Positions 1 to 64,000 of a stretch of 64,000 nt of DNA are shown here, piece after piece. The stretch is from Gordonia sihwensis NBRC 108236 (GTDB taxonomy: Bacteria; Actinomycetota; Actinomycetes; Mycobacteriales; Mycobacteriaceae). Positions within the stretch are counted from its first letter, which is position 1. Each line of letters opens with the position of its first letter. The stretch is taken from NCBI RefSeq assembly GCF_000333035.1, contig NZ_BANU01000008.1:62001-126000 (forward strand). Reading direction: 5' to 3'. The translations under genes were made by a program, and so were the position numbers. The notes under the pieces were generated by a model. The model was not told where the DNA came from and made no database searches. It saw only the letters and a list, made by a program, of their open reading frames with translations.

Positions 1-282
1 CGAGGCCACGAGACCGATCGGCTCTCCGCGTTGAGCACCGAGATCAACCGCATCGGCGGGCAGTGCCGGGAGACTGACGACGGCCTCGTCATCACCGGGC
101 GCGAGGCAGCCGACCTGGAACCCGCACTCTGGCACAGTTACGCCGACCACCGCATGGCCACGGCGGGCGCCCTCATCGGCCTCCGCGTCGACGGTCTCAC
201 CGTCGAGAACGTCGAGACCACCGCGAAGACCCTGCCCGATTTCGTGAAGATGTGGGAGGCGATGGCGGGGACCGCATCGTGA
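1..282 (+). CDS. aroA: 5-enolpyruvylshikimate-3-phosphate synthase, C-terminal part
   Basis: This is the last 93 codons of EPSP synthase; the start lies before the window. The enzyme joins shikimate-3-phosphate and phosphoenolpyruvate in the shikimate pathway for aromatic amino acids (cytosol). The visible part opens with the conserved RGHETDR-type stretch followed by EINRIGG, and carries the SYADHRMA motif near the end, all typical of the C-terminal domain of AroA. The stop overlaps the GTG of rsgA by a GTGA junction, so the two genes are translationally coupled, as in Mycobacterium (Rv3227-Rv3228). Nothing unusual is visible. Confidence 0.95.
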
Positions 283-1337
283 GCACCCGGGCGGGAACGG
301 TTCGCGGCCGCACCTACGACGAGTCCGACGTACGGATCCGGCCCGGCAAGGGCAGTCGGCCGCGCACCAAGAACCGTCCGGCGCACGACGACGCCGAGAC
401 GGCCATGGTGGTCTCGGTGGATCGCGGCCGCTGGGGTTGCGTTCTGGACGGCGATCCCTCCCGCCCGCTCGTCACCATGCGCGCCCGCGAACTCGGCCGG
501 ACGCCGATCGTGGTCGGCGACCGCGTGGGTGTCGTCGGCGACCTCTCCGGCCGCCCCGACACGCTCGCCCGCATCGTCCGGGTCGACGACCGCAGCACGG
601 TGCTCCGCCGCACCGCGGACGACAACGATCCGTACGAGCGGATCGTGGTCGCCAACGCCGACCGATTGCTGATCGTCACCGCGCTGGCCGACCCGCCGCC
701 CCGGACCGGTTTCGTCGAACGCGCCCTGGCCGCGGCGTACGCCGGCGGACTGTCGCCGATCCTGTGTCTGACCAAGTCAGATCTCGCCGAGCCAGAGGAG
801 TTCGCCGCACACTTCGCCGACCTCGAACTGCCGGTGGTGACGGCGGGTCGCGACGACGACCTCGGTCCCCTGTGGGACACCCTCGACGGTCACCTCACCG
901 CCCTCATCGGACACTCCGGCGTCGGCAAGTCGACTCTCGTCAACCGGCTCGTCCCCGATGCGGACCGGGCCACCGGCGAAGTGTCCGGCGTCGGCAAGGG
1001 CCGCCACACGTCGACACAATCGGTGGCACTGCCGCTGCCCGGAGAATCCCCCGGGGCGCCGCCGCGCGGCTGGGTGGTCGACACCCCGGGCATCCGCTCG
1101 TTCGGCCTCGCGCACGTGACGCCGGATCAGATCGTCGACGCCTTCGACGATCTGCGCGACGCGATCGACGACTGCCCGCGCGGCTGCACCCACCTCGGCC
1201 CGCCGGCCGATCCCGAATGTGCGCTCGACGCACTCACCGGCAGCTCCCATCGGCGGGCGATGGCCGTGCGGGAACTGCTCAGGTCCGCGACGTCCACCGC
1301 TGCGGACGAGACACCGGTTCAGCAGCCGGAGGGCTGA
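279..1337 (+). CDS. rsgA: Small ribosomal subunit biogenesis GTPase RsgA
   Basis: A 352-residue circularly permuted GTPase (YjeQ/RsgA family) that checks late 30S subunit assembly. The order of GTPase motifs is permuted: TKSD (G4, residues 165-168) comes before the P-loop GHSGVGKS (211-218) and the DTPGI switch motif. A C-terminal zinc-binding segment with [16 protein letters not shown] follows, which is the family hallmark, and an N-terminal OB-type region precedes the G domain. The GTG at 279 was chosen because it overlaps the aroA stop; an ATG 27 bases upstream is possible but lies inside aroA. Its 3' end is 27 bp from the convergent desaturase gene. Confidence 0.93.
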
Positions 1338-1364
1338 CCGCGGACGGCGGCCAGCCGTGCGGCA

Positions 1365-2585
1365 TCAGCGGCGCCGTTCGGTGCGCCGGCGGCTCCGTCG
1401 CCTGGCGCGCACTTGCGCCAGCGCGGTCTTGAGCCCGCCGCCGAGCTTCGGCAGTCCGTCGAACCGGCGCTCAGAGGCGGTCTCGGGCGCGTCGTCGCTG
1501 GTCGCGATGAGGAAGCGGTCCGGCAGCGCGAGTTTGTTGATGGTCCGCAGCGTACGGAGGTACTGCATGGTGAGCGAACCGGTGTTGTACGGCAGGTCGT
1601 ACTTCTCGCACAATTCGCGCACCCGCACCGAGATCTCGGCCATCCGGTTGCTCGGCAGATCGGGGTACAGATGATGCTCGATCTGGTAGCAGAGGTTGCC
1701 GCTGAGGAAGGCCAGCGCGGGCCCGGCCTCGAAGTTGGCCGTCCCCAGCATCTGGCGCAGGTACCACTGGCCGGACGTCTCGTCCTCGAGTGTCTCGACG
1801 GTGAACTTCTCCGCACCGTCGGGGAAGTGCCCGCAGAAGATGACCACGTAGGCCCAGAGATTCCGGATGAGGTTGGCCGTCAGATTCGCTGTCAGCGTGC
1901 GCGTGAAGTTGGGGCCCGACAGCGCCGGGAACAGGACGTAGTCCTTGCCGATCTGCCGGACGATCTTGCGCGCGAACAATTCGATCTCCGGACGCGCCTG
2001 CTCCATCGGTTTGCGGCCGGCGATGACCTCTTTGAGGTCGAGGTCGTGCAGGCCGATGCCCCACTCGAAGGTGGCGGCGAGCATGAGATTGAACAGCGGC
2101 TGGAACGCGCGGCGGGGTTCCCACGGCTCGTCGCGCGTCACCCGGAGGATCTTGTAACCCACATCGTGATCCATGCCGATCACGTTGGTGTACTTGTGAT
2201 GGATGTAGTTGTGGGAGTGCTTCCAGTGAGGTGAGGCGCAGACCATGTCCCACTCCCACGTCGTGGAGTGCACCTCGGGATCGTTCATCCAGTCCCACTG
2301 GCCGTGCATCACATTGTGGCCGAGTTCCATGTTCTCGATGATCTTGGCGACCGACAGTGCGCCGGTGCCGAGCAGCCACAGCGACCGGCGGTGGCTGCCG
2401 AGCAGTGCGAGCCGGCCCAGGACCTCGAGTCCGCGCTGGGCGTAGATGGTCCGCCGCAGGTAGCGGCGGTCCTGCTCGCCCAGACTCGACTCGATCTCGC
2501 GGCGCAGCATATCGAGTTCCGCACCCAGTGCCTCGACATCGGCGTCCGTCAGGTGCGCGTACTCATTGATATCTGAAATCGCCAT
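1365..2585 (-). CDS. Membrane fatty acyl desaturase (DesA3-like), copy 1
   Basis: A 406-residue di-iron membrane desaturase, probably introducing a cis double bond into long-chain acyl-CoA or phospholipid acyl chains at the membrane. All three histidine boxes are present: HNVMH (residues 90-94), HNYIHH (125-130) and QIEHH (301-305). It closely resembles M. tuberculosis DesA3 (Rv3229c), the acyl-CoA delta-9 desaturase, and sits at the same place beside rsgA. It starts only 8 bp after the stop of a second desaturase, with no convincing Shine-Dalgarno site, so it is probably cotranscribed with it from the operator region near 3.9 kb. It is slightly shorter than its neighbour and ends in an arginine-rich tail. 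Confidence 0.9.
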   Translation of the reverse strand: MAISDINEYAHLTDADVEALGAELDMLRREIESSLGEQDRRYLRRTIYAQRGLEVLGRLALLGSHRRSLWLLGTGALSVAKIIENMELGHNVMHGQWDWMNDPEVHSTTWEWDMVCASPHWKHSHNYIHHKYTNVIGMDHDVGYKILRVTRDEPWEPRRAFQPLFNLMLAATFEWGIGLHDLDLKEVIAGRKPMEQARPEIELFARKIVRQIGKDYVLFPALSGPNFTRTLTANLTANLIRNLWAYVVIFCGHFPDGAEKFTVETLEDETSGQWYLRQMLGTANFEAGPALAFLSGNLCYQIEHHLYPDLPSNRMAEISVRVRELCEKYDLPYNTGSLTMQYLRTLRTINKLALPDRFLIATSDDAPETASERRFDGLPKLGGGLKTALAQVRARRRSRRRTERRR

Positions 2586-2593
2586 CGATCACA

Positions 2594-3865
2594 TTATGCC
2601 CGCGCGGGTGCGCGGCGGCTCCTCCGGCGCTCATTCAGGCTCACGATCGCAGTCTTGAGGCCCCGGCGACGTCCGGTCGCGGGATCGACCGTCGACACCA
2701 GACGCACCTGTTCGGACTCCTTGAACCGCCTCTCCGAGGCGGTCTCCGGAGCGTCGTCCACCGTGCCCGAGAGGTACTTGTTCGGCAACGACAGCTTGGC
2801 GATGGTGCGCCACGACTTCGCGTACTGCACGGGGAACGAACCCGTCGTGTACGGCAGGTCGTACTCCGCGCACAGCGCCTGCACCCGCACCGCGATCTCC
2901 GCGAGCCGATTGCTGGGCAGATCGGGGAAGATGTGGTGCTCGATCTGGTACGAGAGGTTCCCGCTCATGAAGGCCAGGACCGGGCCCGACCGGAAGTTGG
3001 CGCTTCCGAGCATCTGGCGCAGGTACCACTCACCGCGAGTCTCGCTGTCGACGTCCTGCTTGGTGAACTTCTCCGCACCGTCCGGGAAGTGCCCGCAGAA
3101 GATGACCGCGTTCGACCACACATTGCGGATCACGTTGGCCATCACATTCGCGGTGAAGGCCTTGCGGGCCCCGGAGCGCGAGCGGGTGACGGCCCCGACG
3201 AGCGCCGGGTACACCACGTAGTCCTTACCCGCCTGGCGCCCGATCTTGACGCCCACGTCGCGCAGGTCCTTCCGGAACTGGTCCTTCTCCTCCTGCGTCC
3301 GGCGCTTGCGTCCCAACTCGAGATGTTGCGCGGCGACACCGTACTGGAAAGCGAGCGCCAGGACCGTGTTGTAGGCGATGTTGCCGAGGTTGAACGGCCG
3401 CCAGCGCTGGTCGCGCGTCACGCGGAGCAGGCCGTAGCCCACATCGTCGTCCATGCCGAGCACGTTGGTGTACTTGTGATGGATGAAGTTGTGCGTGTGC
3501 TTCCAGTGAGCACTGGGTCCGGTGTTGTCCCATTCCCACGAAGTGGAATGCACCTCGGGATCGTTCATCCAATCCCACTGCCCGTGCATCACGTTGTGCC
3601 CGAGCTCCATGTTCTCGACAATCTTCGCGACTCCGAGAGCCGACGCCCCGGCCCACCACAGAGCCCGATTGCGCGCACCGAAGGTCAGCGCGCGACCGGC
3701 GGCCTCGAGCGTCCGCTGGAATGCGATCGTGTTGCGGATGTACCGCGCGTCGCGTTCACCGCGATCGGCTTCGATGTCCGCGCGGATCTGGTCGAGCTTC
3801 GCACCCAGTTCTTCGACGTCCGCGTCGGTCAGATGGGCGTATTCGGGGATGTCGGAGATCGCCAT
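2594..3865 (-). CDS. Membrane fatty acyl desaturase (DesA3-like), copy 2
   Basis: A 423-residue paralogue of the preceding desaturase in tandem with it. The histidine boxes are at the same positions in the N-terminal half: HNVMH (90-94) and HNFIHH (125-130); the third, QIEHH, is at 307-311. The two proteins share almost the same N-terminus (MAISDI-EYAHLTDADVE) but differ in a variable cytosolic stretch around residues 180-235, which is longer here, and in the C-terminus. ATG at 3865 is preceded by GAGGAG. It is the first gene after the 103-bp gap holding three overlapping palindromes, and likely receives electrons from the reductase encoded immediately upstream. Confidence 0.9.
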   Translation of the reverse strand: MAISDIPEYAHLTDADVEELGAKLDQIRADIEADRGERDARYIRNTIAFQRTLEAAGRALTFGARNRALWWAGASALGVAKIVENMELGHNVMHGQWDWMNDPEVHSTSWEWDNTGPSAHWKHTHNFIHHKYTNVLGMDDDVGYGLLRVTRDQRWRPFNLGNIAYNTVLALAFQYGVAAQHLELGRKRRTQEEKDQFRKDLRDVGVKIGRQAGKDYVVYPALVGAVTRSRSGARKAFTANVMANVIRNVWSNAVIFCGHFPDGAEKFTKQDVDSETRGEWYLRQMLGSANFRSGPVLAFMSGNLSYQIEHHIFPDLPSNRLAEIAVRVQALCAEYDLPYTTGSFPVQYAKSWRTIAKLSLPNKYLSGTVDDAPETASERRFKESEQVRLVSTVDPATGRRRGLKTAIVSLNERRRSRRAPARA

Positions 3866-3879
3866 GCCACTCCTCGTTG

Positions 3880-3926
3880 CCTACGACTTCGTAACTTACG
3901 TAAGCGTAGGTTACGGTTCCGTAGGC
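3880..3926. promoter_or_regulatory. Triple overlapping palindromic operator before the desaturase pair
   Basis: Three dyads of the form TTACG/CTACG-n4-CGTAA/CGTAGG are packed at an exact 15-bp spacing, centred at about 3887.5, 3902.5 and 3917.5. The central one (3891-3914) is GTAACTTACG-TAAG-CGTAGGTTAC, a 10-bp-arm dyad with one mismatch. Neighbouring dyads share half-sites. The same palindrome occurs alone before the reductase gene (5126-5149). Dyads like this are usual for TetR-family repressors; acyl desaturase genes in other bacteria are controlled by such regulators (for example DesT of Pseudomonas). No regulator gene is adjacent, so the protein that binds is unknown. Confidence 0.7.
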
Positions 3927-3968
3927 TGTCCACCCCGCGACGACGTGGTCCACGTCATAGGCACCGAT

Positions 3969-5084
3969 TCACACGTCGAGCGTGCAGTCTCCCGCCGCGG
4001 CGCTCACGCAGGTCTGGATGCGCTCACCCTCCACGTGCTCCACGCCCGTCCGCAGATCACGCACGCACCCCTTGTCGAGCATCACGACGCAGCTCTGGCA
4101 GATCCCCATGCGGCAGCCGAAGGGCATCAGCACGCCCGCCTGTTCGCCGGCCTCGAGAAGCGTCGTGGCACCGTCGACCTCGATCTGCCGATCCGGCGTG
4201 CCGAACGTGACGACGCCGCCCTCGGCACCGTGAGCACCGCGTTCCAGCGCGAACCGCTCGATGTGCAGATTCTCCTGAATACCCGCTTCGTCGAACTGTT
4301 CGCTGAGCATGTCCAGGAACCCGCCCGGACCACAGGCCCAGGTGGCGCGCTCGGCCCAATCCGGACACAGCGCTCGCAGCTGCGCCGGCGTCACCTTGCC
4401 GTCGGTGCGGGTGAACTGCAGGTGCAGGTCGATCAGGCCCTCGTCGGCCATCCGCCGGAGTTCGTCGCCGAAGAGCAGATCGTCCTCCGTGGGAACCGAG
4501 TGGATCAGCCGGACGTCGGCGCGCTGAGCGCGTCGGCGCATCGTGCGCAGCATCGAGATGATGGGCGTCAGACCGCTGCCCGCGGTCGCGAACAGGATCT
4601 TCTCCGGCAGCGGGTCGGGCAGGACGAATTCACCGGCGGGCGCCGCCAGGCGCACCACGGTGCCGGGTGCCAGCCCCTTCACCAGATGCGACGAGAGGAA
4701 TCCCTCCGGCATCGCCTTCACCGTGATCGATACCGTCCGCTGCGCGCGCGACGACTCCGGCTCGGAGGTCAGTGAGTAGGAACGCCACGTCCAGCGTCCG
4801 TCGACCAGGACGCCGATGCCGATGTACTGGCCCGGGTGGTAGTCGAACGAGAAGCCCCAGCCCGGCCGGATGACGATGGTCGCGCTGTCCGCGGTCTCCT
4901 CGGTCACCGAGACCACCTTGCCGCGCAATTCCCTCGCCGACCACAGCGGATTGGCCAGGTGCAGGTAGTCGTCCGGCAACAGCGGGGTGGTCACGCGAGC
5001 GAAGGCCGCTCGAAGCAGCCGGGCACGCTTGTGCCTGGCCGCCACGTCGGCCGCCGGTGCCTCGAATCGTTCACGCCACGCCAT
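3969..5084 (-). CDS. Desaturase electron-transfer protein: flavin reductase fused to 2Fe-2S ferredoxin
   Basis: A 371-residue NAD(P)H oxidoreductase that passes electrons to the membrane desaturases. The order is an FAD-binding beta-barrel with RSYSLTS (101-107), a nucleotide-binding domain with AGSGLTP (168-174) and a C-terminal plant-type 2Fe-2S domain with ligands C324, C329, C332 and C359. This matches Rv3230c, the partner of DesA3 in M. tuberculosis. ATG at 5084 follows a strong GGAGGAGG site. The gene has its own copy of the desaturase palindrome just upstream, so reductase and desaturases should respond to the same regulator. The electron donor (NADPH or NADH) cannot be told from the sequence. 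Confidence 0.92.
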   Translation of the reverse strand: MAWRERFEAPAADVAARHKRARLLRAAFARVTTPLLPDDYLHLANPLWSARELRGKVVSVTEETADSATIVIRPGWGFSFDYHPGQYIGIGVLVDGRWTWRSYSLTSEPESSRAQRTVSITVKAMPEGFLSSHLVKGLAPGTVVRLAAPAGEFVLPDPLPEKILFATAGSGLTPIISMLRTMRRRAQRADVRLIHSVPTEDDLLFGDELRRMADEGLIDLHLQFTRTDGKVTPAQLRALCPDWAERATWACGPGGFLDMLSEQFDEAGIQENLHIERFALERGAHGAEGGVVTFGTPDRQIEVDGATTLLEAGEQAGVLMPFGCRMGICQSCVVMLDKGCVRDLRTGVEHVEGERIQTCVSAAAGDCTLDV

Positions 5085-5125
5085 CGCGCGCCTCCTCCGC
5101 CCGGTTCCGGGCCGCCCCGGAACAC

Positions 5126-5149
5126 CTAACTTACGATTCCGTAGGTTAG
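5126..5149. promoter_or_regulatory. Palindromic operator before the desaturase reductase gene
   Basis: CTAACTTACG-ATTC-CGTAGGTTAG is a 24-bp dyad with a single mismatch between arms. It lies 42-65 bp upstream of the reductase ATG, where it would overlap the core promoter. The arm sequence TAACTTACG/CGTAGGTTA is the same as in the central operator of the desaturase promoter at 3891-3914, which marks the two as sites for one regulator. Confidence 0.7.
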
Positions 5150-5199
5150 CGTTTCGGGGCGCCGAGGGCGAATGGAGCGCACGTCAGTCGCGTCGCGGA

Positions 5200-5793
5200 T
5201 CAGGCCAGCAGCGTCCCCGGGGCCGGTGTGTACGGCGTGAAGAACTGATTGGCCGGCGCACCGGCCAGCGTCATCTCCAGCGCGGCCACCGACATTCCGT
5301 CGATCTGCTCGCGGATGATGTCGGCGTGCCCGGCATGCCGGGCGTACTCCTCCACCTGGTGGCACATGTAGTACCGATTCTTCATCGGCCGCGACTCGTA
5401 GACACCCGCCCACGGCGCGGGCGGCGCCATCGCCTCCCCGTCGGGATCGCTGCTCCGCATCGCTTCGAGGAACTCGGCGCGCGCGGCGTCGAACCGCTCG
5501 ATGATCCCGGCCGCAGTCTCGTCGTCGGTGAGCGCGAAGCTCCCCATGTACTCGGCCAACGCCGCCTCGTCGAGCACCAGTTCGCCGGCGGTGCCGTTCA
5601 ACTGCGCTGCGGCCCCGCGTAGACCGCGTTCGATGTGTTTGATGAGTCCGCCGATCGAGAGCACGCTGCGACACGGCGTCTGTCGGGCCTGAGCCTCCGT
5701 GAGTCCGAACGCCGCGGCCCGCAGCGCTCCGAGCTGTTGATCGGCGTAGTTGATGAGGCCGGTGAGTTCGTCGTCTCGGGCCGGTGCGTACAT
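5200..5793 (-). CDS. DinB/YfiT-fold protein (DUF664-like)
   Basis: A 197-residue four-helix DinB-superfamily protein. Members are metal-binding helical bundles, several of which use bacillithiol or mycothiol as cosubstrate; the exact reaction here is unknown. Histidines that could bind a metal are at IKHIERG and in the CHQVEEYARHAGHADI stretch, the last being the typical C-terminal helix of the family. An upstream in-frame ATG exists, but the ATG at 5793 has AGGAGG six bases ahead and was chosen. It is not close enough to its neighbours to be in an operon with them. Confidence 0.8.
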   Translation of the reverse strand: MYAPARDDELTGLINYADQQLGALRAAAFGLTEAQARQTPCRSVLSIGGLIKHIERGLRGAAAQLNGTAGELVLDEAALAEYMGSFALTDDETAAGIIERFDAARAEFLEAMRSSDPDGEAMAPPAPWAGVYESRPMKNRYYMCHQVEEYARHAGHADIIREQIDGMSVAALEMTLAGAPANQFFTPYTPAPGTLLA

Positions 5794-5843
5794 GGTGTCC
5801 TCCTGGGGTCGGTGTTCCTCGCCCATTCAGACTCACAAGCATT

Positions 5844-5862
5844 CCGGACAGTTCTCGTCCGG
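5844..5862 (-). terminator. Short hairpin, possible terminator of the DGAT-like operon
   Basis: CCGGAC and GTCCGG face each other across 7 bases. It lies about 36 bp past the stop of the 5898-6395 gene. A second, imperfect stem (TTCTCTG...CAGAGAA, about 5872-5907) overlaps that gene's end. Neither has a clear T run, so termination is only probable. Confidence 0.4.
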
Positions 5863-5897
5863 TACTGAAAAGTTCTCTGGAGAAGTCTTCGGGGACT

Positions 5898-6395
5898 TCA
5901 GAGAAGTTCCAGGAGGAACGGCAGTTCCTGCGTGGCGTACCAGCCGAGGTCGTGGTCCTCCACGTCTCCGACCGCCAGCTCGCCGTCCTCATCGCCGAGG
6001 TCGGCGCGGTCGATCACCTCGACCGCCGCCCGCACTGCGTTCTCGGCGTCTGAACCGTCGACGTGGACGGCGACGATGTCGCCGTGCGGGATCGTTCCGG
6101 CGACCCTGACCACCGCGTCGTCGAGATCCGGACGCGGCGTCGCCTCGGCGTCCGCGACCACCACCACCCGGCGCACCGGAAGCTCCGAGTCGTCGACGGC
6201 CAGCAGTCGCAGCGACGCCCGGGCGGCCTCCCGGAGCGCCACCTCCGACAGTTCCTCGTCGTCACCGGCCACATACGCCTCGCGCAGCGCCGGTGTCAGC
6301 GCGAAACCGGTGCCTCCGACCGGTTCGAAGGCCCGGCCGGGTTCGGCCACCAGCCGTTCGATCATCGCCAGGGTGGCCGGCAGATAGACGCGCAT
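5898..6395 (-). CDS. Conserved hypothetical protein (DUF6912-like, Rv3231c position)
   Basis: A 165-residue cytosolic protein without recognisable catalytic motif. It starts MRVYLPATLAM and is rich in Ala, Val, Asp and Glu with a very acidic C-terminal half. Proteins starting this way, with this length, occur at the same place in mycobacteria (Rv3231c, next to the desaturase genes), which supports it as a real gene of the conserved block. It follows the DGAT-like gene by 45 bp and is probably cotranscribed. No function can be given. Confidence 0.75.
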   Translation of the reverse strand: MRVYLPATLAMIERLVAEPGRAFEPVGGTGFALTPALREAYVAGDDEELSEVALREAARASLRLLAVDDSELPVRRVVVVADAEATPRPDLDDAVVRVAGTIPHGDIVAVHVDGSDAENAVRAAVEVIDRADLGDEDGELAVGDVEDHDLGWYATQELPFLLELL

Positions 6396-6440
6396 GAGAT
6401 GCCTTTCGATCGGGGTCGGGAGGGTCGGCGGGCCCTGTCG

Positions 6441-7901
6441 TCACCGGTTGCCGGGGTCCGGGGAACCGTCGTACGACTGCCCGCTCGCAAGCAGTTCGTC
6501 CAGCGACTCGGTGACGTATTCGGCCATGGCGGGGAGGTCGACCACCACGGCCCGGTCGGCGATGAAGGCGAACTGCACCTGGTTCGCGTACTCGTTGACA
6601 CTGATGCCCAGAGCTCTCTGCGCGGCGAGCGTCGGAATGGTGAAGATTCCGGTGATGGGGATCCCGCCGACGAACTTGCGGCCGATCCGCTTGGCGCTCA
6701 TCGAGATCGGCACGTTGTACGACCGCTGGAACAGGCCCGCGAACGCCCGCGTGGACCGGTCGGCGAAGGGCACCAGCCCGAACTCCGGAAGCAGGGGGCG
6801 CAGCCCCTGCGACATCCGCCGTGTGGACTGGGAGTAGCGATTCGCGAGACCGGCCACCTGCATCAGCCGGACGGCGGGTGCGTCCTCCCCCACCGGCAGG
6901 TCGGTGACGAACTCCGTCCCGCCGACCACGATCCACGAGCCGCTCGGCTCTCCTTCGACGGTGTCCGGATCGCGAGCCGCGAGCGGCATGGTGGCCCGCA
7001 TCGTCTCGCCGTGGCCGACGGTGTCCTTGATCGACAGCGACCACCGGCGCAGCACGCCGGTGATGATGGCCAGCACCACGTCGTTGAACGAGCACTCGAA
7101 ACGGTTCGCCACCGCCTCGAGATCGCGGCGGGACACCGACGAGAAGGCGAACAGCCGCGACGACGTGGTGACCGCGTTCAGCGGGCTGTCGGGGGCGGAG
7201 TTGACCATCTGAGAGACGGCGTCGCCGACCAGACGGACCGATTTGTCGGCCACCGACCAGAGATCGGCGACCGGGCCGTTGCCGCGCAGCAGGGTGTCGA
7301 CCATCTCACCGGGCCGGGCCATCGCCTCGGCCAGCGCTCCGACGGTCAACGAGGCCGCTCCGGGCGGCCGCCGCGGCATCCACAGATCCTCCGCCATCGG
7401 GGCGGCGTCCGCGACGTCGTCGCAGATCACCTCGCTCAATTCCGGGTTGCCGGTGCCGCCCAGCAGACAGCGGTGCGTCTTGGTCAGGATCACCGACCGG
7501 CCGCGGCTGAGTCCCTCGATCAGGTACATCTCCCACAGCGGCCGGGTCCGGTCGAGTGGGCGCGACATGAGCCGCGAGACCAACTCCTGCAGTTGTTCGG
7601 AGTCACCCGGCTGCGGCAGCGCGGACAATCTGATGTGGTAGTTGATGTCGAACTCACGGTCGTCCACCCACACCGGACGCGCCAGCCCGAGCGTCACCTC
7701 GGTGATCACCTGGCGGTACCGGGGTGCCGCCTGCAGTCGGTTCTCCACCAGCGAGACGAGCGAGTGGTAGTCGATCCCGGTCGCGTCGTCCTTCCGAAGC
7801 TTGCTCGGGTCGAGGATCAACAGCGCTCCGAGGTGGGCGGTCGTCCCCGCCCCGTCCAGGAAGTAGAACATCGCCTCGTCCGGCGACAGCCGATTCACCA
7901 T
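6441..7901 (-). CDS. Wax ester synthase/diacylglycerol acyltransferase-like protein with altered active-site motif
   Basis: A 486-residue member of the bacterial WS/DGAT family, which acylates diacylglycerol or fatty alcohols to make storage lipids. It starts with the usual LSPDEAMFYFLD, has PLDRTRPLWEMYLIEGL before the active site, and a C-terminal domain with FNDVVLAIITGVLRRW and NVPIS. The position matches Rv3233c-Rv3234c (tgs3). The catalytic motif HHxxxDG is not intact: residues 143-149 read HRCLLGG, so the second histidine and the aspartate are replaced. The reading frame is otherwise complete and full length. It may be inactive as an acyltransferase or have a changed role. Confidence 0.85.
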   Translation of the reverse strand: MVNRLSPDEAMFYFLDGAGTTAHLGALLILDPSKLRKDDATGIDYHSLVSLVENRLQAAPRYRQVITEVTLGLARPVWVDDREFDINYHIRLSALPQPGDSEQLQELVSRLMSRPLDRTRPLWEMYLIEGLSRGRSVILTKTHRCLLGGTGNPELSEVICDDVADAAPMAEDLWMPRRPPGAASLTVGALAEAMARPGEMVDTLLRGNGPVADLWSVADKSVRLVGDAVSQMVNSAPDSPLNAVTTSSRLFAFSSVSRRDLEAVANRFECSFNDVVLAIITGVLRRWSLSIKDTVGHGETMRATMPLAARDPDTVEGEPSGSWIVVGGTEFVTDLPVGEDAPAVRLMQVAGLANRYSQSTRRMSQGLRPLLPEFGLVPFADRSTRAFAGLFQRSYNVPISMSAKRIGRKFVGGIPITGIFTIPTLAAQRALGISVNEYANQVQFAFIADRAVVVDLPAMAEYVTESLDELLASGQSYDGSPDPGNR

Positions 7902-7970
7902 GATGCGTCGAGTTTATGCCGATCGCGGGCGTCCGCGGAATCATCGCCGGCGCGGCCTCACACCACGGCC

Positions 7971-8420
7971 TCAGACGATCGCGAACTCGACGATCACCCA
8001 GCGTTCCGCGATCCGGCGCGGTCCGCCCCGCGACGGCAACGGCACCGACCGGATCTCGATGCGGCCGGCCACCGCACGCACTCGGCGTCCCCGCACGAAG
8101 GTGCCGAAGTAGGCGGCCTGGCGCAGTCCACCGATCTGCAGGTGGACTCGCAGCAGCCGCGCCGTCTCAGCACTCCCCGACGGCCCGGCCCGATGCTGGA
8201 GCAGTGAGCCCACCTGCGATTGCACCTCGGCCGAGACCGTGCGCAGCAGATGGTCCACCGGTCGGCGACCGTCGAGCACCTCCAGCATCTGCTGCAACGC
8301 GTACACCGTCGCCGACCGCGCTGCACCGGCACGGTCCGCATCCGTCCGCTCAGCGCCGTTCCGAACCGGCGGCGCCGGCCGGTCGACGATCCCATTACCC
8401 CCGAGTGTGTTCACCGTCAT
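7971..8420 (-). CDS. Rv3235-family conserved protein
   Basis: A 149-residue basic protein of unknown function. The C-terminal part (QQMLEVLDGRRPVDHLL, VHLQIGGLRQAAYFGTF, VRAVAGRIEIR, ERWVIVEF) has the look of the Rv3235 family found beside tgs3 and secA1 in mycobacteria, although there the gene is in the opposite orientation. The ATG at 8420 gives the usual length; the frame stays open to 8615, but that part is of low complexity and has no Shine-Dalgarno site. In M. tuberculosis genes Rv3236c-Rv3239c lie between it and secA1; here a dehydrogenase gene takes their place. Confidence 0.7.
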   Translation of the reverse strand: MTVNTLGGNGIVDRPAPPVRNGAERTDADRAGAARSATVYALQQMLEVLDGRRPVDHLLRTVSAEVQSQVGSLLQHRAGPSGSAETARLLRVHLQIGGLRQAAYFGTFVRGRRVRAVAGRIEIRSVPLPSRGGPRRIAERWVIVEFAIV

Positions 8421-8548
8421 ATCTATCGGACGCACCCGGGGCGGGTTCGGTTCCGCGACGCGCCGAGAGCACGGCCGACCCCCGTCCGCTGCAACCCCCT
8501 GCAACCGTTGCGCCCCGCCGGCGGTGGGCGCACGCTCGTTTCCGGGCA

Positions 8549-8564
8549 GGTGACTCACATCACA
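8549..8564. promoter_or_regulatory. CRP/GlxR-type binding site
   Basis: GGTGA-n6-TCACA matches the CRP-family consensus TGTGA-n6-TCACA in 9 of 10 positions. It lies 39-54 bp upstream of the butanediol dehydrogenase-like gene. GlxR/CRP proteins control carbon metabolism in related actinobacteria, so control of this gene by cAMP signalling is plausible but inferred only from the motif. Confidence 0.45.
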
Positions 8565-8602
8565 GTCCACACTTCCCGTTCCGACGCTCAGAAGGAGCAC
8601 CG

Positions 8603-9679
8603 ATGAGAGCCGCACGCTACTACGACCGCGGAGACGTCCGCATCGAAGAGATCGACCCGCCGGAGGTCGGGCCCGGCATGGTCGGCATCGACATCGCCTG
8701 GTGCGGCATCTGCGGCACCGACCTGCACGAGTACGCCGACGGCCCGATCTTCATCCCGCCGGCCGGACATCCGCAGCCGATCAGCGGCGAGAGCGCTCCG
8801 GTCACGATCGGACACGAGATGTCGGGCGTCGTCTCGGAGGTGGGCGACGGCGTGACCGATCTGGCGGTCGGCGATCACGTGGTCGTGGAGCCCTACATCC
8901 TCGCCGACGACGTCGATACCGGTCCGCACAGCCACGACTACCACCTGTCGCGAGACATGAACTTCATCGGACTGGGCGGCTGCGGTGGCGGACTCGCAGA
9001 GAAGATCGCGGTGAAACGGAGGTGGGTGCATCGGATCGACGCATCGGTACCGCTCGACCAGGCCGCGCTGATCGAGCCGCTGGCGGTCGGTTTCCACGCC
9101 GTACAGCGCAGCGGCGCGCAGTCGGGTGCGATCGCGCTCATCACCGGCGCCGGACCGATCGGACTGCTCACCGCGGCCATCTGCCGGGCGCGAGGCATCT
9201 CGGTGATCATCAGCGAGCCGAGCCCGCTGCGCCGAGCCAAGGCCGCGGACACCGGAGTCGCCGATCACGTGCTGGATCCCGCGGCGCAGGACGTGGTCGC
9301 TCGGGTATCGGAGCTCACCTCCGGACGCGGCGCGGACGTCGGTTTCGAATGCACATCGGTTCAGCCCGCGTTCGACACCCTGCTCGATGCCGTGAAGCCG
9401 ACCGGGGTCGTCGTGGTGGTGTCGATCTGGGGCAGCCCCGCCGGACTGGACATGCAGAAGCTGGTGCTGAAGGAGATCGACCTGCGCGGCACCATCGCCT
9501 ACGTGAACTCTCATCCCGAGACGATCGCGCTGGTGGAGAGCGGCGAGATCGATCTCGCCCCGTTCATCACGGGCAAGATCGACCTCGCCGATCTGGTCAC
9601 CGAAGGCTACGACACCCTGCTGCACCGCAACGAGACCGCCGTGAAGATCCTGGTCTCGCCGTCCGGCGCGGGAGTGTGA
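8603..9679 (+). CDS. Zinc-dependent alcohol dehydrogenase, 2,3-butanediol dehydrogenase-like
   Basis: A 358-residue medium-chain dehydrogenase. The catalytic zinc site is visible as CGICGTDLHEY (Cys37 region) and GHE, and the NAD(P)-binding fold has GAGPIGLL followed by the EPSPLRR strand. The HEYADGPIFIP and GGGLAEK segments are typical of (R,R)-butanediol dehydrogenases that interconvert acetoin and 2,3-butanediol, but the substrate is not proven. ATG at 8603 follows AGAAGGAG. The gene ends 3 bp before the stop of the convergent secA1, and is preceded by a CRP-like site. Confidence 0.85.
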   Translation: MRAARYYDRGDVRIEEIDPPEVGPGMVGIDIAWCGICGTDLHEYADGPIFIPPAGHPQPISGESAPVTIGHEMSGVVSEVGDGVTDLAVGDHVVVEPYILADDVDTGPHSHDYHLSRDMNFIGLGGCGGGLAEKIAVKRRWVHRIDASVPLDQAALIEPLAVGFHAVQRSGAQSGAIALITGAGPIGLLTAAICRARGISVIISEPSPLRRAKAADTGVADHVLDPAAQDVVARVSELTSGRGADVGFECTSVQPAFDTLLDAVKPTGVVVVVSIWGSPAGLDMQKLVLKEIDLRGTIAYVNSHPETIALVESGEIDLAPFITGKIDLADLVTEGYDTLLHRNETAVKILVSPSGAGV

Positions 9680-9682
9680 CCG

Positions 9683-12454
<2,772 letters not shown>

Positions 12455-12599
12455 CGGCAATCCTCTGGGTTCACGTTTCGATTCACCGTCGCGCCCCGCC
12501 GAACCGTCGACGTGGCGGACAGACCTCGGTCCATGGTACGGGTCCGTCGTCGACGACGCCGTATGCAGGCATGTCCGACCGGCACTGCATCGCACATGA

Positions 12600-12617
12600 C
12601 GTCAACGATTGTTGACG
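12600..12617. promoter_or_regulatory. Perfect 18-bp palindrome upstream of secA
   Basis: CGTCAAC-GATT-GTTGACG is a perfect dyad with 7-bp arms about 145 bp upstream of the secA GTG. The right arm contains TTGAC, so it may overlap a -35 element. The binding protein is unknown. Confidence 0.35.
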
Positions 12618-12644
12618 CGCTCGGCGACGCGTGGTGAACGCGAC

Positions 12645-12677
12645 GGTGGCCGCCGCCCGGTCAGGGCGACGGCCACC
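12645..12677 (-). terminator. Hairpin after hpf
   Basis: GGTGGCC and GGCCACC form a perfect 7-bp stem around a 19-base, GC-rich loop, 18 bp past the hpf stop. There is no T run. It would separate hpf from secA transcription. Confidence 0.4.
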
Positions 12678-12694
12678 GCTGCTGCGACGAGACC

Positions 12695-13420
12695 TCAGGC
12701 GAGCCTGATGAGTCCGTAGTCGAATGCGTGACGGCGATAGACCACCGACGGCTTGTCGGTCTCGCAGTCATGGAACAGGTAGAAGTCGTGACCGACGAGT
12801 TCCATCTCGTAGAGCGCCTCGTCCACCGACATCGGCGACGACGGGTGATCCTTCACGCGCACCACCTGACCGGGCGAGTGGTCCTCGACACTGTCCTCGA
12901 ACGGATCCGGGGACGGCGCAGGCGTCTCGGGAAGCAGGTGCGGCGCGTCGGCCGCCGCCTCGGCGAGCGAGGTGGGACGGTGCATCCCGTCCTTGCGGAT
13001 CCGCTTCCGGCTCTTGGCGCGGCGCAGCCGCTTGTGCAGCTTGTCGAAGGCCAGCTCACTGGCGGCGTAGAAGTTCTCGCCGGCGGCCTGTGCGCGGATC
13101 ACCGGACCGCGGCCACGGCCGGTGATCTCGACGATCTCGGCGCTCTTGGACTGCCGTGGATTCGGTTCGTGGTACAGGACCACTTCGAAGCGGAAGATCG
13201 TGGGGTCGAAGTGCTCGAGCCGGGAGAGCTTGCTGCTCATGTAGACCCGGAAGTGATCCGGTATCTCCACGTTCCGGCCACTCATGACGAGCTCCGCCTT
13301 CAACTCGCCCGCGTCCGACGTGTCGACGGTGGACGGCAGCTCGAAAGCGGCTTTGAGGTCGACGCGTTCAGCGGGTGCGGCTTTCGACTCGCGCTGTCCC
13401 TTGCGGTGAACGACCGTCAT
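12695..13420 (-). CDS. hpf: Long-form ribosome hibernation promoting factor
   Basis: A 241-residue long HPF that dimerises or stabilises idle 70S ribosomes. An N-terminal S30AE domain (about residues 35-135, with SGRNVEIPDHFRVYMSSKL and the basic LHKRLRRAKSRKRIR stretch) is joined by a Pro/Asp/Glu-rich linker to the C-terminal dimerisation domain (MSVDEALYEMELVGHDFYLF to the end). The ATG at 13420 has GAGGAGG eight bases upstream; the longer open frame up to 13648 is not used. It matches Rv3241c and stands alone, with a 255-bp upstream region in which no promoter could be assigned with confidence. Confidence 0.93.
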   Translation of the reverse strand: MTVVHRKGQRESKAAPAERVDLKAAFELPSTVDTSDAGELKAELVMSGRNVEIPDHFRVYMSSKLSRLEHFDPTIFRFEVVLYHEPNPRQSKSAEIVEITGRGRGPVIRAQAAGENFYAASELAFDKLHKRLRRAKSRKRIRKDGMHRPTSLAEAAADAPHLLPETPAPSPDPFEDSVEDHSPGQVVRVKDHPSSPMSVDEALYEMELVGHDFYLFHDCETDKPSVVYRRHAFDYGLIRLA

Positions 13421-13675
13421 ATCGACATCCTCCTCAGGTTGCTCCCGTCCGGAATCGAGACCGGATCGGGGTACCAATTCGCTAGTCGCGCAACCACATT
13501 CAGGTAGCGGTTTGGCGCGATGGGCAGTGACCCGCTGAGCTGAAGCGGAGGATCTACCGCGCTCGTGAACACATCGGCGCGGTGGAAAAGGCTTCCTCAC
13601 CTCCCGGCACTCGATGTTCATCACTGCCACTTCCGAAGGTATCCGCAAACTCCGGTTCCGGCCACGTTTTGCCGA

Positions 13676-14380
13676 TCATGCACCCGCCAGAACCACCGCT
13701 CCGGTCACAGCGGCACCGGAACGCCGAAGGCGTCTCACCGCTTGCGCGACGGTCGCGCCGGTGGTGAGGACGTCGTCGACCACCACCACCGGTACGGCGG
13801 GCCCGGCACCGGCGCCGACCAGCGCAGACGGCAGTGGGCGGCGCAATCGCACCGCTCCCGCGAGGTTCGCGCCGCGCGCCCCGGCCCCCAGCCCCGCCGA
13901 GTCTCGCGTCCAGGCCGCGGTCACCAGCGCCGGCACCACTCGGACGCGGCCGCCGAGGACGTCCGCGGCCTCGCGGGCGAGCGCGGTCACGGTGTCGCCT
14001 CCCCTGCTCCGGGCCGCCCACGCCCGCGTGGGTGCGGGGACGAGTGCGAGTCGATCGGAGGCGGGCAAGTCACCCCACTGTGCGAGCGAGAGGATCCCGT
14101 CGGCCAGAACGCGGCCCAGAACGGGCGCGAGATCGCGTCGGCGATGCTCCTTGAGGTTCACGACGGCTGACGCCATCGGTCCGCCGTACCGGGCCATCGC
14201 CCATACAGGCACACCCGGATCCACACGCGGAGACAGCTGCCGCGGCACATCGTCGAGTCGAGCCCGGCAAGCGTCGCACCACGGCGTTCCCGGGCGCCCG
14301 CACCCTCCGCACTCCCGCGGCACCGCGAGGTCCGCCAAGGCCGCCAACACGGCTCGGGAGCGTGCCCGATCACCCGCCAT
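13676..14380 (-). CDS. ComF-family phosphoribosyltransferase-like protein
   Basis: A 234-residue protein with an N-terminal zinc finger (CGGCGRPGTPWCDACRAR) and a C-terminal type I phosphoribosyltransferase domain with the PRPP loop VVVVDDVLTTGAT. ComF proteins take part in DNA uptake in competent bacteria, but in actinobacteria the role is unknown. It lies between hpf and lpqB as in M. tuberculosis (Rv3242c) and is 62 bp downstream of lpqB, so it may be the last gene of the mtrA-mtrB-lpqB transcript. Confidence 0.88.
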   Translation of the reverse strand: MAGDRARSRAVLAALADLAVPRECGGCGRPGTPWCDACRARLDDVPRQLSPRVDPGVPVWAMARYGGPMASAVVNLKEHRRRDLAPVLGRVLADGILSLAQWGDLPASDRLALVPAPTRAWAARSRGGDTVTALAREAADVLGGRVRVVPALVTAAWTRDSAGLGAGARGANLAGAVRLRRPLPSALVGAGAGPAVPVVVVDDVLTTGATVAQAVRRLRRSGAAVTGAVVLAGA

Positions 14381-14442
14381 GCCCGAGCATCGTCCTCCTG
14401 CGATGCCGGACTGTCACCCGGTTGTTCCACAGCGACCGCCGG

Positions 14443-16164
14443 TCAGCCGCCGGGGATCACCGGCCTCGTTCCCGGTCGGGCATCGGGGCCCAGCGCGGTC
14501 CAGTACTGATCCGGCCGGATCTGGCCGGTGCCGATCTGCTGGATACCGCGATTGTCCGAGACGTACACCGTGGTCGACGATGCCGCGACGTCCACCAGCG
14601 GCGGCTTGAGGTTGCCGCTGACCATCGCGACCGGCTGCGTGCCGACGATCGACGCCTTCCACACCGGGCTGTCGCCGCCGTTCACCGCGAAGTACATCGT
14701 CTTCGACGACGACCAGGCGATACCGATGCCGGTGCCCGCCACCTCCGGCGCGAGCAGGTAGACGCCGGTCAGTGCCGGCACGCCGACATCGTTCACGGAC
14801 AGCACGGCGAGCAGGAGCCGGCCGCCGACCACCAGGGCCACGCGCACGCCGTCCGGTGAGACCTGCAGACCGGTGATCGGCCCCGGCGCCACCGCGCGGA
14901 CCTCCGCGGTGTCGATGGACTCGATCCGCGTGCCGTCGCCGTCCGACATCCAATGGATCGGACGGCCGTCGACCACCGCGTATCCGGTGGCGGGATCCGG
15001 CCCGAAGGACGGCGTCGTCACCGAGGCGCCCGCGGCCACCTCCACGGCATCGCCGCCGTACGGCCCCACCAGCAGCACCCGGCGGCCGCCGCGGTCGGCG
15101 ACGGCGGCACTTCGGCTCATATCCGCGGAGATGGCCGCCGACTGGAGGTCGTGGGCGGCGCCGAGTGCGCCGTCGACGGGTACCGCCCGGTTCCCGGTGA
15201 GCCTGGCCAGGCCCCCGTCGCGCACCAGGTGCACCGGGTCGACGGCGCGCTTCTCCGGCTCGGGTTCGAAGGTGCTGACATCGGCGGTGTGCCAGCCCTC
15301 GTCGCGGCCGGGAACCAGCGGAGCGCCGTCTGCGGTGATCCGGTACGTGCCCGAGAACCCGGCGTAATCGAGGGTCCAGACGATCTGCGCCGCGAGAGTG
15401 GTTCGCGCCTTCTGGTCGCCGTCGGCGACGTTGCCGAGCGGAACCGTCACGACGTCGCCCTTGGTGGTGACCGGCCCGGCGGCGGCGCTGCCGCGCGCCG
15501 CCCCCTGGCTCACCGCACCGGCGAGGTCGGGCGCCGGACCCGCCAGCAGCCGGTTGACCAGGACGCTCGCATCGAGTTCGGGACCGAACAGCCAGCGCGG
15601 GTCGGCCACCAGCCGGCTCAGCGTGCGATCGGGGAAGAACAGGTCGGCCTGCCGATACGCCGTGAGGAACTGCGACGAGTCGGTGACCGATCCCACGGGC
15701 GGGTCGCCGCTGATCCGCCACGTCCCGCCGCTCTGCTCAAGCGACAGCGCCATCACCCAGTCGCCCGTGACGGGCCGGAGCGTACCGCCGGGCGACAGCA
15801 CTCCCGTCTTCTCGCCGGTGACCCGGAGTCGGACCGCGTCGTCGGTGCGCTCGTCGACGGTGACGCCGACGTCGCGGACCACGGTCATGTCTCCCTGGTC
15901 GTCCCATCGTTGGCTGGCGCCCGCGGTCAGGAACTTGCGCGCCGCCCGATGCCCGGCGGTGGGGTCGGACATCGCCTTCACGAAGTTGCGCGCGACGGTC
16001 TCCGGGTCGTCGCCCCGTCGGGGCGAGGGCACGATGTTGGTCGGCCGTTTGCGGTCGAACGCCTGGATGGGCTGCGGAGACGAGGAGTCCGGAATGTCGA
16101 CGCATCCGGTGAGAACCATCGTCGCGGACAGCAGCAGCGCGACCAGCACCGCGACCCGCCTCAT
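14443..16164 (-). CDS. lpqB: Lipoprotein LpqB, partner of the MtrAB system
   Basis: A 573-residue lipoprotein with a signal peptide ending in the lipobox LTGC (Cys21), so it is anchored to the outer face of the plasma membrane. A GerMN domain lies in the first half and a beta-propeller-like domain in the second. In mycobacteria LpqB binds the sensor MtrB and modulates cell wall and division control. Its ATG overlaps the mtrB stop by ATGA, showing tight coupling in the mtrA-mtrB-lpqB operon. Length fits the family. Confidence 0.93.
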
Positions 16165-17783
16165 CGGGGCGTCTCCCCGATCGGCTTCAACGGCAGCGGG
16201 CTGCCGAGGAGCTTGTGGCCACGAACCAGTGGCAGCGTGAGGCGGAAGCAGGAGCCCTCCCCCGGTGCTCCCCAGGCCTCCAGTCGGCCCTGGTGCAGAC
16301 GGGCGTCCTCGATGCTGATCGCCAGGCCGAGGCCCGTGCCGCCCGAGCGCCGCACACGCGACGGATCCGATCGCCAGAATCTGTTGAAGACGAGTTTCTC
16401 CTCTCCCGGACGCAGGCCTATCCCGTGGTCGCGGACGGTGATCGCCACCGCGTCGCCGTCGGAGCGCATGGTGAGCGTGACCGGCTTGTGCTCGCCGTGA
16501 TCGATGGCGTTGGCGAGCAGGTTACGCAGGATCCGCTCCACCCGGCGCGGATCGATCTCGGCCATCACCGGCTCCGTCGGCATGTCGATGATCAGGTCGC
16601 TGCCCGTCTCGGCGGCCAGTGGAGCCACCGTGGAGACGGCCGCGTCGATGGGCACCGCGATGTCGAGCTTCTGTGCCGCCAGCTCCGCCATCCCCGCGTC
16701 GTGACGCGAGATCTCCAGGAGCTCGGTCAGCAGCGTCTCGAACCGGTTCAGTTCCTTGTCGAGCAGTTCCACCGAACGGCGCTGCACCGGGTCGAGTCCC
16801 TCGCGGTTGTCGTAGAGAAGGTCGGCGGCCATCCGGACCGTGGTGAGCGGCGTGCGCAGTTCGTGGCTGACGTCGGAGGTGAACTGCCGCTGCAGCCCGC
16901 CGAACTCCTCGAGGTGGTTGATCTGACGGGAGAGGCTCTCGGCCATGTCGTTGAACGAGACCGCCAGCCGCGCGAACTCGTCCTCGCCGTGCACCGGCAT
17001 CCGCTCGGAGAGACGGCCGTCGGCGAAACGCACGGCGATCCGGGTCGCCGACCGCAGCGGTGCGATCACCTGTCGGGTCACCAGCCAAGCGATCGCCGCG
17101 AGCAGACCGAGCAGCACCACCGCACCGGTCAGCAGCGTTCCGCGCACCAGCGACACCGTGTTCTCCTCGGTGCCCAGGGGGAATACGAGGTAGATCTCCA
17201 GCCCCTGGATCGGGCTCTCCACCGGGGAACCGATCACCAGCGCGGGGACGGTGTCCCCGGCCTGATCGATGGATGTGTACTGGAAGGCGACCTGGCCCCC
17301 GGCCACCATCTTGCGCAGGGCGGTCGGCACGTCGCGCACCGGCCCCACCGCGATCTCCTGCTCGTTCGGCTCGCCGGGAACCACGAGCACGGAGTCGAAC
17401 GAGCCGGCGACCGACGACGTTTGCGGCGACTCGGTGTCCTGGTCGGTGAGCAACGATCGCGCTCGGGCCAGCCGATTCTGCACAGCGGTGTTCGATTCCC
17501 CGCTGCTCAGCACCCGTTCCACCACCGCGCGCATCCGCGCGATCTCGTCGGTGGCGACTTCCTCCTTGGCATCCAACAGGCGCCCGGTGATCTGACTGAT
17601 CAGGACGAAACCGAGAATCAGCAAGACCACGAAGGACAGAACCAGCGTCGAGACGATGACTCGCGTCTGAACCGAGCGGCGCCAGATCTGTCCGGCCACC
17701 CGTCCGACGGTCGCCGCGGCGCGCCGGACCGCTGTGATGAGGCGTTCGATCGGCCCCCGGTGAATCCGGCGGCCACCGATCAC
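16161..17783 (-). CDS. mtrB: Sensor histidine kinase MtrB
   Basis: A 540-residue membrane kinase. The first transmembrane helix (about residues 42-64), an extracytoplasmic sensor region and a second helix are followed by a HAMP domain, the phospho-acceptor motif SHELRTP with His307, and an ATPase domain with NAIDHGE and the GTGLGLAIS box. GTG at 17783 overlaps the mtrA stop by GTGA; the frame is open further upstream, but that part runs through mtrA. Together with MtrA it controls peptidoglycan hydrolases and osmotic response in mycolic-acid bacteria. Confidence 0.95.
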
Positions 17784-18466
17784 GGCGGACCGGCCTTGTA
17801 ACCGACCCCTCTCACGGTGAGCACGATCTCGGGGTTCTCCGGATCGATCTCGACCTTGGCGCGCAGCCGCTGGACGTGGACGTTCACCAGACGAGTGTCG
17901 GCGGGATGCCGGTAGCCCCACACCTGTTCGAGGAGGACGTCACGGGTGAACACCTGACGGGGCTTGCGCGCCAGCGCCACCAGAAGGTCGAACTCCAGCG
18001 GAGTCAGCGAGATCGGCACCCCGTCGCGGGTGACCTTGTGCGCCGGGACGTCGATCTCCACCGGACCGATCGCCAGGAGTTCGGCCGGATCGTCCTCCGT
18101 GCGCCGCAGCCGGGCTCGGATGCGCGCGACGAGTTCCTTCGGCTTGAACGGCTTCACCATGTAGTCGTCGGCACCGGATTCCAGGCCGAGCACCACGTCG
18201 ACGGTGTCGGACTTGGCGGTCAGCATCACGATCGGCACACCGGAGTCGGCGCGGAGCACCCGACAGACATCGATGCCGTTCATTCCCGGCAGCATCAGGT
18301 CGAGCAGGACGAGGTCGGGTCGAACCTCGCGCACCGCGGTCAGCGCCTGCGTCCCGTCTCCGACGACGAACGGCTCGAAGCCTTCGTTCTTCAGAACGAT
18401 CGTGAGCATCTCGGCGAGAGCGGCGTCATCGTCAACGACCAGGATGCGTGGCTTCATGCCTGCCAT
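17780..18466 (-). CDS. mtrA: DNA-binding response regulator MtrA
   Basis: A 228-residue OmpR-family regulator, the same length as M. tuberculosis MtrA and nearly identical to it over long stretches. The receiver domain has the acidic pocket VVDDD and phospho-acceptor Asp56 in [10 protein letters not shown]; the winged-helix domain ends [13 protein letters not shown] at 18466 (MAGMKPRIL) was preferred over the ATG three codons later because it gives the family length. First gene of the mtrA-mtrB-lpqB operon, divergent from tmk with only 111 bp between them. Confidence 0.97.
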
Positions 18467-18565
18467 GGTGTCACTTCTGCCGCGGATAGCGCGGTGCGAC
18501 ACGCCTTGCCGCGCAGGTCCGGACGGCGTGCGGCGCGCCGCATCCACGTGGCGCAGGCGACTGCC

Positions 18566-18578
18566 TAGACTGTCCGCG
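18566..18578 (+). promoter_or_regulatory. -10 element for a leaderless tmk transcript
   Basis: TAGACT (18566-18571) is followed by exactly six bases and then the GTG start. Transcription would begin at or next to the start codon, giving a leaderless message, a common arrangement in actinobacteria. No Shine-Dalgarno site precedes the GTG, in agreement with this. Confidence 0.6.
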
Positions 18579-19210
18579 TGGGCATTCTGGTTGCTGTCGA
18601 AGGTCTCGACGGTGCGGGCAAACGCACCATCGTCGGACGCCTCGAAGCCGCTGCGATCGACCGTGGCGCGTCGGTCCGGACGCTCGCGTTCCCCCGCTAC
18701 GGCGAATCGATCACCGCGGACCTCGCCTCGGAGGCGCTGCACGGACGGCACGGTGATCTCCGGGACAGCGTCTACGCGATGGCCCTGCTCTTCGCCCTCG
18801 ACCGGGCCGCGGCACGGCGTCAACTGCACGACGCCCTCGCCGGGAACGACCTCGTCATCTGCGACCGCTACACCGCGTCGAATGCGGCCTACAGCGCTGC
18901 GCGCCTGGGTGCGGGCGCCGCGTCCGAGGTCGTCGACTGGGTCGCCGACCTGGAGTTCCGACGGTTTCAACTCCCGGTTCCCGACCACCAGTTGCTGCTC
19001 GGAGTGCCGCCGGAAGTCGCGATGGGCCGCGCCAGCGGTCGCGCGGAGACCGAGGCCGACCGACCCGTGGACACCTACGAGCGCGACGCCGACCTGCAAC
19101 ACGCCGTCTACCGCGTCTACGGCGAACTCGTGCAAGCACAGTGGATGTCGACCTGGTCGTGGGCCGACGGCGACGCGGCCGTCGGCGCCGTTCTCGCACA
19201 GCTCGGGTAG
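18578..19210 (+). CDS. tmk: Thymidylate kinase
   Basis: A 210-residue kinase converting dTMP to dTDP for DNA synthesis. The P-loop is GLDGAGKRT (residues 9-17), the DRY motif appears in ICDRYTASNAAYSA, and the LID-like part carries basic residues around GRASGRAE. It corresponds to Rv3247c and lies between mtrA and ahcY as there. The GTG start is part of a leaderless promoter arrangement. Its 3' end faces ahcY, with a strong hairpin in between. Confidence 0.93.
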   Translation: MGILVAVEGLDGAGKRTIVGRLEAAAIDRGASVRTLAFPRYGESITADLASEALHGRHGDLRDSVYAMALLFALDRAAARRQLHDALAGNDLVICDRYTASNAAYSAARLGAGAASEVVDWVADLEFRRFQLPVPDHQLLLGVPPEVAMGRASGRAETEADRPVDTYERDADLQHAVYRVYGELVQAQWMSTWSWADGDAAVGAVLAQLG

Positions 19211-19248
19211 TCCGGAGCCGGCCGCAGGGAGCCGGCCGCAACGAACGA

Positions 19249-19290
19249 CCGCCGCCGGTCGGGAGAGCTCGGCTCCCCGACCGGCGGCGG
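19249..19290. terminator. Strong bidirectional hairpin between tmk and ahcY
   Basis: The arms CCGCCGCCGGTCGGG (19249-19263) and its perfect complement (19276-19290) form a 15-bp stem with a 12-base loop, placed between two convergent genes. A weaker GCCGGCC repeat pair lies just before it. No long T run, as is usual in GC-rich actinobacteria. Confidence 0.75.
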
Positions 19291-19317
19291 TGCGGTGCAT
19301 CCAGCCGGTTCGGTGCG

Positions 19318-20805
<1,488 letters not shown>

Positions 20806-20842
20806 CTGGTCCCTCTCGATTGACATCTTTGATCGTGAAGAC

Positions 20843-20873
20843 GGTACCGGCCGCCGATTCGGCGGCCGGTACC
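20843..20873 (-). terminator. Perfect hairpin after the amino-acid permease gene
   Basis: GGTACCGGCCGCC and GGCGGCCGGTACC form a perfect 13-bp stem, extended by one more pair to a three-base loop. It begins 31 bp past the permease stop, in front of ahcY. No T run follows. It most likely ends the permease transcript, but is close enough to ahcY to be part of its leader. Confidence 0.7.
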
Positions 20874-20903
20874 AGTGCCCTAGGTCCTTCTACGCTATCG
20901 CGC

Positions 20904-22460
20904 TCACGCACTGCCGGTCGGACCACCGTCCGGCCGGTCGGCCGAATCAGGGGTGACGGTGTCGTAGGAGGGCAGTTCTTTGCGCTCACGCATACCGAGC
21001 ACGGAGTGCTTTGCACCGTAGGTCAGGTATACGACGATGCCGATCATCATCCAGACCAGGAATCGCAGCCAGGTCTCGATCGACAGGTTGATCATCAGCC
21101 AGAAGCAGGCGATGACCGCCAGGATCGGCACCAGCGGTACGAACGGCACGGAGAAGCCGCGCTTGAGATCCGGCCGGGTGCGACGCAGCACCACGACACC
21201 GACGCACACCAGGACGAACGCGAACAGGGTACCGATGTTGACCATCTCTTCGAGCGTGCCCATCGGGAAGAAGAAGGCGAGCGCGCCGGAGACCACGCCG
21301 ACGATCAGGGTGATGCGCACCGGCGTGCCGCGGCTGCCGGTCTTGGCCAGTCCGCGCGGGAGCAGTCCGTCGCGGGCCATGGCGAAACCGACTCGGGTCT
21401 GTCCGAGGAGCATCACCATCACGACTGTCGTCAGACCCGCCAGCGCACCGATGTTGATCGCCCACTGCGCCCAGGTGATGCCGTGCGCCTCGAAGGCCGT
21501 GGCGAGCGTCGACGATTCCACCGTCCCGTTCGGCAGCTTCTTATCCGCGAGGTCGGTGTACGGAACCATTCCGGTGAGCACCAGCGAAACGCCGACGTAA
21601 AGGATCGTGACGATGGCCAGCGATCCCAGGATGCCGCGCGGCAGCGACTTCTGCGGGTCCTTGGTCTCCTCCGCGGTGGTCGCGACGACGTCGAAGCCGA
21701 TGAACGCGAAGAACACGAGCGACGCGGCGGCGAGCAGTCCGTACCAGCCGTACTGGCTGCCGGTGGCACCGGTGGCCCACGAGAAGAGCGTCTGATGGAT
21801 TCCCGTCCCGGTCGACTCGCCCGGCTTGGCCGGCGGCACGTACGGCGAGTAGTTCTTGCCGGTGATGTAGAAGGCGCCCACGATGATCACGAGCAGCACC
21901 ACGGCCACCTTGATCGCGGTGATGATCACCGAGACCCGGGACGACAGCTTGGTACCGAGCACCAGCAGGGTGATGAGCACCGCGATCAGCACCGCCGCAC
22001 CCCAGTCGTAGGTGTGCCCGCCGATGACGAAGACGTTGTTGCCCGCGCCGATCACGTTGCCGAGGTACGACGACCAGCCCTTCGCCACGACGGAGGCGGC
22101 GAGCGCGAATTCCAGGATGAGGTCCCAACCGATGATCCAGGCGACGAATTCACCGAAGGTCGCATAGGAGAACGTGTAGGCCGATCCCGCCACCGGGACC
22201 GTGGAGGCGAACTCCGCGTAGCAGAGAGCTGCCAGACCGCAGGCGATCGCGGCGAGGACGAAGGCCAGAGACACCGAGGGGCCCGCGACGTTGCCGGCCG
22301 TCCGCGCGGTGAGGGTGAAGATGCCGGCGCCGACGACCACGGCGACGCCGAAGACTGTCAGGTCCCAGGCCGTCAGGTCCTTCCGGAGCTTGGTTTCGGG
22401 CTCGTCGGTGTCGGCCATCGATTGCTCGACCGATTTCACACGACCGAAGAAAGTGGTCAC
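20904..22460 (-). CDS. APC-family amino acid permease
   Basis: A 518-residue membrane transporter with about 12-14 predicted helices. The N-terminal helix 1 segment VFGVAVVVGAGIFTLT and the FIGFDVVATTAEETKDPQKS segment are typical of the cationic amino acid (CAT) type permeases of the APC superfamily. The substrate is not known; arginine, lysine or other amino acids are possible. It begins with GTG at 22460 after AGGAGA. It is a single gene, ending in a strong hairpin before ahcY. The 208 bp upstream show nothing recognisable. Confidence 0.87.
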   Translation of the reverse strand: MTTFFGRVKSVEQSMADTDEPETKLRKDLTAWDLTVFGVAVVVGAGIFTLTARTAGNVAGPSVSLAFVLAAIACGLAALCYAEFASTVPVAGSAYTFSYATFGEFVAWIIGWDLILEFALAASVVAKGWSSYLGNVIGAGNNVFVIGGHTYDWGAAVLIAVLITLLVLGTKLSSRVSVIITAIKVAVVLLVIIVGAFYITGKNYSPYVPPAKPGESTGTGIHQTLFSWATGATGSQYGWYGLLAAASLVFFAFIGFDVVATTAEETKDPQKSLPRGILGSLAIVTILYVGVSLVLTGMVPYTDLADKKLPNGTVESSTLATAFEAHGITWAQWAINIGALAGLTTVVMVMLLGQTRVGFAMARDGLLPRGLAKTGSRGTPVRITLIVGVVSGALAFFFPMGTLEEMVNIGTLFAFVLVCVGVVVLRRTRPDLKRGFSVPFVPLVPILAVIACFWLMINLSIETWLRFLVWMMIGIVVYLTYGAKHSVLGMRERKELPSYDTVTPDSADRPDGGPTGSA

Positions 22461-22668
22461 GTACGTTCTCCTTGCTGATTCGCGGGGTTTCCGCTGCGGG
22501 ATGAACGGTCGGGGCGTGGTGCCTGCGCCAGGGTGTGCGCCCTCGTCGAGTAGCCCTGTGGCCTCGCCCGAGCTGACACCATCGATGTGATCCCCTCCAC
22601 ATTCATTGCGGTTTCAGAGGCTAGCGCATCGACGCGTTCCCGTAGGCCGCATCCAGGTCAGGAGTTGG

Positions 22669-23595
22669 TCACGAAGCGTTCTCACCCCTGTCGATGTCCG
22701 GTTCGAGGTAAATCACCCGGGCCTGCGGCACCGCGGCCCGCACCCGGGCCTCCGCCCCGTCGATCGCCCGAGCGATCTCGACGGCCCCCAGACCCGGCGC
22801 GATCGCGATCTTCGCCGCCACCAGGAGTTCCTCGGGTCCGAGGTACTGCGTCTTCATATGGATGACGCGATCGACGTCCTGCCCCGGGATCACCGAACGC
22901 AGCGTCTCCGACTCGGCCTCGGTCGCGCCCTCGCCGATCAGCAGGCTCTTCATCTCGACGATCAGGACGATCGCGATCAGGCCGAGCAGTACGCCGATCG
23001 AGAGGGTGCCGATGCCGTCCCAGATCGCATCACCGGTGATCATCGTCAGCCCGACACCCGCGAGCGCCAGCACCAGACCGATCAGCGCGCCGCTGTCCTC
23101 GAGCAGGACCACCGGCAATTCGGGATTGCGCGAGGTGCGGATGAACTGCCACCAGGACGCCCCGCCCTTGAGTGGCCTGGACTCCTTCCGGGCGGTGTGG
23201 AAGCTGTAGCCCTCGAGGCAGATCGCGACCAGGAGGATCACCACCGCGACCAGTGGTGAGTCGAGCCCGTGATCGCCCGCGTGGCGGATCTTCTCGACGC
23301 CTTCGTAGAGCGCGAACATCGAGCCGAGGGTGAAGATCACGAGCGCGACGATGAACGAGTAGAAGTACCTGCTGCGGCCGTACCCGAACGGATGCAGTTC
23401 GTCGGCCTTGCGCGCCGCGCTCTTCTGGCCGAGCAGAAGCAGGCCCTGGTTCGACGTGTCGGCGACGGAGTGGACGCCTTCGGCGAGCATCGATGAGGAA
23501 CCGGTGATCGCGAAGCCGACGAACTTGGCCGCGGCGATTCCCGCATTGGCGGCCAGGGCGGCGACGATCGCGCGTGTCGACCCTTCTGCGGACAT
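22669..23595 (-). CDS. Cation diffusion facilitator family transporter
   Basis: A 308-residue metal efflux protein, probably exporting zinc, iron, manganese or cobalt in exchange for protons. The metal-site motif HSVADT is in helix 2 (with a histidine in place of the common aspartate three residues before) and a second acidic site, LLEDSGALIG, in helix 5. A cytosolic C-terminal domain (IPGQDVDRVIHMKTQYLGPEELLVAAK) follows. Start ATG at 23595 has GGAAGG; the open frame upstream is not used. Stands alone, divergent from the flavin monooxygenase pair. Confidence 0.87.
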   Translation of the reverse strand: MSAEGSTRAIVAALAANAGIAAAKFVGFAITGSSSMLAEGVHSVADTSNQGLLLLGQKSAARKADELHPFGYGRSRYFYSFIVALVIFTLGSMFALYEGVEKIRHAGDHGLDSPLVAVVILLVAICLEGYSFHTARKESRPLKGGASWWQFIRTSRNPELPVVLLEDSGALIGLVLALAGVGLTMITGDAIWDGIGTLSIGVLLGLIAIVLIVEMKSLLIGEGATEAESETLRSVIPGQDVDRVIHMKTQYLGPEELLVAAKIAIAPGLGAVEIARAIDGAEARVRAAVPQARVIYLEPDIDRGENAS

Positions 23596-23705
23596 GGAGG
23601 ACCTTCCGTCTGTGCACGTGGTGTCGGCCGGGCGGCCGCAAAGGAAGACTAATCGGTGGCGGCGGACCCGACCGTCCAGCGGCACGCGGAACGAGGGCCG
23701 GGAAT

Positions 23706-23727
23706 TAACCGGACCACGGTCCGGTTA
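23706..23727. promoter_or_regulatory. Perfect 22-bp palindromic operator before the flavin monooxygenase pair
   Basis: TAACCGGACC-AC-GGTCCGGTTA has 10-bp perfect arms. Its right end runs into TACTCT (23726-23731), a possible -10 hexamer, 46 bp before the start of the next gene. A repressor bound here would block the promoter. TetR-family proteins often use such sites. No regulator gene is adjacent. Confidence 0.65.
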
Positions 23728-23776
23728 CTCTGTGTGAAAGCCGCGGCGAGCGGACCCACCAGGAAGGAAGCGTTCG

Positions 23777-24919
23777 ATGCAGTTCGGAATCTTCAGCGTC
23801 GGTGACGTGACCACCGACCCCACCACCGGCACCACGGTCAGCGAACACGAGCGGATTCAGGCGATGACCGCTATCGCCCTGAAGGCCGAGGAGGTCGGTC
23901 TGGACGTGTTCGCCACGGGTGAGCACCACAACCCGCCGTTCGTCCCCAGTTCGCCGACCACCATGCTCGGCTGGATAGCGGCTCGCACCGAGAAACTGCG
24001 GCTGTCGACCGCGACCACGCTCATCACCACGAACGACCCGGTCAAGATCGCCGAGGACTTCGCGATGCTTCAGCACCTGTCCGGGGGCCGGGCGGACCTG
24101 ACACTCGGTCGCGGCAACACCGGTCCGGTGTACCCGTGGTTCGGCAAGGACATCCGGCAGGGCATCCCCCTCGCCGTCGAGAACTATCACCTCCTCCGGC
24201 GCCTGTGGCGGGAGAAGAACATCGACTGGGAGGGCCGGTTCCGGACGCCGCTGCAGGGCTACACCTCCACACCCGCTCCCCTCGACGACACTCCGCCGTT
24301 CGTATGGCACGGCTCCATCCGCTCCCCGGAGATCGCCGAGCAGGCCGCGTTCTACGGCGACGGCTTCTTCCACAACAACATCTTCTGGAACAAGGAGCAC
24401 ACCGAGCAGATGGTGAACCTGTACCGTCGCCGTTTCGAGCACTACGGCCACGGTTCCGCCGATCAGGCCATCGTCGGTCTCGGCGGTCAGGTCTTCATGG
24501 CGGACACCGAGAACGAGGCCAAACGCCGGTTCCGTCCCTACTTCGACAACGCGCCCGTGTACGGCCACGGTCCGTCGCTCGAAGACTTCACCGACATGAC
24601 CCCGCTGACCGTCGGCACGCCGGAGATGGTGATCGACAAGACCCTCTCATTCGCCGACTACGCGGGCGACTACCAGCGGCAGCTGTTCCTCGTCGACCAC
24701 GCCGGACTTCCCCTGCCGCAGGTGCTCGAGCAGATCGAGATCCTGGGCACTCAGGTGGTGCCGGTCCTGCGTGCGGAATTCGACCGCCGCCGACCCGCCC
24801 ACGTGCCCTCCGATCCGCCCACCCACGAGTCTTTGGTGGCCGCCGGCCCGGGCTCACCGCACCGCCGGGTCGCTCCGGCCGCATCCGTCGCGACCGCGGC
24901 GGCGAAGGGAGAGAACTGA
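23777..24919 (+). CDS. LLM-class flavin-dependent monooxygenase (CE1758 family)
   Basis: A 380-residue bacterial luciferase-like protein that would use reduced FMN and oxygen on an unknown substrate. The start MQFGIFSVGD, the TGEHHNPPF segment and the LGRGNTGPVYPWFGKDI segment are typical of this subgroup. The last 40 residues are a Pro/Ala-rich tail of low complexity. It follows a perfect palindrome and is followed, one base after its stop, by an FMN reductase that would supply reduced flavin. Confidence 0.88.
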   Translation: MQFGIFSVGDVTTDPTTGTTVSEHERIQAMTAIALKAEEVGLDVFATGEHHNPPFVPSSPTTMLGWIAARTEKLRLSTATTLITTNDPVKIAEDFAMLQHLSGGRADLTLGRGNTGPVYPWFGKDIRQGIPLAVENYHLLRRLWREKNIDWEGRFRTPLQGYTSTPAPLDDTPPFVWHGSIRSPEIAEQAAFYGDGFFHNNIFWNKEHTEQMVNLYRRRFEHYGHGSADQAIVGLGGQVFMADTENEAKRRFRPYFDNAPVYGHGPSLEDFTDMTPLTVGTPEMVIDKTLSFADYAGDYQRQLFLVDHAGLPLPQVLEQIEILGTQVVPVLRAEFDRRRPAHVPSDPPTHESLVAAGPGSPHRRVAPAASVATAAAKGEN

Positions 24920-24920
24920 G

Positions 24921-25577
24921 ATGGCGCGACGTCTCCTCGTGATCAGCGCCGGCGTCTCGACGCCGTCGTCCACGCGGCTCCTGGCCGACCAGATCGCCGA
25001 CGCCGTCACCGCGGGAGTGACCGCCCGGGGCGAGAGCGTCGACGTGCGGGTTCTGGAGCTGGCGCCGCTCGCCGCCGGTCTGGCCACCACGGTGACCACC
25101 GGTGTCGCGACAGCGGAGGTTAGCGCCGCCCGTGACGAGGTAGCCGCCGCCGACGGCATCGTCGCCGTGACCCCGGTCTTCACCGCCTCCTACAGCGGAC
25201 TGTTCAAGATGTTCTTCGACCTGCTCGACCCCGACGCGATGACCGGCGTCCCGGTGCTGGTGGCAGCAACGGCGGGCACTCCGCGGCACAGTCTGGTCCT
25301 CGATCACGCCGTGCGCCCGCTGATGAGCTACCTGCGGGCCGACACGGTGCCGACCGCGGTCTTCGCCGCCACCGAGGACTTCGGCAGCAGCGAGCTCGGC
25401 GACCGAGTCCACCGCGCCGCCGGCGAGCTGGCACAGCGGCTCGTCGGTGCGTCCGCGGTCGCCGGATTCGGCGGCCCCACCGACCTCGAGACCCGGCCGC
25501 GTCGATCGGCGGGGGCGAACGACCTCGGCGAGGTGACTCCCTTCGCCGAGCTGTTGCGAGGCCACACCGGAGACTGA
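24921..25577 (+). CDS. NAD(P)H-dependent FMN reductase (CE1759 family)
   Basis: A 218-residue flavodoxin-fold reductase with a phosphate-binding start (ISAGVSTPSSTRLLAD) and the TPVFTASYSGLFKMFFD flavin-binding segment. Directly behind the luciferase-like monooxygenase with a one-base gap, so both form a two-component monooxygenase: this protein reduces FMN, the other uses it. The ATG at 24921 overlaps the ribosome-binding region inside the end of the first gene. Confidence 0.88.
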   Translation: MARRLLVISAGVSTPSSTRLLADQIADAVTAGVTARGESVDVRVLELAPLAAGLATTVTTGVATAEVSAARDEVAAADGIVAVTPVFTASYSGLFKMFFDLLDPDAMTGVPVLVAATAGTPRHSLVLDHAVRPLMSYLRADTVPTAVFAATEDFGSSELGDRVHRAAGELAQRLVGASAVAGFGGPTDLETRPRRSAGANDLGEVTPFAELLRGHTGD

Positions 25578-25606
25578 CCGATCAGGCACCGTCCTCGCTC
25601 GGTGTC

Positions 25607-25645
25607 CGCCCCGGGTGGCAGCCGATGCGGCTGCCGCCCGGGGCG
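25607..25645. terminator. Bidirectional hairpin between the FMN reductase and the ESX cluster
   Basis: An 18-bp stem (25607-25624 with 25628-25645, one T-G pair inside) closes on a three-base loop. It lies 30 bp after the reductase stop and 9 bp after the stop of the convergent WXG100 gene. Confidence 0.75.
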
Positions 25646-25653
25646 ACCGTGTC

Positions 25654-25950
25654 TCACACCGCGAAGGTCTTGCCCACCCGGACGTCGGTCTCCCGCATAT
25701 GCGTGGCGGCCTTCGCGACTCCCGTGCCGAGCGAGTCGAGCCGAGCGCGCGCGTCGGCGAAGATCCGATCCCAGTTGCCCTGCGCCTGCTGGTACGACGC
25801 GGCGCCTCCCGAGTCCCAGTGCGCGGCGAGCGCCGTCACCTGGCGCTTGAGCTGACCCGACAGCTCTTCCAACCGCTGAAACTGTCCACGCAGGTCGCCC
25901 GAAAGCGTTCCGAGACTTGCGAAGTCGTACCGAATGAGTCCGTTGCTCAT
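25654..25950 (-). CDS. WXG100-family type VII secretion protein, second of a pair
   Basis: A 98-residue helical-hairpin protein of the ESAT-6/CFP-10 class. The turn has Trp45 in HWDSGGA, a slightly altered WXG motif (W-D-S-G). No signal peptide; such proteins are secreted by ESX machines as heterodimers. The ATG at 25950 has AGGGGGAT upstream. It lies 111 bp after another WXG100 gene, the natural partner. It is the last gene of the cluster. Confidence 0.8.
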   Translation of the reverse strand: MSNGLIRYDFASLGTLSGDLRGQFQRLEELSGQLKRQVTALAAHWDSGGAASYQQAQGNWDRIFADARARLDSLGTGVAKAATHMRETDVRVGKTFAV

Positions 25951-26061
25951 GTCATCCCCCTGTGAGTGTGTTGAATCGGATGTGTCAGTCGAAGATATGC
26001 GCGTCGAGCTCGTGCGTCTGCGACGAGCGAGCCGCGCCACCGCTCCCCCGCGGCGGCCCCG

Positions 26062-26373
26062 CTACAACGACAGATGTCCCTGCAGGCCGGTGAGCTGGCC
26101 CGCCACCGTCACGTCTTCGTCGTCGTAACCGCGGAAGCCGGCGGTCAGCTTCGACTCGATCTCGTCCAGCGCGCCCTGCAGTTTGGTCGCGACCCCGTGC
26201 CAATCGGTATGCGTGGTCTCGAACGCGGTGGACGCCTTGCCGTCCCAGCCCGACTTGCCGTTCACCGCCGACTTCTGGATCTGGCCGACGATGCGCTGCA
26301 TCTCGTCCACCACTCCTTTGATCGACGCCGCCGAGGCCTGTCCGGCGGCGACGTCGAGTTTGAGAGCCTGCAT
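26062..26373 (-). CDS. WXG100-family type VII secretion protein, with ESX export signal
   Basis: A 103-residue CFP-10-like protein. The WXG motif is exact (Trp43-Asp-Gly45), and near the C-terminus Tyr83-Asp-Asp-Glu-Asp87 fits the YxxxD/E secretion signal of ESX substrates. With the following WXG100 gene it should form the exported dimer. RBS AAGGA is present before the ATG. Confidence 0.87.
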   Translation of the reverse strand: MQALKLDVAAGQASAASIKGVVDEMQRIVGQIQKSAVNGKSGWDGKASTAFETTHTDWHGVATKLQGALDEIESKLTAGFRGYDDEDVTVAGQLTGLQGHLSL

Positions 26374-26412
26374 GTCGCAGTCCTTTCCTTGGTGTTCTTC
26401 TCGATCCCCGGA

Positions 26413-27792
26413 TCACACCGATCCGGCGAGCTTCTGGCCGCCCAGTCCCAACTCCAGCGCCACGTCGAAGTCAAGCGACTCCGCGGTCATGGCCGTGAGC
26501 CAGTCCCGGTCCACCGCCTCGCTGCTAGCGGGCTCAGGCGCTACGGCGGCGGGCACGATCCGCGGTCCGTCCGCGGACTGACGTGCCGTGGCCGGCACGA
26601 CCGGTGCCAGCGGCACGGCGGGCGCCGCCGCCGAGTCCGTTGACACAGTCGCCTGTGCTGCCCCGACCACCGCGGCGTTGGTGGTCATGGGCCGATCGGC
26701 CAGCGACACCGGTTCCGCGGCGACCGAGGCGGTCATCGCACTCGGAGCGGCGCCGGGAACGGAGGCTGCCGGTCTGACCGCCGGTCCACCGGCACCCGCG
26801 CCTCCGACCGCCGGCGCTCCAGCACCGGATGATCCGGCCGACGCTGCCCCGGGCGTCGTCGGTCCGCGGTCGCAGGCCGACGGACAGGGTGCGGGCACGG
26901 CAGCGGGGGTTCCGAGCGCATCCCGGTGGTTCGGGTTCGGAGCCGGGACCTCCGGTGCGCCGTCCGACCCCGTACCCGCCAAGAGCTTCGTAGCGAGCGT
27001 CGTTCCCGCCTGGACCATCGGGAGCGCCGACTCCAGCAGTTTCGCCGCCACCGCGAATCCGTCGCCGCCCGGCCCCGGCACCGCGGTGACCGGTATCGGC
27101 CTGCCGTTCGCCGCCATGTGCGCCGTGGGACCGGCCAGCTGAGTGCGAGTGGCCGCGACCACCGAGAGCCCCTCTGCCAGCCCCTCCGCCGCGATCCCGA
27201 GCGCCGCGAGCTGCCCGGGCGGGGTCGCCAGCGTCGGCAGTGCGGCGGCGAGCGCCCCTGCCGTCTTCACCACTACTCCCTGCAGTTGAGTCAGACCGGC
27301 GGCCACCACCGCTGCCGCGGCCTGCAGATCGGCAGAGATCGCCGCTCCCTGCGTCGCCAGCATGCCGGACTCCGACGCCGCCCGCGACGCAGCCGTGACC
27401 GCCGATGTCGCAGCCTGTCCCACCCATCCGCCATCCACCGAACGGGCAGCGTTGAGCAGCAGCGTCACGCCGCCGTCGAGCAGGCCGGCGAGATCGCTGT
27501 GGGCGGCTGCGGGGTCCCCGATTCCGCCGAGCCTTCCGGTACCGAATGTCGCGAGCAGATCGGTGATCGGCTTCAGCAACATCGCCGGATCGATCGCGGG
27601 CAGCACCGGCAACTCGGGAAGGCTCGCCGGCAGGTGCACGTTCAACGGTGCCTGAACCGGCGCGATCCCGAATCTCGCGAGCACGTCCCCCGCCCCGCAG
27701 TCCGCCGCGGTGGCCACCTCGGGGCTCCCGCACGTGTGGGCAGCCGGTCCGGACGCCGGCCCCGCATCGTCGGAGGTTCGGTGCCGGCTCAC
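26413..27792 (-). CDS. Ala/Pro-rich ESX-associated protein
   Basis: A 459-residue protein of unknown function, probably an ESX substrate. Residues about 120-260 are helical and alanine-rich, with a WVG motif in GGWVGQAATSAVTAA that recalls PPE and EspB-type proteins; residues about 280-420 are disordered and rich in Ala, Pro and Gly. The C-terminus (DWLTAMTAESLDFDVALEL) looks structured. Two pairs of cysteines are near the N-terminus and in the middle. The GTG at 27792 overlaps the stop of the EspC-like gene by GTGA. Family membership is uncertain. Confidence 0.65.
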   Translation of the reverse strand: MSRHRTSDDAGPASGPAAHTCGSPEVATAADCGAGDVLARFGIAPVQAPLNVHLPASLPELPVLPAIDPAMLLKPITDLLATFGTGRLGGIGDPAAAHSDLAGLLDGGVTLLLNAARSVDGGWVGQAATSAVTAASRAASESGMLATQGAAISADLQAAAAVVAAGLTQLQGVVVKTAGALAAALPTLATPPGQLAALGIAAEGLAEGLSVVAATRTQLAGPTAHMAANGRPIPVTAVPGPGGDGFAVAAKLLESALPMVQAGTTLATKLLAGTGSDGAPEVPAPNPNHRDALGTPAAVPAPCPSACDRGPTTPGAASAGSSGAGAPAVGGAGAGGPAVRPAASVPGAAPSAMTASVAAEPVSLADRPMTTNAAVVGAAQATVSTDSAAAPAVPLAPVVPATARQSADGPRIVPAAVAPEPASSEAVDRDWLTAMTAESLDFDVALELGLGGQKLAGSV

Positions 27793-28091
27793 ACTCGGAC
27801 CCCGCAGGCACCGGTGCCGTCGGCGTCGGAGAACGAGGCGATTCCGGCCGACACCGCGGCTGCGGTCGCCGCATGCGCGGCGGCGAGAAGCCCGACTCCG
27901 CGGAGGTGATTGGCCTGTGCCACCGAGTAGGCGGCGGCGAACTCCTGCCCGATCAGACCGAATACCGCCGTCACTGCGGCCCCCACCGCCGCCGCGTCGA
28001 ACGCTCCGGCAGTGGCCGTCGCCGTTCCCAGCGCCGCCGATGTGGCGCCGAACGTCTGCACCGCTTCCGGGTGCACCATCGTCTCGTTCAC
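27789..28091 (-). CDS. EspC-like type VII secretion target (DUF2580-like)
   Basis: A 100-residue protein with the two-helix layout of the ESX-1 secretion-associated EspC family: VHPEAVQTFGATSAALG at the N-terminus and an alanine-rich second helix. GTG start at 28091 has AGGGGGAG ahead of it. It overlaps the next gene by GTGA, so both are made together. No strict WXG motif is present. Confidence 0.7.
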   Translation of the reverse strand: MNETMVHPEAVQTFGATSAALGTATATAGAFDAAAVGAAVTAVFGLIGQEFAAAYSVAQANHLRGVGLLAAAHAATAAAVSAGIASFSDADGTGACGVRV

Positions 28092-28122
28092 GTCTCCCCC
28101 TGATGCTTGAAGAATCGAGCCC

Positions 28123-28488
28123 TCATGTAATTGGACGCACCGGATCCCGGTTCGGTTCCACCGCCGCGCCGGAGTCGTCGACTCCGGTCAGTGCGGCGAA
28201 CTCGCCGCAGAACGACTGCATGATCTCGCTGCGCTCGGCGAAGGCATCCGTCGCCGCGCGCACTGCCGCACCCACGATCTCCTCCGACAGTCGTGCGCCC
28301 TTTCCGCCGCCGGCGCCGGCGGCGATCTCCAACTCGATGAGGGCTCCGTTGCCGTTCACCGTCACGCGCACGCGACCGTCGTCGCCGACTCCGGTCGCGC
28401 GCAGTTGCTGCAGTCTCCGGTGCACGTCCTCCAGCGCCCCCAGCTGCCGCTGCGCCCGATCGGCGACGGCGTCCATCTCGGGGTTCAC
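28123..28488 (-). CDS. YbaB/EbfC-family protein (EspL-like)
   Basis: A 121-residue protein with the YbaB fold: a coiled-coil helix (MDAVADRAQRQLGALEDVHRRLQ), a strand pair (VRVTVNGNGALIELEI) and a helix pair. YbaB relatives occur in ESX clusters (EspL, Rv3880c). The GTG at 28488 overlaps the stop of the upstream gene; the internal ATG at 28476 is the alternative. Function in secretion is unknown. Confidence 0.75.
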   Translation of the reverse strand: MNPEMDAVADRAQRQLGALEDVHRRLQQLRATGVGDDGRVRVTVNGNGALIELEIAAGAGGGKGARLSEEIVGAAVRAATDAFAERSEIMQSFCGEFAALTGVDDSGAAVEPNRDPVRPIT

Positions 28489-28829
28489 CGATTCCGTCCT
28501 GCACTCGAGGCATCCGCTGCCGCCTCGGCGTTCACCAGCTCCTTGCGTGACGGCAGCCCGAGCAGATCGAGTGCCTCCTCATCGACACCGCGCCCCCGCA
28601 ACCGGTGCCTGGCCTGCACTCCCGCGGTCGTGCTCGCGAGGGTGCACAGCGCCATGATCTCGCGCGCCAGTGCCGCCGGAGACCGCCGCATCGCCCGAGA
28701 CGAAATAGTCATCCCCACCGGCAGTCCCGCGGCCGTGCACGTGACGGAGATGGCCCCGGATCTCGATGCGACAGTGGTCAGCCCCGCCGGTTCCGTGTCG
28801 GAACCCTGATGTCGATTCTCTTCTGCCAT
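28485..28829 (-). CDS. Small ESX-cluster protein, distant YbaB-like
   Basis: A 114-residue protein, first gene of the leftward ESX cluster. The central strand pattern (ISVTCTAAGLPVGMTISSRAM) and following helix (SPAALAREIMALCTLAS) resemble the YbaB core in the next gene, so the two may form a pair. The end is LLGLPSRKELVNAEAAAD. ATG at 28829 was chosen over the open frame to 28955, which runs into the divergent promoter. Function unknown. Confidence 0.6.
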   Translation of the reverse strand: MAEENRHQGSDTEPAGLTTVASRSGAISVTCTAAGLPVGMTISSRAMRRSPAALAREIMALCTLASTTAGVQARHRLRGRGVDEEALDLLGLPSRKELVNAEAAADASSAGRNR

Positions 28830-28955
28830 GTGACTTAGACGCGCGTGACTCGTTTTCGGTTCCATCGATTCGAACGCGGGCGTGTCTGGGTCGGCGACGT
28901 CTAACGTTCCACCCCGACCGCAGCATCGTCGCTGCGAGCGACCCGAGGGGGACAC

Positions 28956-30173
28956 ATGACACCATCAGAAGTCCAGATGAGCGACACTCCGCCCTGGCTC
29001 GACCATCAGCCGCACGAACCGCGGCCGGACATCGATCTGTCCGCGATCATCGGTCTCTCGCCGCCCGTCTCCGCAGAGCACGCCTCCGCAGAGCCCGATG
29101 AGGCTGCACCGCTGCGCGCCGCACCGGAGATCGACGCGACGGTCCATCCCGCACCGATGCCGTATCCGGTGCCACCGGCACCCGCGCCGCTCGCGCCGCC
29201 CGTCAGCGCGTTCGTCCCGGCCGCACCGCTCCCGCCCGCCGGTCCAGCCCTGGATCAAGTCGCGATCCTGCGCAAGGCACGGCGTGCCCCCGTGCGCGGA
29301 TGGCGGCGCGCCGTGCACGCGGTGACCGCCGGGTTGGTGAACCCCGGCGAGTCGCCCGCCGAAATCGAGTACCAGCAGCTGCTGGAACGACTCCGGCGCC
29401 CGATTCGCGGCGACTACCGCATCGCGGTGCTGTCGTTGAAGGGCGGCGTGGGCAAGACCACCACGACGATCGGACTCGGTTCCACGTTCGCATCGCTCCG
29501 CGGCGACCGGGTGATCGCGGTGGACGCCAATCCGGATCTCGGAACCCTCGCGCAGCGCATTCCGCAGCAGACCGCCTGCACCGTCCGCGACCTGCTCGCC
29601 GACACCGCGGTGCACCGGTACTCCGATGTCCGGGCGCACACCTCGCAAGCCCCCAGCCGGCTCGAAGTGCTGGCCTCAGAACGCGACCCCGCTGCCGCCG
29701 AGGCGTTCAGCGAACGGGAGTACCGCGGCGTCGTCGACATTCTCCAGCGCTTCTACAACGTGATCCTCACCGATTGCGGCACCGGAATGAGCGCCGACGC
29801 CATGCGCGGCGTCCTCGACACCGCCGACGCTCTGGTCCTGGTCTCCTCTCCCGCACTCGACGGAGCACGCAGCGCCGGTTCCACGCTGGACTGGCTGGCC
29901 GGACACGGCTACGGCCACCTCATCCCGCACAGCGTGGTGGTGCTCAGCTCATCCCGACCGGGTTCGTCGACCATCGACGTCGACCAGCTCGCACAACACT
30001 TCCTGACCCGCTGCCGGGCGGTACACACCATCGGATTCGACGATCACCTCGCCGAAGGCGCCGACATCGATCTGGAACTCCTCAGCAAGTCCACCCGCCG
30101 GTCGTTCGTCGAACTGGCCGCCACCATCGCCGACGACTTCGCCAATCCCCCGCGGCGCAGAACCGGCGGGTGA
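28956..30173 (+). CDS. MinD/ParA-like ATPase with proline-rich N-terminus (EspI-like)
   Basis: A 405-residue protein resembling EspI (Rv3876) of ESX-1. Residues 1-100 are disordered and Pro/Ala-rich; the C-terminal part is a deviant Walker ATPase with KGGVGKTT (162-169) and VDANPDLGTLAQR. The ATG follows GAGGGGG. It is divergent from the WXG100 cluster across about 126 bp. EspI controls ESX-1 secretion at low ATP; a like role here is inference. Confidence 0.83.
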   Translation: MTPSEVQMSDTPPWLDHQPHEPRPDIDLSAIIGLSPPVSAEHASAEPDEAAPLRAAPEIDATVHPAPMPYPVPPAPAPLAPPVSAFVPAAPLPPAGPALDQVAILRKARRAPVRGWRRAVHAVTAGLVNPGESPAEIEYQQLLERLRRPIRGDYRIAVLSLKGGVGKTTTTIGLGSTFASLRGDRVIAVDANPDLGTLAQRIPQQTACTVRDLLADTAVHRYSDVRAHTSQAPSRLEVLASERDPAAAEAFSEREYRGVVDILQRFYNVILTDCGTGMSADAMRGVLDTADALVLVSSPALDGARSAGSTLDWLAGHGYGHLIPHSVVVLSSSRPGSSTIDVDQLAQHFLTRCRAVHTIGFDDHLAEGADIDLELLSKSTRRSFVELAATIADDFANPPRRRTGG

Positions 30174-30189
30174 CCGAGGGCGCGGCGGA

Positions 30190-31077
30190 CTACTCCACGA
30201 CCGGACCCGCACACCCGAGATCACCGGCGTCGCGGACGTCCCGCGTCCGTTCGTTGCGCGCCGCCCACTCCTCGGGCGGCGGGTAGCTCACGCTCATCAG
30301 GCACAGGCCACGGGCCTGCGCCACGGGCACCTGCGCGGAGCGTGCGCGCTCAGACAACAGCCCGGCACACCAGTCGACGCCGCGGCGACCGTCGCCGACC
30401 GAGGCCACCGCGCCCACGAGGGACCGGACCATCGACCAGCAGAAGGCGTCGGCCACCACGGTGCCGACCAGCACGTCGCCGTCTCGCCGCCAACTGAAGC
30501 GCTGGAGTTCGCGGATGGTGGTGGAGCCCGGCCGGTAGCGGCAGAAGGCCGCGAAGTCATTGAGCCCGACCAAAGCCGCCGAGGCCGCGTTCATGGCCTC
30601 GACGTCCAGGGGCCGGGTCCAATCGGCGGTGGTGCGGGCGAGGGTCGGCTCGGCGCCCCACGCGGCGTCGGTGAGCCGGTATTCGTACGTGCGCGCCAGT
30701 GCGGAGAAACGCGCATCGAAGTCTGCGGAAACGGTCTCGATCCGCTTCACCCGTACATCGTCCGGGAGCATCTTGGCGAGCCTGCGAACCAGTCGCGACG
30801 GGTCCCCGTCGATGGACCTGGTCTGCAACGACGCGACGGGGACGTCGCAGTGCGCCACCTGCCCGGCGGCGTGGACACCGGCGTCGGTCCGGCCCGCGAC
30901 AGTCAGCCGAATCGGCGCGCGGAGCACGGTGCTCAGCATCTGCTCGAGACTCTCGCAGACCGTCCGTCGACCGGGCTGCGTGGCCCAGCCGGAGAAGTCG
31001 GTGCCGTCGTAGCCGATCAGCAGCCGAAGACGACACAGCCCGTCCCCATCGATGATGGGGACGGGCTGTGTCGTCAT
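30190..31077 (-). CDS. truA: tRNA pseudouridine(38-40) synthase
   Basis: A 295-residue TruA that modifies the anticodon arm of tRNAs. The catalytic aspartate is Asp65 in [19 protein letters not shown] at residues 23-32 is the usual start of the domain. The ATG at 31077 has GAGAGG upstream, and no other ATG, GTG or TTG start is seen in frame before the domain. Unusually, codons 2-16 form one arm-loop-arm of a perfect 20-bp hairpin. It follows rplQ as in Rv3455c-Rv3456c. Confidence 0.93.
31031..31073 (-). terminator. Perfect 20-bp-stem hairpin inside the start of truA
   Basis: The stem pairs 31031-31050 with 31054-31073 without mismatch around a GAT loop. It begins 4 bases inside the truA coding sequence and 58 bp past the rplQ stop. 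Its form fits a terminator of the rplQ transcript, but it overlaps the truA start codon region. It could instead limit truA translation. Confidence 0.6.
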
Positions 31078-31131
31078 GGAGTGTCACCTCTCGCTCGGCG
31101 GCGACCGTCAGGTCACCGGCGAGCGAAGCGG

Positions 31132-31626
31132 CTACTGGTCCTGTGCCTCGTCGGCAGCGGCCTCGTCGGCCGGAGCCTCGTCAGCGGCTTCTGCCGGAGC
31201 AGCCTCCTCGGCCGCCTTGGCCTTGGACGCGGCGGCGCGGGTGGCACGGTTGGCCTCCGACGACGCCGTCTTCTCCTGCACCAGCTCGATCACGGCCATC
31301 GGGGCGTTGTCACCCTTGCGCGGCAGCGTCTTGATGATGCGGGTGTATCCGCCGTTGCGCTCCGCGAAGTGCGGGCCGATCTCGGCGAACAGGGTGTGAA
31401 CGACATCCTTGTCGCGGATGTCCTTCATGACCTCGCGACGGTTGGCCAGCTGGCCGGCCTTCGCGTGGGTGATCAGCTTCTCGGCGTACGGACGCAGCCG
31501 CTTCGCCTTGGCTTCGGTGGTGGTGATTCGGCCGTGCTCGAAGAGAGCCGTGGCGAGGTTCGCCAGGATCGCCTTCTGGTGGCTGGCCGACCCGCCGAGG
31601 CGGGCACCCTTGGTGGGCTTGGGCAT
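31132..31626 (-). CDS. rplQ: 50S ribosomal protein L17
   Basis: A 164-residue L17. The first 120 residues ([19 protein letters not shown]...) are the conserved domain; the last 40 are an Ala/Glu/Asp-rich tail typical of actinobacterial L17. It is the last gene of the alpha operon infA-rpmJ-rpsM-rpsK-rpsD-rpoA-rplQ and is followed by truA. Confidence 0.97.
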
Positions 31627-31706
31627 GTCTTTCTCCTAGGAGCGACTCACGATCTCGCGACCGGAAGTCCGTTGGTCTGGAAAAACCAGGTGGTTCTTTG
31701 CGAGCC

Positions 31707-32759
31707 CTACAGCTGCTCGGTCTCGGCGTAATCCTCGCCACCGTCGTCGCCGAACGACGCATCATCGGACCAGGTGCCGGTGGCCGGGTCGTAGCCGGCG
31801 ACCTGCGACGGGTCGAAGCTCGCCGGGCTGTCCTTGAGGGCCAGACCCAGGCTGTGCAGCTTCACCTTGACCTCGTCGATCGACTTCTGGCCGAAGTTAC
31901 GGATGTCGAGCAGATCCGACTCGGTGCGCGCAACCAGCTCGCCGACGGTGTGGACACCCTCGCGCTTGAGGCAGTTGTACGAACGGACGGTCAGCTCGAG
32001 ATCCTCGATCGGCAGGCTGAACGCGGCGATGTGATCCGCCTCCTGCGGCGACGGGCCGATCTCGATGCCCTCGGCCTCGACGTTGAGCTCCCGAGCCAGG
32101 CCGAAGAGCTCGACCAGGGTCTTGCCGGCCGACGCCAGGGCGTCACGCGCGGTCATGGAGTTCTTGGTCTCCACGTCGAGCACCAGCCGATCGAAGTCGG
32201 TGCGCTGCTCGACACGGGTGGCCTCGACCTTGTAGGTCACCTTCAGGACCGGCGAGTAGATCGAGTCGACCGGGATGCGGCCGATCTCGGCGCCGGTGGC
32301 CTTGTTCTGCACGGCCGGCACGTAACCGCGGCCCCGCTCGACGACCAGCTCGATCTCGAGCTTGCCCTTGTCGTTGAGGGTCGCGATGTGCAGGTCCGGG
32401 TTGTGCACGGTGACGCCGGCGGGCGGAACGATGTCCGCACCGGTCACGGTGCCCGGGCCCTGCTTACGGACGTACATGGTGACCGGCTCGTCCTCTTCGG
32501 AGCTCACGACCAGTCCCTTGAGGTTCAGGATGATGTTGGTGACATCCTCCTTCACGCCGGGAACGGTGGTGAACTCGTGCAGGACACCGTCGATGCGGAT
32601 GCTGGTGACCGCCGCGCCCGGGATGGACGACAGCAGCGTGCGCCGCAGCGAGTTGCCCAAGGTGTAGCCGAAGCCCGGCTCGAGGGGTTCGATGGTGAAC
32701 TTCGAGCGGTTCTCGGCGATGACCTCTTCGGACAGAGTGGGTCGCTGTGAGATGAGCAT
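31707..32759 (-). CDS. rpoA: RNA polymerase alpha subunit
   Basis: A 350-residue alpha subunit with the N-terminal dimerisation domain ([20 protein letters not shown]) and the C-terminal DNA-binding domain ([20 protein letters not shown]) joined by a short linker, ending in an acidic tail. ATG is preceded by GAAGGAG. Order rpsD-rpoA-rplQ is conserved. Confidence 0.98.
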
Positions 32760-32857
32760 GTGGTGGGATTCTCCTTCGGCCGCCCACTATTTGACGGCGT
32801 CGAGGTGGACCGGGCAGCTGATGCTGCTCAGTAGGTTTCGCGAAAGCTCGGGTGAGA

Positions 32858-33463
32858 CTACTTGGAGTAGTACTCGACGATGAGCTGCTCGGTGAGCGGA
32901 ACCTCGATCTGTGCGCGCTCGGGCAGCGAGTGCACGAGGATGCGCAGAGTCGACGGAACCACCTGCAGCCAGGCCGGGGTCGGACGATCGCCCAGGGTCT
33001 CCTTGGCGATCTGGAACGGCGTGGTCTGCAGCGACTTCGGACGGACGTCGATGATGTCGTACTGGCTGACGCGGTAGCTGGGCACGTCCACGCGAACACC
33101 GTTCACGGTGAAGTGGCCGTGGCTGACCATCTGGCGGGCCTGACGACGAGTCCGGGCCAGTCCGGCGCGGTACACGACGTTGTCCAGACGCGACTCGAGG
33201 ATCTGCAGCAGCACGTCGCCGGTCTTGCCCGAGCGACGGTTGGCTTCCTCGTAGTAGCGGCGGAACTGCTTCTCCATGACGCCGTAGGTGAAGCGGGCCT
33301 TCTGCTTCTCCTGCAGCTGGAGCAGGTACTCGGTCTCCTTGATCCGCGCGCGACCGTGCTGGCCGGGCGGGTACGGGCGACGCTCGTACGCCTGGTCTCC
33401 GCCGATCAGATCGACGCGAAGACGACGGGACTTCTTGGTTGCGGGGCCGGTATAGCGAGCCAT
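32858..33463 (-). CDS. rpsD: 30S ribosomal protein S4
   Basis: A 201-residue S4, primary 16S rRNA binder, with the S4 RNA-binding motif in the ARQMVSHGHFTVNGVRVD segment. The N-terminus MARYTGPATKKSRRL lacks the CxxC zinc motif of some S4 proteins, as in other high-GC actinobacteria. In the alpha operon, 35 bp after rpsK. Confidence 0.97.
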   Translation of the reverse strand: MARYTGPATKKSRRLRVDLIGGDQAYERRPYPPGQHGRARIKETEYLLQLQEKQKARFTYGVMEKQFRRYYEEANRRSGKTGDVLLQILESRLDNVVYRAGLARTRRQARQMVSHGHFTVNGVRVDVPSYRVSQYDIIDVRPKSLQTTPFQIAKETLGDRPTPAWLQVVPSTLRILVHSLPERAQIEVPLTEQLIVEYYSK

Positions 33464-33497
33464 GTTCTACTTCCTTCTGTCTCTATTCCGGGTCCCG

Positions 33498-33905
33498 CTA
33501 GACCCGGCGCCGCTTGGGCGGACGGCAGCCGTTGTGCGGCTGCGGGGTCACATCGGAAATGGTGCCGACCTCGAGGCCGGCGGCCTGCAGCGACCGGATG
33601 GCGGTCTCGCGACCCGAACCCGGTCCCTTGACGAACACATCGACCTTCTTGACACCGTTCTCCTGCGCTTTGCGGGCAGCGTTCTCGGCAGCGAGCTGCG
33701 CGGCGAACGGGGTGCTCTTACGCGAGCCCTTGAAGCCGACGTGGCCGGAGCTGGCCCAGCTGATCACGTTGCCCTCGGGGTCGGTGATCGAGACGATGGT
33801 GTTGTTGAACGTCGACTTGATGTGGGCGTGGCCCAGCGGAACGTTCTTCTTGTCGCGACGACGGGTGCCCTTCTTCGGGCCTGCGCTACGTGACTTGGGG
33901 GGCAT
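33498..33905 (-). CDS. rpsK: 30S ribosomal protein S11
   Basis: A 135-residue S11 with the conserved [15 protein letters not shown] segment and C-terminal [13 protein letters not shown]. Its ATG shares one base with the rpsM stop (TAATG). Confidence 0.97.
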
Positions 33906-34273
33906 TACTTCTTCTTCCCGGCGATGGTCTTCTTCGGGCCCTTACGAGTACGGGCATTGGTCTTGGTGCGCTGACCGTGGACCGGCAGGCCGCGACGGTG
34001 GCGCAGACCCTGGTAGCAGCCGATCTCGATCTTGCGACGGATGTCGGCCTGCACCTCGCGGCGCAGGTCACCCTCGACCTTGACCGAGGACTCGATGTAC
34101 TCGCGGAGCTTCGCGACGTCTGCGTCGGTCAGGTCCTTGGCGCGCAGATCGGCCGAGAGGCCGGTGGCGGCGAGGATTTCCTTCGAGGTGGTGCGACCCA
34201 CCCCGTAGATGTAGGTGAGCGCGATCTCCAGCCGCTTCTCGCGGGGGAGATCCACACCTGCAACACGTGCCAT
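33905..34273 (-). CDS. rpsM: 30S ribosomal protein S13
   Basis: A 122-residue S13 starting [14 protein letters not shown] and ending in a lysine-rich tail. The [21 protein letters not shown] motif is diagnostic. ATG at 34273 gives the family length; the longer frame is not used. Confidence 0.97.
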
Positions 34274-34444
34274 GTGGCGATTCCTTACATATTCAGAGGT
34301 CTGCTCCCAGCCCGCCCCGGACTCTGCGCCGGGCCCCGGCCTCTGCACCGGGGGTCGGCATCCGCGCGTCTGCGAATGCTGGTTCTGGGAGTTCTTCGAT
34401 AACGATGTTCAGTTATGTGTCTTCAAGCGACCTGAAGAAGCTGA

Positions 34445-34558
34445 TCAGCCCTGACGCTGCTTGTGACGCAGGTTGTCGCAGATCACCATGACCCGACCGT
34501 TACGGCGGATCACCTTGCACTTCTCGCAGATCGGCTTGACGCTCGGCTTGACCTTCAC
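34445..34558 (-). CDS. rpmJ: 50S ribosomal protein L36
   Basis: A 37-residue L36 from GTG at 34558, with AGGGAGAAG upstream. The zinc ribbon is intact: CEKC and CDNLRH in [15 protein letters not shown]-type sequence, so this is the zinc-containing (C+) form. It lies between infA and rpsM. Confidence 0.95.
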
Positions 34559-34665
34559 GTCAGCTTCTCCCTTTGTTCTCCTGTGGCGTGCCGCCGTAGG
34601 ACTCGGCAGCACGGTGTCCGGGCACCACGAAGCGACGCATCGCTCCGGCACCGCCCGTACGAGGG

Positions 34666-34887
34666 TTACTTGTACCGGTAGACGATGCGTCCGCGGCCGA
34701 GGTCGTAGGGCGAGAGCTCCACGACGACTCGATCCTCAGGCAGGATGCGGATGTAATGCTGCCGCATCTTGCCACTGATGTGGGCGAGGACCTTGTGTCC
34801 GTTCTCCAGCTCAATGCGGAACATCGCATTGGGCAGGGGCTCGACTACGCGTCCCTCGACCTCAATGGCCCCATCTTTCTTCGCCAT
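34666..34887 (-). CDS. infA: Translation initiation factor IF-1
   Basis: A 73-residue IF-1 (OB fold) starting [14 protein letters not shown] and ending RGRIVYRYK. First gene of the alpha operon; the 204 bp between it and the divergent membrane-protein gene hold its promoter, which could not be placed with confidence. Confidence 0.97.
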
Positions 34888-35091
34888 ATCCTCCGCGATT
34901 CTCCGGCGACCGGCCTTACCGTGTCCGCCGACTCCAGCTTCGTCTATCCGCTACGGTGGCGTTATCGAACGGTCACCCCGGTCCGGTGCTGTGAGGCACC
35001 GGGCGTGGGCATGCGTGACCGCACGACGCACCGACGATCGAGTCTACGCCAGTTGCGGCGTTCGTTCCAAACGGCGTGCCACACTGGAGGC

Positions 35092-35493
35092 ATGCGTGCA
35101 TTCCTCATCCGCAGCGCCCTGACCGGCGTGGCCCTGTGGATCGCCACCGTCATCGTCCCCGGCGTCCACTTCGAGTTCGGCGACATCGAGTCGTGGTGGG
35201 CGAAGGTCGGCATCGTCTTCTTCGTCGCGGTGGTCTTCGGGCTCGTGAACGGTTTCATCAAGCCGATCATCCAGATCCTCTCGATTCCGCTGTACATCCT
35301 CACGCTCGGCCTCATCCACATCATCATCAACGCGTTGATGCTGGAGATCACGAGCTGGCTGACCCACAACGTCTTCCACCACGGTCTCGTGGTGGACAGC
35401 TTCTTCTGGGCGGCGATCTTCGGCGCGATCGTCGTCTCGGTGGTCGGATGGCTGACGGCCATGGTGATGCGCGACAGCGTCGAGAATCTGTGA
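35092..35493 (+). CDS. Small four-helix membrane protein (phage holin 4 superfamily, YvlD-like)
   Basis: A 133-residue protein with four hydrophobic helices and the NGFIKPIIQILSIPLYILTLGL segment characteristic of the YvlD/phage-holin-IV family, which occurs widely in bacterial chromosomes and has no proven holin function. The ATG has GGAGG just before it and may also be near a -10 (CACACT, six bases before the start). Frame is open upstream, but this start gives the family length. Confidence 0.82.
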   Translation: MRAFLIRSALTGVALWIATVIVPGVHFEFGDIESWWAKVGIVFFVAVVFGLVNGFIKPIIQILSIPLYILTLGLIHIIINALMLEITSWLTHNVFHHGLVVDSFFWAAIFGAIVVSVVGWLTAMVMRDSVENL

Positions 35494-35654
35494 GTGAGCG
35501 CCGCACCGTGGCAGTCTGCGGCCTCGGTGAGACGTCCGCGCGCTGCCATGGACTGCGGATCGACCTCGGTGTCGCGGCGATGGGAGCCTCGGCAGGCGCC
35601 GGGGGCCAACGGCGGGTCGGCGCATCGGTGTCCGGCGTGTACGAGTTGCTCTGA
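35490..35654 (+). CDS. Possible 54-residue protein
   Basis: A GTG at 35490 overlaps the stop of the previous gene (GTGA) and opens a 54-codon frame with strong G/C at third positions, ending one base before the dtd ATG. The peptide has two cysteines and a glycine/alanine-rich middle. Another frame is also open here. No family recognised; it may be noncoding. Confidence 0.25.
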
Positions 35655-35655
35655 C

Positions 35656-36108
35656 ATGCGGGCCGTGATCCAGCGCGTCAGTTCCGCGTCCGTCACCGTC
35701 GACGGTGAGACCGTCGGCGCCCTCGACCTGTCCGGCGGGGCACTCGGTCTGGTCGCACTGGTCGGCGTCACCCACGACGACGACCGGGCCGCCGCGGCCA
35801 AGCTCGCCGACAAGATCTGGCGTCTGCGGATCCTCGACGGAGGTGACGACCGCCGCGAGGCCTCGGCGGCGGATCTGAACGCCCCGATCCTGGTGATCAG
35901 CCAGTTCACGCTGTACGGGAACACCGACAAGGGCCGGCGACCGTCGTGGAGTGCGGCCGCCCCGGGTCCGGTCGCCGAACCACTGGTCGACGAGGTGGTC
36001 GACGCCCTGCGCGCGCTCGGCGCGACCGTCGAGACCGGACGCTTCGGCGCGCACATGCACGTCGATCTGGTCAACGACGGCCCGGTGACGCTGATCCTCG
36101 ACGTCTAG
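35656..36108 (+). CDS. dtd: D-aminoacyl-tRNA deacylase
   Basis: A 150-residue Dtd that removes D-amino acids (and glycine from tRNA-Ala) from mischarged tRNA. Both diagnostic motifs are intact: SQFTLYG and the Gly-Pro pair in NDGPVT. The ATG at 35656 gives the exact family start [13 protein letters not shown]; the frame is open upstream to 35494 but that part is unlike Dtd. Confidence 0.95.
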
Positions 36109-36160
36109 ATCGGCGACACCGCCCGCCGCCTCGGCTCGATCCACTCCCCCGCGGCGCTGA

Positions 36161-36173
36161 TACGCTGACGCGG
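36161..36173 (+). promoter_or_regulatory. -10 element for a leaderless mannosyltransferase transcript
   Basis: TACGCT (36161-36166) is followed by six bases and the GTG start of the GT87 gene, the same spacing as at tmk. No Shine-Dalgarno site is present. Confidence 0.55.
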
Positions 36174-37438
36174 TGCCGAACCCGCTGAGCCGAACGATCA
36201 CCGCCCGGCACGGTCGCCTTCTCGGCCTGGCAGTGGCGCTTCTCGCGCTGAGCACGGTCATCGGCATTCGCTGGCAGAGCTACCTGGATCTGCACGTGTA
36301 CCGGATGGGCGCACGGCTGTGGCTCGACGGTCAGTCGTTGTACGGCCCCACGCCTCTGGTGGACGGGCACGCCCTGCCGTTCACCTATCCCCCGCTGGCG
36401 GCGATCGTCTTCAGTCCGCTCGCGATGCTGCCGACGTTCGCCGCGGACGCCGTGATGTTCGCGCTGACCCTCACGGCGGTCGCACTGACGCTCTGGTTGG
36501 TCCTGGCTCGGCTCGCACCGAAGCTGGACCGAATCGACCGCGCCACACTGGTGATCGGCGCAACCGCGATCGCCGAGTTCGTCGAACCGGTCAGGCAGAC
36601 CTTGAGCTACGGACAGATCAACGCCGTCCTGATGGCGCTGATCGCCTTCGACGTCCTCTGCCGGAATCCGAAGTGGCCCCGCGGGCTCCTCATCGGCATC
36701 GCGGTGTCGATCAAACTCACGCCGGCAGGCTTCCTGCTCTACTTCCTCCTTCGCCGCGACTGGCGCGGGGCGGCGACGATGGTCGCGGGGACGGTCGGCG
36801 CCGTCGCCGTCGCCTGGCTCGTGATGCCCGCCGATTCGGCGAAGTACTGGTTTCACACTCTCGGCGAGACCGAACGCATCGGCGCGGCCTATTACGCGGG
36901 TAATCAGTCGATCAAGGGCGCAGTGTTCCGGTTCGGCATGAGCGACAGTGTCTCGACCGCCGCGTGGCTCGTCCTGTCGGTCGTCGCCGTCGTGCTCGCC
37001 GCGGTCTGGATGAGCCGCCTCCTGGCGGCCGGGCAGCAGGCCACCGCGCTGCTGGTCAACGCCGCAGCGGTACTGCTCGTGTCCCCGGTGAGCTGGTCGC
37101 ATCACTGGACCTGGGTGGCGCCGGCGCTTCTGATCGCGGTCTACGCGATCTGGACCAGACGCTTCGGAGGGATGCTCGTGGCCGCCACCGTTCTGGCGGC
37201 GGTGATCTTCGCAGTGGGCCCGCACTGGCTCCTGCCGAGCGGTCACGACACCGAACTCGGCTGGAGTTGGTGGCAGAGCATCGTCGGCGACGCGTACGTG
37301 TGGTTCACCTTCGTCGTGCTCGCCGTCGGTGCGGCGCGCTGGCGGTCGACCGCATCGGTGGAGGTCTGCGATGCCGACGCCGGTCGCAGCGGGTGTGACG
37401 GGGGTTTCGACTCGCTGCGCTCGCTCAACCAGCAATAG
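36173..37438 (+). CDS. GT87-family membrane mannosyltransferase
   Basis: A 421-residue polyprenol-phosphate-mannose dependent glycosyltransferase of the GT-C fold (DUF2029), like the alpha-1,2-mannosyltransferases of mycobacterial PIM/lipoarabinomannan synthesis. About ten hydrophobic helices are visible. The likely catalytic aspartate is in YLDLHVYRMGARLW, and the TYPPLAAIVFSPL and VSWSHHWTWVAPAL loops are typical. GTG start in a leaderless arrangement. The last residues (GFDSLRSLNQQ) are encoded by the palindromic repeat that begins at 37403, so the natural end of the protein was probably extended or replaced. Confidence 0.85.
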   Translation: MPNPLSRTITARHGRLLGLAVALLALSTVIGIRWQSYLDLHVYRMGARLWLDGQSLYGPTPLVDGHALPFTYPPLAAIVFSPLAMLPTFAADAVMFALTLTAVALTLWLVLARLAPKLDRIDRATLVIGATAIAEFVEPVRQTLSYGQINAVLMALIAFDVLCRNPKWPRGLLIGIAVSIKLTPAGFLLYFLLRRDWRGAATMVAGTVGAVAVAWLVMPADSAKYWFHTLGETERIGAAYYAGNQSIKGAVFRFGMSDSVSTAAWLVLSVVAVVLAAVWMSRLLAAGQQATALLVNAAAVLLVSPVSWSHHWTWVAPALLIAVYAIWTRRFGGMLVAATVLAAVIFAVGPHWLLPSGHDTELGWSWWQSIVGDAYVWFTFVVLAVGAARWRSTASVEVCDADAGRSGCDGGFDSLRSLNQQ

Positions 37439-37557
37439 GACCGCTCGCTCAACCAGCGACAGGACCGCTCGCCCAACCAGCGATAAAGACCGGAGCCTGT
37501 GCCCACCCGCCCGCTGGTTGAGCCGCGAGGCGCCCTGGCGCCGAGCGTGTCGAAACC
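37403..37557. repeat. Palindromic intergenic element with a 24-bp tandem repeat
   Basis: GGTTTCGACTCGCTGCGCTC at 37403 and its near-complement ending GTGTCGAAACC at 37557 form the outer ends of an inverted element. CTCGCTCAACCAGC occurs in three tandem units (37419-37442, 37443-37466, 37467-37491; the third is one base longer and slightly changed) and in inverse as GCTGGTTGAG at 37513. A small GGCGCC-CT-GGCGCC hairpin lies in the right arm. Elements of this sequence type recur between genes in Gordonia and other actinobacteria (from memory). It lies between convergent genes and may end both transcripts. Confidence 0.8.
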
Positions 37558-37620
37558 ACTGACCAGACGACTGTGCCGCCGACCCGAACGGTCGGCGGCA
37601 CTGTCAGAGGTGACTACGCG

Positions 37621-38415
37621 TCAGGCGGGGCGCGGAGTGAGGATTCGCGGACCGTCCTCGGTGACGGCGACCGTGTGCTCCCAGTGGGCCGACCGCGAGC
37701 CGTCGTCGGTGACGACGGTCCAGTCGTCCTCGAGCACCGTGGTGTCCGCCGTGCCGAGGGTGAGCATCGGTTCGATCGCCAGAGTCGATCCGACCACGAG
37801 CCGCGGCCCGCGATTCGGCTTGCCCTCATTGGGCAGGAACGGGTCCATGTGCATCTCCCGACCGATGCCGTGTCCCCCGTATCCCGCGACGATCCCGAAC
37901 TCGCGGCCGAACTTCGCGGCCGCCGCGTACGTCCCGTTCTCGATCGCGTGTGAGACGTCGGTGAGGCGGTTGCCGGGGACCATCGCAGCGATCCCCGCCT
38001 CCATCGAGAGTCGGGTCGCCTCGCTCAGTTCGGCGTCGGCGACGGAGAGTTCGCCGATGCCGAACGTCCACGCGGAGTCGCCGTGCCAGCCGTCGAGGAT
38101 GGCGCCGCAGTCGATCGATACCAGATCACCCTGCTCCAGCACCACGTCCTTGGACGGAATGCCATGCACGACAACCTCGTTGACCGAGCTGCAGATGGAG
38201 CCGGGAAAGCCGTGATAGCCCTTGAAGGACGGCACCGCACCGGCTTCGCGGATCACCGATTCGGCGATCTCGTCCAGATCCAGGGTGCTCATCCCCGCGG
38301 TGGCCGCGGCCCGGACAGCGACGAGGGCGGCGCCGACCACGGCGCCCGCCGCCTCCATCGCGTCCAGCTCGCCCGCGCTCCGAAACGGAACGGCCTTCGG
38401 CTTGCGGAAACCCAC
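37621..38415 (-). CDS. map: Methionine aminopeptidase, type I
   Basis: A 264-residue type I enzyme removing the initiator methionine. Metal ligands are in [16 protein letters not shown] (two Asp), GHGIGREMH (His), AIEPM (Glu) and HWEHTVAV (Glu). GTG at 38415 was chosen: it comes 7 bp after the adk stop; the frame remains open through adk but without similarity. Third gene of secY-adk-map. Confidence 0.93.
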
Positions 38416-38422
38416 CGGTGGA

Positions 38423-38971
38423 TCAGGCCTTGCCGAGAGCCGCGAGCACGCGCTGGTGGACCTCGTCGACCGAGCCCACGGCGTCGATCTCCGTGACCTG
38501 ACCGGCGTAGTGGTCGAGCAGCGGCGCGGTCTCCGCGTCGTACACGGCCATGCGGTTGCGGATGACCTCTTCGGTGTCGTCGGCGCGACCGCGGGCGAGC
38601 ATCCGCTCCACCACCACGTCGGTATCGACTTTGAACGACAGCACGCCGTCGAGCTTGGTCGACAGATCGTCGAGAATGCCCTCGAGCGCGACCGCCTGCT
38701 CGGTGGAGCGCGGGAAGCCGTCGAGGATGAAGCCCTTGGCCGCGTCCGGCTCCGCGACCCGCTCGCGGACCATGTTGATGGTGATCTCCGGCGGGACCAG
38801 ATTGCCCGCATCCAGGTACTTCTTGGCCTCCACGCCGATCGGGGTGCCCTGCGAGATGTTCGCGCGGAACAGGTCGCCGGTCGAGATGTGCGGAATGCCG
38901 AGGGCCTCCGACATCAGTTCGGCCTGTGTGCCTTTGCCCGCTCCGGGCGGTCCGAGGATGACGAGTCTCAC
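38423..38971 (-). CDS. adk: Adenylate kinase, short form
   Basis: A 182-residue kinase (AMP + ATP to 2 ADP). P-loop GPPGAGKGT is at residues 7-15 and the GFPRSTEQA motif is present. The LID domain is short, as in M. tuberculosis Adk. ATG overlaps the secY stop by ATGA. Confidence 0.97.
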
Positions 38972-40299
38972 TTCAGGAACCCTTCGTACTTGCGTTGCAT
39001 CAACTGGCTGTTCACTTGCTTGATCGTGTCGAGGCCGACGGCCACGATGATCAGGAGCGCGGTACCGCCGAACGGGATGTTCGAGGCGCTGCCGCCGCCG
39101 ATGTCCATGAACAGGTTCGGGAGGATCGAGATGATGCCCAGGTACAGCGAGCCGGGCAGCGTGATCCGGCTGAGCACGTAGCTCAGGTAGTCAGCGGTCG
39201 GCTGGCCGGGGCGGATGCCCGGGATGAAGCCGCCGTACCGCTTCATGTCGTCGGCTCGTTCTTCGGGGTTGAACGTGACGGCGACGTAGAAGTACGTGAA
39301 GAAGATGATCAGCAGGAAGTACGTGACGATGTGGAACCAGCTGGACGGGTTGATCAGGTTGTCCTGAAGCCACAGCTTCCAGCCGGCGGCCTCGCCGTCG
39401 TTGCTGTTCGTCAGCTGAATGATCAACTGCGGGATGTACAGCAACGAGGACGCGAAGATCACCGGGATGACGCCCGCGGTGTTGACCTTGATCGGCATGT
39501 ACGTCGACGAACCGCCGTACATCTTGCGGCCCACCATGCGCTTGGCGTACTGAACCGGCACGCGGCGGGTGCCCTGCTCGATGAACACCACGGCCACCAG
39601 GATGAGCACGATCGCCACGCAGACGAGGCCGAAGGCCAGGCCGCCGCGCTGCTGCAGGATGGTCCGGCCCTCAGCCGGGATGCGGGCGGCGATGCCGGTG
39701 AAGATCAGCAGCGACATGCCGTTGCCGACACCGCGCTCGGTGATGAGCTCGCCGAACCACATCACCAGACAGGCGCCCGCGGTCATCACCAGGACGATGA
39801 TCGACAGGCCGAAGACGCTGGTGTCGTTGAGGATTGCGTCTGCGTTGCAGTCGGCCCCGTTCGACGGCAGGAGGTTGCCGGTGGCCGCCAGCGCGACGAT
39901 GCCCGTCGACTGGAGCAGTGCCAGCGCCACCGTGAGGTAGCGGGTGTACTGCGTCATCTTGGTCTGGCCGGACTGGCCTTCTTTTCGCAGCTGCTCGAAC
40001 CGAGGGATGACGACGGTGAGCAGCTGAACGATGATGCTGGCCGTGATGTACGGCATGATGCCGATCGCGAACACCGACAGCTGCAGCAGTGCGCCGCCGG
40101 AGAACATGTTGATCAGTGAGTAGATCTGGCCCGAGTCGCCGCGGCTGGCCGCATCGACGCAGCTTTCGATCTCTTTGAAGTCCACGCCGGGCGACGGGAG
40201 CGTCGTGCCGAGACGGTACAGGATGAGGATGCCGAGGACATAGAAGATCTTCTTCCTCAGGTCGGGCGTCCTGAAGGTCGCCACGAGGGGGGAAAGCAC
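38968..40299 (-). CDS. secY: Protein translocase channel subunit SecY
   Basis: A 443-residue, ten-helix SecY. The segments [28 protein letters not shown] and the cytosolic loop [23 protein letters not shown] are diagnostic. It works with SecE, SecG and the SecA1 encoded here. GTG at 40299 has AGGAGG upstream. A hairpin and 215 bp separate it from rplO, so secY-adk-map is probably its own transcript. Confidence 0.97.
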
Positions 40300-40430
40300 T
40301 AACTCCTCCTATAGCACCGCAGACTCGGTGGGCACGTGCGCCTCATCGTGCATTGGCGGTCGACTCGGAAATGACCGGGGCGTCCTCAGCCGGACGCCCT
40401 CGGTGAAACTTTAACAGCCCCAGAACCGCC

Positions 40431-40488
40431 ACCGGTCAGGTGAGCGGCGCAACGACTCAATAGTCGTGCGTCGCAACACCTGACCGGT
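40431..40488 (-). terminator. Large hairpin between rplO and secY
   Basis: ACCGGTCAGGTG (40431-40442) pairs perfectly with CACCTGACCGGT (40477-40488), and the inner part continues with GCGGCGCAACGACT against AGTCGTGCGTCGC with a single mismatch, closing on CAAT. It starts 26 bp after the rplO stop. It would end the rpsH-rplO transcript. Confidence 0.75.
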
Positions 40489-40514
40489 TCGGCAGTTCTG
40501 CATGCGGCGAAGGC

Positions 40515-40955
40515 TCAGGCCTGCGTCGCGGTGCCGCCGGCAGCGGCGATCTTCTCCTTGGCGGAGCCCGTGAACTTGTCGGCGGTGATGTCGACCTTCA
40601 CGGTGAGCTCACCGTCGCCCAGAACCTTCACGAGCTGGTTCTTGCGGACGGCGCCCGCGGCGACCAGATCGGCGACGCCGATGGTGCCGCCCTCCGGGAA
40701 CAGCCGCGAGATGTCGCCGACGTTGACGACCTGGTACTCCACGCGGTTGCGGTTGGTGAAGCCCTTCAGCTTCGGCAGGCGCATGTGAATCGGCATCTGG
40801 CCGCCCTCGAAGCGGGCCGGAACGTTCTTGCGCGCCTTGGTGCCCTTGGTGCCGCGACCGGCGGTCTTACCCTTGGAGCCCTCACCGCGACCCACGCGGG
40901 TCTTCTCGGTCTTCGCGCCCGGAGCGGGGCGAAGGTGGTGCAGCTTGATGGTCAT
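40515..40955 (-). CDS. rplO: 50S ribosomal protein L15
   Basis: A 146-residue L15, start [20 protein letters not shown], with the glycine-rich [17 protein letters not shown] stretch. Last gene of the distal spc segment, separated from rpmD by 2 bp. Confidence 0.97.
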
Positions 40956-40957
40956 GA

Positions 40958-41137
40958 CTAAACCTCTTCGACTGTCACGAGGTGACGAACCACGTTGATG
41001 AGGCCGCGGTTGATCGGGGTGTCCTCGCGGGTGACCGTCTGGCGGATGCCCTTGAGCCCAAGGGTGCGCAGGCTGTCACGCTGGTTCTTCTTGGTACCGA
41101 TGGTGCCCTTGATCTGGGTGATCTTCAGCTCAGCCAT
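40958..41137 (-). CDS. rpmD: 50S ribosomal protein L30
   Basis: A 59-residue L30 read directly from the sequence: it starts [20 protein letters not shown], continues with [13 protein letters not shown], and ends HLVTVEEV. It fills the gap between rpsE and rplO with 3 bp and 2 bp spacing, as in all spc operons. Confidence 0.96.
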
Positions 41138-41140
41138 GGC

Positions 41141-41785
41141 TTATGCTCCCTTGTTCGCTGCGGCGGCCGCGCGTGCGCGCAGCATGCCGGCGGGGGTGAC
41201 CTCTTCGACGGTCAGCCCGCGACGAGCAGCGACCTCTTCAGGCTGCTGCAGCATCTTGAGTGCGGCGACCGTGGCGTGGACGACGTTGATCGCGTTGTCC
41301 GAGCCGAGGCTCTTCGCGAGAACGTCGGTGACACCGGCACATTCCAGGACGGCACGCACGGCGCCGCCCGCGATGACACCGGTACCCGAGCTGGCCGGGC
41401 GGAGCATCACGACACCGGCTGCGGCCTCACCCTGAACCGGGTGGGTCACGGTGCCCGCGATCAGCGGGACGCGGAAGAAGTTCTTGCGAGCCTCTTCGAC
41501 GCCCTTCTGGATCGCCGCCGGGACTTCCTTGGCCTTGCCGTAGCCGACGCCGACCATGCCCTGGCCGTCGCCGACCACCACGAGAGCGGTGAAGCTGAAG
41601 CGACGACCGCCCTTGACGACCTTCGACACGCGGTTGATGGTCACCACGCGCTCGAGGTGGTTCTTCTCCTCGCGCTCGCGGTTGCGGTTGTCGCGACGAT
41701 CGCCGCGGCCGCGGCGCTCACCGCGGTTGTCGTTGTTGTTGTTTCCGGCGGGTCCGTTGCCGCCATCACGCTGACGTCCGGGCAT
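41141..41785 (-). CDS. rpsE: 30S ribosomal protein S5
   Basis: A 214-residue S5. The conserved domain starts near residue 45 ([20 protein letters not shown]). The first 40 residues are an Asn/Arg/Gly-rich low-complexity extension ([20 protein letters not shown]), common in actinobacteria. Confidence 0.97.
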
Positions 41786-41822
41786 CAGAGGTCGCCTCCG
41801 TTAATCATCTTGGTGGTCATCA

Positions 41823-42221
41823 TCAGAACTGCAGTCCTCCCTCGCGGGCGGCGTCGGCCAGAGCCGCGATGCGGCCGTGGTACGCCTTGCCTCCGCGATC
41901 GAAGACGACGGCCTCGATGCCTGCAGCCTTGGCGCGGGCTGCGACGAGCTCGCCGACCTTGGCGGCCTGAGCCGACTTGTCGCCACCGGCGGCGCGCACG
42001 TCAGCCTCGATGCTGCTGGCGGCGGCCAGGGTACGACCGGTCAGGTCGTCGATGACCTGGACGTGGATGTGACGGCTGCTGCGCTTGACGGCCATGCGCG
42101 GACGCTCGGCGGTGCCGTTGATCTTCTTGCGCAGGCGGAAGTGACGACGGTTGGTCGCGGTGCGACGGCGAGTCGAGACGTCCTTGCCGATGGGCTTGCG
42201 AACGGTTGCTGTTTCACTCAT
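41823..42221 (-). CDS. rplR: 50S ribosomal protein L18
   Basis: A 132-residue L18, 5S rRNA-binding, with [18 protein letters not shown] and C-terminal [19 protein letters not shown]. Lies 3 bp after rplF. Confidence 0.97.
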
Positions 42222-42224
42222 GGC

Positions 42225-42761
42225 TTACTTACCCGTCTTTCCGACCTTGCGGCGGATCTGCTCACCCTCGTAGCGAATGCCCTTGCCCTTGTAGGGGTCC
42301 GGACGACGCAGGCGGCGGATGTTCGCCGAGATCTGGCCGACTAGCTGCTTGTCGATTCCCGAGACCGAGAACTTGGTCGGGGACTCCACCGCGAAGGTGA
42401 TGCCCTCCGGAGCCGCGATCGGCACGGGGTGGCTGTAGCCGAGGGCGAACTCGAGGTCCTTGCCCTTGGCCTGGACGCGGTAACCGACACCGAAGATCTC
42501 CATCTTCGTGGTGTAACCCTGGGTCACACCGACGACGAGGTTGTTCAGCAGCGAACGGTTCAGACCGTGCAGGGCACGGTTCTCGCGGTCGTCGTTCGGC
42601 CGGGTGACGACGATGGCGTTGTCTTCCTTCGCCACCGCGATCGGCGAGGTGACCGTCAGGCTCAGTTCGCCCTTCGGGCCCTTGACCTTGACGTCCTGGC
42701 CGTCGATCGCGACATCGACGCCGGCGGGGATTTCAATGGGATTCTTACCAATACGCGACAT
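42225..42761 (-). CDS. rplF: 50S ribosomal protein L6
   Basis: A 178-residue L6 with start [17 protein letters not shown] and C-terminal [16 protein letters not shown]. Both L6 repeats are intact. 13 bp from rpsH. Confidence 0.97.
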
Positions 42762-42774
42762 TCTCTACGCTCCC

Positions 42775-43173
42775 CTACCAGACGTAAGCGAGGACTTCGC
42801 CGCCCACGCCCTGGTTTGCTGCCTGGCGGTCGGTGAGCAGACCGGACGACGTGGAGATGATGGCCACGCCGAGGCCGCCCAGAACCTTGGGCAGGTTGGT
42901 GGACTTTGCGTACACACGCAGACCCGGCTTCGAAACGCGGCGGAGGCCGGCGATGCTGCGCTCGCGGCTGGGGCCGTACTTCAGGGTCACGGTGAGCTTC
43001 TTGCCGACCTCGGCGTCTTCGACGCGGTAGTCGGTGATGTAGCCCTCGCGCTTGAGGATCTCGGCGATGTTCACCTTGATCTTCGACGAAGGCAGCGAAA
43101 CCTCGTCGTGGTACGCCGAATTGGCGTTACGCAGACGCGTCAGAAAGTCTGCGATCGGGTCAGTCATGGTCAT
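42775..43173 (-). CDS. rpsH: 30S ribosomal protein S8
   Basis: A 132-residue S8 with [15 protein letters not shown] at the start and the C-terminal [11 protein letters not shown]. It is now the first gene of a transcript, because the genes that normally precede it (rplE, rpsN) lie 20 kb away. Two ATGs (43173 and 43167) are possible; AAAGG is upstream. A small dyad (GGTTGAC-C-GTCAACC, 43174-43188) touches the start. Confidence 0.97.
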
Positions 43174-43463
43174 GGTTGACCGTCAACCTTTCTCGTAGCG
43201 GTTCCCATACAGCGGTGTCACCGGCATCGCTGCCGATCAGCACTGGTGGGCCTTCCACGAAGTGGATAGTTGTGCATTGTTCAACGCCTGAAGATGCCAT
43301 TGGCTTTTCACCGGCACCGTCAAGCTGTATGAAGTTGTGGGCCCTGGGGGCACACTTCACCCAGGCAACCTGAAACAGTGTAGTGAACGCGCTGGCAGAA
43401 CCCAAATCGACCGCGGCGGGCCGAGAGCTCATCTCTGGCCCGCGGCGCGCGCATGTCCGGCTA

Positions 43464-43477
43464 GAGACTTTGGTCCT
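43464..43477 (+). promoter_or_regulatory. DosR-like box upstream of narG
   Basis: GAGACTTTGGTCCT agrees with the core of the DosR (hypoxia/NO) consensus GGGACTWWAGTCCC in 11 of 14 positions, 109 bp before narG. DosR control of nitrate genes is known in M. tuberculosis for narK2; here it is only suggested. Confidence 0.3.
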
Positions 43478-43524
43478 CATATCACATGGCCGTCGTACCC
43501 GGATCGTCCGGCCGTGCGTCGCGA

Positions 43525-43546
43525 GAATTCGGCGCCCTCCGAATTC
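43525..43546. promoter_or_regulatory. Inverted repeat operator before narG
   Basis: GAATTCGG-n6-CCGAATTC is a perfect 8-bp-arm dyad, 40-61 bp upstream of the narG ATG. A regulator of oxygen, nitrate or nitric oxide response may bind; which one is unknown. Confidence 0.5.
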
Positions 43547-43585
43547 ACCCGGCGCGGCATCACATCCCGTTTTACAGTGAGCCGT

Positions 43586-46500
43586 ATGACAGCGTCTGAC
43601 TCGGTTCAGGGCCCGGCAGCACAAGCATTGTTGGACGTCGGCCGCTTCTTCACCAAATGGGATGAGACCGACGACAGACGCGCGGTCTTCCGCGACGGCG
43701 GTCGTGCGGGCGACATCTTCTACCGCGACCGCTGGAGTCACGACAAGATCGTCCGGTCCACCCACGGGGTGAACTGCACGGGCTCGTGTTCGTGGAAGGT
43801 GTACGTCAAAGACGGCATCATCACCTGGGAGACACAGGAGACCGACTACCCGTCGGTGGGCCCCGACCGGCCGGAGTACGAGCCGCGCGGCTGCCCGCGC
43901 GGCGCCTCGTTCTCCTGGTACACCTACTCGCCCACCCGGGTCCGCCACCCCTATGCGCGCGGAGTGCTCCTGGAGATGTACCGGGAGGCCAAGCGCCGCA
44001 CCGGCGATCCCGTGCTCGCGTGGGCCGACGTGGTCGGCGACCCGCTGCGCCGGCGCTCCTACCAGCAGGCTCGCGGCAAGGGCGGACTGGTCCGCGTCAC
44101 GTGGGACGAGGCGATCGAGATGGCCGCCGCGGCGCACGTCCACACCATCAAGACCTACGGCCCCGACCGCTGCGCGGGCTTCTCCCCGATCCCTGCGATG
44201 TCGATCGTGAGCCACTGCGTGGGAACGCGGTTCATACAGCTAATCGGCGGCGTGATGACCTCGTTCTACGACTGGTACGCCGACCTCCCGGTGGCCAGCC
44301 CGCAGGTGTTCGGCGACCAGACCGATGTGCCCGAGTCGGGCGACTGGTGGGACGCGTCGTACCTGATGATGTGGGGATCCAACGTCCCGGTGACCAGGAC
44401 GCCCGACGCCCACTGGATGACCGAGGTCCGCTATCGCGGGACCAAGGTGGTCAGCGTCTCGCCCGACTACGCCGACAACTCCAAGTTCGCCGACGAGTGG
44501 CTGCCCGCCCAGGCCGGCACCGACGCGGCGCTCGCGATGGCGATGGGTCACGTGATCCTCAAGGAGTTCTACGTCGGCCGAGAAGGCGGACCGACCCCGT
44601 TCTTCGCCGACTTCACCCGCAAGTACACCGACCTCCCCTTCCTCATCCATCTCGACGAGCGCGACGGCACGCTGGTCCCCGGCAAGTTCGTGACCTCCGA
44701 GGAGTTGCGACCGGACCCGGCGAGCGGCCCCACCGAGGACGTCTGGAAGACGGTCCTGATCGACGACGCGACGGGCGAGCCGATGGTCCCGAACGGCACC
44801 CTGGGCGACCGGTACTCACCGTCCGGCGAAGGCCGGTGGAACCTCGATCTGGACGGTGTCACCCCACGGCTCACCCTGCTCGGTGAAACCGGCGCGGAGG
44901 CCGTCGAGGTCTCGTTCCCCTCCTTCGACGCCCCCGACGGCAGCGGCTCGGTGATCACCCGCGGAGTGCCCGCACGGCGATTCGGCGGGGGTCTGGTCAC
45001 CACCGTCTACGATCTGCTGCTGGCCCAGTACGGGGTGGGCCGCGATGGCCTCCCGGGCCAGTGGCCCACCGGCTACGACGACGCCTCCAGTCCCTACACG
45101 CCCGCGTGGCAGGCCGAGATCACCAGCGTCCCAGCCGAATCCGCAATCCGTATCGCCCGGGAGTTCGCCACCAACGCCGAGGAGTCCGGCGGCCGGTCGA
45201 TGATCATCATGGGTGCGGGCATCTGTCAGTGGTTCCACGGTGACGCCACCTACCGGGCGATCCTGGCCATGCTCATCCTCACCGGCTGCATGGGCCGCAA
45301 CGGCGGCGGGTGGGCCCACTACGTGGGCCAGGAGAAGTGCCGTCCGATCACCGGCTGGATCTCACTCGCCAACGCCCTCGACTGGACCCGTCCCCCGCGT
45401 ACCCAGCCGGGCACCTCGTACTGGTACATGCACACCGACCAGTGGCGCAACGACGGCTACTCCACGTCGGCCCTGACCTCACCGCTGTCATCGGGCACGC
45501 TCGACGGAATGCACACCGCCGACGCCATCGCGCAGTCGGCGCGGCTGGGATGGATGCCCTTCTATCCGCAGTTCTCCGACAACCCGCTCGACGTGGCCGA
45601 CGCCGCCCGCTCGGCGGTCGAGTCGGGCGACGCGACCGATCCCGCGTCGTACGTGGCCGGGAAGCTGGTCGACGGCGGGCTGACGCCGGCGATCAGCGAC
45701 GTCGACGCACCCGAGAACTGGCCGCGCACGCTGGTGCTGTGGCGGTCGAATCTGCTCGGCTCGTCGGCCAAGGGCGACGAGTACTTCCTGCGCCACCTGC
45801 TCGGCACCCATCACAACGTGCTCGGCAGCGAGAATCCCGAGGCCCCGAGGCCCCGGGAGGTGAAGTGGCACGAGCAGGCGCCCGAGGGCAAGCTCGACCT
45901 GCTGCTGTCGGCTGATTTCCGCATGACGTCGACGACGCTGTTGAGCGACATCGTGCTGCCCGCAGCGACCTGGTACGAGAAGCACGACCTCAGCTCCACC
46001 GACATGCACCCGTTCGTCCACGCCTTCAGTCCGGCGATCGATCCGCCGTGGGAGGCCAAGAGCGACTTCGACCTGTTCCACCTGCTGGCCGCGGAGTTGT
46101 CCCGGCAGGCGCGGACCCACCTGGGCACCCGCTACGACCTTGTCGCCACCGCCGCCCAGCACGACACCCCCGGCGAGACCGCGCAGCCGCACGGCCGGGT
46201 GGTGGACTGGCGCGACGGCGCACCGGCGATGCCCGGCGCGAACATGCCCTCGTTCCAGGTGGTGGAACGCGACTACACGGCCATCGCCGACAAGCTGGCC
46301 ACCGTGGGGCCGCTCGCCGACAAGCTGGGCTTCACCGTCAAGGACGTCAACTACGACATCGCCTCGCAGATCCCCAAACTGGCGGCGTCCAACGGAGTGA
46401 TGCCGCCCCGGCCCGGCGACGGCGCGAGCGGGCCGGACTTCGACCGACCGGGCGTCGGGCGTCCCGCCATCGACACCGACGCCAAGCTCGCCGAAGCGAT

Positions 46501-47338
46501 CTTGACCTTCTCCGGTACCACCAACGGCGAACTGGCCGTGGACGGCTTCACCAAGCTCGAACGCCGCGTCGGCAAGCGCCTCGCCGATCTCGCGGAGGGT
46601 TCGGAGGAGAAGCGCATCACCTTCGCCGACACGCAGTCGGCACCGGTGCCGGTCATCACCTCACCCGAGTGGTCGGGTTCGGAGAGCGGCGGACGACGGT
46701 ACGCGCCGTTCACCGTGAACATCGAGCGCGACAAACCCTTCCACACGCTCACCGGGCGTCTGCACTTCTACCTCGACCACGACTGGATGCTCGACATCGG
46801 GGAGGCGCTGCCGATCTACCGGCCGCCCCTCGACATGCATCGGTTGTTCGGCGAACCGAAGCTCGGCCCCGACGGCAGCAAGCAGATCACCGTCCGCTAC
46901 CTCACGCCGCACAACAAGTGGTCGATCCACTCCGAGTACCAGGACAACCTGTTCATGCTCTCGCTCTCGCGCGGCGGTCCCACCGCGTGGCTGTCGCCGG
47001 AGGACGCGGCGTCGATCGATGTGCACGACAACGACTGGATCGAGTGCGTCAACGCCAACGGCGTCTACGTCGCACGCGCCATCGTCAGCCACCGCATGCC
47101 GGTCGGGGTCTGCTACGTCCACCACGCCCAGGAGCGGACCATCGACGTCCCGAAGTCGGAGGCCACGGGCCGCCGCGGCGGCATCCACAACTCCGCGACC
47201 CGTCTGCTGGTGAAGCCCTCACATCTGATCGGCGGCTATGCGCAGCTGACGTACGCATTCAACTACCTCGGGCCGACGGGCAATCAACGCGACATCGTCT
47301 CGACCATCCGCAAGCGCAGCCAGGAGGTGACCTACTGA
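43586..47338 (+). CDS. narG: Respiratory nitrate reductase, alpha subunit
   Basis: A 1250-residue molybdopterin enzyme reducing nitrate to nitrite on the inner face of the membrane. The FS0 [4Fe-4S] ligands are His60, Cys64, Cys68 and Cys103, the His-first pattern of NarG. The YDWYADLPVASPQVFGDQ segment carries the aspartate that binds Mo. The ATG at 43586 is chosen because the frame upstream to 43337 has no similarity and crosses the promoter region; length equals other actinobacterial NarG. Weak RBS (GTGAG). The stop overlaps narH (TGATG), starting a run of six coupled genes. Confidence 0.96.
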   Translation: MTASDSVQGPAAQALLDVGRFFTKWDETDDRRAVFRDGGRAGDIFYRDRWSHDKIVRSTHGVNCTGSCSWKVYVKDGIITWETQETDYPSVGPDRPEYEPRGCPRGASFSWYTYSPTRVRHPYARGVLLEMYREAKRRTGDPVLAWADVVGDPLRRRSYQQARGKGGLVRVTWDEAIEMAAAAHVHTIKTYGPDRCAGFSPIPAMSIVSHCVGTRFIQLIGGVMTSFYDWYADLPVASPQVFGDQTDVPESGDWWDASYLMMWGSNVPVTRTPDAHWMTEVRYRGTKVVSVSPDYADNSKFADEWLPAQAGTDAALAMAMGHVILKEFYVGREGGPTPFFADFTRKYTDLPFLIHLDERDGTLVPGKFVTSEELRPDPASGPTEDVWKTVLIDDATGEPMVPNGTLGDRYSPSGEGRWNLDLDGVTPRLTLLGETGAEAVEVSFPSFDAPDGSGSVITRGVPARRFGGGLVTTVYDLLLAQYGVGRDGLPGQWPTGYDDASSPYTPAWQAEITSVPAESAIRIAREFATNAEESGGRSMIIMGAGICQWFHGDATYRAILAMLILTGCMGRNGGGWAHYVGQEKCRPITGWISLANALDWTRPPRTQPGTSYWYMHTDQWRNDGYSTSALTSPLSSGTLDGMHTADAIAQSARLGWMPFYPQFSDNPLDVADAARSAVESGDATDPASYVAGKLVDGGLTPAISDVDAPENWPRTLVLWRSNLLGSSAKGDEYFLRHLLGTHHNVLGSENPEAPRPREVKWHEQAPEGKLDLLLSADFRMTSTTLLSDIVLPAATWYEKHDLSSTDMHPFVHAFSPAIDPPWEAKSDFDLFHLLAAELSRQARTHLGTRYDLVATAAQHDTPGETAQPHGRVVDWRDGAPAMPGANMPSFQVVERDYTAIADKLATVGPLADKLGFTVKDVNYDIASQIPKLAASNGVMPPRPGDGASGPDFDRPGVGRPAIDTDAKLAEAILTFSGTTNGELAVDGFTKLERRVGKRLADLAEGSEEKRITFADTQSAPVPVITSPEWSGSESGGRRYAPFTVNIERDKPFHTLTGRLHFYLDHDWMLDIGEALPIYRPPLDMHRLFGEPKLGPDGSKQITVRYLTPHNKWSIHSEYQDNLFMLSLSRGGPTAWLSPEDAASIDVHDNDWIECVNANGVYVARAIVSHRMPVGVCYVHHAQERTIDVPKSEATGRRGGIHNSATRLLVKPSHLIGGYAQLTYAFNYLGPTGNQRDIVSTIRKRSQEVTY

Positions 47339-49014
47339 TGCGAGTCATGGCTCAGGTCGGGATGGTGATGAATCTCGACAAGTGCATCGGCTGTCACACG
47401 TGCTCGGTCACGTGCAAGCAGGCGTGGACCAACCGTGCGGGCACCGAGTACGTGTGGTTCAACAACGTCGAGACCCGTCCCGGCCAGGGATATCCGCGGC
47501 GGTACGAGGACCAGGAGCAGTGGAAGGGCGGATGGCACCTCAATAAGAAGGGCGATCTGCGGCTCCGCACCGGCGGGCGCCTGCAGAAGCTCTTCACCAT
47601 CTTCCACAGCCCGGTCCAGCCCACGCTGAGCGACTACTACGAGCCGTGGACCTACGACTACGAGACGCTGGTGAACGCCCCGCTGGGCGACGACTTCCCG
47701 GTCGCACGGCCGAAGTCGCTGATCACCGGTGAGGACACCAAGGTCACGTGGTCGGCCAACTGGGACGACAACCTGGGCGGGTCGGCGGAGTACGGCGATC
47801 TGGACCCGATCGTCGAGAAGATCCGCAAGGAGTCGGAGGCGAAGATCCAGTTCTCCTTCGAGCAGACCTTCATGTTCTACCTTCCGCGCATCTGCGAGCA
47901 CTGCCTCAATCCGGCGTGCATGGCGTCGTGCCCGTCCGGTGCGATCTATAAACGCGAGGAGGACGGCATCGTCCTGGTGGACCAGGACCGCTGCCGCGGC
48001 TGGCGCCAGTGCATCACCGGCTGCCCGTACAAGAAGATCTATTTCAACCACCGCTCGGGCAAGGCGGAGAAGTGCACGCTGTGCTATCCGCGCATCGAGG
48101 TGGGTCAGCCCACGGTGTGCTCGGAGACCTGTGTCGGACGGCTCCGGTACCTCGGCATCTTCCTCTACGACGCCGACGCCGTGACCGCGGCGGCGTCGGT
48201 TCCCGACGACAAGGACCTCTACGAGGCCCAACTCGATCTGATGCTCGACCCCGACGATCCGGAGGTGATCGCGCAGGCCCGCGCCGCGGGGATCCCCGAC
48301 GACTGGATGGACGCCGCGCGCCGGTCGCCGGTGTACGCGCTCGCGAAGAAGTACCGGGTGGCACTGCCCCTGCATCCGGAGTACCGGACGATGCCGATGG
48401 TCTGGTACATCCCGCCGCTGTCGCCGATCGTCGACCTGCTGTCGGAGCAGGGACACGACGGCGAGGATCACCGCAATCTCTTCGGCGCCATCGACTCTCT
48501 GCGCATCCCCGTGGAGTATCTCGCGGAACTGTTCACCGCGGGCGACACCGGCGTCGTCGAGGACGTGCTCCGGAAACTGGCCGCCATGCGCGCGTACATG
48601 CGCGACGTCAACCTCGGCCGTGAGACCAACCCGCTCATCCCGGGCTCGGTCGGCATGACCGAGGAATCGGTCTACGAGATGTACCGGCTTCTGGCGATCG
48701 CCAAGTACGACGAGCGCTACGTGATTCCGACCGCCCATCACGAGCAGGCCGTCAAGCTCGACGAGATGGCCTGCTCCCTCGATCAGGAGGGCGGACCCGG
48801 CATGTACGAGTCCGGTTCCTTCGGCGAGGCCAGCGGCCGGCCGATCCCGGTGTCGGTGGAGACCTTCCAGGCGCTCAAGCAGCGGCAGACCACGGACATG
48901 CCCGCCGGGGACGCGACTCTGCGCGGTCGGACCAACCTGTTGAACTGGGACGGAAACGGCGTCCCGGAGGGCATGTTCCCGCAGCAGTCCGCCGAGCACG
49001 GGTCCGGATCATGA
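47338..49014 (+). CDS. narH: Respiratory nitrate reductase, beta subunit
   Basis: A 558-residue iron-sulfur subunit moving electrons from NarI to NarG. Four cysteine groups are visible: CIGCHTCSVTC near the start (residues 15-26), CEHCLNPACMASC, CRGWRQCITGC and CTLCYP with a later CSETC. The Trp in CRGWRQC marks the [3Fe-4S] centre, as in known NarH. It overlaps narG by one base and narJ by ATGA. Confidence 0.96.
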   Translation: MRVMAQVGMVMNLDKCIGCHTCSVTCKQAWTNRAGTEYVWFNNVETRPGQGYPRRYEDQEQWKGGWHLNKKGDLRLRTGGRLQKLFTIFHSPVQPTLSDYYEPWTYDYETLVNAPLGDDFPVARPKSLITGEDTKVTWSANWDDNLGGSAEYGDLDPIVEKIRKESEAKIQFSFEQTFMFYLPRICEHCLNPACMASCPSGAIYKREEDGIVLVDQDRCRGWRQCITGCPYKKIYFNHRSGKAEKCTLCYPRIEVGQPTVCSETCVGRLRYLGIFLYDADAVTAAASVPDDKDLYEAQLDLMLDPDDPEVIAQARAAGIPDDWMDAARRSPVYALAKKYRVALPLHPEYRTMPMVWYIPPLSPIVDLLSEQGHDGEDHRNLFGAIDSLRIPVEYLAELFTAGDTGVVEDVLRKLAAMRAYMRDVNLGRETNPLIPGSVGMTEESVYEMYRLLAIAKYDERYVIPTAHHEQAVKLDEMACSLDQEGGPGMYESGSFGEASGRPIPVSVETFQALKQRQTTDMPAGDATLRGRTNLLNWDGNGVPEGMFPQQSAEHGSGS

Positions 49015-49718
49015 GGCTGCTGCCCCGCCGACGTGCCGCCGCGCGCACCGATGCCCGCGTGGTGCATCAGATCGCCGCGTGGAGTCTCGGCTACCCCGAC
49101 GCCGAGTTCTTCGGCCGCATCGACCTGATGAGGTCGGCGCTCGACGAGACGGCCGCGGGTGAGTCCGCCGACGCCCTGCGCGGGTTCCTCGATCACGCCG
49201 CATCGGCCGACCCCTCGCAACTCGCGCAGCACTACACCGACGTCTTCGACCTGTCGCGCAAGCAGACGCTGTACCTGTCCTACTGGTCGGCCGGCGACAC
49301 ACGGCGTCGCGGATCTGTCCTCACCGACTTCAAACAGCTCTACCGCGACAGCGGATTCGTGGTGGATCTGCACGGCGAACTGCCCGACCACCTGCCGGTG
49401 GTCCTGGAGTTCGCGGCGCTCGCGGACCCCGAACGCGGCGTTCAGGTCCTGACCGAGAACCGTCCGTCCCTCGAACTGATCCGGCTGTCGCTGGTCGACG
49501 CGGGCTCCCCGTACGCGGGTGTTCTGGCCGCCGTCTGCGCGACGCTTCCCGGACAGTCGCCGCCCGACCGTGCATCCGCACTCGCGATGGCCGGTCCCGA
49601 GCGCGCCGTCGAGACCGTCGGCCTCGAGCCGTACGACGCGCGACTGCTTCCCCTGTTCACCACCGACGACTTCACCAGCAACGGTTTCACCGACTCCGGC
49701 GAAGAGGCATACCGATGA
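49011..49718 (+). CDS. narJ: Nitrate reductase assembly chaperone NarJ
   Basis: A 235-residue TorD/NarJ-type helical chaperone that holds NarG until the Mo cofactor is in place. The segment LAQHYTDVFDLSRKQTLYLSYW is the typical core; a disordered acidic tail follows. ATGA overlaps on both sides (narH and narI). Confidence 0.92.
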   Translation: MRLLPRRRAAARTDARVVHQIAAWSLGYPDAEFFGRIDLMRSALDETAAGESADALRGFLDHAASADPSQLAQHYTDVFDLSRKQTLYLSYWSAGDTRRRGSVLTDFKQLYRDSGFVVDLHGELPDHLPVVLEFAALADPERGVQVLTENRPSLELIRLSLVDAGSPYAGVLAAVCATLPGQSPPDRASALAMAGPERAVETVGLEPYDARLLPLFTTDDFTSNGFTDSGEEAYR

Positions 49719-50461
49719 ACATCTTTCTGTGGGGCGTCCTACCGTACATCGCGCTGATCAGCGTGATCGGCGGAACCATCTGGCGGTACCGGTACGACAA
49801 GTTCGGCTGGACCACCCGCTCGTCGGAGCTCTACGAGTCCCGGCTGCTGCGGTTCGGTTCGCCGCTGTTCCACTACGGGATCCTCGCGGTGATCGCCGGC
49901 CACGCCATCGGTCTGGTGATCCCGCAGTCGTGGACCGACGCGGTCGGGATCACCGAGACGATGTACCACTGGGTGGCGGCGGTCGGCGGCATCATCGCCG
50001 CCGCCGCGACCCTGCTCGGCGTGGGCATCCTCATCTACCGCAGGCGCACCACCGGTCCGGTGTTCATGGCGACGACGCGCAACGACAAGCTGATGTACGC
50101 GGTCCTGGTCGCGGCGCTGGTCGCTGGCAGCTACATCACCCTCGTCGGCATGATCGATCCCCACGGCGAGGGCGTGAACTACCGCGAGACCGTCTCCCCG
50201 TGGTTCCGCTCGGTCTTCTACTTCCAGCCCGACATCTCCTCGATGGAGGCGGCCCCGCTGCGCTTCCACATCCACGTCGTGATCGGCATGGTCATGTTCA
50301 TGCTGGTGCCGTTCACGCGGCTGGTCCACATCTTCACCGCTCCCATCCACTACCTGTTCCGCCCGTACATCGTCTACCGCAGCAAAGACACGCGCCCGGC
50401 CCCGGGCAACGCGCCGAGCCGCCGCGGCTGGGCTCCCATCGGTGTGAAGGACCGTGACTGA
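49715..50461 (+). CDS. narI: Respiratory nitrate reductase, gamma subunit (cytochrome b)
   Basis: A 248-residue membrane subunit with five helices, carrying two haems b and oxidising menaquinol. Histidines for haem binding are in FHYGILAVIAGHAIG and in RFHIHVVIGMVMFMLVPFTRLVH. The C-terminal tail is proline- and arginine-rich. Stop and narK start are directly joined (TGA-ATG). Confidence 0.94.
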   Translation: MNIFLWGVLPYIALISVIGGTIWRYRYDKFGWTTRSSELYESRLLRFGSPLFHYGILAVIAGHAIGLVIPQSWTDAVGITETMYHWVAAVGGIIAAAATLLGVGILIYRRRTTGPVFMATTRNDKLMYAVLVAALVAGSYITLVGMIDPHGEGVNYRETVSPWFRSVFYFQPDISSMEAAPLRFHIHVVIGMVMFMLVPFTRLVHIFTAPIHYLFRPYIVYRSKDTRPAPGNAPSRRGWAPIGVKDRD

Positions 50462-51697
50462 ATGACTGCGCCCGTGACAATCGACAAATCGGCCCAGACC
50501 CGCAATCTCGTTCTCGCCACCGTCGCCTTCGCGATCAGCTTCTGGGCCTGGAACCTGATCGCTCCGCTGGGCGTGTTCTACGCCGGACCGAACGAACTCG
50601 ATCTCGACTCCACGCAGAAGTCCGTGCTCGTCGCGGTGCCGATCCTCGTCGGCTCCCTCGGCCGGATCGTCGTCGGCGTGCTGACGCCCCGCTACGGCGG
50701 CCGCATCATGTTCACCGCGCTGCTGCTGATCTCGGCGCCCTTCGTGATTCTGGTGGCGGTGGCCGGTGAGCTGAAGTCGTACCCGATGTTGCTGGTGATC
50801 GGCTTCTTCCTCGGCATCGCGGGCACCACCTTCGCCGTCGGCATCCCGTTCCTGAACAGCTGGTACGAACCCAGTCGCCGCGGTTTCGCGACCGGCGTCT
50901 TCGGCGCCGGGATGGGCGGGACGGCGCTCTCGGCGTTCTTCACGCCGCGGTTCCGCGAATGGTTCGGCTACTTCCCCACGCACATCATCATCGCGGTGGC
51001 GCTGGTGGTGGTCGCGGTGGCCTGCTGGATGTTCATGCGCGAGGCCCCGGCGTGGGAGCCGAACACCGAGTCGGCGGTGCCGAAGCTCGTCGGCGCTCTC
51101 AAGCTGCCGATCACCTGGCAGATGTCCTTCCTGTATGCGGCGGCGTTCGGCGGATTCGTCGCTTTCTCCACCTACCTGCCGACGTACTTGAACGACGTCT
51201 ACGACATCACCGACCTGAAGTCGGCCGGCGCCCGCACCGCCGGATTCGCCATCGCCGCGGTGGTGATGCGACCGGTCGGCGGTGCACTCTCCGACAAGTT
51301 CGGGCCGCGGATCATCACCGCGATCTCGTGCGGCGGCGCCGCAGTGCTGGCCGTGTGGATGATGACCAAGCCCGACCTCGGCAGCGGGCTGGCCGCGGTC
51401 GACTTCATCCTGATGGCGATGATGATGGGAATGGGATCGGGTTCGGTCTTCGCCTGGGTGTCGCTGGCCTCACCGCCCGCACGCGTGGGCGCGGTCACCG
51501 GCCTGGTCGGTGCGGCGGGTGGCCTCGGCGGCTTCTTCCCGCCGCTGGTGATGGGCGCGACCTACAACGCGGTGGAGCACTCGTACACGATCGGCCTCGG
51601 GCTCCTGGTGGCCTTCGCGGCGGCGGCGTGTCTGTTCACCGTCTTCGGCATCCCGAAGAGTGAGGCCGAACGTGAGCGGGCGGAGGCGTCGGCATGA
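50462..51697 (+). CDS. narK: Nitrate/nitrite MFS transporter
   Basis: A 411-residue, 12-helix major facilitator of the NarK type. The nitrate signature regions are FLGIAGTTFAVGIPFLNSWY and GAAGGLGGFFPPLVMG. It should import nitrate for NarG and/or export nitrite; which of the two is not visible. Coupled to narI (no gap) and to the cupin gene (ATGA). Confidence 0.93.
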   Translation: MTAPVTIDKSAQTRNLVLATVAFAISFWAWNLIAPLGVFYAGPNELDLDSTQKSVLVAVPILVGSLGRIVVGVLTPRYGGRIMFTALLLISAPFVILVAVAGELKSYPMLLVIGFFLGIAGTTFAVGIPFLNSWYEPSRRGFATGVFGAGMGGTALSAFFTPRFREWFGYFPTHIIIAVALVVVAVACWMFMREAPAWEPNTESAVPKLVGALKLPITWQMSFLYAAAFGGFVAFSTYLPTYLNDVYDITDLKSAGARTAGFAIAAVVMRPVGGALSDKFGPRIITAISCGGAAVLAVWMMTKPDLGSGLAAVDFILMAMMMGMGSGSVFAWVSLASPPARVGAVTGLVGAAGGLGGFFPPLVMGATYNAVEHSYTIGLGLLVAFAAAACLFTVFGIPKSEAERERAEASA

Positions 51698-52023
51698 GCG
51701 CGGTGTCGTTACCCGAAGTGGTCGAGGAACTCCTGTCCGAGGCGCGCGAAGCGCACTCCGGGCGCGCCGGACGCACGGTGCGCGGTCACAGCGACCACCG
51801 GCTGCGGCACACCGTGATCGCGCTCCGCGCCGGCGCCGAGCTGTCCGACCACGAGAGTCCCGGCGAGGCGACCCTCCAGGTCCTCCATGGCCGCGTTCGG
51901 CTGACCTGTGAGGACGGCGACTGGGAAGGGGGCGCCGGCGCCCTCACCGATATTCCCCCGACCCGGCACGGACTGGTCGCCGACGACGACTCAGCGGTCC
52001 TGCTGACCGTCGCCCTGCGCTGA
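51694..52023 (+). CDS. Small cupin-domain protein at the end of the nar operon
   Basis: A 109-residue single cupin. The strand pattern HTVIALRAGAELSDHESPGEATLQVLHGRVRL fits the cupin core, with histidine and glutamate residues that might bind a metal. It is coupled by ATGA to narK, so is made together with nitrate reductase; its task is unknown. Its last 33 bases are overlapped on the other strand by the end of the modC frame. Confidence 0.78.
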   Translation: MSAVSLPEVVEELLSEAREAHSGRAGRTVRGHSDHRLRHTVIALRAGAELSDHESPGEATLQVLHGRVRLTCEDGDWEGGAGALTDIPPTRHGLVADDDSAVLLTVALR

Positions 52024-53124
52024 CCTCGGCGGGCCGGCGGAGATTTCGGCTCCCGGACGGGGCTCACAGCCCCGTCCGGGAGCCGAAATCTCATCGGGCG
52101 TGCGCAAGCGCCGAACTCGCATCCCGGTCGGGGTGAACCACGCCTGTTCTCCGACACCCGGCGGCACCGCACCCACCGGAGTCTGCGCCACCAGACCGCC
52201 GTCGCTCTCGACGAGTACCCGGCCCGCGTGCACCGACACCGAACGCACCCGGCTCCGGACCGCGCCCGACGTCCGGGACACCGTGACCTCGTGCGGAACC
52301 ACGATCCCGAACGCCCGGGCCCCGTCCGCGACGTCCTCGACCGCGACCGCCGGCAGCACATCGTCCCCGGTCACCAGGGCGCCCTCACTCCAGACGCCGT
52401 GCACCACCGCGTATCCCGCCAGGGCTGCGCTGAACGGATGAGCCGGCGCCGCGGCCATCTGCGCCGGCGTCGTCTCCTCGACGACGGTGCCCGACTCGAT
52501 CACCAGACACCGGCTCGCCCACTGCCATGCGTCCGCCAACTCGTGTGTCACCAGGACGCTGGTGGTCCCCGTGCGCGCGAGCTCGTCGGAGAGCATCCGC
52601 CGGATCTGCGGAGCGCTGGCCGCATCGAGCGCGGCGAAGGGCTCATCGAGCAGCAGCACCTCGGGTTCGGCGGCGAGCGCGCGGGCGATCGCGACCCGCT
52701 GCTGCTGGCCGCCCGAGAGGCGATGCGGCTTCCACCCGCCCGCATCGGGCAGACCGATCCGATCGAGCCAGCCCTCCGCGACCGCGCGCGCCTGCCGCCG
52801 GGATCGGCCCTGGGCACGCGGCCCGAAGGCCAGATTGTCGACGACCGACAGGTGCGGGAAGAGCCGGGGCTTCTGCTCGAGCAAGGTCACTCTGCGCTGC
52901 TCGGGCGGGACGTGGACGCGGCCGTCGAGGACTCGTCCACCCAGGCGGATCTCGCCCGCGGTCGGCCGGATGAGACCCGCCAGCGCGCCCAGGAGCGTCG
53001 ACTTGCCCGCACCGTTCGGTCCCAGTACCGCCAGGCACTCCCCGTCCGGCACCTCGAACGCGGCCGAGACGGTGAACTGCGCTCGGCGGATCTCGATGCG
53101 CGCGGTGAGCGGCTGGCCGCTCAC
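51991..53124 (-). CDS. modC: Molybdate ABC transporter ATPase
   Basis: A 377-residue ATPase: Walker A GPNGAGKS (35-42), signature LSGGQQQR (136-143), Walker B LLLDE (to Asp160-Glu161), and a C-terminal Mop/TOBE part (VVHGVWSEGALVTGDDVL onward) typical of ModC. GTG at 53124 overlaps the modB stop by GTGA. The protein reads through a long palindrome (52040-52092) and then antisense into the cupin gene, giving a tail of about 35 residues foreign to the family; the natural end was probably near GMRVRRLR. Confidence 0.92.
   Translation of the reverse strand: MSGQPLTARIEIRRAQFTVSAAFEVPDGECLAVLGPNGAGKSTLLGALAGLIRPTAGEIRLGGRVLDGRVHVPPEQRRVTLLEQKPRLFPHLSVVDNLAFGPRAQGRSRRQARAVAEGWLDRIGLPDAGGWKPHRLSGGQQQRVAIARALAAEPEVLLLDEPFAALDAASAPQIRRMLSDELARTGTTSVLVTHELADAWQWASRCLVIESGTVVEETTPAQMAAAPAHPFSAALAGYAVVHGVWSEGALVTGDDVLPAVAVEDVADGARAFGIVVPHEVTVSRTSGAVRSRVRSVSVHAGRVLVESDGGLVAQTPVGAVPPGVGEQAWFTPTGMRVRRLRTPDEISAPGRGCEPRPGAEISAGPPRSAQGDGQQDR
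52040..52092. repeat. Perfect 25-bp-stem palindrome between cupin and modC ends
   Basis: Positions 52040-52064 are exactly complementary to 52068-52092, with a CAC loop; the outer end is GAGATTTCGGCTCCCGG. It lies 16 bp after the cupin stop and inside the modC frame. Its length and perfection suggest a mobile palindromic repeat rather than an ordinary terminator, but it can end transcripts from both sides. Confidence 0.8.
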
Positions 53125-53909
53125 CGGACCGCGTCCGTTCGCCACGACCGCAGCCCGAGCACGATCACCGCGGTACTCACCAGCAACAGCAACGAGAGCG
53201 CAACCGCCGAATCCTGCGTGACGCCCACCCCGTTGAAGGCGGTGTAGATGGCCAGGGGCATGGTCCGGGTGACGCCCGGAGAGTTCCCCGCGAACAGTGC
53301 CGTCGCCCCGAACTCGCCGAGCGCGCGTGCGAAGGCGAGCGCCCCACCGGCGGCCAGACCCGGCAGCACGAGCGGAAGCGTGATCCGCGACAGCACGCGC
53401 CAACGGCCGGCTCCGAGGGTCGAGGCGATCTGCTCGTAGCCGTCGCCTGCGGTTCGCAGCGCACCCTCGACCGCGATGACGTAGAACGGCATGGCGACGA
53501 ACGTCTGCGCCACCACCACCGCGGCAGTCGTGTACGGCAGGCTGTAGCCCGTCGCCTCGAACACCGGCTTGCCGACCAGCCCCGACCGACCCAGCAACGA
53601 CAGCAGCGCCAGTCCGCCGACCATCGGCGGCAGCACCAGGGGGATCAGGACCGTCGCGCGCAGCACCGACGCCCAGCGCTGCGGCGCGCGGGCGATCACC
53701 ACGGCCAGCGGGGTGCCGATCACAGCGCACGCGGCGGTCGCACAGGCCGCGGTGACCAGCGACAGCCACAGTGCCGTCAGCGATGCCGACGAGAAGAGGT
53801 CGGCGCCGAGCGTCTCCCACCGCACCCGCGAGATCAACCCGACGATGGGCGCGACCAACAGAGCCAGCGCGACCAGCGCGGGCACGTACAGCGCCTTCGG
53901 CAGCATCAC
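53121..53909 (-). CDS. modB: Molybdate ABC transporter permease
   Basis: A 262-residue permease with six helices and the ABC-coupling loop ALGEFGATALFAGNSPG that contacts ModC. The [22 protein letters not shown] segment is the usual binding-protein-dependent transport signature. 43 bp after modA, overlapping modC. Confidence 0.93.
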   Translation of the reverse strand: MMLPKALYVPALVALALLVAPIVGLISRVRWETLGADLFSSASLTALWLSLVTAACATAACAVIGTPLAVVIARAPQRWASVLRATVLIPLVLPPMVGGLALLSLLGRSGLVGKPVFEATGYSLPYTTAAVVVAQTFVAMPFYVIAVEGALRTAGDGYEQIASTLGAGRWRVLSRITLPLVLPGLAAGGALAFARALGEFGATALFAGNSPGVTRTMPLAIYTAFNGVGVTQDSAVALSLLLLVSTAVIVLGLRSWRTDAVR

Positions 53910-53952
53910 CGGGGCCTCGGTGGCGACGTGGCGGCCTCGGGCCGGGAACCGG

Positions 53953-54711
53953 TCACGGCGCGCCGAAACCGTACTTCGCCAGGATCTTCTGTCCTGCGGG
54001 CGAGAGGACGTAGGCGGTGAAGGCAGCGGCGGCCGCCGGCGACGGAGCCTTCTTCGACACCGCGATCGGGTAACGGTTGACCGCGACCTGAACGTCGGCG
54101 GGAGTGATGCCGATCAGCTTGCCGTTCGAGGCGGCCACATCGGTCTTGTAGACCAGACCGGCGTCGGCCTCGCCCGCCTCGACGCGGTTGACCACCGAGG
54201 TCACGTTGGTCTCCTCGCTGACCGGCGAGACGTCGACGTGCGCGGCGGCGAGCAGCTTGCGTGAAGCCTTGCCACAGGGCACCTCCGGAGCGCAGAGCAC
54301 GGTGGTGACTCCGGGCTTCGTCAGGTCGGCCAGGCTCGTGACGTGCTTCGGGTTGCCCGGCGCGACGGCGATCTGCATCGTATTGGTCGCGAAGACGGTG
54401 CCCGCGTCGGTGACACCGGCGTCGGTGACCGGCGTGAGACTCGACTGGTCCGCGAAGGCGATGACGTCGACGTCGGCGCCCTCCACGATCTGGGTCGCGA
54501 GGGCCTGCGAGCCGTCGTACACGATCGGCGCCACCGAGTACTCCGGGTGCGCCGCGGTGAAGGACTTGGCCAGTTCGTCGAACGATCCCTGCAGCGAGGC
54601 CGCGGCGAAGATCCTGATCGGCGCCGAGGCACCGGCCGACGCCTGCTCCTGACTGCTGCATCCGGCTACCAGCAGCATCAGTCCGAGCACTGCGGCCACG
54701 AACTTCTTCAT
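53953..54711 (-). CDS. modA: Molybdate-binding lipoprotein
   Basis: A 252-residue periplasmic-type binding protein anchored by a lipobox (VAGC, Cys18). The ligand region starts IRIFAAASLQGSFDELAKSF, where serine residues bind the oxyanion. The ATG shares one base with the stop of the HTH-Mop gene. The frame stays open upstream to 55809 only because of GC-rich composition. Confidence 0.94.
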   Translation of the reverse strand: MKKFVAAVLGLMLLVAGCSSQEQASAGASAPIRIFAAASLQGSFDELAKSFTAAHPEYSVAPIVYDGSQALATQIVEGADVDVIAFADQSSLTPVTDAGVTDAGTVFATNTMQIAVAPGNPKHVTSLADLTKPGVTTVLCAPEVPCGKASRKLLAAAHVDVSPVSEETNVTSVVNRVEAGEADAGLVYKTDVAASNGKLIGITPADVQVAVNRYPIAVSKKAPSPAAAAAFTAYVLSPAGQKILAKYGFGAP

Positions 54712-55121
54712 CAGACGGCACTCCTTCCCGACGGGGTCTCCACGACCACCGCCGTCGCTTTGACCGTCGCGGTCGCAAGGGAGCCCACTTCCAATCCGAG
54801 TTCCCTCACCGCCTCGGTCGACATCAGCGACACCACCCGGTGCGGGCCGCTGCGCATCTCCACCTGGCTCATCACCGGGTCGGACTGAACATGTGTGACG
54901 ATCCCGACGAAGCGGTTCCGAGCGCTGGTGCCGCGCGTCACCGGATCGTGGCGCCCCGATTCCGCGGAGGCGAGAAAGCCTGCGAGGTCGGCACCGTCGA
55001 CAGTGGCGCGGCCCGAGTCGTCGGTCCCCGATGCGATCCGGCCCTGTTCGATCCATCTGCGGAGGGTGTCGTCGCTGACGCCGAGGAGGTCCGCGGCTTG
55101 CCGAATCCGAAACACGGTCAT
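54711..55121 (-). CDS. HTH-Mop protein, probable molybdate-responsive regulator
   Basis: A 136-residue protein with an N-terminal MerR/excisionase-type helix-turn-helix (FRIRQAADLLGVSDDTLRRWIEQGRI, residues 4-29) and a C-terminal Mop domain (RNRFVGIVTHVQSDPVMSQVEMRSG to LGSLATATVKATAVVVE) which binds molybdate or tungstate. It is first in the mod operon and likely controls it according to Mo supply. Start ATG at 55121; the frame is open to 55310 without similarity. It differs from E. coli ModE, whose HTH is of the LysR type. Confidence 0.87.
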   Translation of the reverse strand: MTVFRIRQAADLLGVSDDTLRRWIEQGRIASGTDDSGRATVDGADLAGFLASAESGRHDPVTRGTSARNRFVGIVTHVQSDPVMSQVEMRSGPHRVVSLMSTEAVRELGLEVGSLATATVKATAVVVETPSGRSAV

Positions 55122-55273
55122 AACGACTGAATCTATACGCATCTGCGGCAGCTCGCTCGCCTTGCGGTGCGCATCTGAGGACTCGCGATCGCCCGGGCCC
55201 TCCGCCGACCGCGACCGGCGCCTGCGCTCCCGGGCTGCGCACCCGACCGATCCCGAGCCGATAGGCTGAGGCC

Positions 55274-55306
55274 ATGCCTTTGCGTGCGGACCGGAGTCCC
55301 GAGTGA
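55274..55306 (+). CDS. Ten-codon leader peptide before moeA, probably leaderless
   Basis: The -10 hexamer TAGGCT (55262-55267) is followed by six bases and an ATG that opens a ten-codon frame ([10 protein letters not shown]). Its TGA overlaps the GTG of moeA (GTGA). The spacing is the same as at the leaderless tmk and mannosyltransferase starts. moeA has no good Shine-Dalgarno site, so its translation may depend on this leader by coupling. Confidence 0.45.
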
Positions 55307-56529
55307 TCACCGTCGACGAGCACCGCTCCCGGATTCAGACAACCGTGTCGCGCCTGCCCGCGACCATCCTCTCCATTCACAGTGCGGCCGGGCTCGTCCT
55401 CGCCGAGGACGTCACCAACCGGTGGCCGGTCCCGCTGTTCGACAACTCCGCGATGGACGGTTACGCCGTCCGGCGCGTCGACGCAGCGGTGGGCGCGACG
55501 CTGAAGGTGGTCGCCGACGTTCCCGCGGGCAGTCCGGACGACCCGCCGATCGGCGCCGGAGAGGCCGTCCGGATCATGACCGGCGCGCCGGTTCCCACCG
55601 ACGCCGACGCGATCGTCCCCCTGGAGCACACGGATCTCGGCACCGAGATCCTGGCGACGCCCCCGGACAGCGTGACCGTCACGGTGGAACCGAAACCGCA
55701 CGCCCACATCCGGCGATCCGGCGAGGACGCACCGGCGGGCGCCGTCGCCGTTTCGGCGGGCACGGTTCTCGGCCCGTGGCAGGTGTCGGCGATCGCGTCG
55801 GCCGGACACGACCGGGTCCTGGCCTACCGCCGGCCCCGGGTCGCTGTGATCTCGACCGGAACCGAACTCGTCGAACCCTCGCAGACGCCCCGCCGCGGGC
55901 AGATCCCGGAATCCAACTCCGTGCTGCTGTCGGCCGCGGTGGCGGAGGCGGGCGCCGAAGTGGGCTGGACGGCGACCGTCGAGGACGACGAGGAAGCCCT
56001 CCGGCGGACTCTCGCCGATCCGGACGTGGACGCGGTCGTCCTCACCGGCGGCGCCAGCGTCGGCGCGTTCGACGTGGTCAAAGCGGTCCTGAACGGGGTG
56101 GTCGGCATCGAGTTCACCACCGTGGCGATGCAGCCCGGCAAACCGCAGGGCTTCGGGCTACTCGGGGTGCGCGCCCCGAGCGCCGAACGCACCGGGATCC
56201 CGGTGTTCTGCCTGCCCGGCAACCCGGTCAGCGTCGCGGTGTCGTTCGAGATGTTCGTGCGGCCGGCCCTGCGGAAGATGGCCGGGCACACCGACCTCGA
56301 TCGCCCGCGCGTGGTCCGGCGCGCCGCGACGGGCTGGCGCAGCCGCGCCGACCGGGTCCAGATCCTTCCCGCGGTGGCCGACGCACAGACCGTCCGGCCG
56401 GCCTCCCGCGGCGGCAGTGGCTCACACCTGGTGTCCTCGCTCGCCGACGCCTCCGCGCTGGCGATCGTGCCCGCGGACGTGGTGGAGATATTCGAGGGAG
56501 ATCCCGTCACCGTGATGGTGCTGTCATGA
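55303..56529 (+). CDS. moeA: Molybdopterin molybdenumtransferase MoeA
   Basis: A 408-residue enzyme inserting molybdate into adenylylated molybdopterin. Motifs: [11 protein letters not shown] near residue 45, [17 protein letters not shown], the MPT-binding [16 protein letters not shown] and [18 protein letters not shown] at 55303 overlaps a short upstream frame. First main gene of moeA-moaC-mobA-DUF6457-moaD, with stop and start overlaps throughout. Confidence 0.95.
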
Positions 56530-56999
56530 GCGGCGGCCCCTTCACTCACCTGGACGATGCGGGCCAGGCACGCATGGTCGACGTGACCGAGAAGAATCCG
56601 ACGGTCCGCAGTGCGACCGCGCAGGGCTTCGTCCGGTGCTCGCCGCAGATCGTCGCCGCCCTCCGCGACGGCGCGGTCCCTAAGGGGGATGTGCTGGCGG
56701 TGGCGCGCATCGCGGGCATCTCGGCCGCCAAACGCACTCCGGAACTGCTGCCGCTGGCCCATGTGATCGGCGTGCACGGCGCGGCCGTCGACCTCGCGAT
56801 CGTCGACGACGGCGTCACCGTCTCGGCGACGGTCCGCACCGCCGATCGCACGGGGGTGGAGATGGAGGCGCTCACCGCCGTCAGCGTCGCCGCGCTGGCG
56901 CTCGTCGACATGGTGAAGGGCCTCGACAAATCGGTCGAGATCGAGAACGTCCGGCTGGTGCGCAAGACCGGCGGCAAGAGCGGCGACTGGGTGCGATGA
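56526..56999 (+). CDS. moaC: Cyclic pyranopterin monophosphate synthase MoaC
   Basis: A 157-residue MoaC, second step of Moco synthesis with MoaA. Diagnostic: [27 protein letters not shown] and [20 protein letters not shown]. Overlaps moeA and mobA by ATGA. Confidence 0.96.
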
Positions 57000-57583
57000 C
57001 CGCGGCCATCGTGCTCGCCGGAGGTCGTGCCGCCCGCATGGGCGGTGCCGACAAGGCAAGTATCGACATCGGCGGGCGCACGCTGATCGACGCCGTGTAC
57101 GACGCACTCGCCGGCGCCGACCCGGTGATCGCGGTCGGACCGCAGAGCGTGGGCCGGCCGGGTGTGCGGGTGATCCGGGAGGATCCCCCGTTCGGCGGTC
57201 CGGTGGCCGGACTGGCCGCGGCACTCGGGGCCGTCGGCGACAGCGCCGAGGTGTGGCTGCTCGCCTGCGACCTGCCCCGCGCCGAGGCGGTGGTCGCGCA
57301 ACTCCGGGACGTCGCTCTCGCCGCCGTGGACGACGCGGTGGTCCTGGAAGACGCCGACGGCCGGATCCAGTGGCTGGCGGGACGGTACCGGACGGAGTCG
57401 CTTCGCCGGGCGGTCGCCGCGCTGACCAGTGCGCGTGACGCGTCGATGCGGGCGCTGACCGCGGGGCTGTCGCTGCGCACGGTGGTCGACCGAGCCGGCG
57501 CCGCGATCGACCTCGACACCTGGGACGACGTGCGCGATTATCGGTTGACCACCCGAACCGTCGATACGGAGGACGAATCGTGA
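56996..57583 (+). CDS. mobA: Molybdenum cofactor guanylyltransferase MobA
   Basis: A 195-residue nucleotidyltransferase that attaches GMP to Mo-molybdopterin, forming the MGD cofactor that NarG needs. The start [19 protein letters not shown] is the GTP-binding loop, and [15 protein letters not shown] and [10 protein letters not shown] are typical. ATGA overlap with moaC; GTGA-type overlap with the next gene. Confidence 0.92.
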
Positions 57584-57825
57584 CCGCCTATCCCCCCGGC
57601 CTGGACCGCTGGGCGCAGGAACTCGCCCCGGCCCTGGGTCGGAATGAGGCCGAGGTGCCCACCGCGCTGCTGCTGGATGTGACCCGCGATGTCGCTCACT
57701 CGATCCTGCGCCCGGCCGGCCCCATCACGACCTATCTGATCGGCCTCGCCGTCGCGAACGGCATGTCGGCAGAGGATGCGGCCGCACGGGTGCACGAACT
57801 GGTGGAGAAGAGATCGGCCGAATGA
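57580..57825 (+). CDS. Small DUF6457-like protein in the Moco operon
   Basis: An 81-residue helical protein (LDRWAQELAPALG, LLLDVTRDVAHSILRPAGPITTYLIGLAVANG). Proteins like this occur next to Moco genes in actinobacteria, but no role is known. GTG start overlaps the mobA stop, and its stop overlaps the moaD ATG, so it is made in step with both. Confidence 0.78.
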   Translation: MTAYPPGLDRWAQELAPALGRNEAEVPTALLLDVTRDVAHSILRPAGPITTYLIGLAVANGMSAEDAAARVHELVEKRSAE

Positions 57826-58058
57826 TCATCCGTTACTTCGCGGGAGCCGCGGAGGCCGCGGGCCGTTCGGAGCAGACCGCTGACGGTTCCGCGGCGGTCG
57901 GCGACTTGAAGGCTCGGCTGTCCGGAGAACTGGGCCCCGAGTTCGAGCGAGTGCTGAGCTGCTGTTCGATCCTGGTGGACGGGGTCCGCGCCACCGACGA
58001 GACGGTCGCGGCGGCCGACGCCACCGTGGACGTCCTGCCGCCCTTCGCCGGCGGCTGA
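57822..58058 (+). CDS. moaD: Molybdopterin synthase sulfur carrier subunit
   Basis: A 78-residue ubiquitin-like protein. It ends in Gly-Gly, required for thiocarboxylation, and PPFAGG is the typical tail. With MoaE it forms molybdopterin synthase. Its activator MoeB/MoeZ is not in the window. Its end faces moaA with only 16 bp between. Confidence 0.93.
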   Translation: MIIRYFAGAAEAAGRSEQTADGSAAVGDLKARLSGELGPEFERVLSCCSILVDGVRATDETVAAADATVDVLPPFAGG

Positions 58059-58074
58059 CGGCACCGGCTCGGGC

Positions 58075-59076
58075 TCACCCGCCGATCGCGGACATCGGAC
58101 GGTCGGGCTGCAGGAAGCCGGGATCGTCGATGCCGTGTCCGGCGAGCTTCGCGGTCACCGACTCGCGGATGGCCGACTCGATCCGTTCGTCCGGTGCCCC
58201 GGAACGCAGCAGCGCACGCAGATCCGATTCACCGCGTGCGAACAGGCAGTTCCGGAGCTGTCCGTCGGCGGTGAGTCGCACCCGGTCGCATGAACCGCAG
58301 AACGGCGCGGTCACCGAGGCGATGACCCCGACGGTGGTGGGCCCGCCGTCGACCGTGTACAGCTGTGCCGGATTCGAGCCGCGGTCGTCGCACGCGCTGA
58401 GGGCGAACTCCGCCGACAGGGCCGCGAGGATGTCGTCACCGGTGACCATCTGCGCCCTCGACCAGGTGTGCCCGGCATCGAGCGGCATCTGCTCGATGAA
58501 TCGCAATTGAGCGCCGTGCTCGCGCGCGAAACGGACGAGGTCGGTCAGCTCGTCGTCGTTGACGCCGTGCATCGCGACGGTGTTGATCTTGAGCGGCGTG
58601 AGGCCGGTGGCCTGTGCGGCGGCGATCCCGCGGAGCACGTCGTCGAGCCGGTCCCGGCGGGTCAGCGTCGCGAACCGGTCCGCTCGCAGCGTGTCGAGGC
58701 TGATGTTGAATCTCTCCAGACCCGCATCGGCCAGCTCCCGAGCCCGCGTGTCCAGTCCGATCCCGTTGGTGGTGATGGAGACGCGCAGCGGTCCGTCCGC
58801 GCCCTCGATCGCCGAGAGCCGGTGCACCACGTCGGCCAGGTCGGGTAGCAGCAGCGGCTCGCCCCCGGTCAGCCGTACCTCGACGATCCCCAGCGACGCG
58901 AAGACCGACGCCAGACGGATGATCTCGTCGGTGGTCAGCAGTTCGGGACGCGGGATCCACGGCACGCCCTCGGCGGGCATGCAGTAGGTGCACCGGAGGT
59001 TGCACCGGTCGGTCAGGGAGATCCGGAGATCTCGGTGCACGCGGCCGAATCGATCGACGAGCTCGCGGCCGGTCAT
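58075..59076 (-). CDS. moaA: GTP 3',8-cyclase MoaA
   Basis: A 333-residue radical SAM enzyme, first step of Moco synthesis. The SAM cluster ligands are Cys25, Cys29, Cys32 (CNLRCTYC), and the C-terminal second [4Fe-4S] site is Cys260, Cys263, Cys277. The protein ends in the essential Gly-Gly (MSAIGG). ATG at 59076 overlaps the moaE stop; the frame upstream is moaE antisense-free extension without similarity. Confidence 0.96.
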   Translation of the reverse strand: MTGRELVDRFGRVHRDLRISLTDRCNLRCTYCMPAEGVPWIPRPELLTTDEIIRLASVFASLGIVEVRLTGGEPLLLPDLADVVHRLSAIEGADGPLRVSITTNGIGLDTRARELADAGLERFNISLDTLRADRFATLTRRDRLDDVLRGIAAAQATGLTPLKINTVAMHGVNDDELTDLVRFAREHGAQLRFIEQMPLDAGHTWSRAQMVTGDDILAALSAEFALSACDDRGSNPAQLYTVDGGPTTVGVIASVTAPFCGSCDRVRLTADGQLRNCLFARGESDLRALLRSGAPDERIESAIRESVTAKLAGHGIDDPGFLQPDRPMSAIGG

Positions 59077-59501
59077 GTCGCGACCCGGCCCAAGCCGACC
59101 CACGTGTGCGAGCCGTCGCTCTCGATCTGCTTCTTCCATATCGGCAGTTCGGCCTTCACCGTCTCCACCAGATCGCGATCGAGGTCGAAGGCGTCACCGC
59201 GATGCACCGACGAGACCGCTGCGACGATCGCGACGCCGCCGACCGGCAGCCGGCCGACCCGGTGGCTGACCGCGATCCGCACTCCGGGTCGGTCGACGCG
59301 CTCCGCGATCTCGCGCAGGATGCGCTCGCTGTCGGGGTGAGCGCTGTACTCCAGTTCCACTACCTGCCCGCGCGCGTCGGGATCGTTGTCGCGCACCGTC
59401 CCCACGAACAGCGCGGTGGCGCCCGCATCCGGTGCCGCTACGGCGTTCACATGGGCCGCGACGTCGAGGTCGACGTCACTGATCCGGGCGAGGACGATCA
59501 T
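59073..59501 (-). CDS. moaE: Molybdopterin synthase catalytic subunit
   Basis: A 142-residue MoaE with the VGTVRDNDP and LEYSAHP motifs, VSHRVGRLPVGGVAI and the catalytic lysine region PIWKKQ. Coupled by overlap to mog before and moaA after. Confidence 0.94.
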   Translation of the reverse strand: MIVLARISDVDLDVAAHVNAVAAPDAGATALFVGTVRDNDPDARGQVVELEYSAHPDSERILREIAERVDRPGVRIAVSHRVGRLPVGGVAIVAAVSSVHRGDAFDLDRDLVETVKAELPIWKKQIESDGSHTWVGLGRVAT

Positions 59502-59983
59502 CGGTGATCGCCTCCGGCGGCCTGAGCGACGGCGTGCTCGGCGATCTGCACGATCACGGGGACACCGTCGCGCACCGCGCCGGTCGACCCCGCCAGATTC
59601 ACCACGAGGGAACCGCGCCGCATGCCCGCGACGCCCCTGGAGAGCATCGCGTGCGGCAGTGCCGCGATGCCGACCCGCCGGATCTCCTCTGCCACGCCGG
59701 GCAGTTCACGCGTCAGCAGCGGTGCCGTGGCCTCGGGCGTCACATCGCGGGGCGAGACGCCGGTGCCGCCGGTCGTGACGACAAGACCCGAACCGGCCTC
59801 CACCACTTCGACGATCACACTCGAGATCGCGTCGCGATCGTCGGGGACGACGATCACCTCGGCGCTCCAGCCCGCCTCCCCGAGGAGATCGGCCGCCAGC
59901 GGACCGGAGACGTCCTCGCGTTCGCCGGCGAACGACCGGTCGGAGACGGTGATCACCGTCGCGCGCTTCTGCTTGGAATCCAC
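59498..59983 (-). CDS. mog: MogA/MoaB-family molybdopterin adenylyltransferase
   Basis: A 161-residue protein that adenylates molybdopterin before MoeA acts. TVITVSDRSFAGEREDVSG and the TTGGTGVSPRDVTPEAT motif are diagnostic. The GTG at 59983 gives the family length. An ATG at 60049 overlaps the stop of the channel gene (ATGA) and would add 22 residues; it cannot be excluded and would explain the coupling. Confidence 0.9.
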   Translation of the reverse strand: MDSKQKRATVITVSDRSFAGEREDVSGPLAADLLGEAGWSAEVIVVPDDRDAISSVIVEVVEAGSGLVVTTGGTGVSPRDVTPEATAPLLTRELPGVAEEIRRVGIAALPHAMLSRGVAGMRRGSLVVNLAGSTGAVRDGVPVIVQIAEHAVAQAAGGDHR

Positions 59984-60045
59984 ACCTTCGAGCGTGCCAC
60001 GTCCGATGCCGCGGCGTGAACCGCACGGCCGTTTCATTCCGGTGC

Positions 60046-60723
60046 TCATCGATCGTCCCGCCGCGCCGTCTTGGTGTACCAGGGGCGCGGACCGTGCCAG
60101 CCGTAGCGCAGCGACGCCAGACGAACCACGGTCACCAGCGCCGCGCACAGCAACCCCACCCACGGCCGATAGACGCCGAGGTGCAGCAGCAGCGCCGTCA
60201 CCGCCGCGCCGACCAGCGACGGAATCGCGTAGAGATGCTCGTTTGACCGCAGCACCGCGGGCACCGATCCGGAGAGCACGTCCCGGATGATGCCGCCGCC
60301 GATCGCCGTCGTCAGACCGAGCATCGCCGCGCTGGGCGCGCTGAGCCCGTGCTCGTAGGCGGTCACGGTGCCGGTGACCGCGAACAGGCCGAGACCCACC
60401 GCATCGGCCACCTCCAGCGGCCATCGGGTCAGCCGGGCCGGCGGGTGCCACACGAAGATCACGAGCGCGGTCGCGACGGCCACTGCCACCAGACGCAGGT
60501 CGGTGAAGGCCGTCGGAGGCGTCTTCCCGATGATCACGTCGCGGATGATGCCTCCGCCGAGCGCGGTCGCCGCGGCCAGCAGCACGATGCCCACGACGTC
60601 GAGGTCGCGCCGCACGGACAGCAGCGCACCGGACGCCGCGAAGGCCACGATCCCCGCCAGTTCGCCGCCGTGGTGGACCAGCGACGCGGCGTTGTCGAGG
60701 TTCGAGGACAGCCACACCGACAT
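60046..60723 (-). CDS. TRIC-type cation channel family protein (UPF0126)
   Basis: A 225-residue membrane protein with about seven helices in two repeats, each with a GGGIIRDV motif (ALGGGIIRDVIIG and AIGGGIIRDVLSG). Prokaryotic members form trimeric cation channels. It is head of the mog-moaE-moaA group; no link to molybdenum is known. Confidence 0.87.
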   Translation of the reverse strand: MSVWLSSNLDNAASLVHHGGELAGIVAFAASGALLSVRRDLDVVGIVLLAAATALGGGIIRDVIIGKTPPTAFTDLRLVAVAVATALVIFVWHPPARLTRWPLEVADAVGLGLFAVTGTVTAYEHGLSAPSAAMLGLTTAIGGGIIRDVLSGSVPAVLRSNEHLYAIPSLVGAAVTALLLHLGVYRPWVGLLCAALVTVVRLASLRYGWHGPRPWYTKTARRDDR

Positions 60724-60884
60724 CGACCACCTCCGAGTCCGTCTTCGACCTGCATGCGGCAGACGCGTGAGGCGTCCGAGGCCCGATCAGCCCGAGGTGA
60801 ATCTAGCGCAGGCACCGCGCCTGGTGAGCAGCGGAATCCCCGTCGCCGGCTCCGCGGGTCCGCGGAGCCTGGCAGACTGGAGAC

Positions 60885-61124
60885 ATGAGGAAGAAGTGGG
60901 CCGAACTCTCACCCGCCGCACGTGCGGGGATCATCTCGATGGCCGCGGTCGACGCGGGCCTGCGCGTCTGGGCGATCCGCGATCTGCGGTCACGCGACAA
61001 GAGCCAGGTCAACGGCCCGAAACTGGTCTGGACCGTGGTGCTCGGCGGAGTGAACTCCGCGGGGCTCCTGCCCACCGTGTACCTGCTCGCCGGGCGCAAG
61101 CGCACCCCGTCCGAATCGCATTAG
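60885..61124 (+). CDS. Small membrane protein (DUF5652-like)
   Basis: A 79-residue protein with two hydrophobic helices around a charged loop (RVWAIRDLRSRDKSQVNGP). ATG at 60885 with GGAGAC; CAGACT six bases before the start may be a -10 for a leaderless message. Function unknown. About 190 bp of nothing recognisable follow before the insertion sequence. Confidence 0.7.
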   Translation: MRKKWAELSPAARAGIISMAAVDAGLRVWAIRDLRSRDKSQVNGPKLVWTVVLGGVNSAGLLPTVYLLAGRKRTPSESH

Positions 61125-61362
61125 CCTGCGGTCGGAGCCGACGCGCCGTACGCTGTCAGTGCACCTGACCGGACCGGCTGCGAGATCGGACTCATCCGAC
61201 ATCCGCCGGACCCTTGCGAACCACGGATGCGCCGCATCCCGTCCCGAACCCGATGGCCTCGCCGAATACGGTGGGGCCATCGGTGTCTGGACGCTACGCG
61301 GCGAGCCTCCGGGGGTTAAAGGCCAAAATGTGTGTACGGCCCGGGCGTGGCGTCGGGGTGGT

Positions 61363-62544
61363 TTATCGGTTTCGTCCTCCCCAGCCGTGTTGGATACCGT
61401 TGCCGTCTTCCCAGTTGAAGCCGGTGTCGTAGGCGGCCGGTCCGATCTGCTCGTCTTCGAGCGGAGTTTCCTTCGGTCGTGGCGGCGGTGGGTTGTAGTG
61501 CTCGGCGCGGACCAGGCTCCACGGATCGTGTGGGTGGGCGGTGAGGCTGTTCAGTTTCCATTCGGCGGCCCGGCGGGCGTGTTCGGTGAGGAACCCTCGA
61601 TGGGTGCGGAACAGGTCCTTGAGGGCCTTGTTGGGGCCGCCTTCGAGAGGTGAGGTGGTCCGCGGGAGCGGGTGGTCCTCGTCGGTCAGGCGGGGGTCGA
61701 TCCAGGTGAACAGGTGCTCGGCGGCGATGAGCTTGCGGAACAGGCCGCGGGTGCGGCGGAGGTCGCGGTGGGTGTACCACCAGGTGCTGGCCTCGGCGAC
61801 GCCTCGGGGGCGGACGGTGTGCGGGCGGGCGTAGGTCCGATGCCGGAGGAATCGGTCGTGTTCATGCTCCCAGTCGTTGTAGGCCTGCAGCCACAGCACG
61901 GCCTGGTCGGCGTTGCGGATGTTCATCAAAGCTGTTGTCAGAGAGATGATTTGGCGTGCTGCGTCAGTTCTCGGGTTGTACGTGTGGTGGCGGCGGATGG
62001 TCTGGAAGATGTGGAAGTAGCAGCGTTGGACTCGGGTGGTGGGCCAGTCGTCGGAGATCGCTGAGAGCAGCCCGCGGCCGCCGTCGATGACCGCGATGCG
62101 TGGGGCGGGTTGGCGTTGCAGGATCTGCTGCCAGGCGATCTTCTTCTCGCGGTCACACCATTGCCAGTCGACGACGTGGGTGCCGTCGAAGGCGATCAGC
62201 AGGCACCAGGATTGGAAGTAGGTGCCATCGAGCATCAACACCTGTGCCGGCTCGGTCAGCGGCGGTGGTGGCGGGACTTCGATGTTCCAGCACCAGGAGC
62301 GTGAGCGGCGGAAGGTGCGGGCGATGACGTGGTCGGGCTGTCGGCCGTGCAGGAGCCAGGTGTGGAACGCGGTGAGCTCGGCTTTGCGGGTGACATCGGG
62401 GCGCTTCTGGGTGCTGGAGGCGCCGCAGTCCTTGCAGCGCCAGCGGGTGCGGCCGGCGCTGGTGGTTCCGTTCTTGACGAGCTTGCGACCGCATACACCA
62501 CAGGATGGGGAATTCCGAGAACCTGACACCGAACATGCTTTCAA
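61363..62544 (-). CDS. IS256-family (IS1249-type) transposase
   Basis: A 393-residue transposase, apparently intact. An N-terminal zinc ribbon (CGVCGRKLVKNG...WRCKDCG) is followed by an HTH-like region, then the catalytic core with the first Asp in LMLDGTYF and the second in VIDGGRGL, and the RVQRCYFHIFQTIRRH segment typical of the family. The frame begins at a TTG (62544), which lies in a palindrome; no ATG or GTG in frame is found before it within the element. Confidence 0.92.
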   Translation of the reverse strand: MKACSVSGSRNSPSCGVCGRKLVKNGTTSAGRTRWRCKDCGASSTQKRPDVTRKAELTAFHTWLLHGRQPDHVIARTFRRSRSWCWNIEVPPPPPLTEPAQVLMLDGTYFQSWCLLIAFDGTHVVDWQWCDREKKIAWQQILQRQPAPRIAVIDGGRGLLSAISDDWPTTRVQRCYFHIFQTIRRHHTYNPRTDAARQIISLTTALMNIRNADQAVLWLQAYNDWEHEHDRFLRHRTYARPHTVRPRGVAEASTWWYTHRDLRRTRGLFRKLIAAEHLFTWIDPRLTDEDHPLPRTTSPLEGGPNKALKDLFRTHRGFLTEHARRAAEWKLNSLTAHPHDPWSLVRAEHYNPPPPRPKETPLEDEQIGPAAYDTGFNWEDGNGIQHGWGGRNR

Positions 62545-62554
62545 AGCATGTTCG
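62530..62554. promoter_or_regulatory. Palindrome overlapping the transposase start
   Basis: CGAACATGCTTT-C-AAAGCATGTTCG is a perfect dyad with 12-bp arms. The TTG start of the transposase is in its centre. It could be an operator for self-repression or an RNA hairpin that hides the start in transcripts entering from outside. Confidence 0.6.
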
Positions 62555-62572
62555 ACCCACCATCACCCGAGG

Positions 62573-63265
62573 TCAGGCATCAGAAATCAGCGGATCTGTA
62601 CACACATGTTGGCCTTTAACCCGCCTCCGGTTCCGCTGTTCCACCGCGAAGTGTGCGAACACGATCAAGCTGAGGAATGCGGCGAAGGTGCACCAGATCG
62701 AGGCGTATCCCGCGGCGTTCATCACCGCGGCGACGCTCATCGCGACGAGATTGCCCGCTCCCATCGCGACGACGTAGCGGTGCGAGCTCGACATCGGCGC
62801 GACGCAGGTGGCGAACACATAGGGAACGGCCAGCCAGGCAGCACTGAACGGGACGCCGAGCCGGTAGTCGAGGTTGCCGTCGACCACCGCGACGCTGATA
62901 CCGGGCTGGATCGCGAGATACAGCATGTACACCGCGAGCACCGCGCCGACTCCCAGCGGAACCGTCTGCAACCGGCGCCGGTGTGGCTCCGATTCCATCA
63001 GCCACACGGCCCACGGGATGTAGGCAGGCAGCACGGCCCACGCGAACATCACCCACATGTGCACGCCTGCGCCGGAGAGCAGCGCCTCGCTGCGGTCGCC
63101 GAGCGCCAGCCAAGTCCATCCCTCCAGCGCCTGATGCACCCCGAAGAGCAACGGCAGCGCCGCGAAGGGCAGCTGCCGCACATCCCGGACCAGGCACAGG
63201 GTGGTGGCGCCCACCGCGGTGATCACACCGGCGCCCACGAAACTCGCAGTCGCGCTGAAGCACAT
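62573..63265 (-). CDS. DUF6629-like membrane protein with C-terminus altered by the IS
   Basis: A 230-residue protein with about seven helices; start MCFSATASFVGAG is the sign of the DUF6629 family (unknown function). The open frame to 63310 is not needed. After EQRNRR the frame enters the insertion sequence and ends in the foreign tail VKGQHVCTDPLISDA. Joining the flanks without the IS restores the older end LAA and a stop at 61294-61296. The membrane part is untouched, so function may survive. Confidence 0.85.
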   Translation of the reverse strand: MCFSATASFVGAGVITAVGATTLCLVRDVRQLPFAALPLLFGVHQALEGWTWLALGDRSEALLSGAGVHMWVMFAWAVLPAYIPWAVWLMESEPHRRRLQTVPLGVGAVLAVYMLYLAIQPGISVAVVDGNLDYRLGVPFSAAWLAVPYVFATCVAPMSSSHRYVVAMGAGNLVAMSVAAVMNAAGYASIWCTFAAFLSLIVFAHFAVEQRNRRRVKGQHVCTDPLISDA

Positions 63266-63331
63266 GCGTCGAATCCTGCCACTCGCGCGGGCACGGCAGC
63301 GGACATTCACCCTCGGCCGCGCCGCAGAACG

Positions 63332-63370
63332 GACGAGGACCCGCCTCCTTGAAGGAGACGGGTCCTCGTC
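63332..63370 (-). terminator. Strong terminator directly after rpsN
   Basis: A 19-bp stem (63332-63350 against 63352-63370) with one mismatch, outer end GACGAGGACCCG, begins 20 bp past the rpsN stop. It ends the proximal spc transcript, confirming that rpsH is not reached from there. Confidence 0.85.
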
Positions 63371-63390
63371 ACATGCCTATCGGCGGGAAG

Positions 63391-63576
63391 TCACCAGCTG
63401 GACTTCTGCACACCCGGCAGCTCGCCGGCGTGCGCCATGTCGCGGAAGCAGACGCGGCACAGGCCGAACTTGCGGTACACCGAGTGCGGGCGTCCGCACT
63501 TGTTGCAGCGGGTGTAACCCCGGACTGCGAACTTGGGCTTCTTGTTGGCCTTGTTGACCAGAGCCTTCTTTGCCAT
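63391..63576 (-). CDS. rpsN: 30S ribosomal protein S14, zinc type
   Basis: A 61-residue S14 of type Z with both CxxC pairs (CNKC and CRVC), so a zinc-containing form. Start [16 protein letters not shown]; the ATG at 63576 is 16 bp after the rplE stop. Normally followed at once by rpsH; here followed by a terminator. Confidence 0.96.
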
Positions 63577-63592
63577 CTCAGTTGTCCCTATC

Positions 63593-64000
63593 TCAGTTCG
63601 CGGCTGCGTCGTTGCTCTTGAACGGGAAGCCCAGAGCGCGAAGCAGCGCACGGCCTTCGTCGTCCGTGGTGGCCGAGGTGACGACCGTGATGTCCATGCC
63701 ACGCGGCCGGTCGATCGAGTCGATGTTGATCTCGTGGAACATCGACTGCTCGTTGAGGCCGAAGGTGTAGTTGCCGTTGCCGTCGAACTGGCGGTCGCTC
63801 AGACCGCGGAAGTCGCGGATACGCGGGAGGGCGATCGACACGAGGCGATCGAGGAACTCCCACATGCGGTCGCCGCGGAGGGTGACGCGCGCACCGATCG
63901 GCATGCCCTCACGCAGCTTGAACTGCGCGATGGACTTGCGGGCGCGGCGGATCTCCGGAGCCTGACCGGTGATGAGCGCCAGGTCGGCGACGGCACCGTT
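63593..64000 (-). CDS. rplE: 50S ribosomal protein L5, C-terminal part
   Basis: The last 135 codons of L5 (start lies beyond the window): [28 protein letters not shown], and the ending ALGFPFK followed by a short tail. 5S rRNA-binding protein of the proximal spc segment. Confidence 0.96.

What the first reader, a model, noticed from the sequence alone, without database searches (positions are those of the whole stretch)
43174..63390. The spc ribosomal operon is split by a 20-kb nitrate-respiration/Moco module
rpsN and rpsH, adjacent in mycobacteria, are 20 kb apart here. Between them lies a nearly self-sufficient unit for nitrate respiration: molybdate import, cofactor synthesis, NarGHI assembly and nitrate transport. 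Seen directly: gene order, terminator after rpsN, and rpsH divergent from narG. From memory, Corynebacterium glutamicum carries formate dehydrogenase and mob-type genes between rplE and rpsH; if so, this site repeatedly takes up molybdoenzyme modules. That would make the ribosomal operon a landing site for anaerobic metabolism and could link ribosome synthesis to respiration.
Basis: partly seen in the sequence, partly recalled or inferred. Interest (0 to 1): 0.85.

Follow-up and report, generated by a model that had tools for sequence, protein, structure and literature searches.

The report
Ribosomal operon seam with RNA leader
A set of ribosome genes is cut in two at a natural seam that carries its own promoter and a conserved folded RNA, so unrelated genes (here for breathing nitrate) can sit between the halves; the folded RNA may be how these bacteria control that half of the operon.

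Summary
In detail: rpsH and rpsN lie 20.2 kb apart, with narGHJI-narK, modABC and a molybdenum-cofactor (Moco) set between them. The split is present in all 59 held genomes of the genus and in 64 of 131 sampled genomes of the family. In 48 of 51 split loci from other genera I found no molybdenum-related gene. narG is common at this place in the genus; the Moco set was seen there in only four genomes. No coupling to respiration is visible: narG lies 0.35 to 42 kb from rpsH.

rpsN|rpsH is one of two wide spacers in the operon. Many split genomes carry a conserved promoter there (TTGGNN-N17-TACACT). In split and unsplit genomes alike, a covarying RNA leader ends just before the rpsH start codon (best model match at rpsH in 124 of 131 genomes). 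It has no Rfam match, and I found no description in the papers searched. By position and E. coli precedent it is most likely an S8-responsive ribosomal leader. Ligand and regulation are inferred, not shown; the model finds no resemblance to this genome's 16S rRNA.

The parts
42775..43173 (-). rpsH (ribosomal protein S8), first gene of the downstream half rpsH-rplF-rplR-rpsE-rpmD-rplO-secY-adk-map
   Evidence: Pfam S8 match; gene calls
43187..43267 (-). core of the conserved RNA leader: P1 (UUCGUGG/CUACGAG), P2 (GGCCC/GGG-AA-CC), variable apical part, next to the Shine-Dalgarno-like AAAGG
   Evidence: model R1 69.1 bits; folds into P1 and P2 on its own
43174..43370 (-). predicted whole 5' leader of the rpsH transcript (start inferred from the -10 box)
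   Evidence: start site not measured
43377..43405 (-). promoter-like TTGGGT-N17-TACACT of the rpsH unit
   Evidence: conserved in the genus alignment
43628..47338 (+). narG (start uncertain; the ORF opens at 43337)
   Evidence: TIGR01580 1510.8 bits
47338..49014 (+). narH
   Evidence: TIGR01660
49059..49718 (+). narJ (start uncertain; the ORF opens at 49011)
   Evidence: TIGR00684
49715..50461 (+). narI
   Evidence: TIGR00351
50462..51697 (+). narK-like MFS transporter
   Evidence: TIGR00886, below cut-off
51694..52023 (+). 109-aa protein, no NCBIfam or Pfam match; relatives in other gaps of the genus
51991..53145 (-). modC-like ABC ATPase
53121..53909 (-). modB-like permease
53953..54711 (-). 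modA
   Evidence: TIGR01256
55303..56529 (+). moeA-type gene
56526..56999 (+). moaC
   Evidence: PF01967
56996..57583 (+). mobA-like
57580..57825 (+). DUF6457
57822..58058 (+). moaD-like (ThiS family)
58075..59076 (-). moaA
   Evidence: TIGR02666
59073..59501 (-). moaE-like
59498..59983 (-). mog/moaB-like
61313..62622 (.). complete IS1249-family insertion sequence (25-bp inverted ends, 8-bp target duplication)
63329..63374 (-). strong hairpin after rpsN, no T run
63391..63576 (-). rpsN (type Z S14), last gene of the upstream half rplN-rplX-rplE-rpsN
   Evidence: NF005974; gene order

Best explanation
The spc operon of this family is built from two units that meet at rpsN|rpsH. In this window the upstream unit (rplN-rplX-rplE-rpsN) is followed by a terminator-like hairpin, and the downstream unit (rpsH onwards) has its own promoter-like site and a structured RNA leader that ends at the ribosome-binding site. 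DNA inserted between hairpin and promoter cuts no transcript of either half, so the junction can open in many lineages and fill with whatever is tolerated. In this genus it often holds narGHJI, and in a few members also a Moco set. The leader is most likely a ribosomal leader: an r-protein of the unit, most probably S8, would bind P1/P2 when in excess and hide the AAAGG site. Shown: the split, its distribution, the wide spacer, promoter conservation and covarying structure. Inferred: transcription start, regulation, ligand.
For: Split in 59 of 59 genus genomes and 64 of 131 family genomes. In all 43 of 51 fetched split loci of other genera that keep the type-Z rpsN it stays 5-17 bp from rplE, so the break is rpsN|rpsH. 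Spacer medians: rpsN|rpsH 213 bp, rplO|secY 223 bp, all other junctions 40 bp or less; distances over 1.5 kb only at rpsN|rpsH (4 of 53 named loci), rplO|secY (4 of 140) and adk|map (1 of 137). Promoter pattern in 72 of 100 split and 1 of 60 unsplit loci; 2 of 3200 shuffled sequences; ten further loci first left out have none. Leader: 93.5% of cells paired, 69 double-sided changes against 17.4 in shuffles, 0 of 500 reach it; the same with only the 42 rows that had one candidate site, 0 of 1000. RNAalifold predicts 10 of the 12 pairs unaided; the window's core and 36 of 50 rows form P1 and P2 in their single-sequence minimum-energy fold. Model R1 hits 25-30 bp before the S8 match in 124 of 131 genomes, 61 of 64 split and 63 of 67 unsplit. 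Outside the class, 0 of 109 genomes have a hit at rpsH.
Against: No intrinsic-terminator pattern after rpsN. The strict promoter pattern is missing in 28 of 100 split loci: all 13 Corynebacterium-type loci, all 5 of genus g30, 7 of 11 Nocardia-type loci and 3 of 40 of the window's genus, among them L180, a close relative of the window. The two outermost P1 pairs fail in 10 and 17 of 50 rows. In the full 197-nt leader the minimum-energy fold replaces P1 by a local hairpin, although P1 has probability up to 0.79 in the ensemble. R1 finds nothing in this genome's 16S rRNA locus up to E=10, so rRNA mimicry is not seen. Some mycobacteria lack the leader (M. interjectum L011; G124, G139, G175 by model). 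No transcript or binding data. The pair shuffles do not correct for relatedness.
Confidence: 0.7

Rival explanations
1. One reading: the ribosomal operon is a landing site for molybdoenzyme modules and ties ribosome synthesis to anaerobic respiration.
For: nar in this genus (32 of 33 decidable genomes with narG); FdhD and a molybdopterin oxidoreductase in C. pacaense; Moco genes in G177; FdhD homologues in L082 and L084.
Against: 48 of 51 split loci of other genera show no Mo-related gene with my queries; 18 of 59 genus genomes lack narG over the cut-off but are split; rpsH-narG distance 350 bp to 42 kb. In other genera narG was not found in the gap: 0 of 51 split loci, and 32.9 kb or more from rpsH in the 22 of 27 compared positions that share its contig.
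Confidence: 0.05
2. The split is ancestral in the family and intact operons were rejoined by deletion, rather than many separate splits.
For: Split lineages share not only the promoter pattern but similar flanking letters (CTACACTnGAnCGGTTGCC), which argues for one origin of the promoter. L007 (Mycolicibacterium) is unsplit but has the promoter in a 579-bp spacer.
Against: With irreversible splitting the tree needs 12-13 events, Fitch parsimony 12 changes in either direction; the outgroup loci in the tree are unsplit. A middle view, an ancestral unsplit operon with an internal promoter, fits both.
Confidence: 0.3
3. Mobile elements opened the operon; the interval is a genomic island.
For: Complete IS1249-family element in the interval; an IS110-type transposase in the C. 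pacaense gap.
Against: No IS1249 relative in 100 other fetched gap stretches; no tRNA gene in the window; GC of the interval like its flanks; nar is found at this place across the genus. Other transposases and integrases were not searched systematically.
Confidence: 0.1
4. The RNA is real but is not an S8 leader: it binds another protein of the unit, works by attenuation or by switching between P1 and a local hairpin, or only tunes translation.
For: No match to the 16S rRNA of this genome; a competing local hairpin in the full-leader fold; ligand guesses from position are uncertain, as PMC7247131 itself states.
Against: rpsH is next in all 124 genomes with a hit, and S8 is the known repressor of spc in E. 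coli (passages of PMC10931766).
Confidence: 0.35

Closest known systems
Ribosomal leaders (r-leaders), e.g. the 20 of Eckert and Weinberg 2020 (PMC7247131)
   Same: Conserved covarying structure, consistently just upstream of an r-protein gene, limited to one lineage
   Different: None of the 20 in their Table 1 is assigned to S8 or lists rpsH (their supplementary list of older r-leaders was not seen); no Rfam 15 match
E. coli spc operon control by S8
   Same: By inference acts on the same operon, possibly with the same protein
   Different: The E. coli site lies at the start of rplE and resembles the 16S site (PMC10931766 passages); here the element is upstream of rpsH, after rplE and rpsN, and no 16S resemblance was detected with the model
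Corynebacterium gaps between rplE and rpsH
   Same: Split at the same place; a formate-dehydrogenase-type gene set in C. pacaense
   Different: Type-Z rpsN not found in the 8 fetched loci of that genus; the proteins scanned from other such gaps include lipases, PhoX, VWA/AAA, HlyD and AMP-binding proteins
Respiratory nitrate reductase operon narGHJI-narK
   Same: All four subunit models over cut-off
   Different: Placed divergently between the two halves of a ribosomal operon

Membership tests
Ribosomal leader (r-leader) | covarying conserved structure | tested here: met
Ribosomal leader (r-leader) | consistently directly upstream of an r-protein gene | tested here: met
   124 of 131 genomes, 25-30 bp from the S8 HMM start
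Ribosomal leader (r-leader) | transcribed with the gene | not testable with these tools
   only a promoter pattern
Ribosomal leader (r-leader) | binds an r-protein encoded downstream and represses | not testable with these tools
   no binding data
E. coli-type S8/spc site | lies at the rplE start | tested here: not met
   element is upstream of rpsH
E. coli-type S8/spc site | resembles the 16S S8 site | tested here: inconclusive
   model R1: no hit in the own 16S locus L282 up to E=10; no structural comparison made
Any Rfam 15 family | match at gathering score | tested here: not met
   window and nine relatives' loci
NarGHJI nitrate reductase | subunit models over curated cut-off | tested here: met
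Integrative element or genomic island | tRNA target, integrase, odd composition | tested here: inconclusive
   no tRNA, GC like flanks; IS1249 not in 100 other stretches; integrases not searched

The most novel reading that the evidence does not exclude
A class-wide (Actinomycetes) S8-responsive RNA leader controls the rpsH-to-rplO half of the spc operon. It would be the first autoregulatory element of this operon known outside the gammaproteobacteria, and as part of a self-contained promoter-plus-leader unit it is why the operon breaks at exactly this junction in many lineages.
Probability: 0.45. Interest if true: 0.8.

Novelty: new variant of a known kind. Interest (0 to 1): 0.6.

Why it matters
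[quoted passage not shown] A conserved leader at rpsH in the family and in other Actinomycetes (Streptomyces, Arthrobacter and others among the named loci) gives a directly testable candidate. It also turns a puzzling split of a ribosomal operon into a plain rule: operons break where a promoter and leader already make a seam.

Tried and rejected
Coupling of nar and ribosome expression: not supported on variable spacing and the separate promoter pattern. Site specialised for molybdenum: rejected. One-off insertion in this strain or assembly error: rejected, the split is in 59 of 59 genus genomes. IS1249 as cause: rejected, not found in 100 other gap stretches. Vertical descent of narG within the genus: not clean; two NarG of genus g10 nest inside the genus clade, base support 0.634, so I make no claim. 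Mimicry of the 16S site: no support from the model search. Plasmid search for the IS: no match. Paper searches for a split spc operon, Gordonia nar genes, an rpsH leader or an Actinobacterial S8 leader: no description found in the listings; most subscription papers are not held. A regex first used for the leader was mis-written and replaced.

Selections: A1 holds 50 of 138 distinct leader sequences, chosen by me for diversity; long-loop Corynebacterium versions were left out. Of the loci with at least 120 bases upstream, 150 gave the motif and 21 did not; the 73 tree loci have no upstream DNA. Where several AGG sites were possible (26 of 150 loci, 8 of the 50 in A1) I chose by P1 pairing, which favours the structure; the 42 single-candidate rows gave the same result. 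Ten loci (L008, L012, L019-L021, L023-L025, L027, L028) were left out; none has the pattern. Three of the 64 'split' genomes have the two genes on different contigs or strands rather than a measured gap. Of 55 split genomes outside the window's genus, 51 were fetched (not G064, G125, G128, G143), one cut short by 0.8 kb (L089). In the genus I fetched gap DNA, in part or whole, of 38 other genomes. The genus has narG elsewhere in G011, and 8 genomes are undecidable because of contig breaks. The search with R1 over many genomes used stricter filters that lose weak matches.
Full report
What the window holds. The window is G000:C57:62001-126000 of a 4.14-Mb, 64-contig genome. The genus has 59 held genomes; its name is not given by any search. 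Its nearest named relative by rpsH is Williamsia herbipolensis (93%), and from recall I take it to be Gordonia. rpsH (42775-43173, -) and type-Z rpsN (63391-63576, -) are 20,232 bp apart. Between them, from rpsH outward: narGHJI-narK (+), a 109-aa protein, modC-modB-modA (-), moeA-moaC-mobA-DUF6457-moaD (+), moaA-moaE-mog (-), a glycine-transporter-domain gene, a small ORF, an IS1249-family element, DUF6629. GC of the interval resembles its flanks and there is no tRNA gene in the window.

The split is old and general. In the genus, 48 of 59 genomes have both genes on one contig and strand with gaps of 2,997 to 117,605 bp; the other 11 have them on different contigs or strands. None is contiguous. 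In the family sample (131 genomes, 31 genera) the rplE-rpsH distance shows a split in 64, three of these by contig or strand only, and contiguity in 67. On a ribosomal-protein tree of 93 leaves, 46 split, irreversible splitting needs 13 events (12 if weak nodes are collapsed) and Fitch parsimony 12 changes; the window's genus belongs to a clade of seven all-split genera, support 0.917.

Contents vary. narG lies between rpsH and rpsN in 32 genus genomes, in each pointing away from rpsH, 350 bp to 42 kb from it; one genome has it elsewhere, eight cannot be decided, 18 have none over the cut-off. moaA is in the interval in this genome, G017 and G030; in G052 the Moco set and narK lie beside rpsN on a contig that ends there. 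Proteins scanned from gaps in other genera include an amino-acid permease, TerD/AIM24, PAP2, OsmC, lipases, PhoX, HlyD and VWA/AAA proteins. Urease lies in the gap, or beside rpsH in the rearranged G016, in 7 of 38 genus genomes fetched in part or whole, and in 2 of 51 loci of other genera; Mo-related genes lie in 3 of those 51. Among the 8 fetched loci of that genus, 3 show FdhD or Moco relatives and 5 do not.

Why this junction. Across 53 to 153 loci per junction, the internal junctions of the operon have median spacers of 40 bp or less, except rpsN|rpsH (213 bp) and rplO|secY (223 bp). Those two are the places that split in this set; the only other case over 1.5 kb is one adk|map (the junctions upstream of rpsH rest on the named loci only). 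In addition, 8 mycobacterial loci have rplO but no secY found in the 4.4-7.7 kb downstream, so that seam seems to open too. In the 43 of 51 split loci with type-Z rpsN, rpsN stays 5-17 bp from rplE.

Promoter. A TTGGNN-N16-18-TA(C/G)ACT site lies about 190-315 bp before rpsH in 72 of 100 split loci and 1 of 60 unsplit loci, against 2 of 3200 shuffled upstream regions; in the window it is 43405-43377. It is conserved across the genus alignment. The single unsplit case, L007, has an unusually long spacer (579 bp) and looks like a state before splitting. The strict pattern is absent in 13 of 13 Corynebacterium-type loci, 5 of 5 of genus g30, 7 of 11 Nocardia-type loci and 3 of 40 of the window's genus, which must use variants or other promoters.

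RNA leader. Comparing upstream regions showed an element ending at the ribosome-binding site: P1 of about 7 pairs, a short unpaired stretch, then P2 GGYCC/GGRAACC with an AA bulge, then a variable apical part. On 50 sequences 93.5% of pair cells are standard pairs, 69 cells change on both sides (shuffles 17.4; 0 of 500 reach it), and sliding the partner by one to three columns drops pairing below 49%. Position 12-99 alone takes six pair types; P2 shows C-G to U-A in 15 rows; the two outermost P1 pairs fail in 10 and 17 rows. RNAalifold finds the inner 10 of these 12 pairs unaided. Restricting to the 42 rows where I made no choice between candidate sites gives the same result, 0 of 1000. Folded alone, the window's 81-nt core has P1 and P2 in its minimum-energy structure, as do 36 of 50 rows at the stated threshold. 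In the full 197-nt predicted leader the minimum-energy fold prefers a local hairpin over P1, with P1 at up to 0.79 in the ensemble; the two may compete.

Distribution. The covariance model R1 has its best hit 25-30 bp before the S8 match in 124 of 131 family genomes, 61 of 64 split and 63 of 67 unsplit; at rpsH the weakest are E 0.0138 (G060) and 4.4e-4 (G094). Seven further hits elsewhere are weak, best E 1.3e-4. In a phylum sample of 119, it hits at rpsH in 4 of 5 family members and 3 of 5 other class members; among 109 genomes outside the class there are 2 weak hits, neither at rpsH. One further weak hit, 19.6 bits, lies in this genome in L133. Of three split Corynebacterium-genus genomes missed by the model, two show the whole motif by eye and one (L086) only its 3' half. 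Rfam has no family for it.

Mechanism. P1's 3' strand directly precedes AAAGG, which lies 14-18 nt before the ATG. A protein that stabilises P1/P2 would hide that site. S8 is the usual first guess: it heads the unit and is the known repressor of spc in E. coli; the rule 'prefer a known ligand encoded in the operon' is taken from PMC7247131. I found no resemblance to this genome's 16S rRNA with the model, so the ligand is the weakest step. The split follows as a by-product: the seam here has a 3' hairpin upstream and a promoter and leader downstream.

Literature seen. PMC7247131: outline, first two of three parts of the Results, and term passages. PMC10931766: term passages. PMC2864571: term passages. 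PMC8388888: term passages, which list rpsH among genes with an antisense RNA in Streptomyces ambofaciens, not a leader. Others only as search listings.

Noticed in passing
window 61313-62622: Complete IS1249-family insertion sequence with 25-bp inverted ends (96%) and an 8-bp target duplication GCCTCCGG; the called DUF6629 gene ends inside it. No relative in 100 other gap stretches.
   Followed up: yes
G016 (L160, L161): The two halves of the spc operon lie about 2.5 Mb apart on opposite strands of one contig.
   Followed up: partly
L151, L162, L174, L176, L089, L094: Urease genes, in several genus genomes with a NicO nickel transporter gene, sit in the same rpsN-rpsH gap; also in two genomes of genus g30.
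   Followed up: partly
L139:5013-8273 and relatives: A 1086-aa HerA/AAA ATPase recurs in the gap in 11 genus genomes and 3 genomes of the Williamsia genus; possibly a defence-type system, not tested.
   Followed up: no
G002:C1:515602-520707: narG carries in-frame stop codons (search output), so it looks like a pseudogene.
   Followed up: no
G055:C1:4173271-4290877: The rpsN-rpsH gap reaches 117.6 kb in this genome.
   Followed up: partly
L133:2863-3107: Upstream of rplN the next called genes (362, 392 aa) were not recognised as ribosomal, so the S10 and spc parts may also be separated in this genome; not checked by a family search.
   Followed up: no
L011 upstream of rpsH: Mycobacterium interjectum has only a 19-bp rpsN-rpsH spacer and no leader motif; three genus g29 genomes also lack a model hit, which suggests loss in some mycobacteria.
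   Followed up: partly
L008: A contig titled Acidobacteriaceae carries an rpsH 91% identical to the window's, so it is probably mis-binned.
   Followed up: no
L275, L276: NarG of two genus g10 genomes nests within the window genus's NarG although narG was not found in their ribosomal gap; base support 0.634.
   Followed up: partly
window 43174-43370 (-): The full-leader fold shows a local hairpin (UCCACUUCGUGGA) that competes with P1, which could be a switch.
   Followed up: partly
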